From Diadema setosum (lineage: Eukaryota > Echinodermata > Echinoidea > Diadematoida > Diadematidae): a stretch of 64,000 bases of DNA. Below, in pieces: positions 1 through 64,000 of the stretch (its first letter is position 1; every line of letters begins with the position of its first letter). The DNA lies in assembly GCF_964275005.1 (NCBI RefSeq), contig NW_027307659.1, forward strand, positions 310,001-374,000, in the 5' to 3' direction. A program made the translations under genes and the position numbers. The notes under the pieces are model-generated. The model did not search any database, was not told the origin of the DNA, and saw only the letters and a list, made by a program, of their open reading frames with translations.

Positions 1-494
1 TCAAAACCAATTTTTAACAAAAAAATTTGGAATTCCTCTTGGTATTGTTTACTCTTTAATATTTCATAACAGGGTTCTCATCATTATATAAAATCTCCAT
101 CTCAGCCCCCATCTCAACCAAAAGAAGACCATCCCTTATCCCTTTAATGCTGCCATCAAAATTGGAAGTAGATCTACATCAAATCATATTGTAAATGCTC
201 TTTGCCAAGTAGTGTTGTGCACATTTTGATATCAGACCTTGTTTTACTTCATCACTAAGGAAAAAAAAAAGAAAAAAAAGATGAGAAAAGAAGCATTTAA
301 TCTGGATTAGTAGAAATTTCTAATATATACACATGTCTTTTATATATTCAACTTCTATAATAGTCCTGAAAGCACATTGTGATTATATTTGAGAAGTTTA
401 GATGGATGCATTTTCCACACGTAAGTTCAGGTTCTGATGACATCCTTCATACGGAATCTGGATGCGGACCGGATAGCCTGGCAGGGTTGTTTCT

Positions 495-500
<6 letters not shown>
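1..500. other. non-coding stretch, nothing firm
   Basis: AT-rich with short A/T runs. A minus-strand open frame near 400-492 (peptide includes PGYPVRIQIPYEG) follows a CTCTCCAG acceptor-like site, but its downstream end lacks a good donor. I could not decide whether it is an exon. Confidence 0.3.
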
Positions 501-528
<28 letters not shown>

Positions 529-531
529 AAA
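501..531. repeat. (GA)n microsatellite
   Basis: Uninterrupted GA dinucleotides seen directly. CT/GA tracts recur at about 1521-1533, 2778-2790 and 3311-3332, each beside a possible exon; this explains the Arg-Glu-rich open frames in this part of the window. Confidence 0.9.
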
Positions 532-1438
532 GAATAGTGTATCTGTCTTTACTTGGTGAGGAAAGTGACATGGGCATTTTAATCTTTGGTGAAGACACAG
601 TGACATATACGCTAATAAAGATATACGGTTACTTGATTTCCTCTATATGTAAAGTTTCCTTGAAACTGTAAAGTATATTATTTTATACAGTAGATCCTAA
701 TTGTAGCAATTTAACCGTGAGTATACGATGAAATATAAAATGTAGGAAACTTTCATGATCCAAATATCCAATTCTTTCCATTAAGCTTTTTATTCCATTC
801 AGAAGAATTTCAAGGTAGTGCTTGCCTGATACTGCAACTGGATACATTCAACACTTTCGTGCATATAATGTCCCCGTGACCTTTCACATCAATACCCTCA
901 TAACTAATGAAAGTCAAATTGCTTAGAGGTTATGGTAACTTTGCCATCCGAAGGTAAATATAATGTCATGGTAGCAATGCTCTACAGTCAATAAAAATCA
1001 GGGTTTCCCTGTAATTTACAATCAGCAGCAAAATCACAACAATAACTAAAATGCTACTTGTACAAGGCTCAGCAGGTAATCATCTCTTCTGTATAAAACC
1101 AAAGTTGAAGATGATCTGCTGAGTAAATGTTAAGTTATTGCAAGATGAGAATAGGACAGATGTGCGTGTGAATGGATGACTGCAACAACATAAAAACTCC
1201 TGCAACCATCTTTGACAGAGGCTAAAAAAAAATAATCAGCGTTAATTCATGTAAATCTTCGTTGTTGGAGTGATTGACTACATGCATATGCAGTACTGCA
1301 TTCTTTTAGCAAAACATGCGTTAATTTTTTGCCCAATGAACGATCGACAGTCAAAAATTTGGTCAAGATGTCAAAGGCTTGACAAAATATTCCAACATAT
1401 TTGGGGTTTACATTTTACATTATTGTATTATTGCTTAC
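532..1438. other. non-coding stretch
   Basis: No supported exon, repeat family or RNA gene recognised. Composition is AT-rich and ordinary. If the flanking exons belong to one minus-strand gene, this is intronic. Confidence 0.4.
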
Positions 1439-1581
1439 CTCCCATATTTCCTTTCGAAATAGAGTACAGGATGCACAGATTAGAAGTTGGTAGTCAGGAC
1501 ATCTGTCTCTTTCTTTTTTTTCTCTCTCTCTCTTGTCCGTAGTTGGCTGTGGTTTGCAGGGTCCATTTTGTCCACTTTGTG
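1439..1581 (-). CDS. candidate internal exon, KRERER type (copy A)
   Basis: On the minus strand an open frame is bounded by an acceptor-like CAGAATTAG and a donor GAG|GTAAGC. The peptide begins AQSGQNGPCKPQP, passes through a charged DKREREKKERDR stretch encoded by a CT/GA tract, and ends CPDYQLLICASCTLF. It resembles the exon at 2696-2841 in length and in the order SGQ, Cys, KRER, so the two look like duplicates. Their phases do not chain simply (2 nt of a split codon enter here, whereas copy B ends after 2 nt), so alternative or decayed exons are possible. Product unknown. Confidence 0.35.
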
Positions 1582-2695
1582 CTAATTCTGGTCGAAAATA
1601 CAATTAACAAAAACTTAAATAAGTTATCATTTTTATGAGTGAAACAGGATAATCATACTGCAACAAAAAACAAACACATTCATCATGAATTAGAATTAAT
1701 CATCACGATCTCATGAATCCCTTAGTAAGAGATTTTGGATCTTCAGGTCACTGTCAACATTAATTTGTCTTACATGTAATACATTAATCATGTCATTGTT
1801 ATTATCATCTTTGATGCTCTAAAGCCATATCTAACTGAAAATGAATTATGTAGGATGGAAGTCATCTTGACACCTGTAATTCCTGTACACAAATATTTGA
1901 TCGTATCATGCCCTCATTTGTATGTGGATTAGGATATGATTTCCTTGCATAAATCGGTTTGTATTCATGAGATGATATTCCTAATTTCAAATCGTTGACA
2001 CTTACTTCTGAGCTGGAAAGGGCATTCACATCGCAGTCAAGACATCTTTCTATCTCCCCCTCACTCTAGTTGATGTGATCCCAAACTCAGCATGTCCATT
2101 TGTTGCTGACACCTTGATAAAAATAAAGAACAATACATCACAGCATATCACCCTTACGTCATACTTAACGCAACATAATAACAATGGAAAGCTAATTGAT
2201 CTGTGACTACAGACGTATTTTCATCTGTGCACACATTAAACACTTGTGCCAATTGACATGGTTGAGAAATATTGCATTACATCTACATTTATGTTTGATT
2301 TTTATATGATCTCATCTTCAGTAGATAGAATACCGTTCTTTCATATGATCCTCTACAATAGAAGATGCAATGAATTTACAAGAAAACAAGAATACACATT
2401 TGATCATAGATTTGCTCCCCTTCTTATATATATGGAGATACACGTGTATAAGATTATTCTCCTCTCTTTGTTTGCAAAGTACTTGTACACTGCATTGTAA
2501 TGCAACTGTCAAAGTGAAAACATGGTTGTTACAATTTATTCAAATGAAATAGGAATATTTGATACTCAATGTATTTAGATTTGGCATTATTTTCCACTGG
2601 GCACTGAAGTGATACATTTGATACTCAAACACTTAATAAGTTAGTATTTAAAAGATATTTCAAATTATATTTAAGACATTTATACCGTTTCTTAC
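1582..2695. other. non-coding stretch, probably intronic
   Basis: AT-rich, without a long frame bounded by good splice sites and without a recognised repeat. Open frames of 60-84 codons here have low-complexity or hydrophobic translations and look like chance. Confidence 0.4.
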
Positions 2696-2841
2696 CTTCT
2701 GGTTGTTCTGCACTTTGTTGCAGGTAGAAAGAGCTCAGTCTTTACAATTAGATTTTGGCAAGTCAGGATAGGCCTATGTCTCTCTCTCTTTGGTGAAGTT
2801 TGAAGACAAGACTCAGTCTGTCCACTTGTTGGTACATCTAG
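2696..2841 (-). CDS. candidate internal exon, KRERER type (copy B)
   Basis: Minus strand: a good acceptor (pyrimidine-rich, TTTTCAG) and donor (AGAAG|GTAAGA) bound a 146-nt open frame. The peptide starts LDVPTSGQTESCLQTSPKRE and ends KCRTTRR. The SGQ, Cys and KRER order matches 1439-1581, which argues for exon duplication. The splice sites are the strongest in this part of the window. No domain is recognised; the basic C-terminal end is typical of a linker. Confidence 0.4.
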
Positions 2842-3214
2842 CTGAAAACAGAAATCAACATGACTCAAATAATTTTTTTTTTTCATCTTTAAAGCAGACC
2901 ATTATAAGCTAACAGTGAACAAAAAATAAAATCAATTTGAAATTTGATTGTTTTGAAAAGGCATCTTGACAGTGACATATTTTTCTTTGTTCCCCATGCA
3001 AATTAATTATAACTAGAAATATATCTCTTTTATTAAGATGATTTTTTTTTAGCTTTTTAAAAAGTTAAAAAAGAAGAAGATATTTAGGTTTCAGTGAGTC
3101 GGTATAAATGATCCATTAAAAATGTAATATTTACATTTTTTTTCAAATGAACCTTTATTCTTTGAGACATTAACATAAGAACTTGGTACTTATGAGTAAA
3201 GACATTTCTAAATA

Positions 3215-3341
3215 GTTCCTCTTTGACTAGATCTATTTGTAAACTAGAAGAGTACATGTACAAAGTAAATGATTCACAGATAAGGAGAGGTTGGCAGTCA
3301 GGACTGAACACTTTCTCTCTCTCTCTCTCTCTTTTGGGCAT
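3215..3341 (-). CDS. possible third KRERER exon relic
   Basis: The minus-strand frame reads PKREREREKVF then SPDCQPLLICESFTLY, similar to CPDYQLLICASCTLF in copy A. No clear acceptor is visible beside the CT tract, so this may be a decayed duplicate. Confidence 0.25.
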
Positions 3342-3379
3342 ATTCGAATGGCAAGATCACTTGGTTGTAGACTCGCTTT

Positions 3380-4280
3380 TATATAAAACACCTAGGCCTA
3401 AATCCTAGACTCTTTTTCTGAACCCACAAGTCTACAAATACCAGAAAGAGTGGAATCAACCTTAGACCTCTGCTCTAGAGACTAATATTAGTCTAGCTAA
3501 TTCACGTTAGAGCTAATGTTAGGATCTTCTAATGTTAGATCTAACATTTACTTTTTGATCAAAGTTAGCCTACATATATAGTATAATTATTATGCATAGA
3601 TTTTAGAACCTCTAGATGCCTAAACTTAGGTCTAGCTAGGCCTAGTAAGCTGGGTCTTTACAACAAAACTGCCTAGATATGAGTAGTAGGTTACTAGAAA
3701 CCTCTATAACGTTAGGTAGAATCAGTGGCCCAGATCTTGACTAAGGTTAGACCTGGATCCTAATTCCAGACGCCAGCTATTTATGCTTCAGACCCCGGCC
3801 CTAGATTTTATATTGTAGGTCTAGTAATAGTATATGAGACTCTAAACGTTGGTAGATCTACATCTACATCTTCTGTATAGACTACAGCCCCTTGCCCTGG
3901 ACCTGGCTCTAGCCCTACAAATACATCTAACCAGCGCAGTAACCTTAGTAGTAGTGGGCCTGTACTGTCCACGTTATACAACTGCTAATGTGCTAACGTT
4001 ATACTATCATAGGGCCTAGCCCGATTGAATTGTTTTGGCATAATAACAGGCGTAGCCGTACATTCTAACACTATAGTATAAACACTAACGTTCGTCGTTA
4101 GAGTATAAACACTAGATCTAGGGCCTACCCCTACTAGCTAGAATGTCTAACACTAACGTTAGCATTAACAGTGTAGAGAGAGTGTAACCGTTAGATAGAT
4201 TAGACCTAACAGAAGACGAGGATTCAGTCCAACTGCATGTGATGAGGCCATAGATTAAAAACCTAGATCGAACGAACAAG
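3380..4280. other. block enriched in CTAG and AACGTT words
   Basis: The sequence is built largely from repeats of GTCTAG, CTAGGCCTAG, TAGATCTA and CTAACGTTAG in imperfect order, without a fixed period. A second block with the same vocabulary lies at about 28980-30140. No coding frame is supported. Confidence 0.5.
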
Positions 4281-4369
4281 ACATGCACCTAAATCTAGAC
4301 GTAGACCTAATGTTTGTTAGGCCTCTTTTCGCACCGTGTCAAGACGTGCTTTACGGAATAATTGGTGTT

Positions 4370-4770
4370 CCACTAACAAGCACTGCCGGCACGGTCGGGT
4401 GGCGGGGGGTTGGTAGACATGCCCGCGCCCACGGGATCGGTGCGAAATACAGTAATTCAAGACATTGGCCTAACTATAACGTAGTACTAGCGCTTGAACC
4501 TTGATATTAACCAAGTCTCAGATCAAAGTTGTATATCTTACTGTTAGATCAAAACAGATTTTTAAGTTCCGTTATGCAGTACAATAAAGAACTATGTATT
4601 TATTTACTAAGTTACTTACATTCGAAGGAAATAGTCCCTTTTCCAGTCACCACGTTTCCAACTCAACGACCGAAACATGCAGCACGCTCTCGCGCGAGAG
4701 ATTTTACCTGTAGCGAGCTCGTAGGGGTTGACGTACGCACACGTATTAAGTATTCGCGCGCACACAAGCT
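4370..4770 (-). promoter_or_regulatory. CpG-rich promoter-like segment with a minus-strand donor
   Basis: CpG-dense sequence (for example CTCGCGCGAGAG near 4689) stands out from the AT-rich surroundings. Reading the minus strand, a donor-like GCTACAG|GTAAAA occurs at about 4708, and a minus frame upstream of it contains MHFRAFSSSPAQLV. Together these suggest a first exon of a gene running toward the left edge. No TATA box or initiator was identified. Confidence 0.3.
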
Positions 4771-5627
4771 GCGCTGGGCTACTGGAAAATGCTCGAAAAT
4801 GCATTTTCTGAGTTCCTGCAAGTTCAGAGTTTTGATTAAAAGTAAAGATTTCTTCAAGAAAACTAAAAATAATATTGACACATTCAATTAAAGAAGCACT
4901 TGTAGTTTTATAAAACATTAAATTACTTTTGGAAGATCATCTAATTAGCTTGGAAAAGCAAACTTTGCAGAACGTTAATTAATCTGTGAATATTATTTCG
5001 AGAAAACAACACCCAAACATTTGAGAGCCCCATATATGGCTGTACAAAATGACTTTTTAAATTGCTAAGGAAACACATTTAAATTGCAATTTCACTAAAA
5101 GGGACAATTGAAACTCAAGATCTTTCACATATCAATTGAATGCAAGCAAAAAATAAAAATCGTGATTTTTGACATGCTTCTGAATTTTGTGCTAAAAATG
5201 ACATTTTTTCGGCAAAAACGCGCGTGACATCCGGCCGTACGCTATTCCTTAGTATTTTTGCAAGACTTTCAGTATGAGAACGGAGCATTAACAAAAAATG
5301 CCGTCGAATCCTTATCTAGAGCCTTTTTTGCGGTTTGGCTGGTCTACTATTACACGACAAACTGATTATATCGTCATGATAAGATCCGATATTATACGAA
5401 CATTTAGTATCAAAATAAAGATCAAAGTCTGCAGAACAATTTACTGTGACTTGTAGCCATGACGAATATATGCACAAGTCGCTACACTGTGAAAACCATA
5501 GCCCTGTCAAACTCTCGCAAAATCTCGCACGACGAGACACCTTTCCAACGCAAAGATCGTCAACGGGAGTGCTGAATAAATCTTGCCGGATCGGCTCATT
5601 AGCATACGTGCTGCGGTCTAACTATTC
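4771..5627. other. non-coding stretch left of the Penelope fragment
   Basis: No recognised gene or repeat. Several short frames overlap on opposite strands with no splice support. Sequence recognisable as retroelement begins at about 5628, probably a 5' truncation point. Confidence 0.4.
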
Positions 5628-6158
5628 GCCTGTCTCTTCATGACCAAGCTAGCGCAGCAGATGTTAGATTCAGTCCCCTGTCGTTCATGGATTTGGTGGC
5701 GCTACGTCGATGACATTTTCTTCATCTGGATCAGGGAGGAAGAAAGCCTTCATACTTTCATTGACCACATCAATTCTTTCCACAGAACGATCAAATTCAT
5801 TTCTGATTTCTCCCAAGAAGAGAACAATTTCCTTGATGTCACCGTTAGGAAGGAGTCTAACCATGTCACCACCACTCTCTACACTAAACCCACAGATACC
5901 CACAAATACCTTCACTCAGCCACCTGCCGTCCCCCGCCACTGCAAAACCAGTATAACCTACAGTCAAGCCATCAAACTTCGCCGTATCTGCTCTGAGGAT
6001 ACTGAGTTTTCTTTCCATGCCAGGAACCTGAAGAGACATCTCGCAGCCAGGGGCTACGGTCAACCAGGAGAGTTCAACAACCATCAACAAAGTTCCTTCT
6101 CTCCCCAGATCTGAAGTTCTCAAACCGAAAACCAACAAACAGAACATCACTGACAGAA
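5628..6158 (+). mobile_element. Penelope-like element, left half (reverse transcriptase)
   Basis: A plus-strand frame from about 5631 encodes WWRYVDDIFFIW, carrying the YVDD catalytic motif of reverse transcriptase, followed by NNFLDVTV, LYTKPTDTHKYLH and, in a neighbouring frame, YSQAIKLRRIC. That series is characteristic of Penelope-like elements. The copy is 5' truncated and frameshifted. It stops at TGACAGAA (6151-6158), where the 19.2-kb insertion begins; the rest of the element resumes at 25388. Confidence 0.85.
6151..6158. repeat. left 8-bp target-site duplication, TGACAGAA
   Basis: The octamer immediately before GGCCCCATGT is repeated exactly at 25388-25395, immediately after the inverted terminus. 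Both copies lie within Penelope coding sequence. Confidence 0.9.
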
Positions 6159-6213
6159 GGCCCCATGTCACAATGGAAATTGACAAAAGTTGCCAAAAAT
6201 TGACAAAATTGAC
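6159..6213 (+). repeat. left terminal inverted repeat of the 19-kb element
   Basis: Begins GGCCCCATGTCACAATGG and continues with TTGACAAAAGTTGCC. It matches the reverse complement of 25333-25387 with one difference (A versus G at the 15th base). Confidence 0.9.
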
Positions 6214-6224
6214 AAAGATTGCGC

Positions 6225-6775
6225 AACATTATGCAAAGTTGACATGCAAGTTTAGGCAACTTTGCATTTGCTTGCGCAACTTTGCGCCATTTCCGGCAAT
6301 TTTGCGCCCATTTCTGGCAATTTTCCGCAACTTCCGGCAATTTTGCGCAACCTTGCACCATTTCCGGCAATTTTGCGCAACCTTGCGCCATTTCCGGCAA
6401 TTTTGCGCAACCATGCGCCATTTCCGGCAATTTTGCGCCCATTTCTGGCAATTTTCCGCAACTTCCGGCAATTTTGTGCCCATTTCTGACAATTTTCCGC
6501 AACTTCCGGCAATTTTGCGCAACTTTGCGCCATGTCCAGCAATTTTACGCATCTTCGCGCCATTTTCCGGCATTTCTGTGCAATTTTGCGCCATTTCGGG
6601 CAATTTTGCACAACTTTGCACCATTTCAGGCAATTTTGTACAACTTTGCGCCATTTTAGGCAATTTTGCCCAACTTTGCGCCATTTCCAGCAATTTTGTG
6701 CAACTTAGCACATTTTCAGGAAACTTTGGAAAAGTTTGCACAATTTAAGGGAACTTTGCACAATATCAAACATTT
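6225..6775. repeat. left subterminal 30-bp minisatellite
   Basis: Tandem units of about 30 bp share the core CAATTTTGCGCAA plus GCCATTTCCGG, with variants TTTTGCGCCC and TTTTCCGCAAC. The array has few stops in any frame, so it produces several overlapping open frames up to 191 codons. They are repeats, not genes. Confidence 0.9.
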
Positions 6776-8660
6776 TTTAGCAATTTTTAGCACCTGCATA
6801 CAATACAATGCCACTTTGAGCAGGTTTTCAAAATATATTGACTTTTGGTGCCTGCTCTCTTTCATTCGTCTCAAAATCTTATCTTGTATATGATTTCAAA
6901 TATCAGGACTTTATAATAATACTATTGCATCTTTCCTGTGGTCATGCACTTCTGCCAAACAATCACATAGTTGAACATCATCTTTGAAACTCTGTATTCA
7001 TACATGTACTTCAGTCACAGAGTATGAGGACACCAAGAATGGTGCAATGTCAGATGTGCATGTATATAAAAGATTTCTTTATTAATTTTTTAATCCTCTA
7101 GCCCTCTATAATATTTTGTTCATATCTAAAGGGATCATGGAGAAAATATTAACATTCATGTGGTTCCAAAATCTCCATATATGCAATACGGTAAAGTGGG
7201 GGATGATGCTGTGGAACGGATCACCCACCTTTTAAATTCTTTGGGAGATAATTACATGGAACTCTAGCATTAACTAATTAAATATACTATCGCAACTCTA
7301 ACGATGACATGCAATGCCTGGAGTATTTTATGTGGTACTAGTGAACAAAATAAAAAGACCTGCTTGCAAAAATATTTTGTAATGGAAGAAACAATTTTAT
7401 TATACTTAAAAATGTGATACATGTGATATGACTGCTGGATTTTGTTTACTAGCCTTCCTCTAACTGTATTGAACAGTTCGTCGGCATTGTCTCTTAATGA
7501 CATAAACCAGTTTTGGCAAAATTGATCATGAAGTATAGTAGGGGGGGGGGTCAGGAAAAAGCATTTATCATAGTGAGATATAACTTCCATAATTACACAC
7601 ATTAAGAAGATTTTTGTGGCACTGAAAATGGAGAATTAAATATTGCTGACTAGAAGGAACTTTTGTCCTGTGGCCATTTTCACCATCAACACTTGTGTAA
7701 TAAAACACTCGCCATGAGTCCCTTAAACTATGTGCTTCCTTTAACTTAATCATGGTTAAGAGATTCCCTTAACCCTATGTCCACTGGGGGGGGGGGGGAG
7801 GGGTCAAATTGACCCCCCCCCCCCCCCCGTACAAAATTTTCTGCTGCCGCGCGACCGCCGCTGATCGCGTGATAATTTTTGGTGACTTTTTTTTTCTTTT
7901 GAAATAAATTTTGCGAAAATCCGACCACCGGTCGCGAGGTCACGTGACATTTCGTAAGTGCATGTCTGCCCAAAATTTGGCAAAAACCTGCTTTTCCCAT
8001 ACGTTTGTGTGCAAAGCAGCATATTTCATAAATTGCTCTAAAACACAGCTTTTTCAATCTTCTAGGCCATTTAAAAGATGTTATGTGACTTCACATCAAC
8101 TAATTTTAGATTAGAAAACAAAAAAAATCTTAAAAACAAGGAAATACATAAGAAATAAAAACAATAGAATACATAAGAAATTCGGAAAACAATACAATAC
8201 AAAGAAAATGTTTTGAAATTTGAAAATATTACCATATAATCTTGTTGACAATGCTTCTGGGATACTTTCTGCAAAGAATTAGAATCCAATTATAATTTTT
8301 GAAGGAAATATTGATATATTTGTGAATTTTATGAAATTTGATGCACCTCATTTGCATAAATTATAATAATTAAAAAAATTAAGAACTTTTGCGAAAAAAA
8401 ATAATGCAGCGACGTTCTTTACACGTGTCTTCAGGCTTACTTGAATACTTCCAAACTGAAGTTAAATTACATTCAATTAAAACAGAAAACTAAACATTTC
8501 AGGTAATAAAGGAAACATTAAACACAATGATAATGTATACATGTACGTAGACTCCATTTGCTTATGAAGAGAGACATTTGTTTAGCCCTTTTGATTGGGG
8601 TGCAATAGGTATACATATACAAATCATCAGAAATCTGCAGTTTTGACAGAAACAAAATGC
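6776..8660. other. interior of the 19-kb element, mostly unassigned
   Basis: AT-rich with no supported gene. It contains a G run beside a C run (about 7786-7828) followed by a CpG-bearing segment to about 8060 (GCCGCGCGACCGCCGC, then ACCGGTCGCGAGGTCACGTG). I recall similar sequence as a dispersed sea-urchin repeat but cannot confirm that. Confidence 0.4.
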
Positions 8661-8667
8661 TTCCTAC

Positions 8668-8870
8668 ATGTAGTCAGCTCTACTGTCCCAAACTGGATAC
8701 ATCCTTGAGATCTTTGAAGCATCAGCAACAGATATGGAATACATTATTGCATTTGATTGTAATGTTACTTTAGTTTGAAAGTATTCATTTATAATGGAGT
8801 CTTGTACACACATTACCAACACAATATCAGTATGTGGGGGTAACAGTAACTTTGTAAATTGCATTAAAAA
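8668..8870 (-). CDS. candidate terminal coding exon, unknown protein
   Basis: A minus-strand frame reads KLLLPPHTDIVLVMCVQDS and later KISRMYPVWDSRADYM before a stop. Composition is balanced, unlike the low-complexity frames nearby. A possible acceptor is ACAAAG at the upstream edge, in a phase that does not fit the neighbouring exon at 9377-9601. It could be the last exon of the same gene or a chance frame. No family recognised. Confidence 0.3.
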
Positions 8871-9376
8871 GAGTTTTTAAAGGTGAAGAAATAAAATATC
8901 ATCCTAGATATTTACATGTTATGTTAATACTATACTGACAATTAACATACATAAAAATCAAGTAAAAATATTATTCGTCTGGGGGGCAAAAGCAAGGTTA
9001 AAGGAAAGGTAAAAGGTCATAGCACTTTAACTTTCTCCAATAATATGTTTGATACCATTTTTGAATTCCTCTTTGAATTTCCTCTTGAATGGTACCAGTT
9101 TCACAAAAATTGGTCAACCAGTTCAGGCGCATTGTGCCGTTGAAATGGAAGGTCACAACCATTTTTGCCAAAACGAATCAAATAGGGCGGGCCATAGCTC
9201 GGAAACCGACGGACCGTTAATGCTAATTTTTTTTTGTTTCATGGGAAGGTAATGTTAAACTTTATGTGTACCAAATTTGAGCAAATTCTGAGACGGAAGG
9301 GTGCAAAATTGCACTTTCATTGGGTGAATTGGCATGGAATGACCCTAGAGCTCCATTATAGATAATTGTATCATAC

Positions 9377-9601
9377 CTTTCTTTGATTTACAGTCCATCA
9401 CTGGACACCAGAACATAACTGGATTTATTGTCAGTACTTCATAGGTCTTATCGCCATAAACTTTGCCAGTCATGCTCCTGAATCGGTCAAACTCATAAAG
9501 GAGAAACGAAGCATCTGTGCTGCAGAGGAGCTTGTTACAATTTTCTGACCATTTTCCATCAGACTTAAGTTCTCTTACTAGTTCCTGGTGGATTTTAGAA
9601 G
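9377..9601 (-). CDS. likely internal coding exon, unknown protein
   Basis: Minus strand: a strong acceptor (TTTATTTTCTTGTGACAG) and donor (AAAG|GTATGA) bound 225 nt that are open throughout and phase 1 at both ends. The 75-residue peptide starts SKIHQELVRELKSDGKWSEN, contains LLYEFDRFRSM and GKVYGDKTYEVL, and ends CPVMDCKSKK. Residue usage looks like real protein. It lies inside the 19-kb insertion, so it is either cargo, part of that element's own gene, or host DNA captured by it. I do not recognise the fold. Confidence 0.5.
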
Positions 9602-9927
9602 CTGTCACAAGAAAATAAAAATTAGATAAAGGAGTAAGTGAACAGGCTTTGAGCCAGTTTTGTCATTTCGATATCTTTAAAAAATAAACAAAACAAACAA
9701 ACAAACAAGAAGAAACTAAGGAATATAGGGATTCTTAAATATAAGAAATATACTTTTACACAATACACACACCACTGCTTGTGATACATGTACAGCAGGG
9801 ACATTGTTTATAAACAGTTTTCCAAATGTAAATCCAGGGGACAATAATTTGATTTGGGCTGGTGTAACTGGGAATTCTGACTCACTTTCATTTGCAAATG
9901 CAATAGACCCTATGCTAGATGCATAGA

Positions 9928-10199
9928 ATTTCTGCCCCTACAAGATGCCAGAAAACAATGGTTATATTGAAATGTTGCCTGGTCAACCGATTCCCGGTAT
10001 CAATGGGTTGTCAACTCTGATGCAAACCAGCGAAATGGTGTACATGACAAGCCATGCCCTCCACGATGGCGGCAATTTCAATTGTAATGCTGTTCCGCAT
10101 GGTGGAATGCATATAGGGTCTGTAGCGGATACTCCCATAAAAAAGTCCAATAAAAATTCTGTTAAAAATGAATGGGTCGGCTCATATGGCCTAATATAA
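9928..10199 (+). CDS. possible exon or short ORF, unknown protein
   Basis: A plus-strand frame starts with an ATG after CCCCTACAAG and encodes MPENNGYIEMLPGQP, then SEMVYMTSHALHDGGNFN and SVADTPIKKSNKNSV, ending in a stop at 10199. The plus reading looks more protein-like than the overlapping minus frame. It includes CCACGATGGCGGC, similar to a YY1 site, so a regulatory role is an alternative. Confidence 0.3.
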
Positions 10200-10377
10200 A
10201 TAACAATAGTGGTATATCTATGTGCAATGGCTACCTGATACTGATTTTTGTTGACATGCACAAGCACACTTTACATAGTAGTAAAAACACAAGAAATACT
10301 GTGGTTACCAGTAGTTTTCTCAAGCCATCACTTCATATGCAAAGGAAGACCCTATGAACAAATCTACTAGACCTTCA

Positions 10378-10581
10378 TTATCTCATTAAGGCATCAGCAT
10401 ATTTGTGACCATCCACCACAAATCGCTTGTAAAGTCGGCACCGACTTGAGACTAGTTTCTGTTTGTTTTCAGTAGAAGAATTAATTAGGTGTTCTGTACC
10501 ATAGTGCAATCCCTGGGCATTGTTGATTACGAAGAACGATAAAAGGCAATGGGTGGTAACTGGGTCGGTCATGTATAACAT
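10378..10581 (-). CDS. possible coding exon, unknown protein
   Basis: The minus frame encodes TDPVTTHCLLSFFVINNAQG, then KLVSSRCRLYKRFVVDGHKY and ADALMR before a stop. It is protein-like, and a CCGACCCAG acceptor-like site precedes it, but the pyrimidine tract is poor. It may belong with the exon at 9377-9601 on the same strand. Confidence 0.3.
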   Translation of the reverse strand: MLYMTDPVTTHCLLSFFVINNAQGLHYGTEHLINSSTENKQKLVSSRCRLYKRFVVDGHKYADALMR

Positions 10582-10599
10582 ACTTCATTCAATCAATGC

Positions 10600-12104
10600 A
10601 AACAAACGCCCATGGATCACATTATCGTAGAGAACACCTGTTCAATTCTTCCACTGGAAACAAACAGAACCCAGAAACCAGACTCACCTTGGTACCAACT
10701 TAACGAGTGATTCGTTGTGGACGGTCACATTTTTGCCATGATCCTCAATAAGGGGCTTTCCCCCTGGAACCCCTGCCAAGTAGCTTTGCCTCCTGGAATG
10801 CATAACATTGGACAGAAATTTCATTGCATCTTAGTCCCAACCCCCCCCCCCACCCCACCAATCAAAATCATCATGTCCTACATGTAAGCCTATGTACTTC
10901 TCATCATGACTAACACTTTTCACAGTTTATATGAAGCGTGTAATTCTAACAATGTTTTATAAAGGTGAAATATTTGTCTCACAAACATTATCACTAAACT
11001 TTATCAACCATTCTTAAACACTTTAGTCAGTTCTTGAAATTTCATTGGTTCCTGGCCGTGTTACATGAGATGATATACACATGGCTGCAGCATGTGCACG
11101 TCTACGCAATGCGCACACGCGCTGCTCGAACCAATTGGAGCCGCATAGTAATAATGGTGCTGCTGACTTGCATCTATATATCATATAACAAGCGATCGGA
11201 TTCCATTATTATTAGCATAGAACCGTTCGGCTACGCCTCACAGTTCTTGATATCGCCTGTGTTATATGAGACGACAGATGCACGTCAGCAACTAAAAACA
11301 ATACCTTCATTCTCTAATTGACAATAAGCAGCAACAGTTTTTCAGAAGTAACATTATTAGGCCTACTATTTGGATGTCATTACTCATTAGCAACACCTCT
11401 TTTGGCACCTACTATTTAGAGCAAACATGATGCAAACTTAACCCGTTTGAAATCTAAACTAATAAAATCAGAGACTCTCTCTTTGTCTGTTCACGAATAG
11501 GCTCCTAAACGATGTACTTTCATACTGAACTGACCCCGTACAATGATAGAACAGGTATCTAAGATGTGCAATGGGTAGGTTAGAGTAGGGGGTCAATCGT
11601 TTACTATGCAAATAACAAAAAAAAATGAATAATAAACAGCTTGGTTGCTATGCGGTCCTACACATGGATTACGCGTGCAACATCAGGGTCATGTTATACG
11701 CGCGATGACGGTGATGCTCGCGTCAGACGCGAATGCACGGTAACTGCGGCGACGCGTTCACTGTGCACAGTGGCCATGGCCACTGCGAAGCACAGGTACC
11801 CGCTAGTTATAATAAAATTGTACATCATGACTTGTTATGTGGAGCAACACTACGGATAATATTTCTTGTTAGGAACGCAAACTAGAGCAACTGTTCTCCA
11901 AGCAGAAGTGTCTGAGCATTGAACCAGATAGCCACGAGTGTATATGTTTATGCAGCTGTCATTTGTATGACGCGCACCTCTTGACCCCCGGGAAAAGTGC
12001 GTCATGGTCGCGTCAAGTACCACCAATTTGATGACACGTGGTACCGTCACGGGAGCAAAATGTCCGTCACATACTGACCCATTATGTGCGTCATAGTCGG
12101 TCAT
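10600..12104. other. interior of the 19-kb element, left of the DIRS copy
   Basis: No supported gene. 11640-12080 is richer in CpG (GATGCTCGCGTCAGACGCG and similar) than its surroundings. A C-rich run occurs near 10840. Confidence 0.4.
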
Positions 12105-12172
12105 TTTTATATCGTAATTTCGTGAGAGATTACGTCATATATGAGATACCGCTAGTGCGCGCGCCACTCAAT
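12105..12172 (+). repeat. left inverted terminal repeat of the DIRS element
   Basis: The segment containing ATCGTAATTTCGTGAGAG matches the reverse complement of about 16652-16687, and its continuation (GCTAGTGCGCGCGCCACTC) matches the reverse complement of about 16850-16880. This split pairing is the terminal repeat plus internal complementary region arrangement known for DIRS. Confidence 0.8.
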
Positions 12173-15100
12173 TCGTTAGTCGCCGCCATCTTGCTAACAC
12201 GCGAATTTCTGTGCTCGGAAAATTCGCCGGAATTGCACTTGAATATTCAAGTTTTCGTTCGAGTTGGATCGACGTAATAGCGAAAGTTACCTCAACGGGA
12301 GGTTTTGCCAGGTTTTTTCTGGTTTTAACTATCATTCTTCAGCTGAACAGCAACGGAACTTATGTCTTCGACCAACGTTTCAAACGTGGGCGGCGCAGCC
12401 GCACCACCGCTGCTGACAGGAGTCGCGTCCCCGGCAGCCACCGGCGGGGGTCGCGGAGACCAGCACGCACAAGAGTGCAAGCAGAAAACTGCGACAGCCA
12501 AAGGTAAAACGCCTACTAGAGCCGGCAAGGCAGGTACTAGTAATAGTACTACTACAACAAGCAGTGCTAACCCTAGCGGTAGTACCGGTGCAAACAAAAC
12601 AGTGAAACCACCTGCCAAACTGGCCTCTAAAGTTTCAACTTTGGAAGATAGACTCGGCAAGCTTGAAGGCCAATTAGCTGTGGTTGTTCAATTTGTGGAG
12701 GCACAGTCGGCAAAGCAGACACCAGCCCGTGAAGGCGGTGGCAATGGAAAGAGTATCAGGACTCGTTCTGAATACTCCCCTTCAGACTCGGCAGATACTG
12801 ACTGCTATTATGATGATGAATATGCGGCACCATTTCTGGGCCGAGATATGGATGAAAACTCTGTGATTATCCAACCAGGTCAAGGGGATAGTCGTGATGA
12901 CAAATTTGATATTGAAGAAGGCGAAGTTCCCCCTTCTGTAGTGGAGAAAGTGCCAAACATTGCAGCCAAATTTGCTGTGGCTGAGGAAGTTGGTCCCCCC
13001 ATTGACCCAGAAATTGCTAAGTCTACAGCCTACCTTCTGACCCACCAGCTCGAGCCCAAAGTGGTAGATGAAACGATCACTAAATACCCCATTCCCAGCA
13101 ACTGCGAGCTGGTGGATGTGCCGAAAGTCAACCAAAGAATCTGAAATGGGCTACCTGCCTTTTCAAAGACACGAGACCTCAAATTTCAGAGACTCCAAAA
13201 GAATCTCACGAGACGCATCAATGCCTACATACATACAGTGTCGGCACAGGATATCACTGAACAGCAACAAGATGCACTAGCACTTCTGTGCAGTGCGAAT
13301 TTCGAGCTAAATTCCTTGCGTAAGGAATTCATGAAACCAGACATTGGTTATCAATTCCAGCATCTCTGCAAGCCCTCTACCCCGGTCTCCAAATTCCTTT
13401 TTGGTGACGACCTGGGAAGGCAAATGAAAGACATAAGAGATGAACAAAAAGCAACTGACGGTGTCCTCAGGAGTGAGCATAGCAGACAATACAAAAAGCA
13501 GCGTTTCAGCCCATATGACTATGGCAGGAGTGCATATGGCAAGGGCAGGAGCAAGATTACATCAGGAAGCTCAAATTTGCCCCAACAGTACCGCGACGCG
13601 GGCTGGACTACTTCTCGTGCAAGTACAAGTGATGTCACTAGGCCTACAGGTGCAAAAGGACCGTGGACTGGAGCTACCAGCCATGCTTTTTTAGGCCAGC
13701 GCCCCAAGGGGAGGGGGAAGCCGTCGGCTCCCCACACCTTCACACATCCCAGCCAGCACCAACCGCACTGCGGCAGCAAGCAGGGCTCAGGGATGAAGAG
13801 AGCACGATAACCTCCAGTTCAACTGACGAGGTAAACATGACATCTGATTCTAGTGATTATGCAAAGCTATGTCATAATAATGTAGAACCTATGGTAGGAG
13901 GTCGACTGAAGCAATTCCTCCCAAAGTGGCGCAAAATTACTTCAGACCCACATGTGCTAAATGCTGTAAGTGGTTACAGGCTTGAATTCAGTAAAGAGAT
14001 GGGTGCACCATCTAGAACTAAACCCCCTTACCTTTTTCGGTGTGATAAAGCCGAAGAGGCTGATATTGATCTTGAAAATTCTAAACTCCATGACAAGGGA
14101 GTAATCGAACCGTGCCAGATGGAAACTGGAGAATTCGTGTCTAATATTTTTACACGGCCTAAAAAAGACGGGGGTACACGCGTTATCCTAGACCTGTCTG
14201 ATCTCAACAAATATCTCCAGTACCAGCATTTTAAGATGGAAAATATCCATACTGCTATTGAACTCATTTCAGAAAATAGCTTCTTAGCTTCAGTCGACCT
14301 TCGGGACGCGTACTATACAGTACCTGTGCACCCAACACACAGGAAGTTCTTAAAGTTCTCCTGGAAAAATCAACTTTGGCAATTCAAAGTACTGCCTAAT
14401 GGCCTGAGCACGGCGCCAAGGTTATTCACTAAACTACTGAAACCTGTATTCACATTACTGAGAGAGCAAGGGCATGTAGTAATTGGATATCTTGACGATG
14501 TACTCATTATTGGAGAAAGTGAGAATCAAACATTGCAAACGGTTTTTGAAACCACTAGCATCCTTGCACAACTTGGGTTCTTGCACACCCAGAAAAATCA
14601 GTACTATGCCCCACTCAAGAAATACAATTTCTTGGTTTCATTCTCAATACTCAGGCCATGACAATTCGACTGCCTGATAACAAATCAGAGGAAATACAGT
14701 CCTTGTGCACTGAACTTATGCAAATAGCAAACCCCAGTATCAGGCAGGTGGCTAGAATTATCGGGAAAATGGTAGCATCATTTCCCGCAGTCCAGTATGG
14801 ACAGCTCTATTACAGGGCTTTAGAAAGGGACAAAATCAAAGCACTCAAAATGAATAAGGGGCATTTTGACAGAAAAATGAGCCTATCTTTGGAAGCAAAA
14901 CAAGAGCTGCAATGGTGGACAGACAATGTGCAGTCTACTTTCTCACCCTTACGACACCCTAAACCTATGCTCGAATTGTGCACGGATGCCAGTGGCAAAG
15001 GCTGGGGGGCATCTGATCATACCACCCATACACGGGGTAGATGGAATGAAGACGAGCTGCAAAAAGCCAGGGAGAATAAGATTAATTATCTGGAGACCCT

Positions 15101-15535
15101 GGCTGCTGGCATGGGACTCAAGTCCTTCTGTTCTAATTCACAAAACATTCATGTTTTGTTACGGCTAGATAACAGTACTGCTGTTGCGTACATTAACAAC
15201 ATGGGAGGCATTAAATCCCTTGACTGTGATCGGGCAGCCCGAGAGATTTGGCAGTGGTGCGAAACTCGTAAAATTTGGGTCACTGCAGCACACTTGCCAC
15301 GAAAGCTGAATGTGGAGGCAGACCGCATGTCTAGAATTTTCAATGACCGCACAGAATGGATGCTTGACCGCACAGTTTTCCAAGAAATAACTTCACGTTT
15401 TGGGACACCAGAAATAGACCTATTTGCCTCCAGACTTAACAAGCAGGTAGAGAACTATGTCACATGGTTGCCCGACCCACATGCCAAGGCTGTTGATGCC
15501 TTTACTCTCGATTGGGGAAAATTCTCAAGCTCGCT

Positions 15536-16000
15536 CGCTTTTGAAATTGCTCGCTCGCATTGAATCGTTGTGCCATTCTCCTAATGTTGCTGCCAGTAAT
15601 TGCCAGCAGTTGCGCCCGATGCGCCGCCCCATTAATTTCCAAAGTGAAAGATATAGCTACAAACCCCAGTTTTGGAACTGTAGAATATCAAAATTTTCAA
15701 GCTCGCTCGCTTCGCTCGCTCACATTTTATTGTTATGCTATTCACCTTATGTTGCTGACAGTATATAGTTTGTCGATCGTTTCACACCGTCATTCCATAA
15801 TCCATATAAGGAAAACTTACAATGTTCCTCAATGACTGCGTTGTTGAATGTATCACATTCCGTAATGTATTGTAGTCCCATTATTGCTCACGCACACACG
15901 CACAAGCATACAGATCGTCAAAATTACTTTATGGTTCCCCCCATGTTTCGACCCACCGTACGCCACTTAATATATGATAGATGTGTGTGCGTGTGTGTGT

Positions 16001-16035
<35 letters not shown>

Positions 16036-16110
16036 TGTGTATATTGTATAACATATGCATGGTCTAATCTTGAGCCCCCTCCAATGTTTGCCCCCCCAAT
16101 CCAAAACTGC
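15536..16110. other. segment inserted within the DIRS fossil
   Basis: It holds two similar blocks starting CAAGCTCGCTCGCTT (about 15536 and 15698, roughly 160 bp apart), each followed by sequence containing ATGTTGCTG, and then a long (GT)n tract. None of it resembles DIRS coding sequence. It may be a small foreign insertion or local expansion. Confidence 0.5.
15980..16033. repeat. (GT)n microsatellite
   Basis: Nearly pure GT repeat with a few interruptions, seen directly. It generates Cys-Val-rich frames that are not genes. Confidence 0.95.
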
Positions 16111-16651
16111 TTCCGGCGCGCCTGCTTGCAGGAATACATCAGCAGGACCCGCAGAATCAGAGCTAGTGAACGGTACCTTTTTGTTAGCTACAAGAAACCG
16201 TATCACAGGGTATCATCTCAAACAATCGCTCGCTGGATTAAGGAGGTTTTGGAGGCTGCTGGTATTGATACAGAGATCTACAAGGCGCACTCTACTCGGG
16301 CAGCGTCTACCTCCGCAGCCAATAAGGGAAATTTCCCAGTATCTAAAATACTTGCGCAAGCCGGTTGGGCCAACGAAAGAACCTTTCGCAAGTACTACGA
16401 CAAGCCCTGTCCTGCTGAGAAAACCTTTGTAGAAACAATTATCAAAAAATAGACTGTGAAGCCCTAAGATTTGGGCAGACATGTCTTGAACTGCCTGAAC
16501 TTGTGAACTCTTGGAGACACAATATCTCTGCAGCATTCAACCTGAATGAGACTTGCAATGGAACCTCTTGTATTACTTGTAAGGTATGCTTCCTACCCCT
16601 TTTCGGGGGGGGGGGGTTGCCTCGAGAATGTAACCACTGGCTTTGAAATCT

Positions 16652-16966
16652 CATGACGTAATCTCTCACGAAATTACGATATAAAATGGAAGATTAAACG
16701 AGAACTTACCGTTTGAAGTTTAATATTAATTTTATGAGTAATTGGAGGGTGAGATTACGTCCCACCTCACCCTCCCCCAAATTTCAAACGGTAACTTAAT
16801 CTCTCGTTATCTTCCTACATCAGTGGTCACATTCTTGCTTCTAATATTGAGTGGCGCGCGCACTAGCGGGATCTCATATATGACGTAATCTCACCCTCCA
16901 ATTACTCATAAAATTATGATATTAAACTTCAAACGGTAAGTTCTCGTTTAATCTTCAATTTAACCA
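16652..16966. repeat. right end of the DIRS element with a 75-bp hairpin
   Basis: About 16689-16760 and 16884-16960 are inverted copies of each other (shared words include CAAACGGTAAGTTCTCG and TCACCCTCCAATTACTC). They flank the internal complementary region that pairs with the left terminus. Such structures are expected where DIRS elements store the sequence needed to rebuild their ends. Confidence 0.7.
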
Positions 16967-18003
16967 GAGTGTGTCAAAAGGTTCGTTAATAGGACCGTCA
17001 TGTAATTTTGCGAGGCTTCTTGCATGGTATCCCTCCGTAACAGAATGAAACAAACTCGCGATCGCGAGCCGGGCGAATTCACCGGCTCCTGAAAACGCGA
17101 AAATGACACAATTTTCATTCAGTTTTATTATAACATACTGATACTCACTTCATTCTCGTATGTCTTCTTTTTCTATCTGATGTCAGACTAAAGGTCTTTT
17201 CAGAAGGTTTGAGCACAAATTTGCTCAAAAAACCACACTACCAAACACGATTTGTGATTAAAATCATCACATACAGCCCGCGGCATCGCGAAGCTCGCTA
17301 TCCTTCCATCGCATTCACTGCTGTAGTGTAGCATCGACCGACCGTCGACCGTGAAATCTGCTGCAAAACCATGTGCGTGATGTGGACCGTGTTGTATGTA
17401 TACAGTACAGGCGTACAGTACAGGCGTACATACACGTGTACAGAAGACGAGGCATGGCAGAGCAGAGGCCAGGCCGCGATTATTTTTTCCGTAACCCTAA
17501 CCTGCCGATCGACACACAAACGATTATGGAACTACTGAGAGTCTTATTCATATTTATGAACAAAATATTTACGTCGATGTAGGGCAATTTGTTAATCAGT
17601 TGCAATACTGACAGTCTATTATTAACTTGAAATAGTGAATTCTATTCAAACACTAGCCATATAAACCATGTACCTAACTTAGGGTTTAATAAGGTTCGTG
17701 TTTAAATATAGGCAGGGGCTTCAATCAAGCTGTTTTCGAATCGGGGAAGGGGAGGCGGGAGGTTACGGAAAAAAATTACTGTGGCCATGCCAGGCCGTAG
17801 TTTCGCGAAACTAGATATAAATTACAGTTCGAGGACATGCCATAGCAACGTGTAGGCCTATATATCAAAACACGCGTTTCTATGGGATGTCCATGAACTA
17901 GGGAACGGTTTTGAGAAATTCGAAGTCATTCGAAGTTGAAGTGGTCTTTTCCTATGCATTTTTAGGTGATCCGAGTATCCTCTCGAATCACCTTCTGTAT
18001 CTG
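16967..18003. other. CpG-containing unassigned stretch
   Basis: Patches such as CGATCGCGAGCCGGGCG (about 17058) and CGACCGACCGTCGACCG (about 17335) have high CpG. Plus-strand frames here have no convincing splice sites. It could hold a promoter, but nothing decides it. Confidence 0.35.
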
Positions 18004-18066
18004 TACGGATTCTTTCTTTCTTTCTTTCTTCTTCTTCTTCTTCTTCTTCTTTCTTTCTTTCTTTAT
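18004..18066. repeat. (TTC)n/(TTTC)n microsatellite
   Basis: A pyrimidine tract of TTTC then TTC then TTTC units, seen directly. It accounts for Lys/Glu-rich minus-strand frames. Confidence 0.9.
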
Positions 18067-18437
18067 TTCTCCCCAAAAGTTGTGCAGAGGATAGCTCAGA
18101 AAGTGCTATGCCTATCAAGTTCATACTTATACCATGTATGTATCGTGTCCCAAAGACGACAGATCTAGTCATTTTTTGTTGTTGTTCATATCTCAAAAAT
18201 TCGATTTCTTATTTTTTTTTCAACTGGTATTTAGGAGTCTTGTAATATATTTAAAATGTTGATAGAAATTTCTGAATATATTCAGAAAGCACGCCTAGGC
18301 GCCTAGGCCTACTGTTTGGATAAACGGTAAACATAGTCTACGTTCGATACGAAGAAATCATTACGTCTTTCACTTGAGGAAAAACATACAAAACAAACAA
18401 ACAAAAAACACGTACGAACGAATGTTGATAGCCAAAA

Positions 18438-18466
18438 CCAGGGAGGTGGAAGAAAGACCTCCCTGG
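18438..18466. repeat. short perfect hairpin CCAGGGAGGT/ACCTCCCTGG
   Basis: Ten-base perfect arms with a 9-base loop. Function unknown; it could be the centre of a small MITE. Confidence 0.5.
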
Positions 18467-18469
18467 CCA

Positions 18470-19850
18470 AAACTTTTATAAGTAATAAGCAGTTATGATG
18501 AGCGTGAACTGAAATTAATTGTCACGATTTTGCTGTCTAACCAGGTGATGACTGCATCTCATTGAACCTACTCGTAGTGAATTTCTCTGGGCATACGAGA
18601 CCTTTTTATTTCTGTGATTGCATTTTTAATTGACTGATTAATCGATCTTTTTTTTTTTTTTAGTGTTCAGGGAACATAAGATATTCGATCAAGTACACTA
18701 TATTCGACTGTTTGATGTTTCCTATTATAAAATGGGTTCAAGAATGTAGCCAATAGGAAGCGCTGAAATGAGACACACCTCCTTCCTTTACTTCAGTACA
18801 ACTGCACTGCCTGTAATCCTATGGTACTAGTAGATTACCGATCGTCTGTGCGCGCGGCGGCTCCTTTGATGAATTGCATGCATACGCGTACGCGCTGTCA
18901 ATCCTGTAAACAACTTCTAGTTCGGGCTGCCGGCCGGCCGGCCTGTCTTCCCTTGTGCATAACATATGTGGCGTACGTACGTATACTGTACTATACGTAC
19001 ACTTTGTACAGTACAGTAGACCAAGCGTTATGGGACCGGACGCGTACATGGAGTCACTTTGAAGAGCAAATCCAACGATTTAGCAGGTTAATTCTCACGC
19101 CGTTTTCAGAGTATGTTGTCTAGTAGGCCTATATGAGGAGTCTGTATCAAGTCTTTAAGGTAAAGGGTGCATATTCTATGTAAAATAAGTAAGTTTTCAT
19201 GCGGGTGTCCGGAAACCCAACCCCCCATTATACTTATATAGTAAGGGTACTAGGTCTCGCGCAGGGACCTAATGATCGCGCATAGCGTAACTGCGTATAG
19301 CAAGCGATATTACGCGTAGGACTAAGCGCAAAATTTGCCGATACGCCCATGGAATAAACATACCTGACTTACCGCTCAACATGAGAAGGAAGCAGGTAAG
19401 AAATTTTGATTTCCAACAAATTTTCCACTAAATTTCCAATTCTTTACCTTGTACAAACCTACCTTCCCTTAAAATCTGTTCTAAGGATGTTGTAGCCTAG
19501 ACGTGTCGTCTCGCTTGTCTCGTTCGGAGTCGATAGAATTCGTAATTTGTTCGATCGATCGTTTACCACGTGACGTCATCATACACAAGAACAATGTATG
19601 CTGCCAGCTACGCTGAAATACTGTTAATAAATGTTGTTTTAAGTCAAATTTTAACACAACGATTATAATATTACAAAGGAATAAATATTTCAGTCTATCG
19701 AAGTTGAAGTGTGATTTCAATTTGAATTTGCTTGTGATTTCTTGCGCTAACTTGTGATATATTTGTGACAGGGGAGGGCCATAATGATACTGAAGAAAAC
19801 AAATTAGATGAGAGTGTATGGGTGACGAAAATGAGAGGGTGACGAATGGG
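18470..19850. other. unassigned interior of the 19-kb element
   Basis: No supported gene. CpG-rich and self-complementary patches occur (GGCCGGCCGGCC near 18931; GCGTACGTACGTATAC near 18973). These are compositional features only. Confidence 0.35.
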
Positions 19851-19854
19851 TAAG

Positions 19855-19890
19855 CACACACACAAACACACACACACACACACACACACA
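19855..19890. repeat. (CA)n microsatellite
   Basis: CA repeat seen directly. Confidence 0.95.
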
Positions 19891-19982
19891 AAGTATATGT
19901 TCATATTTTACTTTTTTCCATTTTATATTACGTGTATATTATTGGTTAAAGTGATTAGAAATATTGTAAGAAAACTTTATAA

Positions 19983-20162
19983 ATGAAAATCATTAACGAT
20001 TATGAAAATATCAATGATAAAAATAATGATAATAAGAATGATAAAATGATGATGGTGGTGGAAGTGATAATAATAATAATGAAAATGATAATGATTATGA
20101 TGATTATGATGATCGATGATGGTGGTGGTGATAATAGTAATAATGATGATAATAATAATAAC

Positions 20163-20193
<31 letters not shown>

Positions 20194-20225
20194 CATAAAA
20201 TAATAATAATAACAATAATATACAC
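19983..20225. repeat. (GAT/AAT)n trinucleotide tract
   Basis: Imperfect GAT, GGT and AAT triplets grade into a pure AAT run (about 20160-20190). All frames are open because of the triplet period, giving Ile- or Asn-rich false ORFs on both strands. Confidence 0.9.
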
Positions 20226-20722
20226 AAGTTAGGTAAAACTGCTGTTGCTTATAACAGGGACAAATTTAATATCAAGTGAAAAAATATTCTACGAAAGCCG
20301 GAGCACGTTACAGCCGCAGAGGGGCAGACACTTTCACGCATGAAACTACAGAGGGCAGCTGCGCGATCTTTACATACCCCGAGAAATTGAACGCATAAAA
20401 AAAAGTCCGACATACAAACGGCGACAGCGCACTACTCCGTCATCGTATCATCAGGAGATTCTGGGAGGTGATTTTTCTGCTTTTTCGTGATATTCATTGA
20501 AAAATTCAGGTACGATTATAGAATAACTTCTATTATAAGAGCATTTCAAATTTACGTGCGCGATATCTAGACCCCTCAACCATACTGTATGTGCGGGACT
20601 TCCGCGAGTGCGACGTGCGTAAAAGTTTGGGACGAACATCTTCGGACGTCTTGACCCACAAAGGTACGTGAAAAACGCTGAAAAATGATGTTAGTTTTCG
20701 AATTTTCGACCCATTTTATAAA
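20226..20722. other. unassigned stretch
   Basis: No gene or repeat family recognised. Moderately CpG-containing. Confidence 0.35.
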
Positions 20723-20896
20723 ACAAATGTTGCACAGGATTATTTCGTGGCGTTAGTGTAGGCGTAGCTCACTCTCGGGTATTTACAATGTAGTGCAACA
20801 TGCACTCGGCTTCGCCTCGTGCATGTTTCACAATTGTAAATACCCTCGAGTGCACTACGCCTACACTAACGCACTCTATCCTGTGCATCATTTGTA
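20723..20896. repeat. foldback (hairpin) element
   Basis: Two arms of about 75 bp are near-perfect inverted copies: CAAATGTTGCACAGGA at the left outer end answers TCCTGTGCATCATTTG at the right, with GGCGTTAGTGTAGGCGTAG and its complement inside. The loop is short (TCGGCTTCGCCTC). Likely a small non-autonomous element; no target duplication identified. Confidence 0.75.
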
Positions 20897-21375
20897 TACT
20901 ATGCGCCAAAAGAAAGGCTATAGAATCACGATATCTTTGCAATGATTCCTTTAATTCAACTAATGAGCTGGTTCTTCGATCGATATTTCCAGGATATTTA
21001 CACGCTGTTTATTCCAGCGCGCGCATTCTTTCGTCTGGCACGCACCTGGGTGTGGCACCTGCTTTTGTGGAAATTTCCACAAGGGGAGAGAGGTGGGGTG
21101 TCAAGTTTCTTCGAGCCGAAGGACTGCATGTAACACAATCTCTTCGCTCTGATTTATTGTCATTCGTGCTTTCCCCTTATTCTTTGCTGATGTTGGTAAA
21201 ATCAGACAACTTGTCTAAAATTTGTCACAAATTTTCTTTAGGTATGGAAGAAGAGAAAGGGGAAAGGAAAAGAGAAAAAAAAAAGAGGAAAGAAGAAGAA
21301 GGCCAAGGGGAAGGAAGAACCTGGGGTGTTAAGTTGGATTGACATTTTCGGGGGAATTGGCGACTGCCAATGTTA
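20897..21375. other. unassigned stretch with an AAG-rich tract
   Basis: A plus-strand frame runs through here but ends in a Lys/Glu-rich low-complexity tract (21250-21310) and lacks splice support. I do not call it a gene. Confidence 0.35.
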
Positions 21376-22161
21376 AGGCCCGGTCCCACTGGCCGACGGA
21401 CACAAAGCGTATGCAGAAAGGACACAGCGGACGAGCAAAATTTCGGGGATGGCTTCATCCGCTTTCATCCGCTCCAGAAATTGACAAAATTGGCGAAAAT
21501 TGGCGGTAACAGAACGGAAATAGAACGGACGTGGGTAGTATGTAGCGGGGATGTTAAATGGATGTTCATCGGAAGCCTAGCGGATGAAAGCGGATGGAAG
21601 GGGATGACAGCTCCGAAGGGGTTACCGGAGATAATTGCGAAACGGACGCATAGCAGAAAAAGCGGATGCAGAGTGGATGCAGAGCGGATGCAGAGCGGAT
21701 GCAGAGGGGATGCTTTCGAAATGCTTTATATACGAGATGCACACGCTTACATCCTTTCTATTAACGTGCTATTAACGATGTAAAGACGTTCCACGTACCA
21801 TATCTTTCCTCCCTCTTTCCGTTTTTAGCTGCAGCGGATGTGAGTTGCGAGGATGCCCAGAGGATGCAGAGAGGATGCAGCGGACGTTTAAGGGATGCCG
21901 CACGGACATATAACGTTTGTTGCTCGTATGTCGCGAATTTACATCGTACACAGCGGAAAGTTCATCCGTTCTAAAAGTTTTAAGCAGCTTAAAACTTTTT
22001 GCGCGGATGAAATCACAGTGGACGGATGCTCGATGGATAGAGCGGATGAAACACGTATGCGATGGGTACACAGCGGATTCGTAGCGTTTTCCAACGGATG
22101 GCAAGATTTTTTGTACGCTTTACATCCTCTTTGCATCCGTAAGTGCAGTGGGACCGGGCCT
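21376..22161. mobile_element. non-autonomous PIF/Harbinger-like element
   Basis: Perfect 16-bp TIRs AGGCCCGGTCCCACTG are flanked by the 3-bp duplication TTA (21373-21375 and 22162-22164), the signature of PIF/Harbinger. Inside, GCGGATGCAGAG-type words recur many times and a perfect hairpin (AAAAGTTTTAAG, loop CAG) sits near 21973-22000. No transposase frame is present. It is nested in the 19-kb element. Confidence 0.85.
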
Positions 22162-22227
22162 TTAGACAGTCATTGACCTCTAGTGAAGTCTCTAACAACA
22201 TGTTAGAGGTCATTTTTAGTGTTTGGG

Positions 22228-22285
22228 TTAACTGGGGGGGGGGGGGACATTTCTGATGGGGGAAATGCCTCATAACCCCCCCCCC

Positions 22286-22318
<33 letters not shown>
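22228..22318. repeat. G run, C run and (CT)n tract
   Basis: A poly-G stretch, then ATTTCTGATGGGGG, then a poly-C stretch and a CT microsatellite. The G and C runs could pair as a hairpin. Confidence 0.8.
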
Positions 22319-22783
22319 AACTTATGTGAATTTTAACACTTCAATCTATCTTTTAGGCCCGTGAAGATTAAACTAGCAGAATTAGATTATTATCCATAAT
22401 CATATAGATCTAGGCCTTACAAAGAAATACAGTGTCACTCACGTCGTTACAAGTCGCGACGACGTGGAATCGGGGAAATCTCCACCGACTCCCGTCCTCA
22501 GATTTAGAAGACGACCCGAGGGTAAGAATTTGAGACGTCACCTCGTACTAAGCTTGACGTTCGGTCTGGCGTTAGAAAGCTGCCTAATGCAATGAAAAAC
22601 CCCCACCCCATTCCTAAATAATCCAAACTGCCTTTAGAGCCACGTTCTATTACAACCACAACACAAAAAAAAATGTAAATAAAAACAAACACAAAACAAT
22701 AAATAAATATATATTTTTTTTAAATTGTTCCAAATTCGAATAGACTAATAGTAATATAAATCTTAGGGCTTACCTTTATATCA
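22319..22783. other. unassigned stretch downstream of the MSSKAS frame
   Basis: A minus-strand donor-like GATATAAAG|GTAAGC occurs at about 22775-22785, hinting that a minus-strand exon ends there. Otherwise AT-rich with no recognised repeat. Confidence 0.35.
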
Positions 22784-23041
22784 GATGCCATGTACATGGC
22801 TTCCTGTGTTATCTTGTTCCGGTAACATGTGGGTTATGAAATTATAATCATCATGATTTAAAAAAAAAAAAAAAAATAATTGATCAAATGGAATTATAAA
22901 CACTTTAAAATTAAAGAAATCGCGTAAATCAGAAATAATTTGTTTTATGTGTTTATCATTAATAATGATCAAGTCACTTGGTCTAATATCTAAATGAGAC
23001 TCCATGAGTTTCTTCAGCAGTGGGCTCGCTTTTGACGACAT
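22784..23041 (-). CDS. candidate 5' coding exon, MSSKASPLL protein
   Basis: From an ATG at 23041 on the minus strand the frame reads MSSKASPLLKKLMESHLDI, then RPSDLIIINDKHIKQIISDL and RDFFN, which looks like genuine helical protein. It then runs through a poly-A-encoded Phe stretch, so the true exon probably ends before it. Within the same interval, ITQEAMYMASDIK followed by a donor (GTAAGC) could be the next exon after a short intron. Promoter-like motifs lie just upstream. Family not recognised. It is inside the 19-kb insertion. Confidence 0.4.
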
Positions 23042-23105
23042 ATTTTTGTATCTTGACTCGACTCGACTATACAGTATTCGACTTGAGAAAAAGAATGAAG
23101 ATGGT

Positions 23106-23246
23106 GTATCGATATCTCTTGTGAATATCGATACAGACCTCATTTTAACTTTCAACCAATGAAACAGCCGCAAATTTGCAAAGAATTGTTTTTCAAGTAG
23201 TTCAAGTTTTGACACGTCCGGCGCACCATGAATCGAAATGACGTCA
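23106..23246 (-). promoter_or_regulatory. promoter-like cluster: CRE, CCAAT, two TATCGATA
   Basis: Upstream of the minus-strand ATG at 23041 lie a consensus CRE, TGACGTCA (23239-23246), a CCAAT sequence (23156-23160) and two TATCGATA words inside perfect inverted arms GTATCGATAT/ATATCGATAC (23106-23115, 23125-23134). TATCGATA is the DRE core known from insect promoters. The spacing and grouping suggest a TATA-less promoter, by inference. Confidence 0.4.
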
Positions 23247-23259
23247 TCTCTTAGTTTGT

Positions 23260-24445
23260 TTGGGTTTTATCCTTCGATCTCTAACCACTGGATATAGCAT
23301 AGTACCAAAGACGCTTAATTGAAAAGACTGGAAACTGCGCGATTTTCATGTACAAAACAAATGGACAGCGCGCGGTCATCAAGCGTGCTAGTTAATTCAT
23401 ACGCGGGTATACTCAGTCGCACTTGGTGGGTAGTTTCTCAGTTATAGTGGTACGCAATATCCAATTAATGTACAATACAAATGGACGCGTGCGCAATCAC
23501 CCATATATTGAAAACCAAACAGGGTGTTGACCCATAATTATACGCAGAGCGGGAGATGTTTTTAGTACCGTTTTAGAATGTTTTCCCCTGCTCGTTTGTC
23601 ATAATTCAATTGCATATCTTGGTATATAAGAAATCAAAACAAGTACAATTACATAATCTTACCCCCCGGTTCAATAGAGGGGTTTCGTAATGTCAAATTT
23701 TATGCACACACCTTTGTTAAATTTCGATAAGCAAACATTTGTTCACCTGATAACAAACAATAACATTGTAATGGATGGAATGATCGTCACCCGCAGTGAA
23801 TGTTGCTATAGGTTTGACAAGCTACAATGTTTGTCCGAATTGGCAATACTAATGTATGCAGTTCGCCTTCTGACTATTGTGATGTGGTTGTATTTGACAG
23901 GTGAATACATAGTTTGTCTACATTACCAAATCATCTATTCTGCTCCACCCCCCCCCCTTCTACTCTATGTCTCTGAGCTTCACGATAAGATGTTACATTG
24001 ATAAACATTAGCGAGTTGCAACCCAACTGATAACAAACAATACCCTTACCAGATTGCGTTATTTGACAAAGCGCCTGTTCGAACACGTCTATAAGGAACG
24101 GTTCGTTCAAATCTTCAAAAATATCGAGCCTAATTACGTATTCCAGTGGAAATTCTCAAAAATGTCATGGCTCATTTTCTTTTATATTAACAGAGAAGTA
24201 TCATTATGTATTCTTCATGATTCATGCGCTTTGTAAAAAATATTGAGCCATGACATTTTCCGTAAATATTTTTTGAAAAACGGTACTGCAAACCAAACAT
24301 TTGTTGGCCATAGGTATAACACGCAACGCATCGCAAAGCATGACGGGACTAAGGTTTATGTATTATTCATCAGGCCCCAAAACAGCCATAAACCGTTCTT
24401 TTGGGGAAGAACGGTATTTCGATCTTGTGCCTGACTGCCGATTGC
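23260..24445. other. unassigned stretch
   Basis: A 103-codon plus frame (23690-24001) is hydrophobic in its middle but has no splice sites or recognisable domain. A C run lies near 23948. Nothing else identified. Confidence 0.35.
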
Positions 24446-24575
24446 GGTCCAAATGTGCTTGCTCCATGCATACTGCACGCTTTCCTATCTTGTTAACTCT
24501 TTGATAGTACCAAAGATATTAGAGTTAACAAGATAGGAAAGCGCACAGAATGCACGGAGCAAGCACATTTGGACC
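24446..24575. repeat. foldback element with 57-bp arms
   Basis: GGTCCAAATGTGCTTGCTCC at the left end and its near-exact complement at the right end enclose a second matched stretch, GCTTTCCTATCTTGTTAACT. The loop is about 15 bp. Probably a small hairpin MITE. Confidence 0.75.
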
Positions 24576-24624
24576 TCATTTGGGGAAGGGAGAAGAATTA
24601 AAGTGGAATTTTGTGAGAAGTTAA

Positions 24625-24708
24625 CCCGTTGAAGACGAGTCCCGGGTATAATCGGGCTGGGGTCATAAGAATTGCGTGTAATAGCAAAATCAGCTCGTCT
24701 TCAACGGG
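24625..24708. mobile_element. 84-bp piggyBac-like MITE
   Basis: TIRs CCCGTTGAAGACGAG and its exact complement are flanked on both sides by TTAA (24621-24624 and 24709-24712). TTAA duplication with termini starting CCC fits piggyBac-type elements. Too short to code. Confidence 0.8.
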
Positions 24709-24720
24709 TTAATGGAACTT

Positions 24721-25330
24721 AGTACAATTTTATGTGACTTTGTGAACCTTTGCGCAATTTTGCATAACTTTGTGAAAAGTTAATGTAACTTTGTACAACT
24801 TTGCGCAATTTTTTGCAACTTTGTGAGAAGGTCATGCAACTTTGTACAACTTTGCACATTTTTGTGCAACTTCGTGAGAAGTTTATGCAATTTAGTGCAA
24901 CTTTGTACAATTTTGCGCAATTTAGTGCAACTTTGTACAATTTTGCGCAATTTAGTGCAACTTTGTACAATTTTGCGCAATTTTTAGTGCAACTTTGTAC
25001 AATTTTGCGCAATTTAGTGCAACTTTGTACAATTTTGCGCAATTTAGTGCAACTTTGTACAATTTTGCGCAATTTAGTGCAACTGTGAGAAAAGTTTGTG
25101 CAACTTTGTACAATTTTGCGCAATTTAGTGCAACTTTGAGAAAAGTTTGTGCAACTTCGTACAATTTTGCGCAATTTAGTGCAACTTTGAGAAAAGTTTG
25201 TGCAACTTTGTACAATTTTGCGCAATTTTGTGCAACTTTGTGAAAAGTTTATGCAACTTTGTACAACTTTGCGCAATTTTGAGCAACTTTGTGAAAAGTT
25301 TATGCAATTTTGTACAATTTTGTGCAACTT
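24721..25330. repeat. right subterminal 30-bp minisatellite
   Basis: Units of 30 bp (core CAATTTTGCGCAA plus TTTAGTGCAACTTTG) are repeated in tandem, most regularly from 24898 to 25090. The core matches the left array on the same strand, so the two arrays are direct relative to each other although the outermost 55 bp are inverted. Open frames up to 202 codons across it are repeat artefacts. Confidence 0.9.
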
Positions 25331-25332
25331 TG

Positions 25333-25387
25333 GTCAATTTTGTCAATTTTTGGCAACTTTTGTCAATTTCCACTGTGACATGGGGCC
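25333..25387 (-). repeat. right terminal inverted repeat of the 19-kb element
   Basis: The reverse complement begins GGCCCCATGTCACAGTGG and matches 6159-6213 with one mismatch. It is immediately followed by TGACAGAA. Confidence 0.9.
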
Positions 25388-25395
25388 TGACAGAA
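25388..25395. repeat. right 8-bp target-site duplication, TGACAGAA
   Basis: Exact copy of 6151-6158. Penelope coding sequence resumes directly (RIALVTTFHPNL). Confidence 0.9.
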
Positions 25396-26144
25396 TAGCC
25401 CTCGTGACCACTTTCCATCCCAATCTACCCTCTCTCCACAATATCCTTCATGATAATCACCTTATCCTTCACACCTCTGATCGTCTCTTACAGGCCGTCC
25501 CAGATACTCCCATCCTGGCATACCGACGCCTCCGCAACCTCAAGGATCTCATCGTCCGTGCTGAATTACACTCCCTCACTGACAATTCTTCTTCTTTACA
25601 GCATGGCACATTCAAACGTTCAGCCAGTAGGTGCATCATTTGTAGCATAAACATCCATGAGAGTGAATCTTTCACCAGCAACTCTGCCTGCCTAATGTCG
25701 TTTATCTCATCACTTGCAGAGTTTGGAGAATCCAGTATAATGAGGAAACCAAGATAACACTCAAAAGACGCTTCTATGGACACCGATAACACAGCCAAGC
25801 TCGACACTCCAGTGGGCCACCATTTTAATCTACCCGATCATTCCATCACTGATATGACTCTACAGGGCAATGAATCTTTAGGCACTCGTCCAGACACAGT
25901 CAGAACCAGCAGAGAAAAGCTCTGGATATTACAGACGACTTCACACCATCCAACCCCATGGCCTTAAAATCCAGGAGGGAAATGACTAACCACTTTTGTA
26001 TTATTATTATTATTATTCACATTCTTATTCTCTTTTTCATTTTTTAATTCATTTTGTTCTTTCTGTGTACTTTTTCCATTTGTCCTTTATGCCCAATTGA
26101 TTCCTTCCTCTAGTCCGAGTCTCTTTAATACAGCCTTTCTCCAC

Positions 26145-26180
<36 letters not shown>
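26145..26180. repeat. (CA)n microsatellite in the Penelope 3' region
   Basis: Pure CA repeat seen directly. Confidence 0.95.
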
Positions 26181-26183
<3 letters not shown>

Positions 26184-26776
26184 GTTTTGTTTGTTTATAC
26201 ATACTTGTGCTTATTATGCCTATGCCTGCTTATCTACATACAATGTATACAATTTTCTCCCCCCCCCCAGTTTTTTCATATGTGCTTTATTTTATTTCTT
26301 TTATCTATATCTTTTCCATTACTGTTATTCCATTGTCGTTATTATCTTTACTGTGTGTGTGTATACACTTTGATATGTTTGATTACTTCCTTTTGTTGCC
26401 TCCTCCTGGTATACCTTTCAGGGCTCACTGTTTGTTCACACCCCCCCCCCCTTCCCCATGCTGAGTGCTTTTTTTTCACTCTTTCCCTTTCTTTATCCCT
26501 CTGGTGTTCCTTATTTTCTTTGATGTTACCTCCCTATTCATCCTTTTCCTTCATTGGTCGCCCCCTTGATTCTCATGATCATTACTGACCCTCCTTTGCC
26601 TTTTGTCTGTCCAGCCTCCTGCTCTAATCCCCCTCCCTTTACCTGTTGGGCTCCTTGCCCGTGACCTCCCTCCCTCTCCTTTGTTTTCTTTGCTCTATGT
26701 ACCCAGCCTGTCCCTGCCTGTTCTTGTTGTGTGCAGTCCTTGTGATTGCTTTCCCTGCTTGTTTGTCATTTTGCCT

Positions 26777-26803
26777 CTGACGAAGATTCTGCTAGGATCG
26801 AAA
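26777..26803 (+). ncRNA. hammerhead-ribozyme-like core
   Basis: CTGACGA is followed by a 5-bp stem GATTC/GGATC closing a TGCTA loop, and then GAAA. This matches the hammerhead layout (CUGANGA, stem II, GAAA) except for one extra A before stem II. Penelope elements are known to carry hammerhead motifs in their untranslated repeats, and the position fits. Stems I and III were not resolved, so cleavage activity is doubtful. Confidence 0.35.
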
Positions 26804-26883
26804 GCTCAGGCCCCTTTTGACTCCATTTTAGTCCATTGGCTCGCCTATATTGGATAACCAGTTTTCAGCAGCTTTTGCTACAT

Positions 26884-26962
26884 TTTGTACTTTATTACAG
26901 AGACCGTACTTCAAAATCTTCAAAAATGGACTTATCTGTTTTTGCGAACAAACTCTTCATAT
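26884..26962 (+). repeat. half copy of the ATGAAGAGTTTG TIR element
   Basis: Matches the reverse complement of about 52585-52668 (shared words CAGAGACCGTACTTCAAAAT, ATGGACTTATC). Only one end is present. Confidence 0.7.
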
Positions 26963-27489
26963 TAAAAAATGGTAAAGGAATTGTGAATGATTCACATAAC
27001 AAAATAAGTGTTAACCTTGTTGGTGGCGGATATCAAGGCTTGCGCTTATGTTATTGTAAGGTTAAGTTACTGGTTTATTACACGTACTCGTCTGATTTTG
27101 TTATGTTATTATGTAACGATTATGCGATAGCAAGAAGACAACGCGTGGCTATTGTACTGTGTCATGTATAGCCATTTACACAGTCTTGCCCTGCTGTCAC
27201 ATTGTAACCTACGCTCTTTATATTGTCAATACGGTTTTTTTTTTATTGTCTTATGTTATAGGCCTATAGCATACAACACGAGGATATTAAATTGATCACC
27301 ATTTTACACCCTCATTTTGTATTCTTTTGTTACCATTAACATAGTCTTGTTGCGTGTAGGGATTTTCCGGCATACCGGAAACATCTGAGGGCGAACAAGG
27401 ATTTGGGCGAGTCAGTGCATGCGTCTTACTTGCTGGACGCGTTCTACTTAAATTTTACTTGCGGGTATACTGTGTGGCCTTTGTACCAG
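26963..27489. other. unassigned stretch
   Basis: No gene recognised. A small perfect hairpin, TTTCCGG-CATA-CCGGAAA, lies near 27364-27381. Confidence 0.35.
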
Positions 27490-28060
27490 TCGCGTGGGGG
27501 CTGACAACTCAGCGAAGGAATTCCTCTTAAGATATGGCAGAAGTCCCACGGAATGTCATTATCTTGGCTGCATACGGGGACTGCGAAGTAGGCCTACCAG
27601 CGTGGGAGTTGCCTGCGAAGTGCTGCCGCTAAGGGTCTCCTACTGGCGTTCTGCGTGGACCTCATCCCCGCGACTTTAATACCCGGAAAAAGTTTTGGCC
27701 ATGCTCAAAACTTGGCTGCGGTTTAAAATCGGAATTGCGTGAGCACCTCTGGGCAACTACAGGCGAGATACGCGCTAGGTACTGTCGGTGCGGACCAACT
27801 GCAGAGAGCTCCGGGTAGCAAATTTGTTTCCCCGCAAGTTAAGCCGCAAAACTTCCCCAGATACGGTATGACAAGGCCTTGAGCATGCTCAAAAGTTTTT
27901 CTTAGTGAGTCGTGGGGGTTCGCTCGCAGAGGTACACGCAGAACACCAGTAAGAGACCCTTTCCGGCAGCACCTCGCAGGCAACTCCAACGCAGGTACTT
28001 CTCAGTACCCATAAGTCGCTCGTAACAGAAAACGGATCGGTTCAAAGCTCTCACGCAGGT
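27490..28060. repeat. large foldback repeat
   Basis: About 27570-27690 is an imperfect inverted copy of about 27903-28030 (GTTGCCTGCGAAG and CTTCGCAGGCAAC type words), with a second inner pair (AAAAAGTTTTGGCCATGCTC and GAGCATGCTCAAAAGTTTTT). The arms enclose about 200 bp. Probably an old non-autonomous element. Confidence 0.6.
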
Positions 28061-28134
28061 CACACGGAATGCACGCAAGTAGAAGCTAAGTAGCACGCGT
28101 CTAGTAGGTAAGAAACAAGTGCGAATATTGCAAA

Positions 28135-28430
28135 CATTCCGTCGGCGTTTTCACGAACTGACGCTATTTCGATTTTGGTCAAAATTTTCAAAATCGAGAT
28201 ATTGGTACCAAATGAAAGTGCTTTCAAAACTCTACCAAATCCCAAAATTTTAGATCACAAAATTAATTATTCTTAATTTTATCAAAGAAAGAAAAAAACG
28301 ACGGTACTCGAAATATCGAGAAATTGAGAAAAAGGAGTTTCACGAACCGACGCACGAAAGATACGCCAGTTCGTAAAACCCGAATTGCTACGGTGAAGAG
28401 CAATGCGGGTTTTACGAACCGTCGCAGTTG
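28135..28430. repeat. CGAACCGACGC hairpin cluster (left)
   Basis: Copies or complements of ACGAACCGACGC occur near 28155, 28335, 28370 and 28416. About 28365-28425 forms a hairpin (CGCCAGTTCGTAAAACCCG pairs with CGGGTTTTACGAACCGTCGC). The same motif family recurs at 35083-35460. Confidence 0.65.
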
Positions 28431-30415
28431 CATTACTTTGAGCTTTGTTCAACTTACTGGCCTAGAATTAGGTTTTGGCCCTAATCCAGATCTCAGAGTG
28501 AGAACCAAACCTTCTGAAAGATGAATGACGGCCTAAGCCAGCCCACTGTCCACGAGTGAAGTGAATGGTAAGCTATAATTCTATTAAAATCATGCTCAAA
28601 ATAACAGTTTCAGTTGGACTACCATAACCATTAATTGCGGTAGTGTGTAGTCCCATGTATTCAATCGCGTGATGCTTATGAAGCCTAGTCTGTAAACGCC
28701 ATCCAATTTCAAATTAGATCCCAAATCATATTATTTATTGTTTCTTTTCAACTTATGTCGTTACTTCTGAGACTACTGAGTACTGTAGTCGTAACGTCTG
28801 TGTGCAAGACATGCAGATTGCAAGATTTCAAAGTCTCGAAGACACTAAAAGCCTTGACTTTTGAGTTGAAAATGAAATCTTGAGATTGACAAAGTAGACG
28901 TACTAAACTAAAAAAAAAAATAAATAAAAAGTCTAACAGTAAAACTCAAAGGAAGAGTAAAGAATAAAGTTAGACATGTTAGACTTTTACTTTCAAGTCT
29001 AACTATTAAGTCTAAGTTAAGACTTGTAATACCAGTTACTAAAACTAAGATCAGCTGAAGTCTAAGACCAAGTCAAATTAACACAGTTCAGAGCCATACC
29101 GGTAGTCTAGCTCTAGATCTACATCTAGACTAGTGGTAATAGTAGGTAAAGTCCACCCATTTTTTCCCCCAATCTTTACTGGTCCATTCCTGAAAAAGTT
29201 ACTGGTCAGTGTCCAACAGTGATTTTTCCTGGTCAGGGACCGTCGGACCAGTGCCAGTGTGCAGCGTTGGTGTAGATGTCATCTATGACAGTATGTGGTC
29301 TAGTGATACTACCTAAACACTACGAGTACTCTACAGGTTAGGTGGCTTTCCTGTACAGTGCAGTGTTAAAGTATACTTGTGAATTCAGCCCTAGTACCGT
29401 ACTGTGTGTAGTGTATGTCTAACGTTAGTTCGAGTGGAGTACCTAAGCACAGCGGTGGGGCTTTTTTCCCCTAAAACTTGTGAATGTGGCCCAACCAAAT
29501 GGCGTTTATATATTTACGCTTGATTGATAGTGATACAGTGGCGCTGTCGATTTCCACAGCAGCCATACATAATCTTTTGTCCTTTCTTCTTTCCTTTTTT
29601 CCCTTTGTTCTTTCACTCTTTTTATTCTTGGAATCGAAGGACTTCCTAAGAAATGTCCCTCGACTGATTTAACCAGGACTCTTGAGTCCTGGTAAACCTA
29701 ACCTTACCGAGTAACCGTTAACGTTTGTTAGGCCTAACATAACAGTAACACTGACTTAGCCCTGTATTGACTTTGTCTTTGGCCGACTTACTGAGATGGC
29801 GAGTCTCACTCTTTAACGTTAGTCTAAACATAGTCGCTAGATCTGTCAGTGTCAGTGTCACCGGTTATTGTATATGGTGCCATCTCTAACGTACTTTAAC
29901 AAGTTGATGTTAGTTATCTATGTCAACTTACTGATTTAGTAATAGTGGTACTGTCATCCTGTTGGACATCGCCGAAATATCATCAGTGACGTGTTAATTT
30001 CGTGTCACAAAGACAAAAGTTGCCAAGATCTAATAGTATTAGATGTCTAGATTTAGATGTAGTCTAGATCTAAGTAACATGAAATCTGTGTAACTTAAAA
30101 GTGAAAGGTCTAGACTTCACTTAGTCTATAATTAGACCAGACATTCATGAGGCAAAGGCCTATTTAGTTGATCTATTCTTATTCTATTTTAATGTCAATT
30201 CCTGCTAACTCGCCACGTGTTATTCCTAAGGCCAAGGACTTCCGGGTTAGTGATTTTTTTTTTGGGATAAATACCAAACAGCAGACGTGTTTCATTTGCA
30301 TTCTTGCACAGACTTCATGAAAATATGTGCAGTATCAAAGAAATATGATGCACATGACAATGCCACTGTTTTATAGGTGAATGGTTAATACCTTTAAAAG
30401 CTGAATGATAATGTA
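28431..30415. other. CTAG/AACGTT-rich spacer, possible upstream exon
   Basis: From about 28980 to 30140 the sequence is dominated by GTCTAG, TAGATCT and CTAACGTTAG words, as at 3380-4280. A donor-like GAATG|GTAAGC at about 28567 could end a non-coding first exon that leads toward the exon at 30862. No long frame is supported. Confidence 0.35.
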
Positions 30416-30861
30416 GAGTCTAGGTCTAATTAAGATGATACAGTCTCTGATAAGAAACAGGTTTCATTGTCGTAGACTGTTTCCCAAATGCAGGTAGTAA
30501 TATTCAGCTACTTCAATGCAATGCCTTGTTTACAAGTACATGTAGATTCATATTCATGTGAATGATAATTCAATTTCTACATGAGACTTACTAAGTGCTA
30601 GACATAAGATCTTGCATCATTAAAATGTGTAAATGACGAGACAATTTGAATATGGATCAAAGACGAACAGCAGTATATTTTGACATTCTTTGATCCTGCA
30701 TAGGCCTACCATTTTGTTTTATGTTTAATATAAATAGAGCAAAATAATTTCAACTTCAGTTTTGTTGGCTAATTTTTTTTTCTTCTCAAAATTAAAGTTG
30801 TATCTTGTACCATGACGTTTGATTTTAATCAAAAGTTCTTAATTTCTTTCTTTTCTTTCAG

Positions 30862-30959
30862 ATGACTGGTGCCATGTAGTAGCGAAGAACTGGACTGTCT
30901 CAGAAAAGAAAAGAAAAAGTACAGGGTCGTGTACATCATCAACGGATGTGAATACAATG
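30862..30959 (+). CDS. candidate exon, first copy
   Basis: Bounded by a strong acceptor (TTCTTTCTTTTCTTTCAG) and a donor (ACAATG|GTAATT). One frame is open for all 32 codons: DWCHVVAKNWTVSEKKRKST then GSCTSSTDVNTM, basic and Ser/Thr-rich, unlike random AT sequence. Product unknown. The duplication unit supplies a second copy 540 bp downstream. Confidence 0.4.
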
Positions 30960-31401
30960 GTAATTAGAGTCTAGGTCTAATCAAGATGTTAAAGTCTCTG
31001 ATAATAAAGAAGTTTGATTGTCGTAGACTGTTTCCCAAATGCAGTTAGTAATATTCAGCTTTTTCAAAGCAATGCCTTATTTACAAGGACATGTAGATTT
31101 ATTCATGTGAATGACAATTTAATTTCTACATGAGACTTACTAAGTGCTAGACATAAGATCTTGCATGATTAAAATATGTAAAAGGCGAGACAATTTGAAT
31201 ATGCATCAAAGACAAACAGCAGTATTTTTTGACATTCTTTGATCCTGTATACCATTTTGTTTTATGTTTAATATAAATAGAGCAAAATGATTTCAACTAC
31301 AGCTTAGTTGGCTGATTTCTTTTTCTCAAAATGAAAGTTGTATCTTGTATCATGATGTTTGATTTTAATCGAAAGTTCTTAATTTCTGTCTTTTCTTTCA
31401 C

Positions 31402-31498
31402 ATGACTGATGCCATGCAGTAGCGAAGAGCTGGACTGTTTCAGAGAAGAAAAAAAGTACAGCATCGTGCTTATCATCAAGGAATGTGAATACAATGGC
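31402..31498 (+). pseudogene. second, decayed copy of the duplicated exon
   Basis: Aligns with 30862-30959, but the acceptor AG has become AC (TTTCTTTCAC) and the matching frame gains a stop in its second codon. The remaining translation (CHAVAKSWTVSEKKKSTASC) is clearly homologous. It could survive as untranslated sequence of a terminal exon; an AATAAA signal occurs near 31786. Confidence 0.5.
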
Positions 31499-32685
31499 TT
31501 AGGAAAGAAGACAATCTACAGATAGGATAGAAGGGAGAACTTGGGATGAAGGGCGACAACATAAGGACGGTATATCTACATTAAAATGTGATTGTAAAGT
31601 GGAAACATGAAAGAAGATTCTAAGATTGAAGGTGAAAACATGCATTCCATTCTGTGATGTCGTAATTACAATTTTGCTACACTTTAATAACACTACTGAG
31701 AGACATTTATATCAAGGCAAGCTTCATGTGGATATGGAATGTTAGATTTTCTTTAAGTGTTCATTGGTATGTATTTCATGATAATAAATCTTGAAGGTTT
31801 TGTGTGGTAATCATAACCTTGTGATACATCTTGATAAATTTCTACATTGTAAGTGCACATTGGCAATATTCAGATGATGCTGTAATCAGATGAAGTTAGA
31901 TGGTTGAATAATCATTGCATAGTTGTAATAGTTATCGACTGAGGATTAACATGCCCTTCACTGATTTATTTTTCGTAAACGGTGATAATTGCGAGAGTCA
32001 ATCTAAATTGTCGGGGGCATAACCAAATGTGTCACACTGTCAAAATGTGTATATCAGAAACTTTTCGCTCGCTGTACGAATTTTCACAGAAAACAGATTT
32101 ATGAGAGTCACAAATGGTAGCTTAGACCCATTAACAAAAAGTTCCAGCTTCATCTTCAACCATGTTCATGATACATGTTCATCTACATTTTGCAAACATT
32201 CTGAATGTTGATTGAGACATGTTATACATGTATGTATTTTTATGAAATTAATGCAACAAATAATCAAATATGCATCTCTGCTAGATGATAATATTAATCC
32301 AGTTAATGACATGCCAAACTCACCTCAAACTGTAATTCATTCTATTCTCCTTTATTCTTTTATTTATTATTTTGTTGTCTTCAACCCACTTTGAATGTGT
32401 TACGTATGATTCTTATAAACATGGGAAATGCACTCCATATAACTGATAGGACTTATAACAAATTGACATAATCATTCAACCATCACTAGACAGTTCTGTT
32501 ATGAGATGTTCTTTATTTAACTAAAATTGTAAATTATGATACGTGTATGCTCCCATGCAAACTCACAACACAAAATACAGAAATATGATTTCTTTTAATA
32601 ATAATTCATTATGTCTCTAAATGTACAATTAAAGAAAGTGATTACAAAAAGGATGTCAAACATTGTATATTAAAATAATAGATTA
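31499..32685. other. AT-rich stretch, nothing recognised
   Basis: Short frames only, without splice support. Contains AATAAA near 31786, which could serve as a polyadenylation signal for the exons upstream. Confidence 0.4.
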
Positions 32686-32689
32686 TTCA

Positions 32690-32836
32690 TTTGTCTCCAT
32701 CCGTAGTAACACATGCAACTGCAGTGTGCAGTTTGTGGGCTGCTGTGAAAAATCACAGGCAGCCCAAGCGGGATTCGAACCCACGACCTCCGGATTACTA
32801 GACCAGCGCCATAACCACTAGACCACCGGGATGCCC
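32690..32836 (-). mobile_element. tRNA-derived SINE-like copy (tRNA-Thr-like head)
   Basis: The minus strand folds as a tRNA at about 32761-32830: A box TGGTCTAGTGG, B box GGTTCGAATCC, a 5-bp T stem (GTGGG/CCCGC) and an anticodon-loop CTAGTAA that would give AGT (Thr). The acceptor and anticodon stems each contain mismatches or wobble pairs, and the sequence continues into a non-tRNA body. I favour a SINE head or tRNA pseudogene over a working tRNA gene. Confidence 0.55.
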
Positions 32837-33140
32837 TAGCACTACCTTTAGACATGAATGATTAAATATAGAAGGGCTTGGGGCGCTTCGAAGTTAACTG
32901 CTCTTATTAAATATGCACATGTCATTTGCAACTCGACTAAAGATGATTAAACGCACTGAAATTCTTACTTTAAATAATATTCATAATCTGTTTTTTTTTT
33001 CTTTAATAGCTTGGGATGTACACTTCATACTCTGTATCGGTCTACATTTCGCCTGCAATATGGAATTCTTTACTTCGAGACGTTTGTTTTTTACAAAAGA
33101 AAATTAAGAGTCCTTTAAAGGTGCTGTAAAACAGTGGCGT

Positions 33141-33183
<43 letters not shown>

Positions 33184-35082
33184 GGGGGGGGGGGGGGAGG
33201 GGAGTCAAATTAGCCTTGGCCCCTCTCCACCGTCCTTTCCCCCCCCCCCCTTTGGCTGCATTTTTTTTTTTTAGTCATCACATGAAAATTCGTCTGCATC
33301 CACCCCGTAGTTTTGCCGATGACCTTTCTTTTTAATTATCTTAACCACACACAATTTTGGCCGAATTTCCCCACCCCTCTTGTGAATTTGCTAGCACATG
33401 TGTTTATAGTACTGGTGGATTAAGGATTCGGAGGGGGGGGGGTCGGCCAAAATTTCTCTTTTCTCATATGTAACAAGCCTACGGGGCGAAAGGCTGATAT
33501 TATGGGCTTTCTACACACATTTTTAGATGCTAATTATTGGTTAATATGAGCACGATCATTTATGTTGTGATTAATTTGTTTCCTTTTCATATATGTATAA
33601 CTATTAGAGACTTAATTGGCTTGGCACTCCTTACATCGACCTATTTTAGACACCCATTTCCTTCTCTCTCTCTTGCTTTTTCTCTACTGTCCTGTGAATA
33701 GTGTAACTACATGTACATGCAGTACCTCTTCTCTTTTGTATGATATACATCAAGTTTCCATCTGAGCATAATGTGTGTTGCAGCACTCACAAGCTTCATG
33801 CATATGCAGCAACATCTTTTTATGTTCATATACATAATTATGCTTGATATATTAATTTGAGAATGTTATTCTTTCTTTTGTATATGTTCCGTCCGCACTC
33901 TATAGATGTAAATGTAAATTGTAAGATTTGGTGCGCATGTTCGAACTGTGTTTCTCTTTTTGTGAACACACAAGAACTGATGTAATAATGAACTTGAATT
34001 ACGCATATTCTTTAATATTGATTCCATCTCCATTTGCCATTAGATATTTATTGATTTATGGAGCTCTTCCACAATTGTTATCCTTCCCATTGTCATTACT
34101 CATCTCTGAATAATTCAAATTTGATACTTTATTGAGAACCTATGTTTCTTCGATTACATAATGTACCTCTTCAATATATTGCTGCAAAAGGCATAATAAA
34201 ACATGACCATTGTTATATATTTAAAATGAAGCTTGAAATTCTGATAATTTTGATATTTATGTATTTTTAGGAGTTTATCAGTTTCGAAGAGTGCATGCAG
34301 GATGAGTTTTATGTTTTTATATGATCAAGTGCAGCTATCAAAGAATCTGTTGAGCAGGAAAGAGAAAGATGGAAAATGAGGAATTATGAGTGAATTCGCA
34401 TGCAAGCCAAATGACAATAATGACACCGATAAAAATTGTGACAAAGTAAAAGTCACAAATAATGTGGAATAATAAGAAATAAAGAAATTAATAGATTATT
34501 TCCGAGAAAGAAATAACAGAGTGCATGAGTATGAAAGATGAGTAAATGCAAGTAATCATTACTGACTGGCACATCTTTTTCCCTATATTTAGCGGTATCC
34601 TTCATCTTAGAACAAACATTCATAATTATTATGAAAGAAGTGAACTGAATTTGAATTAAAAATTATGTGAAAAATAAAGAAAGTAAGTTAAAAAAGTAAA
34701 AAATAAAACAGTAAAAAGTAAAAAAAAAAATATGAAACACAGTATACCGAGTACATATTAATTACCAAATAATAAATGTCCACATGCAAAAGTGTTGAAT
34801 AATATATCCACACAAAAAAGGAGGGGGGAGGGCAAAGAAATCTTTGGAGCGATCAACGACAGTTCTAATAACAATGCTAAATGAAGATGAAAACAAGGGC
34901 AACACGCTTTTTAGAACAATTAAGTGAAACTGGCTTATATTATCATCTTAATTATCACCTAATGTATTATAATCATCACAATAATCATTACATGACAATT
35001 AATTTCAATTAATAAGGTTATTGTTGATAAGCAGGTATAGCCCTAGTAGTATTTGTATGTAAACACATACGAAAATGAAATA
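32837..35082. other. AT-rich spacer with homopolymer runs
   Basis: A T run of about 41 (33142-33182) is followed directly by a G run (33183-33197) and later a C run near 33240. 34660-34740 is A-rich. No gene or known repeat recognised. Confidence 0.45.
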
Positions 35083-35250
35083 GCGACGGTTCGTAAATAC
35101 ACGCGTATTGCACGTTACCTATTGTGCAGGCCCTACAGCGCGGGTCTCACGAACCGGCGTAATACAACTTACGTCGGTTCGTGAGACCCGCGCTTAAGTA
35201 CATAACCTATGGTGCGCGCAAGAAACGATGGATTTACGAACCGACGCAGT
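35083..35250. repeat. CGAACCGACGC nested hairpin
   Basis: A foldback about 165 bp long. The inner arms (GCGGGTCTCACGAACCGGCG and its complement, about 35134-35192) close a 6-bp loop, TACAAC. The outer arms are GCGACGGTTCGTAAAT and TTTACGAACCGACGC. CpG-rich compared with its surroundings. Confidence 0.75.
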
Positions 35251-35439
35251 GAGTTTGAAGACAGAAATATCGTAATTCTTTTGAATTCACACTAAAATTA
35301 CACTATGGATAGGAAGAACAACTTCCACTCTCATCACCCTGTCAAAATTTTCACACACAAGACAGGAAAAGTCATTGAAAACGTTGTCTAAAACTTGTGA
35401 GATCTTTAAACGCGATTTTCTCAGAATTGCATTTTCGCT

Positions 35440-35560
35440 CAAAAACGAAATAGCGTCGGTTCGTGGTAACACCGACGATTCTTGTTCGCCCGCGAAAAAT
35501 CTTCTACGTGCTGGAAACTACCTCCTCGCCACGAGCCCGCGTAGCTTGCCCGGAAAGGTG
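35440..35560. repeat. CGAACCGACGC family fragment (inverted relative to 28.1 kb)
   Basis: GAAATAGCGTCGGTTCGTG followed by TTCTTGTTCGCCCGCG is similar in reverse complement to about 28115-28165 (GCGAATATT, then CACGAACTGACGCTATTTCG). Either two copies of one family or the two ends of a 7.3-kb unit. Confidence 0.45.
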
Positions 35561-35569
35561 TGACACAGC

Positions 35570-35890
35570 CTTTAGACTTATACTGCTTGCGAGTGCAGCC
35601 ATGTTAATACCAGTTGAAATCAAGCATACTTTATTAACACATTCTGACCATGATTACTGCCAACTTTCAAAGCAGAAGCATTATTCTTTCAAACGTTACT
35701 TGAGTTGAAAGTGAAGAGTGTGCAAAGGAGTTTCAAGGAATGGAAAGGACCCTCTAAGACATAACTCGGCCCCGTTTCAAAGAACTTGTCATCAGTGACA
35801 AGTTGTCATAGATGTGACAAGCTACCGAAATCCTTGCATCTGATTGGCTGAGAGCAAATTTGTCATGGAAATGTGGAAGTTGTCAAACCT
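35570..35890. other. unassigned stretch
   Basis: Includes a CCAAT-like TGATTGGCTGAGAG and a repeated word GTGACAAG near 35797-35821. No gene recognised. Confidence 0.35.
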
Positions 35891-35892
35891 TT

Positions 35893-36062
35893 CTATAGCG
35901 GCCATCGAAGGGAGACGTAAAAAGTGGTCGTTATAGACAGGTGACCACTAAAGATGGGTTCGTTGACGTTTCTTTTTGCTCTCGGATTGAATCGTTTTCA
36001 GTGGTCATATACGGCAGGTGGCCGCTATAGACAGGAGGTCACTAAGACAGGTTTGACTGTAT
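35893..36062. repeat. GTGGTCGNTATAGACAGG minisatellite relic
   Basis: Two imperfect units contain GTGGTCGTTATAGACAGGTG and GTGGCCGCTATAGACAGG, ending CAGGTTTGACTGTA. I recall similar units in other marine invertebrates, but that is memory, not a search. Confidence 0.45.
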
Positions 36063-36317
36063 TACATTTAATAGGGTTATCTCCGGTGTTACATTTAAAG
36101 GTCCTGTTAACCTTTTGGGAGCAGTTATTTCAAAAGTGTTCATGATATCACATTTGATACATATAGTATGTGTAGGTATGTTGTTTAACAAAACATCCTA
36201 CCATATAAAAGTTTCACAACGTAGCCTAAAATATAAGGAGATATCAGTGTTTTTTTTTTTCTCAATAGACCGTAACTGTAGGCGGTTTAGTCTACACAAC
36301 AATAGTTACATAATGTA

Positions 36318-36402
36318 CTCTTAAATGAATTCCACAAGGATTGGAACAAGCATTCCTTCTGATTCCAACTGATCAGTTTAATACTAGCCATCCCCTTCAA
36401 AG
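36318..36402 (-). mobile_element. fragment of the AGGGGATGGCTA MITE
   Basis: Matches the right end of the complete copy at 49558-49910 (TTCCACAAGGATTGGAACAA, CTAGCCATCCCCTT). Confidence 0.7.
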
Positions 36403-36530
36403 TTAAAATGCATTGCATTTAGGGTTGACACAATTATCACCTATAGGGTTACAATTAATGTATATTACATTTAAGATGAATATTATATTTAGGGTTAAAA
36501 CGTATTACATCTATGGATGATATACAATCC
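36403..36530. repeat. ATTACATTTAGGGTT repeat tract
   Basis: Loose repeats of TTACATTTAGGGTTNA, about 20 bp each and degenerate. Similar tracts occur at about 36055-36100, 55560-55720, 57060-57200 and 62350-62400. Telomere-like TTAGGG is embedded, but the unit is different. Confidence 0.5.
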
Positions 36531-37590
36531 CAAATCTTGGAAAAAAAGAAGGCTATAAAAAATGCACCACTCAGTGGAATTTTTACTTCTTTTGTCTTTA
36601 CAATTCAACGCCTCACCAGCCTATAAAGGTTACCAAATTCACACGATATTCCTCACCCCTGCATGTAATACATGCATTTGATTATTATTGTTATGTACGT
36701 ATTATGATATATGTATGTGTATATACATGTATAAATATTTATATCGTATTTCAATAATCTACTTAAAGTACTTACACTGAAACTACATCAGAAACAAAAC
36801 TCTTCTACACATTTGTTTACATTTACTTCTCTGTGCTTAAGACATTTTGACATTCTTTAGCAACAATATGATTTACTCGTCGGAGAGAAGGTATGCTTTC
36901 CTATTGAGGAACTTGGTCTTGCTTTCCCATTGTCATAGAGAAAGAAAGTAGGCCTAACCATGAATTGTCTGCAAACGCACTTTCCATTATGAACAAAATA
37001 CTGAGTTCAGGTGTACTTAGAATTCATGTCACGCTATGTCTACCGTCCATGGTCTACTTTTCAAGAGAGGCGTGTGTTAAAATAGAAATTGGCATATTTC
37101 ATCGTGGATAGAGTTAATTTCCCTATCTTGCTCACTTTTGTACACAGACATACATTTCAGAATTGTGCAAACAATGAACTGTCTTTTATCATATATCACT
37201 CGTACCTGCCACTTCTCATGGTATGGGATGAAATATTCTACAATTTTCCGGGTTTTTTTTTTTTTTTTTTTTTAGCAATATCTTGTTTACATCGGGCTGG
37301 TTTATTAAGTTACTATAAGCAAGAGTGCGCTTTGCATCAGCTGACACGAAATTTTTCTTACGACTGAACACCTTCTATGGTAGAAGCAAGGGATAGTGGT
37401 CCGTCCATATACCAGAAGAATCAATCCGTGTTTGCCATCTTGCCATAGTTGTGTACAAATTTAGCTGTTGTGTGTTTGCGTCGATGAGCGTATTGTGTCT
37501 GCGGACATGACTGTTGATTCATTAATTGCCGTGATTCAGGGCAAAGTGAAACTTGACAAACGGGCTCTTTCTAAAGACGTTTTTTTTTCA
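36531..37590. other. AT-rich stretch, nothing recognised
   Basis: A T run lies at 37253-37274. Frames are short and hydrophobic. No supported gene. Confidence 0.4.
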
Positions 37591-37740
37591 AGAAAAAAAA
37601 AAAATGAAGACATGCAAGAAATGCATGTCCAGTAAATGTTCACCTTTTTATCATGACAATCACCTCGGCACAACGTTTCAGGGCATACGCCCTTCAGTGA
37701 TCGTAAGTATATATAAAGGGGTCGGTGCAACATAGTGCTG
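37591..37740 (-). other. possible Penelope untranslated-region fragment
   Basis: The minus strand contains CACTGAAGGGCGTATGCCC followed by TGAAACG: a stem GGGC/GCCC between CTGAAG and GAAAC, similar to the untranslated repeats of Penelope elements as I remember them. No coding part is nearby. Confidence 0.3.
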
Positions 37741-37937
37741 ACCCACACAATAGTCATTTTTAGATTTTGAAAGTTTGAAAAAAAAATCCATTAATCAGGT
37801 TAATGACTCGAGAAGGCCAATTCTTTTTTGGCTATATGAACCTTTGAATACTCAATATTGAACATTTCCCTGAAAAAAAAAATGTACTACATTGATATTT
37901 TGGTGGATTCAAGAGGATATTTCAAACCACATTTCGA
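37741..37937. other. short unassigned stretch
   Basis: A-rich, nothing recognised. Confidence 0.3.
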
Positions 37938-38194
37938 ATATCGTTGCTGGGGTGACAAGACCTTGTATCTGCAATTTTGGTAAAAATGACTTTTTTGAAT
38001 TAATGGTCAAATAATGGGGTTAGTGATGTCCTGTCCAAATCCCAACTATCTTACTCCAAAAATGAAGCCACCACGGCATGTCAAAGGAAAGGCTATCCCA
38101 TTCGCCACAGTGCTTTGGCTTCCATGTTTTTTGGCTCTCCTGAACATTTGACATTTTGTAGATACGACGTCTTGTCGCCCCAGCGACGATATAT
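37938..38194. repeat. inverted repeat (arms about 37 bp)
   Basis: AATATCGTTGCTGGGGTGAC (left) answers GTCGCCCCAGCGACGATAT (right), with imperfect pairing continuing on both sides. The middle holds about 180 bp. Probably an old MITE. Confidence 0.55.
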
Positions 38195-38847
38195 GGCTTA
38201 GTACTTCATTGCAGCCAAATCCATCATGTATACAAATATTTTTGTTTTGTGAAAACTCACAAAACACCAATACCTCCTCGCTCAAAATAGAAAATTAATG
38301 TTAAGATTTGAGTTTCCCTCTTGTGTTACGTGAAATCAAAACAAGATATACTTTTTTGTCAGTCTATATAATATCATAATCTGTATGAATCTATGAAGAC
38401 CAACTTTGCATATATTTCAGACAAGCACAGGATGAATCATCTCATCTATACGTTTAAAGACATCTTGAAATATGGAAATTTTAATTTAACAATACAAGTT
38501 TTAAAAAGACAAGTCATTTACTAATGTCAGTAATGCATGGTTTTTTTTTTTTTTGGGGGGGGGGGTGGGGGTGGGAGGAGTAATGTTTAAGTGAGGACAG
38601 TATCTTCCGTGTATCTGAAAGTAGGGAAAGGTTCCCTTCTACAGCATCATGCATGTAACGCGTTTTAGCATTAATATATAGTATCTAAATCAGGAAAATA
38701 AATCAAGTGAAAGGATATCGATATTATTCCAGAGCGTATTGTGTCCTTTGATAAAGGGAGTAAAATACCATACACATTAAAGACTTGTTAGGGTATGTGA
38801 GATTTCTTTTTGGGGGTATCAAAATCACCCCTACTACTCTATGATCC

Positions 38848-38891
<44 letters not shown>

Positions 38892-39604
38892 TGAGGATGA
38901 CTCTACGAAAAAAAAAAGTTGTATGAGGATGATGTAGGTCCTACAGACTCAATGAATCGCCCCTGTATTCGTTGTTAAATGCAGCAGTGTGAAACTATGC
39001 AGGAAGTTCTCATAACAAAATGAATGACTAACTCTTGATTACAACAATTACAAGAAAAGAACCATTCTAAAAAGTGGTTAAAAAATCTCTTTAGAAGTCT
39101 GAACACTTATAAATCTCTTATATTTGGATAGACCATACATGTTGGAATACAAGATGCTAAATGAGACCAAAATAGACAGCAACTGAAAATGTACCTACCC
39201 AGTTGGTGTGTATTTATGTACATTTTACCTATTTGCAAGTGTTCACACAACATTTGAATCATAAAATTGTTTAGAAACAATAAATTTGTTCCTATTTTAA
39301 AGCCACTACGATGACAAAATCATACATGAAAAGCTGAAAAATCTATGATTTCAGTTGTTTCATCAATCACAAACACTGACAAAATTCCAAAATTGATTTT
39401 AAGGAAACAAGCATATGAAAAATAACTCTGAAATTTGCAACAGGATGCAACAAAGACATTTTTTCTCTCCACCATCTAAACTTTTGCATGAAATGCATTA
39501 ATGCTGACTTTAAAGGGTAAATTCAGAAGTGGAATAAAGGGAACTATTGACTGAGAATTAAATTACCATTTTAAACAAAAACAACTAGTATTAGAATACA
39601 TGCT
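38195..39604. other. unassigned stretch with G-run and (GT)n
   Basis: Contains a T run plus G run at 38540-38575 and a (GT)n microsatellite at 38849-38887. No gene recognised. Confidence 0.4.
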
Positions 39605-39943
39605 TTAAATTAGGTCATCACATCTATTGCCGACTCTGCAGCACATTTCTTGCTCACATCTGACACTTTTCTTCGAATCAGCTATCTCCTTCTCTTTCGA
39701 CACAAGCTTTGATTCAAGATCAAGAATTCGCCCTTCATCCCTTTCTCTTGCGGCCTCCAATACATTTAGCTTTTCCACTAAGACATCACGTACAAAACCT
39801 CGGATTGCATTCAGGAACTTAGTGTCGCTTAGAAGAGTGGCAATGGTTTCCTTCATATTCATGCTGTTTCTTGTTCCAGGAGCCATAATCTTGCACAGAT
39901 CAGAGCTTATACAAGCTGAGAAAGCAGATTTTAAAAGAACCAC
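39605..39943 (-). CDS. LINE ORF1-like coiled-coil fragment
   Basis: A minus frame of 112 codons starts MVLLKSAFSACISSDLCKIM. Its middle, FLNAIRGFVRDVLVEKLNVL, followed by RILDLESKLVSKEKEIADS, shows heptad-type spacing typical of a coiled coil and resembles the N-terminal half of LINE ORF1 proteins. A conventional host gene is not excluded. The frame ends without the RNA-binding part. Confidence 0.4.
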   Translation of the reverse strand: MVLLKSAFSACISSDLCKIMAPGTRNSMNMKETIATLLSDTKFLNAIRGFVRDVLVEKLNVLEAARERDEGRILDLESKLVSKEKEIADSKKSVRCEQEMCCRVGNRCDDLI

Positions 39944-40744
39944 TTAGTGAAAGGAGAGGTCCTTTATGTTTCCTCAGCTGAAGTTCAGATATCAACAAAG
40001 GCCACAGTCCAGGGCCCAGCACTCAGGAGGCATGAAAAGAGTTACTGAAGCTTACAACGGGTTCTCTGAATAGTAGCAACTGGGCCATTTTGAAGAACTC
40101 GCAGTACACTAAAACAATTGCCTGGGACTACGAAGAGCAAGTGGCGACTTCATCCAGGCAGAGCAAACCCATTCAAACTTTGTCCAAAAATCAGCCCTGA
40201 AAAGCTCATGTCAGCAACCAAATCAGTTCCTGGTGTAGTATGAGCTTCCCTGCTCATTGTGGTTAAGTCATGAAGTTCATTTTGCAGTTTCAGAGCAAGA
40301 AAAGGTTTACAAGTTGCACGAGGACAAACACTTTGCTATCCTCTGCCAGTAAAATCTTGAATGAATGGTCATGGTTTGTCATTGTCTTACACAGTGAAAG
40401 TGAAGTATAGCCTATGACAACAAAACTCACACCACTGATACAGGGCTACATAAGCAATCTACGCATAGTACACGTTCCTGCCAGTCAAAAGAAATGAAAT
40501 TCGTAAGTTCCTGGTGAGTTGATCTAGCTCATACATATCATGTATATCTTCATTATGAACAGTATCTTTTTTTTTTGTTATATGTAAGCCTATATGTTGA
40601 TCTGTTTTATGTAGTTTTGAATAGTGTCAACCCGTCAAAACTTTTCTGTCATTACATTTTGCATTTTGAACAATTGTATACGTACCTTATGTCAATCATC
40701 GGATGTCAGGTTCTTTCATGTAATGTCGACCTTTACCCACAAGA
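39944..40744. other. unassigned stretch between LINE-like pieces
   Basis: No supported gene or repeat, and no splice-bounded frame. Confidence 0.35.
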
Positions 40745-41289
40745 ATGGGTATTGGTAGTCAGTGTAGTATCACTGAATTCAACGAACTGTCTAAGTCACA
40801 TACAAATACATTATCTTCTTTATTGCACGTTGATTTTAGAAGTTTGAATAGGAACTACAGTGAGATTGAAGCTACATTGAGTCAGATTGAATGTCCATTC
40901 AATGTCACAGCCCTCACAGAAACTTGGCTCAATGACAGTGCTCTACCTCTCATGTTCAATGGCTATACGTTTGTTGAATCAGAATGTGAGCATAAAAGAG
41001 GAGGGGGTGCAAAGTTGGAATATGTGTTAACAATCAATTGTTTTTATTTAACTCAGACAAGATGTAAGTATATTTGGAAATGTATGTGAATCCCTTTTCA
41101 TTGAAATAACAAAACCAAATAAAAATTTGCTCGTAGGTTGTTTTTTTTTTCTCGATCACCTAGTCAAGCTGTATAAGAATTTAATGAAAAATTATGAGAG
41201 TCTCTGAATTTTATAGATAAAGAGGGAAAAGACTGTGTTATACTTCGTGATCTTAATTTTGATTTACTCCTTGCTACGACACAATAAAA

Positions 41290-41945
41290 AGACCACTAAA
41301 TCGTGCAAGCCATAAGTTATATAATCCATACAATCGAATGACAACGTGCTTATACATAATAACGAGTTCGGTAATGTTTTATATATCTTCCATATACATT
41401 ATGATTTAGTGAGAACTTCTTGATACACCATTCCAAACACGTACAATAGTAATACACTTTCACAGCGTTATACATCCCGAGATGAGGGGGGTTTATAGCC
41501 CCTGACAAGGGCCCTTAATTCATATAGTAAGCCAATGTTACTCGACTGGTATATCAAGCGAAAGCAAAGCCACCTGTAAAAAGTCCATCTGCCCGTCGCA
41601 CCGATAGCGAAATTGGCAGGAAATAAAACCCAAACACCTGTTTTGGTCACATTATCAGGTGCTTCACGAGGGCACATATACCAACTCCAACCCCTTGCGT
41701 CCGTGCCTTGAAGTAGTCACCAACCAGCGCGACTGCCCCAAGACTCGCATATTTACGGAGGGCTAAGACAATCATCCATCCTCGTGGTACTAAGGTCAGC
41801 CTGCTTCGCTACTCGCCGGTAAATATAATTACTTCCAAAAGTATGTTACCAAAACCAAACCCCTTCACCTCGAGAGGAATATAATTATGAACACTTCAAA
41901 CTGTACTTTAATGCAGATGTTATCCTACAGCGGCTTAATTTTATC
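41290..41945. other. GC-richer foreign segment inside the LINE
   Basis: Composition changes to moderately GC-rich with CpG (GCCCGTCGCACCGATAGCG near 41592), and LINE similarity is lost from about 41290 to 41945. Identity unknown. Confidence 0.4.
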
Positions 41946-42681
41946 AAAATAAAAGTAAGAGTAAGAGTGAATTGTTTTAACTCCCTTGCAGTCCATTAAA
42001 ACGCATTGAATAACGTTGATGGTTGTAATATTGCAAGTGAATTTTCAGATATTTTAATCTCATATTCATATGAGCCTTTGATTAAAAGTTTAACAAGAAT
42101 TACAGAAACTTATAGAAGTCTGATATATGATATTGATATGTTGAAATGTTGATCAAGCTAAAGATCTGATGTATAATGAATTAGCTAAAGTTAATGATTG
42201 TTTTTTCTTGTTAATGAGTCTTGAATGTCACTAAAACACATTTTATGAAATTTGATAATAGCAACTCAGTTAATTTTGACACAGATTTATATATTAGTGA
42301 TATAAAGATAGAACACGTGAGGTCTGTAAAGTTCTTGGGACTTTTTCTTGATAAAGAAATGAAATGGAAAAGCTATGTTGGTATCATGGACAAGCAGAGA
42401 GATTGTCTACCTCAAAATATGTTACTGCAATTGTATAATATATTGGTACTCCCTCATCTTAATTACTGTATTATTCTTTGGGGTAAGTGCAATAAGCATT
42501 TTTTAGAGCGATTACATAAGCTACAACAAAGAACCGTTACAGTAATAACAATGTCATCATTTCTGTCTCATTCTAAACCATTGTCTATTAGATTTCTTAT
42601 TTTACCAATTTATTAACTCTATGAGTATAATCTTGCCATATCTATGTTTTTATGTAGTAAATGATTATTACCAGAGTTATT

Positions 42682-43372
42682 TGTGACCCTGCATCACAAG
42701 ACCAACAAAAAGTCGCCAGACATGGACTTTTAGTTGCGGACAGATTCTTAAAGAACAGACTCTAAACTTAAAAATGATACATAACTCAATTGAAATGGAC
42801 TCCCTTAACCTATCTAAATACTGGAAAGAAAGCACACACTCTGGAAAAGAGTGAACTGAGAAAAGAGGCTCCAAAGTATAGGGTCAATTCAAACGCTTAA
42901 TCTTTACAAAGCCGTGCTAACTGTGCAATGAAAGGGACAAAGCACAGGATGTAAACCATCGGAGCAACAACAATGAAGGAATTATCAGATTAAACTGAAA
43001 CTGATCATGTTTTTTTAACACATTCTGTCCATGATTAATGCCAACTTTCAAAGCAGTAGAGTTATCCTTTCAAAAGTTATTAGACTTGAAACTGAAGAGT
43101 GTGTAAAGGATTTCAGGAAATAAAAGGGGACTCTAAGACATACCTGATCATTTTATTCTCCCCAAAAAAAAGGATTGTAGAAAAACTGCTGAACTCACAC
43201 TTTCCCATTCATTTTATGATCCCAAACTAAAGAAAAATATAGAAGAAGGATAGCTCTTTCAGAAAATATGAAGAACTCAAGATTGACTCGGTTGACCCAT
43301 TTCACCTTTTTCGAGTCCTCATGTAAAATCACGGGATGCGACGTTTTGTTCGTTTTGTGATGCACGGTCACA
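42682..43372 (-). mobile_element. TGTGACC-family TIR element, copy a
   Basis: About 35-bp TIRs start TGTGACCCTGCATCACA and end with the complement of TGTGACCGTGCATCACA. Length 691 bp. Flanked by TT on both sides. Orientation is opposite to copy b. No coding capacity. Inserted in the LINE just upstream of its last coding segment. Confidence 0.85.
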
Positions 43373-43978
43373 TTAAGTCCATTACTTGCAAAGAATATTG
43401 ATATCCATAATCATAATACCAGATCAAAATTTCATATTCGAGTTCCACATGGACAAACTAAATTTTCCCATTCATTTATAACTCATCAAGGACCAAAACT
43501 GCGGAATGATTTACCAAGTAGTATAAACGACTGTTTAACTTTGCATTGATTTAAAAGAAAATTGAAAAAGAATCTTTTGACCAAAATTTCATAGAACATG
43601 TAGAGCTTTCTGTATCTGTAATGATATTTTAATCTGTGTGATTTTTGTGCATCCGATTAAACGACATCTAGATAATCCCCCCCCCCCCCCACACACACAC
43701 ACACACTGTGATACTCTCTTTTAATTTTTGTACTCTTTGGGGATCATACTTGAAACTCCATAAAAACCTTTCATGATCCCTCCACAAATCATCCATCATG
43801 TTGTTATTTCCTTTCATTGTAATTCACTGTGTGTTTTTATCGATACACCTTCTTGGCGAATATGGTATATATGTGTATTGTTCTACTCTGTATATTCCAA
43901 TTGATGTTCATTTTATCACATTTTATGGATCCTTTTAATGATTATGTGGAAATAAAATTGAATTGAATTGAATTGAAA

Positions 43979-44224
43979 TTTTCTTTGATTCATTTTAACG
44001 GTATTTTTTTTTGTTCAAATTGATAAACCGCAAATGTATCCACAATTTATGTTGAACTATGAATTCGACTTAAGAAGAAACTTACTACCCCTAGTTTTGG
44101 TACGCCGTCGTCTTGTACAGACCCTTGTATTATACAGCGACCGCAGTCTGTGTATCGAGTCAGGCGAATTAATGCGTCCTCTCATGTCAGCTGACACGGG
44201 AATCGAATCGGTGAGTACGACCAC
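43979..44224. other. short unassigned stretch
   Basis: No gene recognised. Confidence 0.3.
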
Positions 44225-44229
44225 GGTAA

Positions 44230-44394
44230 CAGGGGCGGCGCAGCCGTGGGGGCCGTGGGGGCTCGGGCCCCCACACTTTTTGTGCACCATACAAAGGAAT
44301 ACAGAAGGTGTCATCACTTTGGGCCCCCACACTTTTTTCAACCCGGAAGTACGTAAGAGGCACTGTAATGGGAGGGGAGAGAATGAGCTGAGGA

Positions 44395-44430
<36 letters not shown>

Positions 44431-44503
44431 TGTCAGGTGAAGAAACCCGGAAGTGGACGGGGGTAGAGATGAGCACACTTTTGAAAACAGTGCGCCGGCC
44501 CTG
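44230..44503. mobile_element. 274-bp hAT-like MITE
   Basis: Terminal inverted repeats CAGGGGCGGCGCA and CAGGGCCGGCGCA (reverse complement of the right end) are flanked by the 5-bp duplication GGTAA (44225-44229 and 44504-44508). Termini CAGGG with a 5-bp duplication fit the hAT5-type group as I remember it. It contains two CCCCCACACTTTTT units and a long T run (44398-44427). Confidence 0.75.
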
Positions 44504-45833
44504 GGTAATGCTAGTTAAATTTAGGGCCTAAGTAGGCTACTATGGTTTCTCCCGGGGTTTCTCCTTTACACCGCAAGCACTCACTTTGATTGTGATTCTC
44601 GTGGTTTCATGATGTTCACTCGGTCTTGTAATGCGGCGTGATCTGATTGCTGTGTGAGTCTCACTCAAATTTCCTCAACTTTGGCCGAAAAACAGATGTA
44701 TTGTTAAACCTAGAGCCGTCTAAAACATTGCTCCTTAATCCTTTTTTTTTTTTCTTTCTTTCTATAGGGTGGCTAGGGGTCGTAAACACGTAAACACGTA
44801 AAATACATAATACTGTCACGGCTGGGCAGCAAATCCATCCGGGAACGTTGCAAAATAAGGTGACATCAAGCTCTTTCTTATGACGTCAAAGAATTCAAGA
44901 TTTTACTTTTAATAGCCAAATTTCCCAACTTAAAAAAATGCAATAAAGTTTATGGAATACCGTTAGGGCAGTTTTCTTAGCTAGGCAAAAATCCACATGA
45001 ATTGTTTAGACTAACACTTTTTTTTTTGTCTTCGAAGTGTATTGAATACCGACCAAGACGACTAACGTTACAAGATTAACCTTAGAAACAAATTCATAAT
45101 GTTATCCAGAACAGGATTTGATGAAATCAACCCTATTAACCGCACTTCATGAAAGACATTCTTTGCAATGCTAGATATCTGTAGCTAGAAGCGACTAACA
45201 TTTTCTTTTGTGTGTGTGTGTGTGTGTGTGTTCGATTTTATGTCTGAAGTTCCATTAGAATGTGAACACAGACTTCAGATCAATACTTTGATACAGATTT
45301 GACATCTGAGAGGAAGACAAGCATCAAAATAAGGTGTAGTTCTATCGTGCAATGGCTACAATTTGAACCCAATTATTCATTTCTCTTCTGCGACTTTTTT
45401 TTTTTGTCTAACGACTAAAGCAGCCTTAAATTTCATACACAGATTTCCGGGCAAATATCCGGAAAACAATGAGATCCCGGAAAAAAAAATTAATAGCTAA
45501 AGTCAAGTGCTGTCATTAGTGTAAAGAGTGTAAGTGTTAAAAAATAGTTAATACGAATTGTCAGATGTAATATTTGCCAAGTCTCTCTGGACACCAGATA
45601 CGCAGTGCAATAAGGAATGAAACGTCTGAAAACAAGGTTATTCATCACTGAAACTGTAACTATAGTACATGCCATTCTACATAACCATGACACTGAGGAT
45701 AGCATGACATGTATGCTTAAATAGTTATCGGATGTATAACAGTGACAGTTCGAACACAGTGTCTGTTACATGCGCATAATGCGTCTGTATTTCTGACTGT
45801 AGTACACACTTGATTGACCGTGAATAGGCAGAT
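44504..45833. other. spacer upstream of the immunoglobulin gene
   Basis: Microsatellites (a TG tract at 45211-45230, T runs) and no supported gene. The promoter of the downstream gene should lie near its right edge; a weak TTAAATAG sequence at about 45716 is the only TATA-like candidate. Confidence 0.4.
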
Positions 45834-45894
45834 ATGGATAGGCTGCTGCTATACATCGCTTGGATTGTCTGTATATGTTCACACCCTACCAATG
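45834..45894 (+). CDS. immunoglobulin-family gene, exon 1 (signal peptide)
   Basis: ATG opens a 61-nt coding segment encoding MDRLLLYIAWIVCICS and then HPTN, a classic signal peptide: one charged residue, a hydrophobic core and a polar cleavage region. It ends at AATG|GTGAGT, a strong donor, after the first base of a codon (phase 1). Exon 2 at 47005 begins in the matching phase, so NG-LSDKC joins in frame. This arrangement, with the signal peptide split from a phase-1 V domain, is common in immunoglobulin-superfamily receptors. Intron 1 contains TGTGACC-family copy b. Confidence 0.75.
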
Positions 45895-46181
45895 GTGAGT
45901 CTGTCGAAGCTTGGCATGTTCTCATTTTAAGCGTTATTTTATTTTTATTCCAAGACGGTGACATGATCAATTGAAAACGAAGAGTGTGGTTTGCAAAGTC
46001 TTTTTTCCGTTGATGGTAGGCTGTCGTCGACGTAACTATATTAAGAAGAAAGCTAATGAACTCGTATTGACTACAGTATGGGGGAAACAAAAAAAAAAAG
46101 TTCTTGAAATATTTGTTTTGTGTATAACAAACAAACAAAGTAAACTCAACGGGATCGGTACATTGACAATCAATTATTGAA

Positions 46182-46870
46182 TGTGACCGTGCATCACAAA
46201 ACGAACAAAAGTCGCACACACTGATTTTGCGTGAGGACTGAAAATAAGTGAAATGGGTCAACCTAGCCGATCTTGACTTTTTCATATTTTCTGAAGGAGC
46301 AAGTCTTCTTTTACATTATGCTAAAATTTGGGATCATAAAACGGGCAGGAAAGTGTGTTTTTTAGCATTTTATCTCGAACATTTTTGGTAGAATAGTGTG
46401 ATTAGGTGTGTCCTAAGAGTCCCCTTTTCATTTCTGAAAAACCTTGTACACACTCTTCACTTTCAACTCTAATAACTTTTGAAAGGATAGTGCTACTGCT
46501 TTGAAAATTGGCATTGATTATTGACAGAATGTGTTAATGAGGCATGCTTAATTTCAGTTTAATCTGGTAATCTCTTCATCGTTGTTACTCCGATGGTTTA
46601 CTTCCTGTTTTTTGTCCCATTCATCGCACAGCCAGCACGGCTTGGTAAAGATTAAGCACTTGAATAGACACTGTACTTCAGAGCCTCTTTTCTCAGTTCA
46701 CACTTTTCCTGAATTTGTGCTTTCTTTCTAATATTTAGATAGGTTAGGTGAATCCATTTGATTTGAGTTATACATCATTTTAAAGCTTAAAGTCTGCTCT
46801 TTCAGAATATGGTCTTAACTAAAAATTCATGTCTGGCGACTTTATGTTTGTTTTGTGGTGCAGGGTCACA
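46182..46870 (+). mobile_element. TGTGACC-family TIR element, copy b
   Basis: Full-length copy of 689 bp with TIRs TGTGACCGTGCATCACA and (right) GGTGCAGGGTCACA. Flanked by AA on each side. It lies in intron 1 of the immunoglobulin gene. Confidence 0.85.
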
Positions 46871-47004
46871 AATTATAGTTTGCTTGTATGCAGATGTGTC
46901 TGCAGAGATTATGATAGTTTGTTTAAGTAGTTTGTTTTTTCTTTGGTGTCACCATGTCATTTTCCCTTGTTGATTCCCTCTGTTCATCGTTGTCATCATG
47001 AAAG

Positions 47005-47349
47005 GTTTATCGGATAAATGTCTGGGACCTGAGACGCGTCATCCTACAGAGGAAGCCTACTTCGGGAACAATAAGACAATCACCTGCTTGAACTTTGACT
47101 CAGGATATAGTAATTTCATCGTGCATTACATCAAACTGATATTCAGCGAAAGAGAAGTAGCATCATATTCACATGAGCGAAGTGAAAACAATTTTCATGC
47201 AGGAAAATATGGTTTCCATGTAACTCATTGGAACAACCAGACACAGTTTGTCATTCAAAACGTGTCAATGAATGACGAGGGACAATACGTTTGTAAAGTT
47301 TGGTCAAGCACTGGAATGTATTGTGGCCTGGTTAATTTAACAGTGAAAG
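47005..47349 (+). CDS. immunoglobulin-family gene, exon 2 (V-type Ig domain)
   Basis: The 345-nt exon is bounded by an AAAG acceptor and an AAAG|GTAAGT donor, phase 1 at both ends. It encodes one V-type domain: the first disulfide Cys is in NKTITC, and the second is in MNDEGQYVCKV, which carries the D-x-G-x-Y-x-C motif. The usual Trp after the first Cys is not evident (VHYIKLIF there). Two further Cys (CLGPE near the start, MYCGL near the end) could form an extra bridge. Four N-glycosylation sequons are present (NKT, NQT, NVS, NLT). Expected to be secreted or on the cell surface. Ligand unknown; an immune or recognition role is a family-based guess. Confidence 0.8.
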
Positions 47350-48104
47350 GTAAGTTGATCTAACAAGAAATTGATTTTTGGAGACAATATATACAGGAAC
47401 CTCATCTCTTAAGAATCAATCAAAACTGTGCATTTCTCAATTAAAACGGGTAATGAGTACCGTGGTGGTCATGGAAATGAACGTTATAATGATGTGTGAG
47501 AATATACGGATAATACGAACAATTACAATAAAAGAAATAATAAAGACTTTCCAAAGAGTACTGCTCAGAAAACTGGAGAGTCTAGAACTGCACCGCTGAC
47601 CGGAATCAAAGTCACACAAAATATGCGCTTAGTGCACTGATCAATGCGCTGGAGTTCTCAAATGTTGCGAGATGTATACAACAATGCGTATAAAAAATAC
47701 CGTATATGGGTGAGAAGTTTGAACGATGTACAATTGCCAATTTTCGCACCTTAAGACACTCTTTCCCTAAAAACACACGAGGATGATCTAAGAAACCAGA
47801 TTCTTTCATTTCATCTCAAAGCCTGGTAAATTTCCTTTCAGGAAATGTATGGTTTGGTTGACTTTTGACTGATATTTGCATTTGACAAGGACCTAAAGCG
47901 TAAAAATACGGTAAAAACGCTATTTTCACAATAATTTTAGTTTTTCAAATCAATAATGTGCCTTTTTTTTATGGTTCGTGGCATCTTATATCTGACCGTG
48001 TTCTGGATCTGATATATCATGGGTATGTACCACAAAATTATAAGAACTCTATGAGCACGTATAAAATTACAGAGAAAAATTGAAATATCAAAGCCCTAAA
48101 CAAA
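47350..48104. other. intron 2 of the immunoglobulin gene, first part
   Basis: AT-rich intron sequence; no additional exon recognised. Confidence 0.45.
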
Positions 48105-49557
48105 CGAACGTCCGTGATGCTTTTATTTCTAGCACTGCTGCAAATTCTACCTTGTTGTCTCAACTGTAATGTATACGAAAATTTGATGTTCCACCTAATG
48201 TACATATCCTGCAAAAATTATACGTCTGCTGGCTGTTCATGGGACGTAACATTCTTTTATGCAAGATTATACTCAGTTTTCGTCACGGACGTGCGTCCGC
48301 TCTTTACCAATAAAGATCGTAGCCCATAAATGTTATTGGCGATATTGTTCTGAGTCGTAATCAACTAAGATCTAGCTACACGATAATATGTATGTTTTGA
48401 GTTTCTGTCCATCCCTTGTCAAATGCGAACCGAAATTACATTTTTAGACGAACCTCCAAGAAAAAAAGAACGTCCGTGATAATTAAACCTTATTGAGTGG
48501 GGCACCGTCTTGCTTTGATGGCGAAGGTACATTTTACCTTCGGCTCTCTAGCCAAGGAGCTGCATGTCATGTTTGGAGCGGACTGGGGCTCGTCTGCAGT
48601 TTTTGGACCATACGATTCACCGAAAACCAAGCAAATGATTAATATATTCTCTGAAAATTCACCTCCTAATCCCTCTCTGAGCCATGTATTATGTTGAAAA
48701 GGTGTCAAATTTCTTATAATTTGCATTGACAATTCCTTTTCAAATTTTTGAAAGAGTTAGGAAGGCCACGTAGTCTCTGTAGATTAGTTACCCGTCCTGG
48801 AACATGACCCTAGTAGTAGAACTAACGTCCGAGACAATTCCAGCGAACGTCCGTGACGTATGCAATTCGACAGATAGGGATAACTTGTCTCGAAAGTGTC
48901 CTTTATTTTTTAAAACTTTTGGCTCCAATAGCGACAAAGTTTTACAAAGTAAACAATGAGCTTAGAGCAGTAGTTTCAGGATTTTTAAGGCGGTATGTGA
49001 TCATGATGAACAAACAGCTCAAAATTTACTCGCAATTTAACGCTTGTATTCCCTCTAATTACATAAAAACAGCTAAATACTGAAAACCAAGGTATAGGAA
49101 AAATGGAATTTACCGTAATCTGTAATTTCTGTGCATTTAAATTTCTTTCTGATGAGGTTTTGGAGACAATTTGCACAGTTATAGGTTCTGAAAGTTACGG
49201 ACGTTCGGTCCGAGAAAGGAAATTTCTGATAATTACAAATATATCACTGTACATTAAGTTAATGTTACTTGAAAATATTACCAAGTCACTGCGTCTCTGA
49301 TACCCAAAAGTGAATAACGTTCAGCATTCATTTTACCTGTAATAACAAAAGGAAAACGTTTTGCTCACGGATGTTCGTTGGTAACATAAGTCCATGGATT
49401 ACATAGTAGGAGATAGAGGAACAGTGCCACTTTTTAGTGACAGATGCTCCCCGTGTATATCTTTTGAGTAGGGTAGCTGCCATCTCAAACAGAACACATC
49501 CAGGTTTGGTCTCCATCACGGACGTTCGCTGTAATTGTCATAATATTTATGCCTTAA

Positions 49558-49910
49558 AGGGGATGGCTATTAACCGATCAGCGGGAATCAGTGGGAATAC
49601 TGAGGGATGATTGTTCCAATCCTTGTGGGATTCATTGAAGAGTACATTATTATATCTACTGTTGTGTGAAAATTATTTGCTTCAGAACGGTCTCATATTC
49701 AAATAATGTGCAAATTAATGCCCCGTCACTGACCAGGCACGCTTTAACCTGGAAACATTAAACTGCACATTACTTGAATATGAGACCATTCTGAAACAAA
49801 TAATTTTCATACAGCAATAGATGTACTCTTAAATGATTTCCACAAGGATTGGAACAATTATCCTCCAGCATTCCCACTGATTCCCACTGATCAGTTACTA
49901 GCCATCCCCT
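49558..49910. mobile_element. palindromic MITE AGGGGATGGCTA with TTAA duplication
   Basis: 353 bp that fold end to end into arms of about 170 bp. Termini AGGGGATGGCTA and TAGCCATCCCCT are flanked by TTAA on each side (49554-49557, 49911-49914). TTAA targets suggest piggyBac or Kolobok mobilisation. Related copies lie at 36318-36402 and 63012-63860. It lies in intron 2 of the immunoglobulin gene. Confidence 0.85.
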
Positions 49911-50514
49911 TTAATACATTCTTATTTTTCTCTTCACAACGATTTTCCTCTCATTCCCTAAGTAGCCTGAACATGCTGCTACCAAACAGAAAAAAAAAAA
50001 CAAATCCGAAAAGTGCTATGCAGTCACATTCAGAATATATTGAAACTAAAAGGATGAAATAACGGAAGAAGTCTGTAATGGGCATGTGTCAAGAAGAATC
50101 GTAAAAGTTTCAAAAGGACGTGGAAGCAGCTGAATGAAAATGAGAAGAAACAGAGAAGGGATCAAGCTCCAACACACAGAGAAAAGAATTGCCAGTGCAC
50201 TCCCGTTATACCGAGTTTCTCTGGAGGAGCTTTTTTTTTTGTGTTTATTTTTTATTCATCGAAATGTCGTCAAAAGCGAACAAAAATAATGCAGTATACA
50301 ATTACTGTCTGATGAAAACACGCAAATCCTCCGTTTATCATGACATGCTGTTTTTTATACTCATCAATGAAAAGCAATGTCAATTTGCAATTCTGTACAC
50401 GATGTGTTTTTCTTTTTATTTTACATTTAAGAGACAGAGAGATCATCAAGTTGTTTGTGCTTTTGTGCTTACTTTGAAAACACATGTTAAAAAACTTATG
50501 ATTTAGTAATAGTT

Positions 50515-51370
50515 TTAGGGTCGCACTTTCATACATTCGCTCTTCCGAAGATTCGTTACTCCGAATGTCCAAAAGTTTGTTATTCCGAAAAAGAAAAGAA
50601 AAAAAAGGTTCGTAGTTAATTCAGGAGGCTTCTTATTAAATATTTTCTTATTCCGAAAGTTTGCTAATCCGAAAATCAAATAGTAAGGTTCACTATTATT
50701 AAGGTCCGTTCTTCTAAAAGTGGAATCTCCTGATATTCGTTTAGGTGAAAGCGATTATTATGAGGTTTTAGAATTTTGAGGATTTGGTTGTTAATTTGTT
50801 TCTAAACATTTGGATAAACGATCCTGATTTTTCATGTTCCTATTAACAAACCTTTCGATTAACCTTCGGAGATTCCTATCATTTACTGAATAAAAAAGCT
50901 TCATGATTATACGAACCTTAATCAATTTTCGGATTGACAAACCGTATGAATAACGAGCCTCCGAAATGACGTGCTACAAAATGTTTGTTATAACGAACTA
51001 TATTATATAATATCGAAGTCACAAACATCCATCCAAGTTATGAACTTACTGTGTCTTGTTATGACGAAACTTTGGAGTATCGAACCTTATTCTGACTAAT
51101 ATAATAACACAAATTCTCCTCGCTAACAGTGTGTAACACAAGGAGCACACGCAGAGGGATTTCTTCCTAGACACATTGAAACGTATTCGTTTGCCCTCCC
51201 CAGCTAAACTTCGTATTTCGATAACGGAGCACATTTCTTCTGTTTTTCTATGTCAGCTCTTGTCATATTTAGCTGTGACGACGTTCGTTATAAGCAAATT
51301 TTGCATTGTAGACTTTAAATAACAAATTTACGACCTGAATCTTTACTTCGTGATTACGAAATTTTGATAA
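50515..51370. repeat. degenerate TTCGTTATTCCGAA minisatellite
   Basis: Words such as GTTACTCCGAA, GTTATTCCGAA, TTATTCCGAAAG and AATCCGAAAA recur every 20-25 bp at the left end and become blurred toward 51370 (ATAACGAACTATA, ATATCGAAG). This suggests an old tandem array that has diverged. Confidence 0.5.
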
Positions 51371-52156
51371 ATATATTCGTTCTCAAGGATGGACTACGTC
51401 ACTGAGATTACACGTATGTTTGTACGTTCATTTACGAGAGATGAAAAAAAAAGCGTTTTCTTTGATTCCTCAGCATGGAAAGATAAACAAGCTTTAGTAA
51501 CTGAAAATTGGTAATAATTATTTAGCATTTTGCAGAGGAGTTTGTTCTGGACATGGAATTGTTGTTTGTTGTGAATAGAATGCGTTTCCAATTCAAGAGA
51601 ACTGCATTGTTCAATATCTTGTTTGTTCCGAACGTCCGTGAGGTATATGCCAACCTCCGTGATGAAAACTATGCTATGTTTGTTGGTTTATAGAGACTGC
51701 CTAGATGAGATACATCTTTAAAAGGTATCTTATTATTTGGGAGTAAGGATTAAAGTATGGGATAGTGAAATAAGAGGTCGGAATATTGAGTTTCTGTAAA
51801 ATGGGCGTAAATTGGAGAAAGTGTTTAGCGGAACAGTAATATTTCAACAGAAATGACGAATTTGGTTAAATCATCAGTTGTCTACCATTACGTACAGGTT
51901 AAGAATACAAGCTTAATATTCTGCCAACACATACAAATGTCCCTTAAGATATTTCGTTACGATTTTGAACTGAATCAGATCGTTGCAAGCTATGTTAAAT
52001 GGTATTCAAATGTATGTGCAGTACTATTCCTCACGGACGTTCGCTGCTCTGGACATGGTAAACTTCCGCGGTGAATAAAAACGTGTTCCTCTGGCAAAAT
52101 CCTAGTATAATTGGGTTCATATTAAAGCTTGAATTATACTCTTTCAGGTAAGATAA

Positions 52157-52435
52157 ATGATTTGGAGAATTTCTTACTTTTTAAATTTTGCGTTGTTTTG
52201 GCTCAATTGTACAGCGTTCAAAATTCTGACCCAAGAAGAGGCGGTAGACGTTGCTTTTGAATCCTCACAATTCGACTTTACTTCGAGCTTTCGGGCTCTG
52301 CCCTTTATCAAGACTAAGGAAAAATCAGACAAAATACAAAACATCGATATCATTTATTATACAAAAAATAATGATGATCGAGGAAATAGTGAAAATAATA
52401 ACGACAATGGTAGAGGCAGAGACGGCAGAAAATAA
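52157..52435 (+). other. open frame in intron 2, unlikely exon
   Basis: 92 codons starting MIWRISYFLNFALFWLNC, hydrophobic and then Asn/Asp-rich. A CTCTTTCAG acceptor precedes it in another frame that would give a short hydrophobic stretch and then a stop. No homology recognised, so it is not called as an exon. Confidence 0.25.
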
Positions 52436-52554
52436 ATACACTATTGAATGGGAGTGTAATAGAATACGTCAATCTTACATAATATAACATACATACATAC
52501 AATCACAAACAAGCATACACATAAGCACTTACAAATGCGTATGACTAAACATCT

Positions 52555-52559
<5 letters not shown>

Positions 52560-52584
<25 letters not shown>
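52560..52584. repeat. (CA)n microsatellite
   Basis: Directly abuts the TIR element at 52585. Confidence 0.95.
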
Positions 52585-52585
<1 letters not shown>

Positions 52586-52834
52586 TGAAGAGTTTGTTCG
52601 CAAAAACCGATAAGTCCATTTTTGAAGATTTTGAAGTACGGTCTCTGTCACAAAGTACAAAATAGTACCTTTTAAATGATATATTGGTCACTACATGTAA
52701 GGTACTTTTTTGAAGTTATGCTCAAAAGAAGCAAAATATTTCCTATTATCCTCTTTATTTTTCTTGACCTTTAATCGCAAATATCTTCATTTGGCAAATA
52801 TGGACTTATCGGTTTTTGCAAACAAACTCTTCAT
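52585..52834. mobile_element. 250-bp TIR element ATGAAGAGTTTG
   Basis: 35-bp TIRs with one mismatch (ATGAAGAGTTTGTTCGC at the left). It sits between a CA and an AT microsatellite, so the target duplication cannot be read. A half copy is at 26884-26962. Confidence 0.75.
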
Positions 52835-54112
52835 ATATATATATATATTGACATCCTTGCTTATTACTTACTGAAATAAAAAAAAAAATCGAAACAATCC
52901 GTGAGTATTTCATACGATCTCTGCGCACTTTTTGAAAGTTACATATTAATCGACTATTAATATTGGTCATAAAATCGATTTATGAACGTCTTGCCTTGAA
53001 AGAGTTACTCTTTTTACTTTTATTGTTTGTATGATATGGTATGTTCCCTGTGTAGAAACAGGCATTCGAGATAACACTTTTGCAACATATTGAACGACAT
53101 AATGCGCTAAAATCAGCGTTCTCATCTGACAGAAAATTACTATGCTGGTTAATGCCCACCGCAGGTAACTCTGGCAGAATTAAGCTGACTTTTGATATCC
53201 TTTGATAATGCCATAGGAACAACATCGAATACATGCACACCATCAACTGTTGTTACGGACCAGTAATGTTTACCTTGTATAAAACTATTGGTATTTTTAC
53301 TTCACGTTTAAACCGAACAATCCGGCATGCATGAAGTAAGTCTAAAAACAGCATGTTATTGATATAAGTGTAATAACTAATATGAAAAAAAAGATCATTG
53401 AAAAACTAAACCGAATGTTTGATGATTCAAACTGAAAAATATGCATGTATGCTGAATACCTACTAATTCCTCTTTGACTATTTCTTCTGTTTATGCACCG
53501 TCAACATTTATTTGAAATAGAAATGTAAAATATGAAATATATGACTCAGAAATGCACAGCAAAATCAAAATAAACAATTCCCGACATACGTTGAAAAGTA
53601 GGATCTGGCGCTTCATAATCAACAATCACAAAAATAAAAGATAGTAAGAAACGAAGACCCTTTTTACTCTTAAAGTCACTATTAGTAATGATAGAAATTA
53701 ATTCCTGACAGCCCAATTACATACGGCAATAGTGAGTCGATCACAGGAACAGATATTCAATTTTATATTGTTGTTAAATCTTTGTAAGACAATGAAATTG
53801 TAGATCCAACGCTTGTTATTGAATGTTGTCATTGAATGTTGTCATTTCGTTAAAAAGATCATTTCATCGACGAAATGACTGCTTTCGTAACGAAATGTTC
53901 CATGTGACACTTGGCGCTCCATGGTTTTGTTCATGGTTTAAACGATGGTTTCATTTGAACCATCTTCGTGAATTCGGGCCTATGGGTTTACGTCAGGTGA
54001 TTGTCAGTTTGTGCCGTTGTTCGGGCTTGCTCTCGCGAGCTTTAGGCTATTCCGTTTACACACATCAACACATATAAATCAAAGATATTACCAAGAGCGA
54101 TTATCATCATTC

Positions 54113-54116
<4 letters not shown>
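52835..54116. other. intron 2, last part, unassigned
   Basis: AT-rich. A local cluster of ACGAAATG/ATTTCGT words lies at 53845-53900. No exon recognised. Confidence 0.4.

Positions 54117-54149
<33 letters not shown>
54117..54149. repeat. (AT)n microsatellite
   Basis: Pure AT repeat seen directly. Confidence 0.95.
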
Positions 54150-54150
<1 letters not shown>

Positions 54151-54386
54151 CCAGATCGTGTAATTCTATTCCGGGCCAGGCAACATTGACTGTCAAAAAA
54201 CAAAACAAAGCAAAAGAAAAGAAAACAAAACTACTTTGACATGCATTCCTTTCTATATGAATAAAACACAACTAACTGTGTGTGGTTTCTGTGAGGCGAA
54301 AAGTGTATACCAACAGAAAGCATTAATAATGTTCTTTTTTTTCGCCTTTGAGGGGAATGAAATGAATTTAAAGCATCGCTCGAAAT

Positions 54387-54561
54387 TCAATTCAATTCAA
54401 TTCAATTCATTTTATTTCCATACTTCTCATTTATGGACATTATAACAGAAATCAAACAAGTTCTTTCACCTTGTAAACAATGTGCAAAACACAACAATAT
54501 ACATGGTGATGACACAGTAATTATATGTAATAACTGGTCAAATTCGAAATCGAGACGAAAT
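54387..54561 (-). mobile_element. short LINE 3'-end insertion
   Basis: Reverse complement ends in the GAATT-type tail after GGAAATAAAAT, the same tail as the LINE ending at 43978. It is flanked by CGAAAT on both sides. The equivalent position in the two downstream repeat units (around 55360 and 56850) is empty, which defines the insertion exactly: about 175 bp, strongly 5' truncated. Confidence 0.8.
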
Positions 54562-54616
54562 AAGTCGGATGCGAACTCACCTTTTTTTCTCTCTCCCCTT
54601 ACCTATTCCATCGAAG

Positions 54617-54661
54617 AGGCAACAACTTTTGTGACACTTACATCAATAAGTGCTGGCGATG
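54617..54661 (+). CDS. stalk mini-exon 1 of the immunoglobulin gene
   Basis: 45 nt between GAAG (acceptor) and GATG|GTGAGT (donor), phase 1 at both ends. With the split codon it encodes EATTFVTLTSISAGD, rich in Thr/Ser as in O-glycosylated stalks. It is 3 nt shorter at the acceptor than the next two copies. Including or skipping it keeps the frame. Confidence 0.6.
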
Positions 54662-54727
54662 GTGAGTCATACAAAAATAACAAATAAATCAAAGGTGACT
54701 TGTCTTCATGCTCTTTTAGAATTATCC

Positions 54728-54936
54728 TGGATATAGGAATAGACATTGCACTTCAGAGCCTCTTTTCTCAGTTAACACTTTTCCTGAGTGTGTACTTTCC
54801 TTCCAACATTCAGATAGGTTAAGATAGTCCATTTGAATTGTGTTATACATCATTTTAAAGCTTGAATTTCCTTTTTGAATTTTTTTTTCTAAAAGCCATG
54901 TCTGGCGACTTTTTGTTCGTTTGTGATGCAGGGTTA
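54728..54936 (+). mobile_element. TGTGACC-family TIR element, truncated copy e
   Basis: Only the right portion remains (GCCTCTTTTCTCAGTTAACA to GATGCAGGGTTAC). It lies just after mini-exon 1, as copies c and d lie after mini-exons 2 and 3. Confidence 0.75.
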
Positions 54937-55432
54937 CTGATGAGATACATTTTAAACCTGAATGTAACATCAATTAATTTTTTTTTAAAGTTTAATTTAT
55001 TTTCGTATTCTTCACAAATATCACAAAAATGGCGCACATATTATTATATCATTCGAAAATTGTACATAAAATAAACTAGATAGAACTTCACCGGAATGGA
55101 ATACAACGCTTGGTCTCGTTTTAAACACAAAGTTCTCTATACATCAGAGTTGAGCTATGGTCATAATGCAAGAAATATTTTTAGGCCTGCGTAAAAGAAA
55201 GCTTGTACAGCCGGAGGTCCTATGATAAACCAGATTAGGGGAGTTATAAATTGCATATATTTAGACCATATCATATGAGTACGAAATGTGTATACCCACA
55301 GAAAGCATTAATAAGGGTTGTCCGCCTTTAAAGGGAATGAATAAATTTAAAACATCGATCGAAATAAGTCGGATGCGAGCTCACCGTGTTTTTTTTTTTT
55401 TCTCTCTCTGTCCCCTTTCCTATTCCATCCAG

Positions 55433-55480
55433 AAGAGGCTACAACTTTAGTGACACTTCCATCAATTATTGCTGGCGATG
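55433..55480 (+). CDS. stalk mini-exon 2 of the immunoglobulin gene
   Basis: 48 nt between CCATCCAG and GATG|GTGAGT, with a T-rich tract upstream. Phase 1 at both ends. Encodes EEATTLVTLPSIIAGD. The next copy differs from it at only two bases. Confidence 0.65.
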
Positions 55481-55731
55481 GTGAGTCATGAAAAAAAAAA
55501 ATGATGAAGAAGAAAACTTCAATGATTTATTTTAAGGATTCAATATAACATGTCACGTTAATGTTGTATCACTCCTAAATGTAATGACATTGCTAAATGT
55601 AATATCAACCTTAAATGTAATACATTTTAATTCTCACTGTAATTTATCGACCCTAAGTGTCATATTTTTAAATGTTATGATTAAGTCAACCCTCAAATGA
55701 ATAAACGGAAACAACCCTAAATGTGACTCTG

Positions 55732-56411
55732 CATCACAAAACCTACAAAAAGTTGCACCCCTTAATTTTATGTGAGGTTTGAAATAGGTAAAGCGGGTCA
55801 ACCTAGCCAAACATGAGGGTTTTATTCAGAAAGAATAGTCTTCTTCTACATTTTCCTAGAGTTTGGGATCATAAAACGAACAGGAAAACTGTGTTTTAGC
55901 AGTTTTTTTCTCGAACACCTTTTTTTTCCAGAATAGTGTGATAAGGTTTGTCTTTTAGAGGCCCTTTTTCATCTCTTAAAAAACCTTGTACACACACACT
56001 TTAATCTCAACTCTAATAACTTTAGAAAGGATTATGCTACTCCCTTGAAAGCAAGCATTAATCATGGACAGAATGTTAACAATAAAACACGCTCAATTTC
56101 AGCTTAATCTGATAATCACTTCCTTGTTCTTGCTCCGGGGTTTACTTCCTGATTTTTGTCCTATTCATCGCTCAGCTAGCACGGTTTGGTAAAGATTAAG
56201 CGCAAGAATAGATATTGAACTTCAGAGCCTCTTTTCCCAGTTAACACCTTTCCTGAGTGTGTACTTTCTTTCCAACATTTAGATAGGTTAAGACAGTCCA
56301 TTTGAATTGTGTTATACATCATCTTCAAGCTTAAAGTTTCCTTTTTGAATCTTTTTTTTTTTCTAAAAGCCATGTCTGGCGACTTTTTGTTCGTTTGTGA
56401 TGCAGGGTTAC
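55732..56411 (+). mobile_element. TGTGACC-family TIR element, copy c
   Basis: Left end TGTGACTCTGCATCACA, right end GATGCAGGGTTAC. It shares its position and decay pattern with copy d, so it was present before the unit was duplicated. Confidence 0.8.
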
Positions 56412-56722
56412 TGATGAGATACATTTTAAACCTGAATGTAATATCGATTCATTTTCTATCAATTTTAATCTATTTTCGTATTCTTCACAAATATCACAAA
56501 ACAGGCAAACATATTATTATCATTCGAAAATTGTACGAGACATAAACTAGATAGAACTTCACTGGAATGTAATACAACGCTTGGTCTCGTTTTAAACATA
56601 AAGTTCTGTATACATCAGAGTTGAGCTATGGTCATAATGCAAGAAATATTTGGGGGTCTGCGTAAAAGCAAGCTTGTACAGCCGGAGGTCCTATGATAAA
56701 TCAGATTAGGGGAGTTATAAAT

Positions 56723-56758
<36 letters not shown>

Positions 56759-56927
56759 GACCATATCATATGAGTACGAAATGTGCATACCCACAGAAAG
56801 CATTAATAAGGGTTGTCCGCCTTTAAAGGGAAGGAATAAATTTAAAACATCGATCGAAATAAGTCGGATGCGAGCTCACCGTGTTTTTTTTTTTTTCTCG
56901 CCCTGTCCCCTTTCCTATTCCATCCAG

Positions 56928-56975
56928 AAGAGGCTACAACTTTAGTGACACTAACATCAATTATTGCTGGCGATG
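56928..56975 (+). CDS. stalk mini-exon 3 of the immunoglobulin gene
   Basis: 48 nt, same splice sites and phases as mini-exon 2. Encodes EEATTLVTLTSIIAGD. It differs from mini-exon 2 by CTTCC to CTAAC, which changes Pro to Thr. Near-identity to copy 2 including the flanking intron indicates recent duplication. Confidence 0.65.
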
Positions 56976-57200
56976 GTGAGTCATGAAAAAAAAAATGATG
57001 AAGAAGAAAACTTCAATGATTTATTTTAAGGATTCAATATAACATGTCACGTTAATGTTGTATCACATCTATATGTCATGACTAATCCAAATGTAATATC
57101 AGCCGTCAATGTAATGCCCTAAATGTCATACAGTTTAACGCTAATTTTTAAATGTAAAAATTAAGACAATCCTAAAATGAATAACCGGAAACAACCCTAA

Positions 57201-57289
57201 TGTGACTCTGCATCACAAAACCAACAAAAAGTCGCACCCCTTGATTTTTTGTTGATGTTTGAAAATAGGAAAAATGGGTCAATTTAACC

Positions 57290-57366
<77 letters not shown>

Positions 57367-57374
57367 TTATATAT

Positions 57375-57409
<35 letters not shown>

Positions 57410-58006
57410 AATAGTATATTCAGAAAGAACAAATCTTCTACATTATGTTAAGTTAGGGATCAAAAAACGAAAAGAAAATTTTGTTTTTAGCCGTTTTTCT
57501 CGAACGCTTTTTTTTTTTCAGAATAGTATGATTAGGTGTGTCATCAGAATCCCCTTTTCATTTCTTAAAAACCCTGTACACACTCTTCACCTTCAATTCT
57601 AGTAACTGTAAAAAGGATAATGCTGCTACTACTTTGAAAGTTAGCATTAAACATGGGTAACATGTGTCGATAATTTTAATTCAATATGGTAATTCCTTCA
57701 CTGTTTTTGCTCCTGTGGTTAACATCCTTTTTTTTTTGTCCCATTCATTACTGACCTAGAATGGTTTGATAAAGATTAAGCGCTAGATTAGACCCTGTTC
57801 TTTAAAGCCTCTTTTCTCAGTTAACACTTTTCCTGAGTGTGTGCTTTCTTTCCTATAGTTTGGAGACTCCATTTGAATTGAGTTATACATCATTCTAAAG
57901 CTTAAAGTTTGCTCTTTAAAAATCTGTTCTTAACTAAAAAGTCATGTCTGCTGACTTTTTTGTTTGTATATTTGTTTGTTTGTTTGTTTTTTGATGCAGG
58001 GACACA
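57201..58006 (+). mobile_element. TGTGACC-family TIR element, copy d
   Basis: Same family as copy c, expanded by an AT-rich microsatellite (57287-57412). Right end GATGCAGGGACACA. Confidence 0.8.
57287..57412. repeat. (AT)n microsatellite inside copy d
   Basis: About 125 bp of AT repeat with ATAC and TTAT interruptions, absent from copy c. Confidence 0.95.
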
Positions 58007-58097
58007 ACTGTAATATATTTTAACCGTAAATGGAATGTCAAACCTGCATTTAATATCAATTCGATTTTTCCAAGTTTAGTTGGTTATCAAATTTGTC

Positions 58098-58106
58098 TCA
58101 AATAAA

Positions 58107-58156
<50 letters not shown>

Positions 58157-58186
58157 ATATGTGTGTGTGTATGTATGTGTGTGTTA
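58098..58186. repeat. (CA)n-(AT)n-(GT)n tract
   Basis: A CA run, a short AT run and a GT run form a self-complementary microsatellite. Confidence 0.9.
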
Positions 58187-58356
58187 TCATATATAATTAT
58201 ATCATATGAAAATTGTACGAGACATAGATTAGATGAAAGTTAACCGGAATATACAGCAGTTTGTCTCGGTATAAAAACAAAGGTTCGCATATATCAAAGT
58301 ATTATTGAGCTATAGTCATAATGCGAGAAATATGATTGGGCCTGCCTAAAAGCTTG

Positions 58357-59428
58357 ACGGGCCTGGAGTGACGAAATTCAACACAACCATACAACTATAC
58401 ATCCATGGAATGGATGTCAGGTTTTAACCAATCAGAACGCAAGAAACCGTACAACTATGCAACTGTGCAACTATGCAACTGTGCAACTGTGCAACTGTAC
58501 AGCCCTAGAATGCCTGTATGGTTGTCACTCGCACGGGCCAAAGTGCCATTAACCGAACAACCATGCATCCCTACATGCATTACGGAACGCCTGTCGGGTT
58601 TTAGCCAATCAAGACGTGAAAAACTCGACAAACATACATAAATACATGAGTGTAGGAACGGGTGTAGTGTTTTAGCCAATCAAGACGCGAAAAACCCGGA
58701 CATACATGCATGGGTGTGGGAAAGACTGTAGGGTGTTAGCACCCCAGAATACAATAAATTCGACAGACATACACACATGCATTAGTGAGGGACGGCTGTT
58801 GGGTTTTAACCATTCAGCCTTTCCCTCTGCACGTAATTAGCCTTGGGACTCTGCTAACCACTGAAATCCCCTGACAGATTTATTATACCGTTGGTGCAAT
58901 GGTCTCCATTCCTTTCCACATCAAGGATTCATGACCTGCCCTCCTAAGGCAGGTGTGGACGTATACTCAGGGAGGTGCTTCGAGAGAATGAAACTATACA
59001 TGTGTGTATAGGTCCTACCTGTCGAGTTTATTGCATTCTGGTGTCCTAAAACCCTACAGCCATTCCCACACCCATGCATGTATGTCTGTTGGGTTTTTCG
59101 CGTCCAGATTGGCTAAAACCCTACAGCCGTTCCTACACGCATGTATTTATGTGTGTCTGTCGGGTTTTTCACGTCCTGATTGGCTAAAGCCCGACAGGCG
59201 TTCCGTAATGGGATGCAGGGACGTGTGGTTGTTCGGTTAATGGCACTTCGGCCCGTGCGAGTGACAACCATACAGGCATTCTAGGGCTGTACAGTTGCAC
59301 AGTTGCATAGTTGCACAGTTGCATAGTTGTACGGTTTCTTGCGTTCTGATTGGCTAAAACCTGACATCCATTCCATGGCTGTATAGTTGCATAGTTGTAC
59401 TAATTTTGACTCCCCTCGCCCGCCATAG
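58357..59428. mobile_element. 1.07-kb foldback element with subrepeats
   Basis: Arms of about 370 bp (58385-58750 and 59030-59400) are inverted copies. Each contains a tract of GCAACTATGCAACTGT words and tandem 75-80-bp subrepeats that include AGCCAATCA and GGGTTTTAGCC. The duplication at the ends is AAGCTTG (58350-58356 and 59429-59435). The host sequence on either side matches consecutive parts of the mini-exon unit, so the insertion lies in unit four. No coding sequence, so it was mobilised by another element's enzyme. Confidence 0.8.
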
Positions 59429-59519
59429 AAGCTTGTGCAGCGGCAGTTCCCGTAATAAATCAGATTAGGGAAATCATGAAATACAGATTTTTTTTTTTAG
59501 ACAATACTATGACAGGGGA

Positions 59520-62290
59520 ACCAATTAAAAAAAAAGAAAAAAAAAAACAAACAGATAAATGTTACTATTAGTAAAATAAAACACAGAGAGGCCACATGAT
59601 GCAGCAATATCAATTACAATACCTACTACAAGTAAGGACATTGGGAAAACAACGACTGAGGTTTTGATGATTCAAGTGAGTGTGGAGGTATAGATAATGG
59701 CTTAATCGCGAAAATTGTTCAGGTACGTGGAAGGTGATATGCATCACTCTGACGGATTGGATGTCATAAACTATGTAATTTCTTGTAAACATTTGGGAAA
59801 ATACATCTGTTGATTGATCAGTTGAAAATCGAAACATAAACAGGCCAGCGTTGTAATGAAATAACCTAGTTATTTTCAAGATTTTGTTACTCATAAAAAG
59901 TTCATTCGTGTGAGATAAATATCTACTATGATTTACAATTCTGATTGCGCGTTTTTACACAGTGAATAACGAATCAATCAGATTTCTTAAAACATTTCCC
60001 CAATCAAGGATCCCATTACTAAGATAAGGCGAGATCAAAGTAGAATATATACTGCGTATGATATTACATGTTAAACAATATTTTAAATTGTTGAGAACAC
60101 CTGTGTTTCCAGCAATAATGCTGCTCACATACTGTAGTTAACATGGGTTCTCCAAGATAGATCACTATCGATATAAGGACCCCCAAATTTTGTACTAGTG
60201 ACCTGTGACAGATCAATGTTGCTTATCTTTACAGAGATAGGAAACACAGGTGGGGAATAACTAAAACAAAAATATGAGTTTGGCAATGTGTAAGGAAAAC
60301 TTGTCTGCATAAATCCATGACTGAACAGACACAAGTTCTGCATTTATCATATTTAAAAGCGTAACGTGATTTTGAAGAGAAGAAAACAAACAAACAAAAG
60401 AAACAATTCTTAGATGAGTTTTGAATATCGTTATTAAAAAACTTAAGAGAAGTGGGCCTAACAGGGAACCTTGTGGAACACAAAAAGAAATCAATTAGAT
60501 TGGGAGTCATGGCCATGGATACTTAAAGATTTTTTTTTTGTTTGTTAAATAGTCAGTGAACAATTCTAGCGCCCTTCCTCGAATTCCGTAATGATCTAAC
60601 TTATAAGGTAAAATATCATGATTTACTGTATCAAATGCCTTTGAGAAATCAAAAATAAAAGAAATATCATGTATAGTATGAGATATTTTATCATAAACGC
60701 AAGTATAAATGCGTGAGTTAATTTTGTTTTTCCAAAAACTGAGAATCCGTAAATATTTTTGCCTGAAGAAGAAAACCGAAGGTATAGTTTATACACAAGT
60801 CTTTCAAGTATCTTAGAAAAGGAAGTTAAAAGAGAAATGGGACGATAATAACAAAAAGAGTTTTTTTCGCCCTTTTTGAAAATAAGAACAACTCTGGCAA
60901 CTTTCATTCTTCAGGTACTTTGCCACTAGATAAGACTGGTTTAAGATAAAAGTAAGAGGCGAGATTATTTCATAAATCACATTTTTAACAAGAACATTTG
61001 TGACCGTGTATCACAGATCTAGAAAAAGTCGCACCCCTTGATTTTACGTAAGGACTCAAAAAGATGAAATGGATCAGCTGAGTTAATCTTGAGTTTTTCA
61101 TTCATTCTAAAAGAGCTATTCTTCCCCTATATATCATTCTTTAATTTAGGATTATAACATAAATGGAAAAGAGTGTTTTCAGCAACTTTTCCACAACTTT
61201 TTATTTTGAGAAAGAGTAGAATGATCAGGCGTGTCTTAGAGGCCCATTTTCTTTTCTTGAAATCCTTTGTACACTCTTCACTTTTAAGTCTAATAACTTT
61301 TGAAAGGATGGTGATACTGCTTTGAACGTTGGCATTTATCACGGACAGAATGTGTTTATAACGCATGCTGAATTTCACGTAGATACCGCGTAGATACCAA
61401 AAATCCATTACCACAACTTTTTGTTGGTTTTGTGATTCAGGGTAATATTTGTTTTCCATCATATCCTGAACGTTTTGTTCAGCTTTATTAAAATCCTGTT
61501 TAAAGCTTTATTATTTCATCTTCAACAATCGGTCCAAAAAGAAATAAAAATTCCATATTCCTATAACCTAGAAAAAAAGGTAAATTCCTGTCTCCTTCAG
61601 GGATTTTATAGGCAATCAATACGAGGATCATCCTCTTGAATGTAACTAGGAGAATTATTAGCATCATTACATTTCAACGCTTGATTCCATGTACCCTTGA
61701 CATGGAATTTCCATTTGTCGAATTGATTCATAAAATAAATCCGTTTAGCTTAAGGTAATGAGGAATTTTGTTTGTTTATAAGATGCTGAGTATATCGGGA
61801 CTTATCAATAACAGTGGGTACTTACAATATTTATTAATGGACTTCAAAAGTAATTTTGTAATCCATGGCTGACGGGTACTTTTTTATGATTTGAACTGGA
61901 TAATTTGCGGCGTGGCATAACAATGTTAAGCTGAGTTATTTACATACAAAAAAATAAAATGATAATTTTTCGTTATTTTGACTATAAACAACCAACCAAT
62001 AAACGAGTTTCAAATTTTCTCTAAGTCTATTAATGCTTGACTCTGACATAAAACACGAAAACCAGAATTATTGTGCACTGTTTGTCAAGGTGTGAATGTC
62101 TTCAACAACAAATGCATACACAAGAAAATGATCAGAAATATCCGAAACTACAGTACCAGGTGATATATCAGAAAATGAATTGCTGACAAATATATCATCA
62201 ATTAAAGTAGATAAGATATTAGTGATTCTTGTAGGTCTGCTTGAGGAATTAGACTCAGACATAATTTCATTAAGAAACTGTGACAAATAT
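59520..62290 (-). mobile_element. 5'-truncated LINE (CR1/L2-like), minus strand
   Basis: Read from right to left: the end of the endonuclease (62286-62068: ITNILSTLIDDIFVSNSFSD, SDISDHFLVYAF, which has the SDH motif); reverse transcriptase (60907-60623: KVARVVLIFKKGEKNSFCYY and PISLL; then VPQGSLLGPL near 60470; then IDSDLSWRTHV near 60150); and C-terminal remains to 59610. Stops and frameshifts are present throughout, and a TGTGACC element (60999-61445) interrupts it. The A-rich stretch at 59527-59552 is probably its tail. It is inserted in the fourth mini-exon unit, whose sequence resumes near 62350. Confidence 0.8.
60999..61445. mobile_element. TGTGACC-family TIR element, short copy f
   Basis: Left end TGTGACCGTGTATCACA, right end GTTTTGTGATTCAGGGTAA. 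About 447 bp, so internally deleted relative to the 690-bp copies. It lies inside the minus-strand LINE. Confidence 0.75.
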
Positions 62291-63007
62291 CATGATTGAA
62301 CAGATTTGAATTAAATCACTCATGATAAAGCTTGTTTTATTTTGAAAATATCGACCCTAAATGTAGCACACTTTAACCCTAGATGTAATATTGACGGTAA
62401 GTTTAGAACGTAAACAAAACATTTTAGATATACACATTAATCTGAAGTGAGATAAAACACATCACTTAGAATGCAAAGTATTTGTCACAGGCAATGTAAC
62501 CATCATCAAAGGTCACTTGTATGGTTTGTTAAAAATGTGGTGTCGGATGTACTCTTTGAACGTACGTCCGACACATGTTTTGTCTACCCCCGACACCACC
62601 TATTGTCACACCAATAACTCCTGTAAAGCAAAAGTTTTAACTTTCCTTCATTATGGAGTATTCTACAAATAAATTCATTATGAAATCAAAGGAAATTATA
62701 ACACTGTATGTATTTTATGAGGAATTTTAGAAAAATCAAAGTTTAAAACAAATATGGAGTATGTGCAGTTGTATACAATTACAACATGCTTGGCGACAAG
62801 AGTTTGTACTGCTAAAAGTAGATCTAGCTGGACTAGGTCACTTCGATTTTTTAAAGGTAGCACATTTATTGAGGGCACAGGTATTCAACAGGAAGCAGAA
62901 TTCAGCACCCTATTTGCAGAGAAGCTTAAATTGCTGAAGAAAATTATTTTCTGGATAAACAATCTTGAAAATATTTTACATAAAAATTATTACTGCCTGG
63001 CTGGCCC
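62291..63007. other. unassigned stretch with nested inverted repeats
   Basis: 62350-62400 repeats the ACCCTAAATGTA theme of the mini-exon units. 62537-62598 contains two nested inverted repeats: GTGTCGGATGTAC/GTACGTCCGACAC, and outside it TGGTGTCGG/CCGACACCA. An 85-codon plus frame at 62754 has no splice support. Confidence 0.4.
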
Positions 63008-63011
63008 TTGA

Positions 63012-63860
63012 AGGGGATGGCTAGTAACTTATCAGTGGGAATCAGTGAAAATGCTGGGGGATGATTGTTCTAATCCTTGTGGGATTCATTTAAGAGTATA
63101 TGTGACCGTGCACCTCAAAACGAACATAAAGTCGCACACACTGATTTTGCGTGAGGACTGAAAATAAGTGAAATGGGTCAACCTTGCCGAACTTGACTTT
63201 CTCATATTTTCTGAAAGAGCAGGTCTTCTTTTACATTATGCTAAAATTTGGTATCATAAAACGGGCAGAAAAGTGTGTTTTTTTTTAGCAGTTTATCTCA
63301 AACATTTTTAGTAGAATAGTGTGATTAGGTGTGTCTTTAGAATCCCTTTTTCATTTCTGAAAATCCTTGTCCACACTCTTCACGATCAACTCTAATAACT
63401 TTTGAAAGGATAGTGCTACTGCTTTGAAATTTGGCATTTATTATGAACAGAATGTGTTAATGAGGCATGCTTAATTTCAGTTTAATCTGATAATCCCTCC
63501 ATTGTTGTTACTCTGGTGGTTTGCTTCCTTTTTTTGTCCCATTCTTCGCACAGCCAGCACGATTTGGTAAAGATTAAGCGCTTGAATAGACACTACTTCA
63601 GAGCCTCTCTTCTCAGTTCACACTTTTCCTGAGTTTGTGCTTTCTTTCCAATATTTAGACAGGTTAGGAGAGTCCATTTGATTTGAGTTATACATCATTT
63701 TAAAGCTTAAAGTCTGGTCTTGTCTGGCGACCTTTTGTTTGTTTTAAGGTGCAGGGTCACATATTATATATCTACTGTTGCGTGAAAAAATATTTGTGTC
63801 AGAATGGTCTCATATTCAAGTTATGTGCAGTTCAATGTTTCCAGGTTATCATGCCTGTAC
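63012..63860. mobile_element. AGGGGATGGCTA MITE, second copy, interrupted
   Basis: The left arm (63012-63100) and further left-half sequence (63762-63860) align with 49558-49740. A TGTGACC element has inserted between them. The right arm of the palindrome is missing. Confidence 0.8.
63101..63761 (+). mobile_element. TGTGACC-family TIR element, copy g, nested in a MITE
   Basis: 661 bp, TGTGACCGTGCACC to GGTGCAGGGTCACA, flanked by TA on both sides. Comparison with the uninterrupted MITE at 49558-49910 locates the insertion site directly. Confidence 0.85.
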
Positions 63861-63865
63861 AGAGA

Positions 63866-63902
63866 CGGGGCGATCGTTAACGGGCCATTAACGATCGCCC
63901 CG
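63866..63902. repeat. perfect hairpin CGGGGCGATCGTTAA
   Basis: 15-bp perfect arms and a 7-bp loop (CGGGCCA). Strikingly GC-rich and CpG-bearing for this region. Function unknown. Confidence 0.7.
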
Positions 63903-64000
63903 ACACTATACAATTGTTCGAAGCTAATTGGGTAGTGATGGCGTATTTTACTGATGTCGTTCATTGCCCAAGTGCAAGTTACAAAGCATGATCGATCGTA
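63903..64000. other. right edge, unassigned
   Basis: No feature recognised in the last 98 bases. Confidence 0.3.

Follow-up and report, generated by a model that had tools for sequence, protein, structure and literature searches.

The window, a stretch of 64,000 nucleotides from Diadema setosum, contains an inserted element of 19,231 bp (6158..25388, plus strand; 5'-AGGCCCC...GGGGCCT-3'), delimited by its termini, by comparison of copies and by a search for its terminal 31-mer. The element consists of terminal inverted repeats of 84 nt (left, 6158..6241, plus strand; right, 25305..25388, minus strand) whose arms are 89% complementary, two subterminal arrays of ~10-bp units, and a long composite interior. 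Among the ends found in the genome, position 16 of the repeat is A in each of the 26 on the left and G in each of the 24 on the right. The left array (6242..6790, plus; TTGCGCAA/CAACTTTG type) and the right array (24720..25304, plus) have approximate borders and measure about 600 bp each; according to counts of unit orientation, the two arrays of the window copy share one direction beyond the 84-bp tips. The outermost inverted repeats match at 54 of 55 positions, as the sequence-only reading had described, and a pattern of the terminal 40 bases, with up to 3 mismatches allowed, has 2 matches in the window versus 0 in 100 shuffles. The octamer TGACAGAA is found on both sides, at 6151-6158 and 25388-25395. 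When the flanks are joined across one octamer, a Penelope-like reading frame continues (...NITDR-IALVTTF...), which bears out the earlier description of the insertion site.

The interior begins with block A (6957..8433), the first block of the putative cargo; its start is an alignment border, namely the first base that aligns to both loci on contig C15 discussed below. At 8433..8434 lies the breakpoint of a 5.5-kb deletion common to several copies, with an identical junction in three of them (the window copy, C18 and C16c). An exon-like segment of 74 codons, exon C (9377..9601, minus strand), has good splice-site scores and no Pfam match; 17 of its 18 strong genome matches are in units of the family and one is at the C15 locus. 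A nested DIRS-like retroelement (12107..16957, plus strand) encodes a reverse transcriptase (RVT_1, 1.1e-16) and a tyrosine recombinase (Phage_integrase, 5.4e-8); of the 11 copies read whole, the window copy alone has it. It is followed by block E (16958..18728), part of an abundant genomic repeat that is carried by the lineage of the window copy and that we take for a later insert, and by a stretch (18729..20896) unique to the window among the same 11 copies. A nested 786-bp element, AGGCCCGG...CCGGGCCT, lies between TTA repeats at 21376..22161; it is likewise confined to the window copy among the 11 and is presumably Harbinger-like. Block H (23500..24560) adjoins the right end: 24 of its 25 full-length matches are found beside right ends, and one (on C20) has no end found. 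For the exon-like segments, no host gene family was found in Pfam or PDB, and exon chaining gave no trustworthy gene model. A TFIIS N-domain was considered for a further segment, exon F, on a likeness seen by eye, and was rejected, since neither Pfam nor PDB nor a search of the genome for that family supported it; among the matches listed in that search, no Med26/TFIIS-N match falls at the C15 exons.

Copies, target site duplication and age

Searched with the 31-base end (up to 3 mismatches), the 912.7-Mb genome has 50 sites, 26 left and 24 right, 48 of them exact. The ends form 23 facing pairs, of which 22 span 11.9-45.1 kb (the shortest pair found being 11.9 kb) and one spans 151 kb and encloses a further, nested copy. 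The window unit is a member of a family of very large DNA transposons with ~26 young copies. Each of the 23 pairs carries an exact 6-bp target duplication (0 of 506 off-pair comparisons match); the 23 duplications are all different and are not TTAA. An A precedes the terminal GG in 26 of 26 left ends and a T follows the terminal CC in 24 of 24 right ends, and the true duplication is therefore 6 bp, GACAGA, at 6152..6157 and 25389..25394. The octamer reported by the sequence-only reading is present on both sides, but two of its bases match by chance, as they do in only 2 of the 23 pairs (the window copy and C10a); the proposed large unit with terminal inverted repeats likewise holds, with its borders shifted and its length changed from 19,229 to 19,231 bp. 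One copy, C10c, is without one C at both tips.

One large transposition event at the window site, as first proposed, is strongly supported, and the look for other inverted terminal pairs in the assembly that had been suggested with it returned the 23 pairs, with duplications of 6 and not 8 bp. That the paired termini are two solo elements brought together by an artefact of assembly or recombination has a practically negligible probability: beyond the unusual size nothing favours it, and it is refuted by the matching 6-bp duplications in all pairs and by the Penelope frame that is restored when the flanks are joined.

Mean pairwise divergence among the copies is 0.32-0.59% across four shared blocks, and 108 of 121 variable columns in this comparison are singletons; the low divergence points to a recent burst. 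The copies differ through internal deletions and nested inserts. All 26 left ends join block A, hence no cargo-free copy is seen. We note that 11 of the 23 paired copies (the window copy and 10 others) were read whole; C12 and C1 were read for 39.0 of 45.1 kb and 14.0 of 20.1 kb, respectively, plus ends, C6b, C22 and C15d for 4 kb each plus ends, and the remaining paired copies at their ends, and that the genome searches scored limited numbers of candidates. The 151-kb unit was considered as a full-length element and rejected, since other stretches interrupt its block E; it is probably a nest of insertions.

The C15 locus and the possible origin of the cargo

Five interior markers (H, Y, A, exons C and F) are found in element order over ~86 kb on contig C15: the right end at 4477763, H at 4478581, Y at 4490852, exon C at 4519272, exon F at 4556518 and A at 4563025-4563439. 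Among the matches listed, the C15 place is the only one that combines Y, C and F, and every strong match of exon C or F falls within a unit or at one of the C15 loci. At a distance of 0.63 Mb there is a partial second copy, with block A at 3930586 and exon F at 3923591; its alignment starts at the same block A query base as that of the main locus, and this common left boundary rests on alignment borders. The same genome searches give no match for exon C, H or Y at the second locus; these markers would be expected in a complete second host copy, and their lack counts against capture of a host region. Divergence between the two C15 loci is 0.19%; compared with five elements, they diverge by 0.57-0.83%, with 5 fixed base differences. 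Block E has no near-identical copy at C15 among the matches listed (40 of 3806 candidates scored). At the main locus 3.5 kb were read, together with 0.2 kb at its right end, and at the second locus 4.5 kb. According to the sequence-only reading, an interior collinear with another locus or species lacking the termini, together with an absence of other paired termini in the genome, would refute the transposition. The five markers are indeed collinear at the longer C15 place, where the end search found an exact right end and no left end; the collinearity bears on the origin of the cargo, and transposition itself still stands.

We lean slightly towards a history in which a giant Pack-type transposon captured the C15 region and then shrank. 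The family would be a young, non-autonomous group of giant DNA transposons with terminal inverted repeats, inserting with a 6-bp duplication, whose own parts would be a left end of ~0.8 kb and a right end of like kind. The sequence between the ends would be cargo, an ~86-kb host region with a spliced gene (C15, ~4.478-4.563 Mb), overlain by later nested transposons. The right end would have remained at C15, a left end having been joined at the far side through a rearrangement, and the composite would have moved to other sites through a transposase supplied in trans. Differing large deletions, at or between moves, may then have reduced it to 12-25 kb, and nested insertions may have re-lengthened some copies. 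Of the features of Pack-type elements, several copies with distinct target duplications are present (23 different ones). A parental copy elsewhere may be represented by C15, which holds H, Y, A and exons C and F but also one transposon end, and a captured host gene may be represented by the exon-like segments, which are of no recognised family. The spacing of exons C and F at C15, 37 kb, is unlike that of a transposase gene.

The exact right end at C15 also means that the locus could be a left-truncated element. The main alternative, possible though not the reading we would choose, is accordingly that C15 holds an ancestral element, full-length or long (~86 kb or more), whose left end has been lost, that the exons are the element's own, perhaps of an unrecognised transposase, and that the 12-25-kb copies are deletion derivatives. 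It accords with the ordered arrangement at C15 of the exact right end, block H and the four other markers, with the confinement of strong exon C and F matches to units or C15 loci, and with the similar age of the locus and the elements; it sits poorly with the 37 kb between exon-like parts, with two C15 loci that share a left alignment border and have no end there, and with the lack of a transposase-like domain in the parts scanned.

If C15 is the donor, an animal genome would have captured and spread a region tens of kilobases long, and donor, deletion derivatives and nested copies would all persist, nearly identical, so that the order of capture, deletion and spread could be read directly and a very large cargo would be seen not to stop transposition. 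In the excerpted literature, gene capture by such transposons in animals is known mostly from small fragments.

The mover and comparison with known systems

Pfam scans covered six frames of the window (6800-12120 and 16960-24720), the long open reading frames of the DIRS-like insert, six frames of those blocks of the C15b copy that the window does not have, and the minus frames of two C1 pieces. In agreement with the sequence-only reading, no transposase was recognised in these parts of the window interior, the C15b blocks and the C1 pieces; profiles of KDZ, hAT, MULE, P and Merlin, proposed as a check, gave no match in the scanned parts. With its transposase missing, the family is a concrete target for searches. 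The lack of a polymerase or integrase is also expected of a Polinton passenger. Zisupton/KDZ elements have an 8-bp target duplication. This class, named earlier as the closest, is not supported, since the duplication is 6 bp in all 23 pairs; no KDZ transposase was matched in six frames of the C15b blocks or of the window interior, the DIRS-like insert excepted. On duplication length hAT, P, KDZ/Zisupton and Merlin are rejected (lengths from general knowledge, for Merlin from a literature excerpt). Searches of viral contigs (exact pattern) and of phages found nothing.

With either origin of the cargo, the family could be a passenger of Polinton/Maverick elements, whose integrase (perhaps with the polymerase) would recognise AG...CT and make the 6-bp duplication. 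We consider this unlikely. The duplication and the AG...CT ends agree with Polinton features in the excerpts consulted, long open frames for Polinton-type polymerases are present in the genome, and pairs below 11.9 kb were not found; however, none of 54 listed PolB matches (50 candidates scored) lies inside units, the one site outside the family with an exact 15-base end is far from any listed PolB match, and the AGT2 or AG3 end motifs of vertebrate Mavericks are absent. TU elements have long tandem-repeat arms and 8-bp duplications. A foldback (TU-/FB-like) element, with tandem-repeat arms around unrelated host DNA, is suggested by the arrays of 10-bp units, ~600 bp long, at each end and is nevertheless highly improbable: the duplication is 6 bp, and inward of the 84-bp tips both arrays have one and the same orientation, so that the arms do not fold back. 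True foldback arms are thus rejected for the window copy, its arrays not being inverted. As a bolder and doubtful proposal, the ends AGGCCCC...GGGGCCT, the 6-bp duplications and the same-direction 10-bp arrays might define a DNA-transposon group with a transposase of no described superfamily, which would have taken up a host gene region of 86 kb, would have left behind no copy free of cargo in this genome and would have spread very quickly as 12-45-kb copies.

Among known systems, the Ac/Ds macrotransposons of maize move large host DNA as one unit between two distant ends, and have hAT ends and 8-bp duplications. The Diadema family resembles them in its far-apart ends and in a large, putatively host-derived piece moved as a unit, and differs in its 6-bp duplication and in being a multicopy family. 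With Polinton/Maverick elements, given as 10-40 kb in an excerpt of PMC10175614, it has in common the 6-bp duplication, the AG...CT termini and the size range; unlike them, it has no polymerase, integrase, ATPase or capsid gene recognised by Pfam in the parts scanned, and its interior is exon-like and intron-like. IS3EU and GingerRoot, as far as described in the available part of PMC10045372, also make a 6-bp duplication, but have TA..TA termini (GingerRoot also TG..CA), whereas ours are AG..CT in 26 of 26 left and 24 of 24 right ends. Teratorn is likewise a giant animal transposon with terminal inverted repeats; in the same excerpt of PMC10175614 it has piggyBac ends, a TTAA target and herpesvirus genes, in contrast to duplications that are not TTAA and to scanned parts in which no herpesvirus genes are recognised. 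The Pack-TIR elements of animals, such as Ssk-FB4 of Drosophila, are exemplified in the part of PMC8277862 at hand by a 291-bp capture in frog and by the small gene Ssk. The present family differs from that description in its size of 12-45 kb, in its ~26 copies, and in a candidate parent that bears one transposon end, no cargo-free copy having been found; it resembles the Pack-TIR elements described there in having transposon ends around what looks like sequence taken from another genomic site, in several copies with their own target duplications, and in a candidate parent that is still present.

Ends, target duplications and genomic copies

The unit in the window, 19,231 bp long (window 6158-25388), is a giant element with terminal inverted repeats (TIRs) whose insertion is genuine and recent. 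Both inverted termini are as the sequence-only reading described them, with tips identical at 54 of 55 bases, and so are the flanking octamer on both sides and the Penelope reading frame; the inverted arms extend to 84 nt with an 89% match. Arrays of ~10-bp units are found inside the left (~6242-6790) and the right terminus (~24720-25304). Beyond the tips both arrays point in one direction, which rules out foldback arms for this unit. An ~80-bp insert next to the right array (24628-24712), with inverted ends AACCCGTTGAAGACGAG...CTCGTCTTCAACGGGTT and TTAA copies on either side, has the look of a small TTAA element. To the right of the unit, the window contains a tRNA gene or tRNA-like sequence (32760-32832; Rfam 43.1 bits) and an open frame that is immunoglobulin-like by eye (46974-47363).

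The window corresponds to C33:310001-374000 of a 912.7-Mb assembly of 102 contigs. Queries with the 82-bp ends gave 26 left and 24 right ends among the matches listed (40 of 50 candidates scored for each). The exact 15-mer AGGCCCCATGTCACA occurs 49 times in the genome, with ~1.7 occurrences expected by chance, and 48 of these are family ends; the single stray (C18:27076006) is far from the polymerase matches considered below. A 31-mer search with up to 3 mismatches returned the identical set of 50 ends, 48 of them mismatch-free, and no more diverged ones, a tolerance that still older ends would escape. Likewise, none of the matches listed for exon C, for block A or for block H is a full copy of greater age; the additional hits are short and weak. 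Position 16 distinguishes the two sides, being A in 26/26 left and G in 24/24 right ends.

Inverted end pairs other than that of the window do exist: genome-wide, the ends make 23 facing pairs. Their lengths, measured from GG to CC (for C10c from the matched part), are 11,908; 12,407; 12,567; 14,886; 15,839; 16,260; 17,124; 17,170; 18,864; 18,902; 19,229 (window); 19,373; 19,385; 20,072; 20,785; 21,897; 23,219; 23,305; 24,697; 27,373; 36,679; 45,110 and 151,332 bp. Left ends are unpaired on C59 (where the contig ends 5.5 kb away), on C20 (where block H is present and a right end was not found) and on C3, and one right end is unpaired at C15:4477763. At every end examined, A precedes GG on the left and T follows CC on the right. 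Once the element is taken to include these two bases, each of the 23 pairs is flanked by an identical 6-bp duplication, and 506 off-pair comparisons gave no match. Of the octamer previously taken for an 8-bp duplication, 6 bp are the true duplication and the other two bases match by chance; one other pair, C10a, also has 8 matching bases.

Age and internal structure of the copies

Mean pairwise divergence is 0.49% in block A (10 copies), 0.46% in block B (9 copies), 0.59% in block G (5 copies) and 0.32% in block H (11 copies), with single pairs ranging from 0.06 to 1.04% across these four shared blocks. Singletons account for 108 of the 121 variable columns; the copies are related in a star shape, as after a recent burst.

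Among 11 copies compared over their whole length, C15b and C10c are collinear (98% over 18.8 kb), and the others lack differing internal blocks and contain differing inserts. Of these eleven, only the window copy has a 2.2-kb stretch, a 0.8-kb element between TTA repeats and a nested DIRS-like element (12107-16957), the last with inverted and split repeats and with reverse transcriptase and tyrosine recombinase frames. One junction is common to the window, C18 and C16c, with neither duplication nor overlap on reading the sequences; C2 has the same junction by alignment, and C7, C8, C12, C15a, C6a, C6big and C59 fit it, with exon C 3.1-4.1 kb from the left end. Since exon T, part of the missing block, is still present at both C15 loci, the junction represents a deletion, and since several copies carry it, the deleted form has spread.

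The 45-kb copy (L058) contains retroelement-like frames by eye, namely LTR-type frames (L058:4985-5722 and 6120-8621), one of which is integrase-like and has a PHD-finger-like motif at its end. The 151-kb pair encloses the 36.7-kb copy, and its block E is interrupted twice, by ~99.5 kb, where the two sides of the block overlap by 6 bases, and by ~32 kb. The ~99.5-kb stretch (C6:34600541-34700021), inside which the 36.7-kb copy lies, may itself be a very large insert that made a 6-bp duplication. Block E itself (window 16958-18728) is part of an abundant repeat (3806 first-look candidates), whose copies elsewhere are mostly 80-95% alike among the matches listed.

The C15 locus and the candidate source of the interior

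Besides each of the 26 units, block A matches two places beside which no end was found, C15:4563025-4563439 and C15:3930586-3931000, both alignments beginning at window 6957 of the query; the rest of the listing consists of two weak 76% hits on C15. The locus has the order and orientation of the element over 85.7 kb: descending from C15:4563025, exon F lies at 4556518, exon C at 4519272, block Y at 4490852 and block H at 4478581, and an exact right end follows at 4477763. Y, exon C and exon F occur together at C15 alone among the matches listed, which include no near-identical block E there. Elsewhere, block H is found beside right ends and at C20 only, apart from four short hits. The second C15 place has exon F, and exon C, Y and H are absent from it among the matches listed. 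Over 1.6 kb, the two places differ by 0.19% from each other and by 0.57-0.83% from five elements, with 5 fixed base differences and a 27-bp indel.

The copies have the look of derivatives of a single longer sequence, trimmed and then lengthened again, which is best preserved at C15. We favour C15 as the host donor of the cargo, because as much as 37 kb separates its exon-like parts, because the second locus has the same left border without an end, and because 26/26 left ends found adjoin one same block. That C15 is instead a left-truncated ancestral element, as the exact right end there would suit, we consider less likely.

Coding content and relation to known elements

Pfam scans gave nothing above cut-off in six frames of the window interior (the DIRS-like insert apart) and of the C15b blocks missing from the window, or in the minus frames of two C1 pieces. 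A home-made model assigns good splice-site scores to three minus-strand segments that resemble exons: exon C at window 9377-9601, exon F inside L061:3244-3579, and exon T, which is acidic and includes a stop. Exon C has 18 strong matches listed, 17 of them within units and the other at C15:4519272; 13 of the 18 are identical to the query. Two further weak partial hits fall within two of the units. For exon F the strong matches listed number seven, in five units and the two C15 places, and there are three further hits with E above 1. Comparisons with Pfam and PDB gave no identification of the gene behind these segments. On the gene-like strand, L065:4568-5176 contains a Ser-Arg repeat frame of 203 residues.

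As the deleted form has spread and no transposase was found in the scanned parts, we infer that the mover is supplied in trans. Set against the parts of the class descriptions consulted, Polintons share the 6-bp duplication and the AG..CT ends with the family, and IS3EU has differing termini, which counts against it. The genome has at least 54 matches to Polinton-type DNA polymerase B, with stop-free frames reaching 1541 residues, and apparently holds young Polintons; none of the matches listed lies inside a unit.

TU elements are known from sea urchins. The titles and abstracts found in a partial literature search contained no family resembling the present one. Giant elements have been reviewed (PMC6431247, PMC10175614, consulted in part), and Tetris, in the portions of its description consulted (PMC4079207), provides a foldback comparison. 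Among the literature consulted in part, the closest described kind is the animal Pack-TIR elements (PMC8277862).
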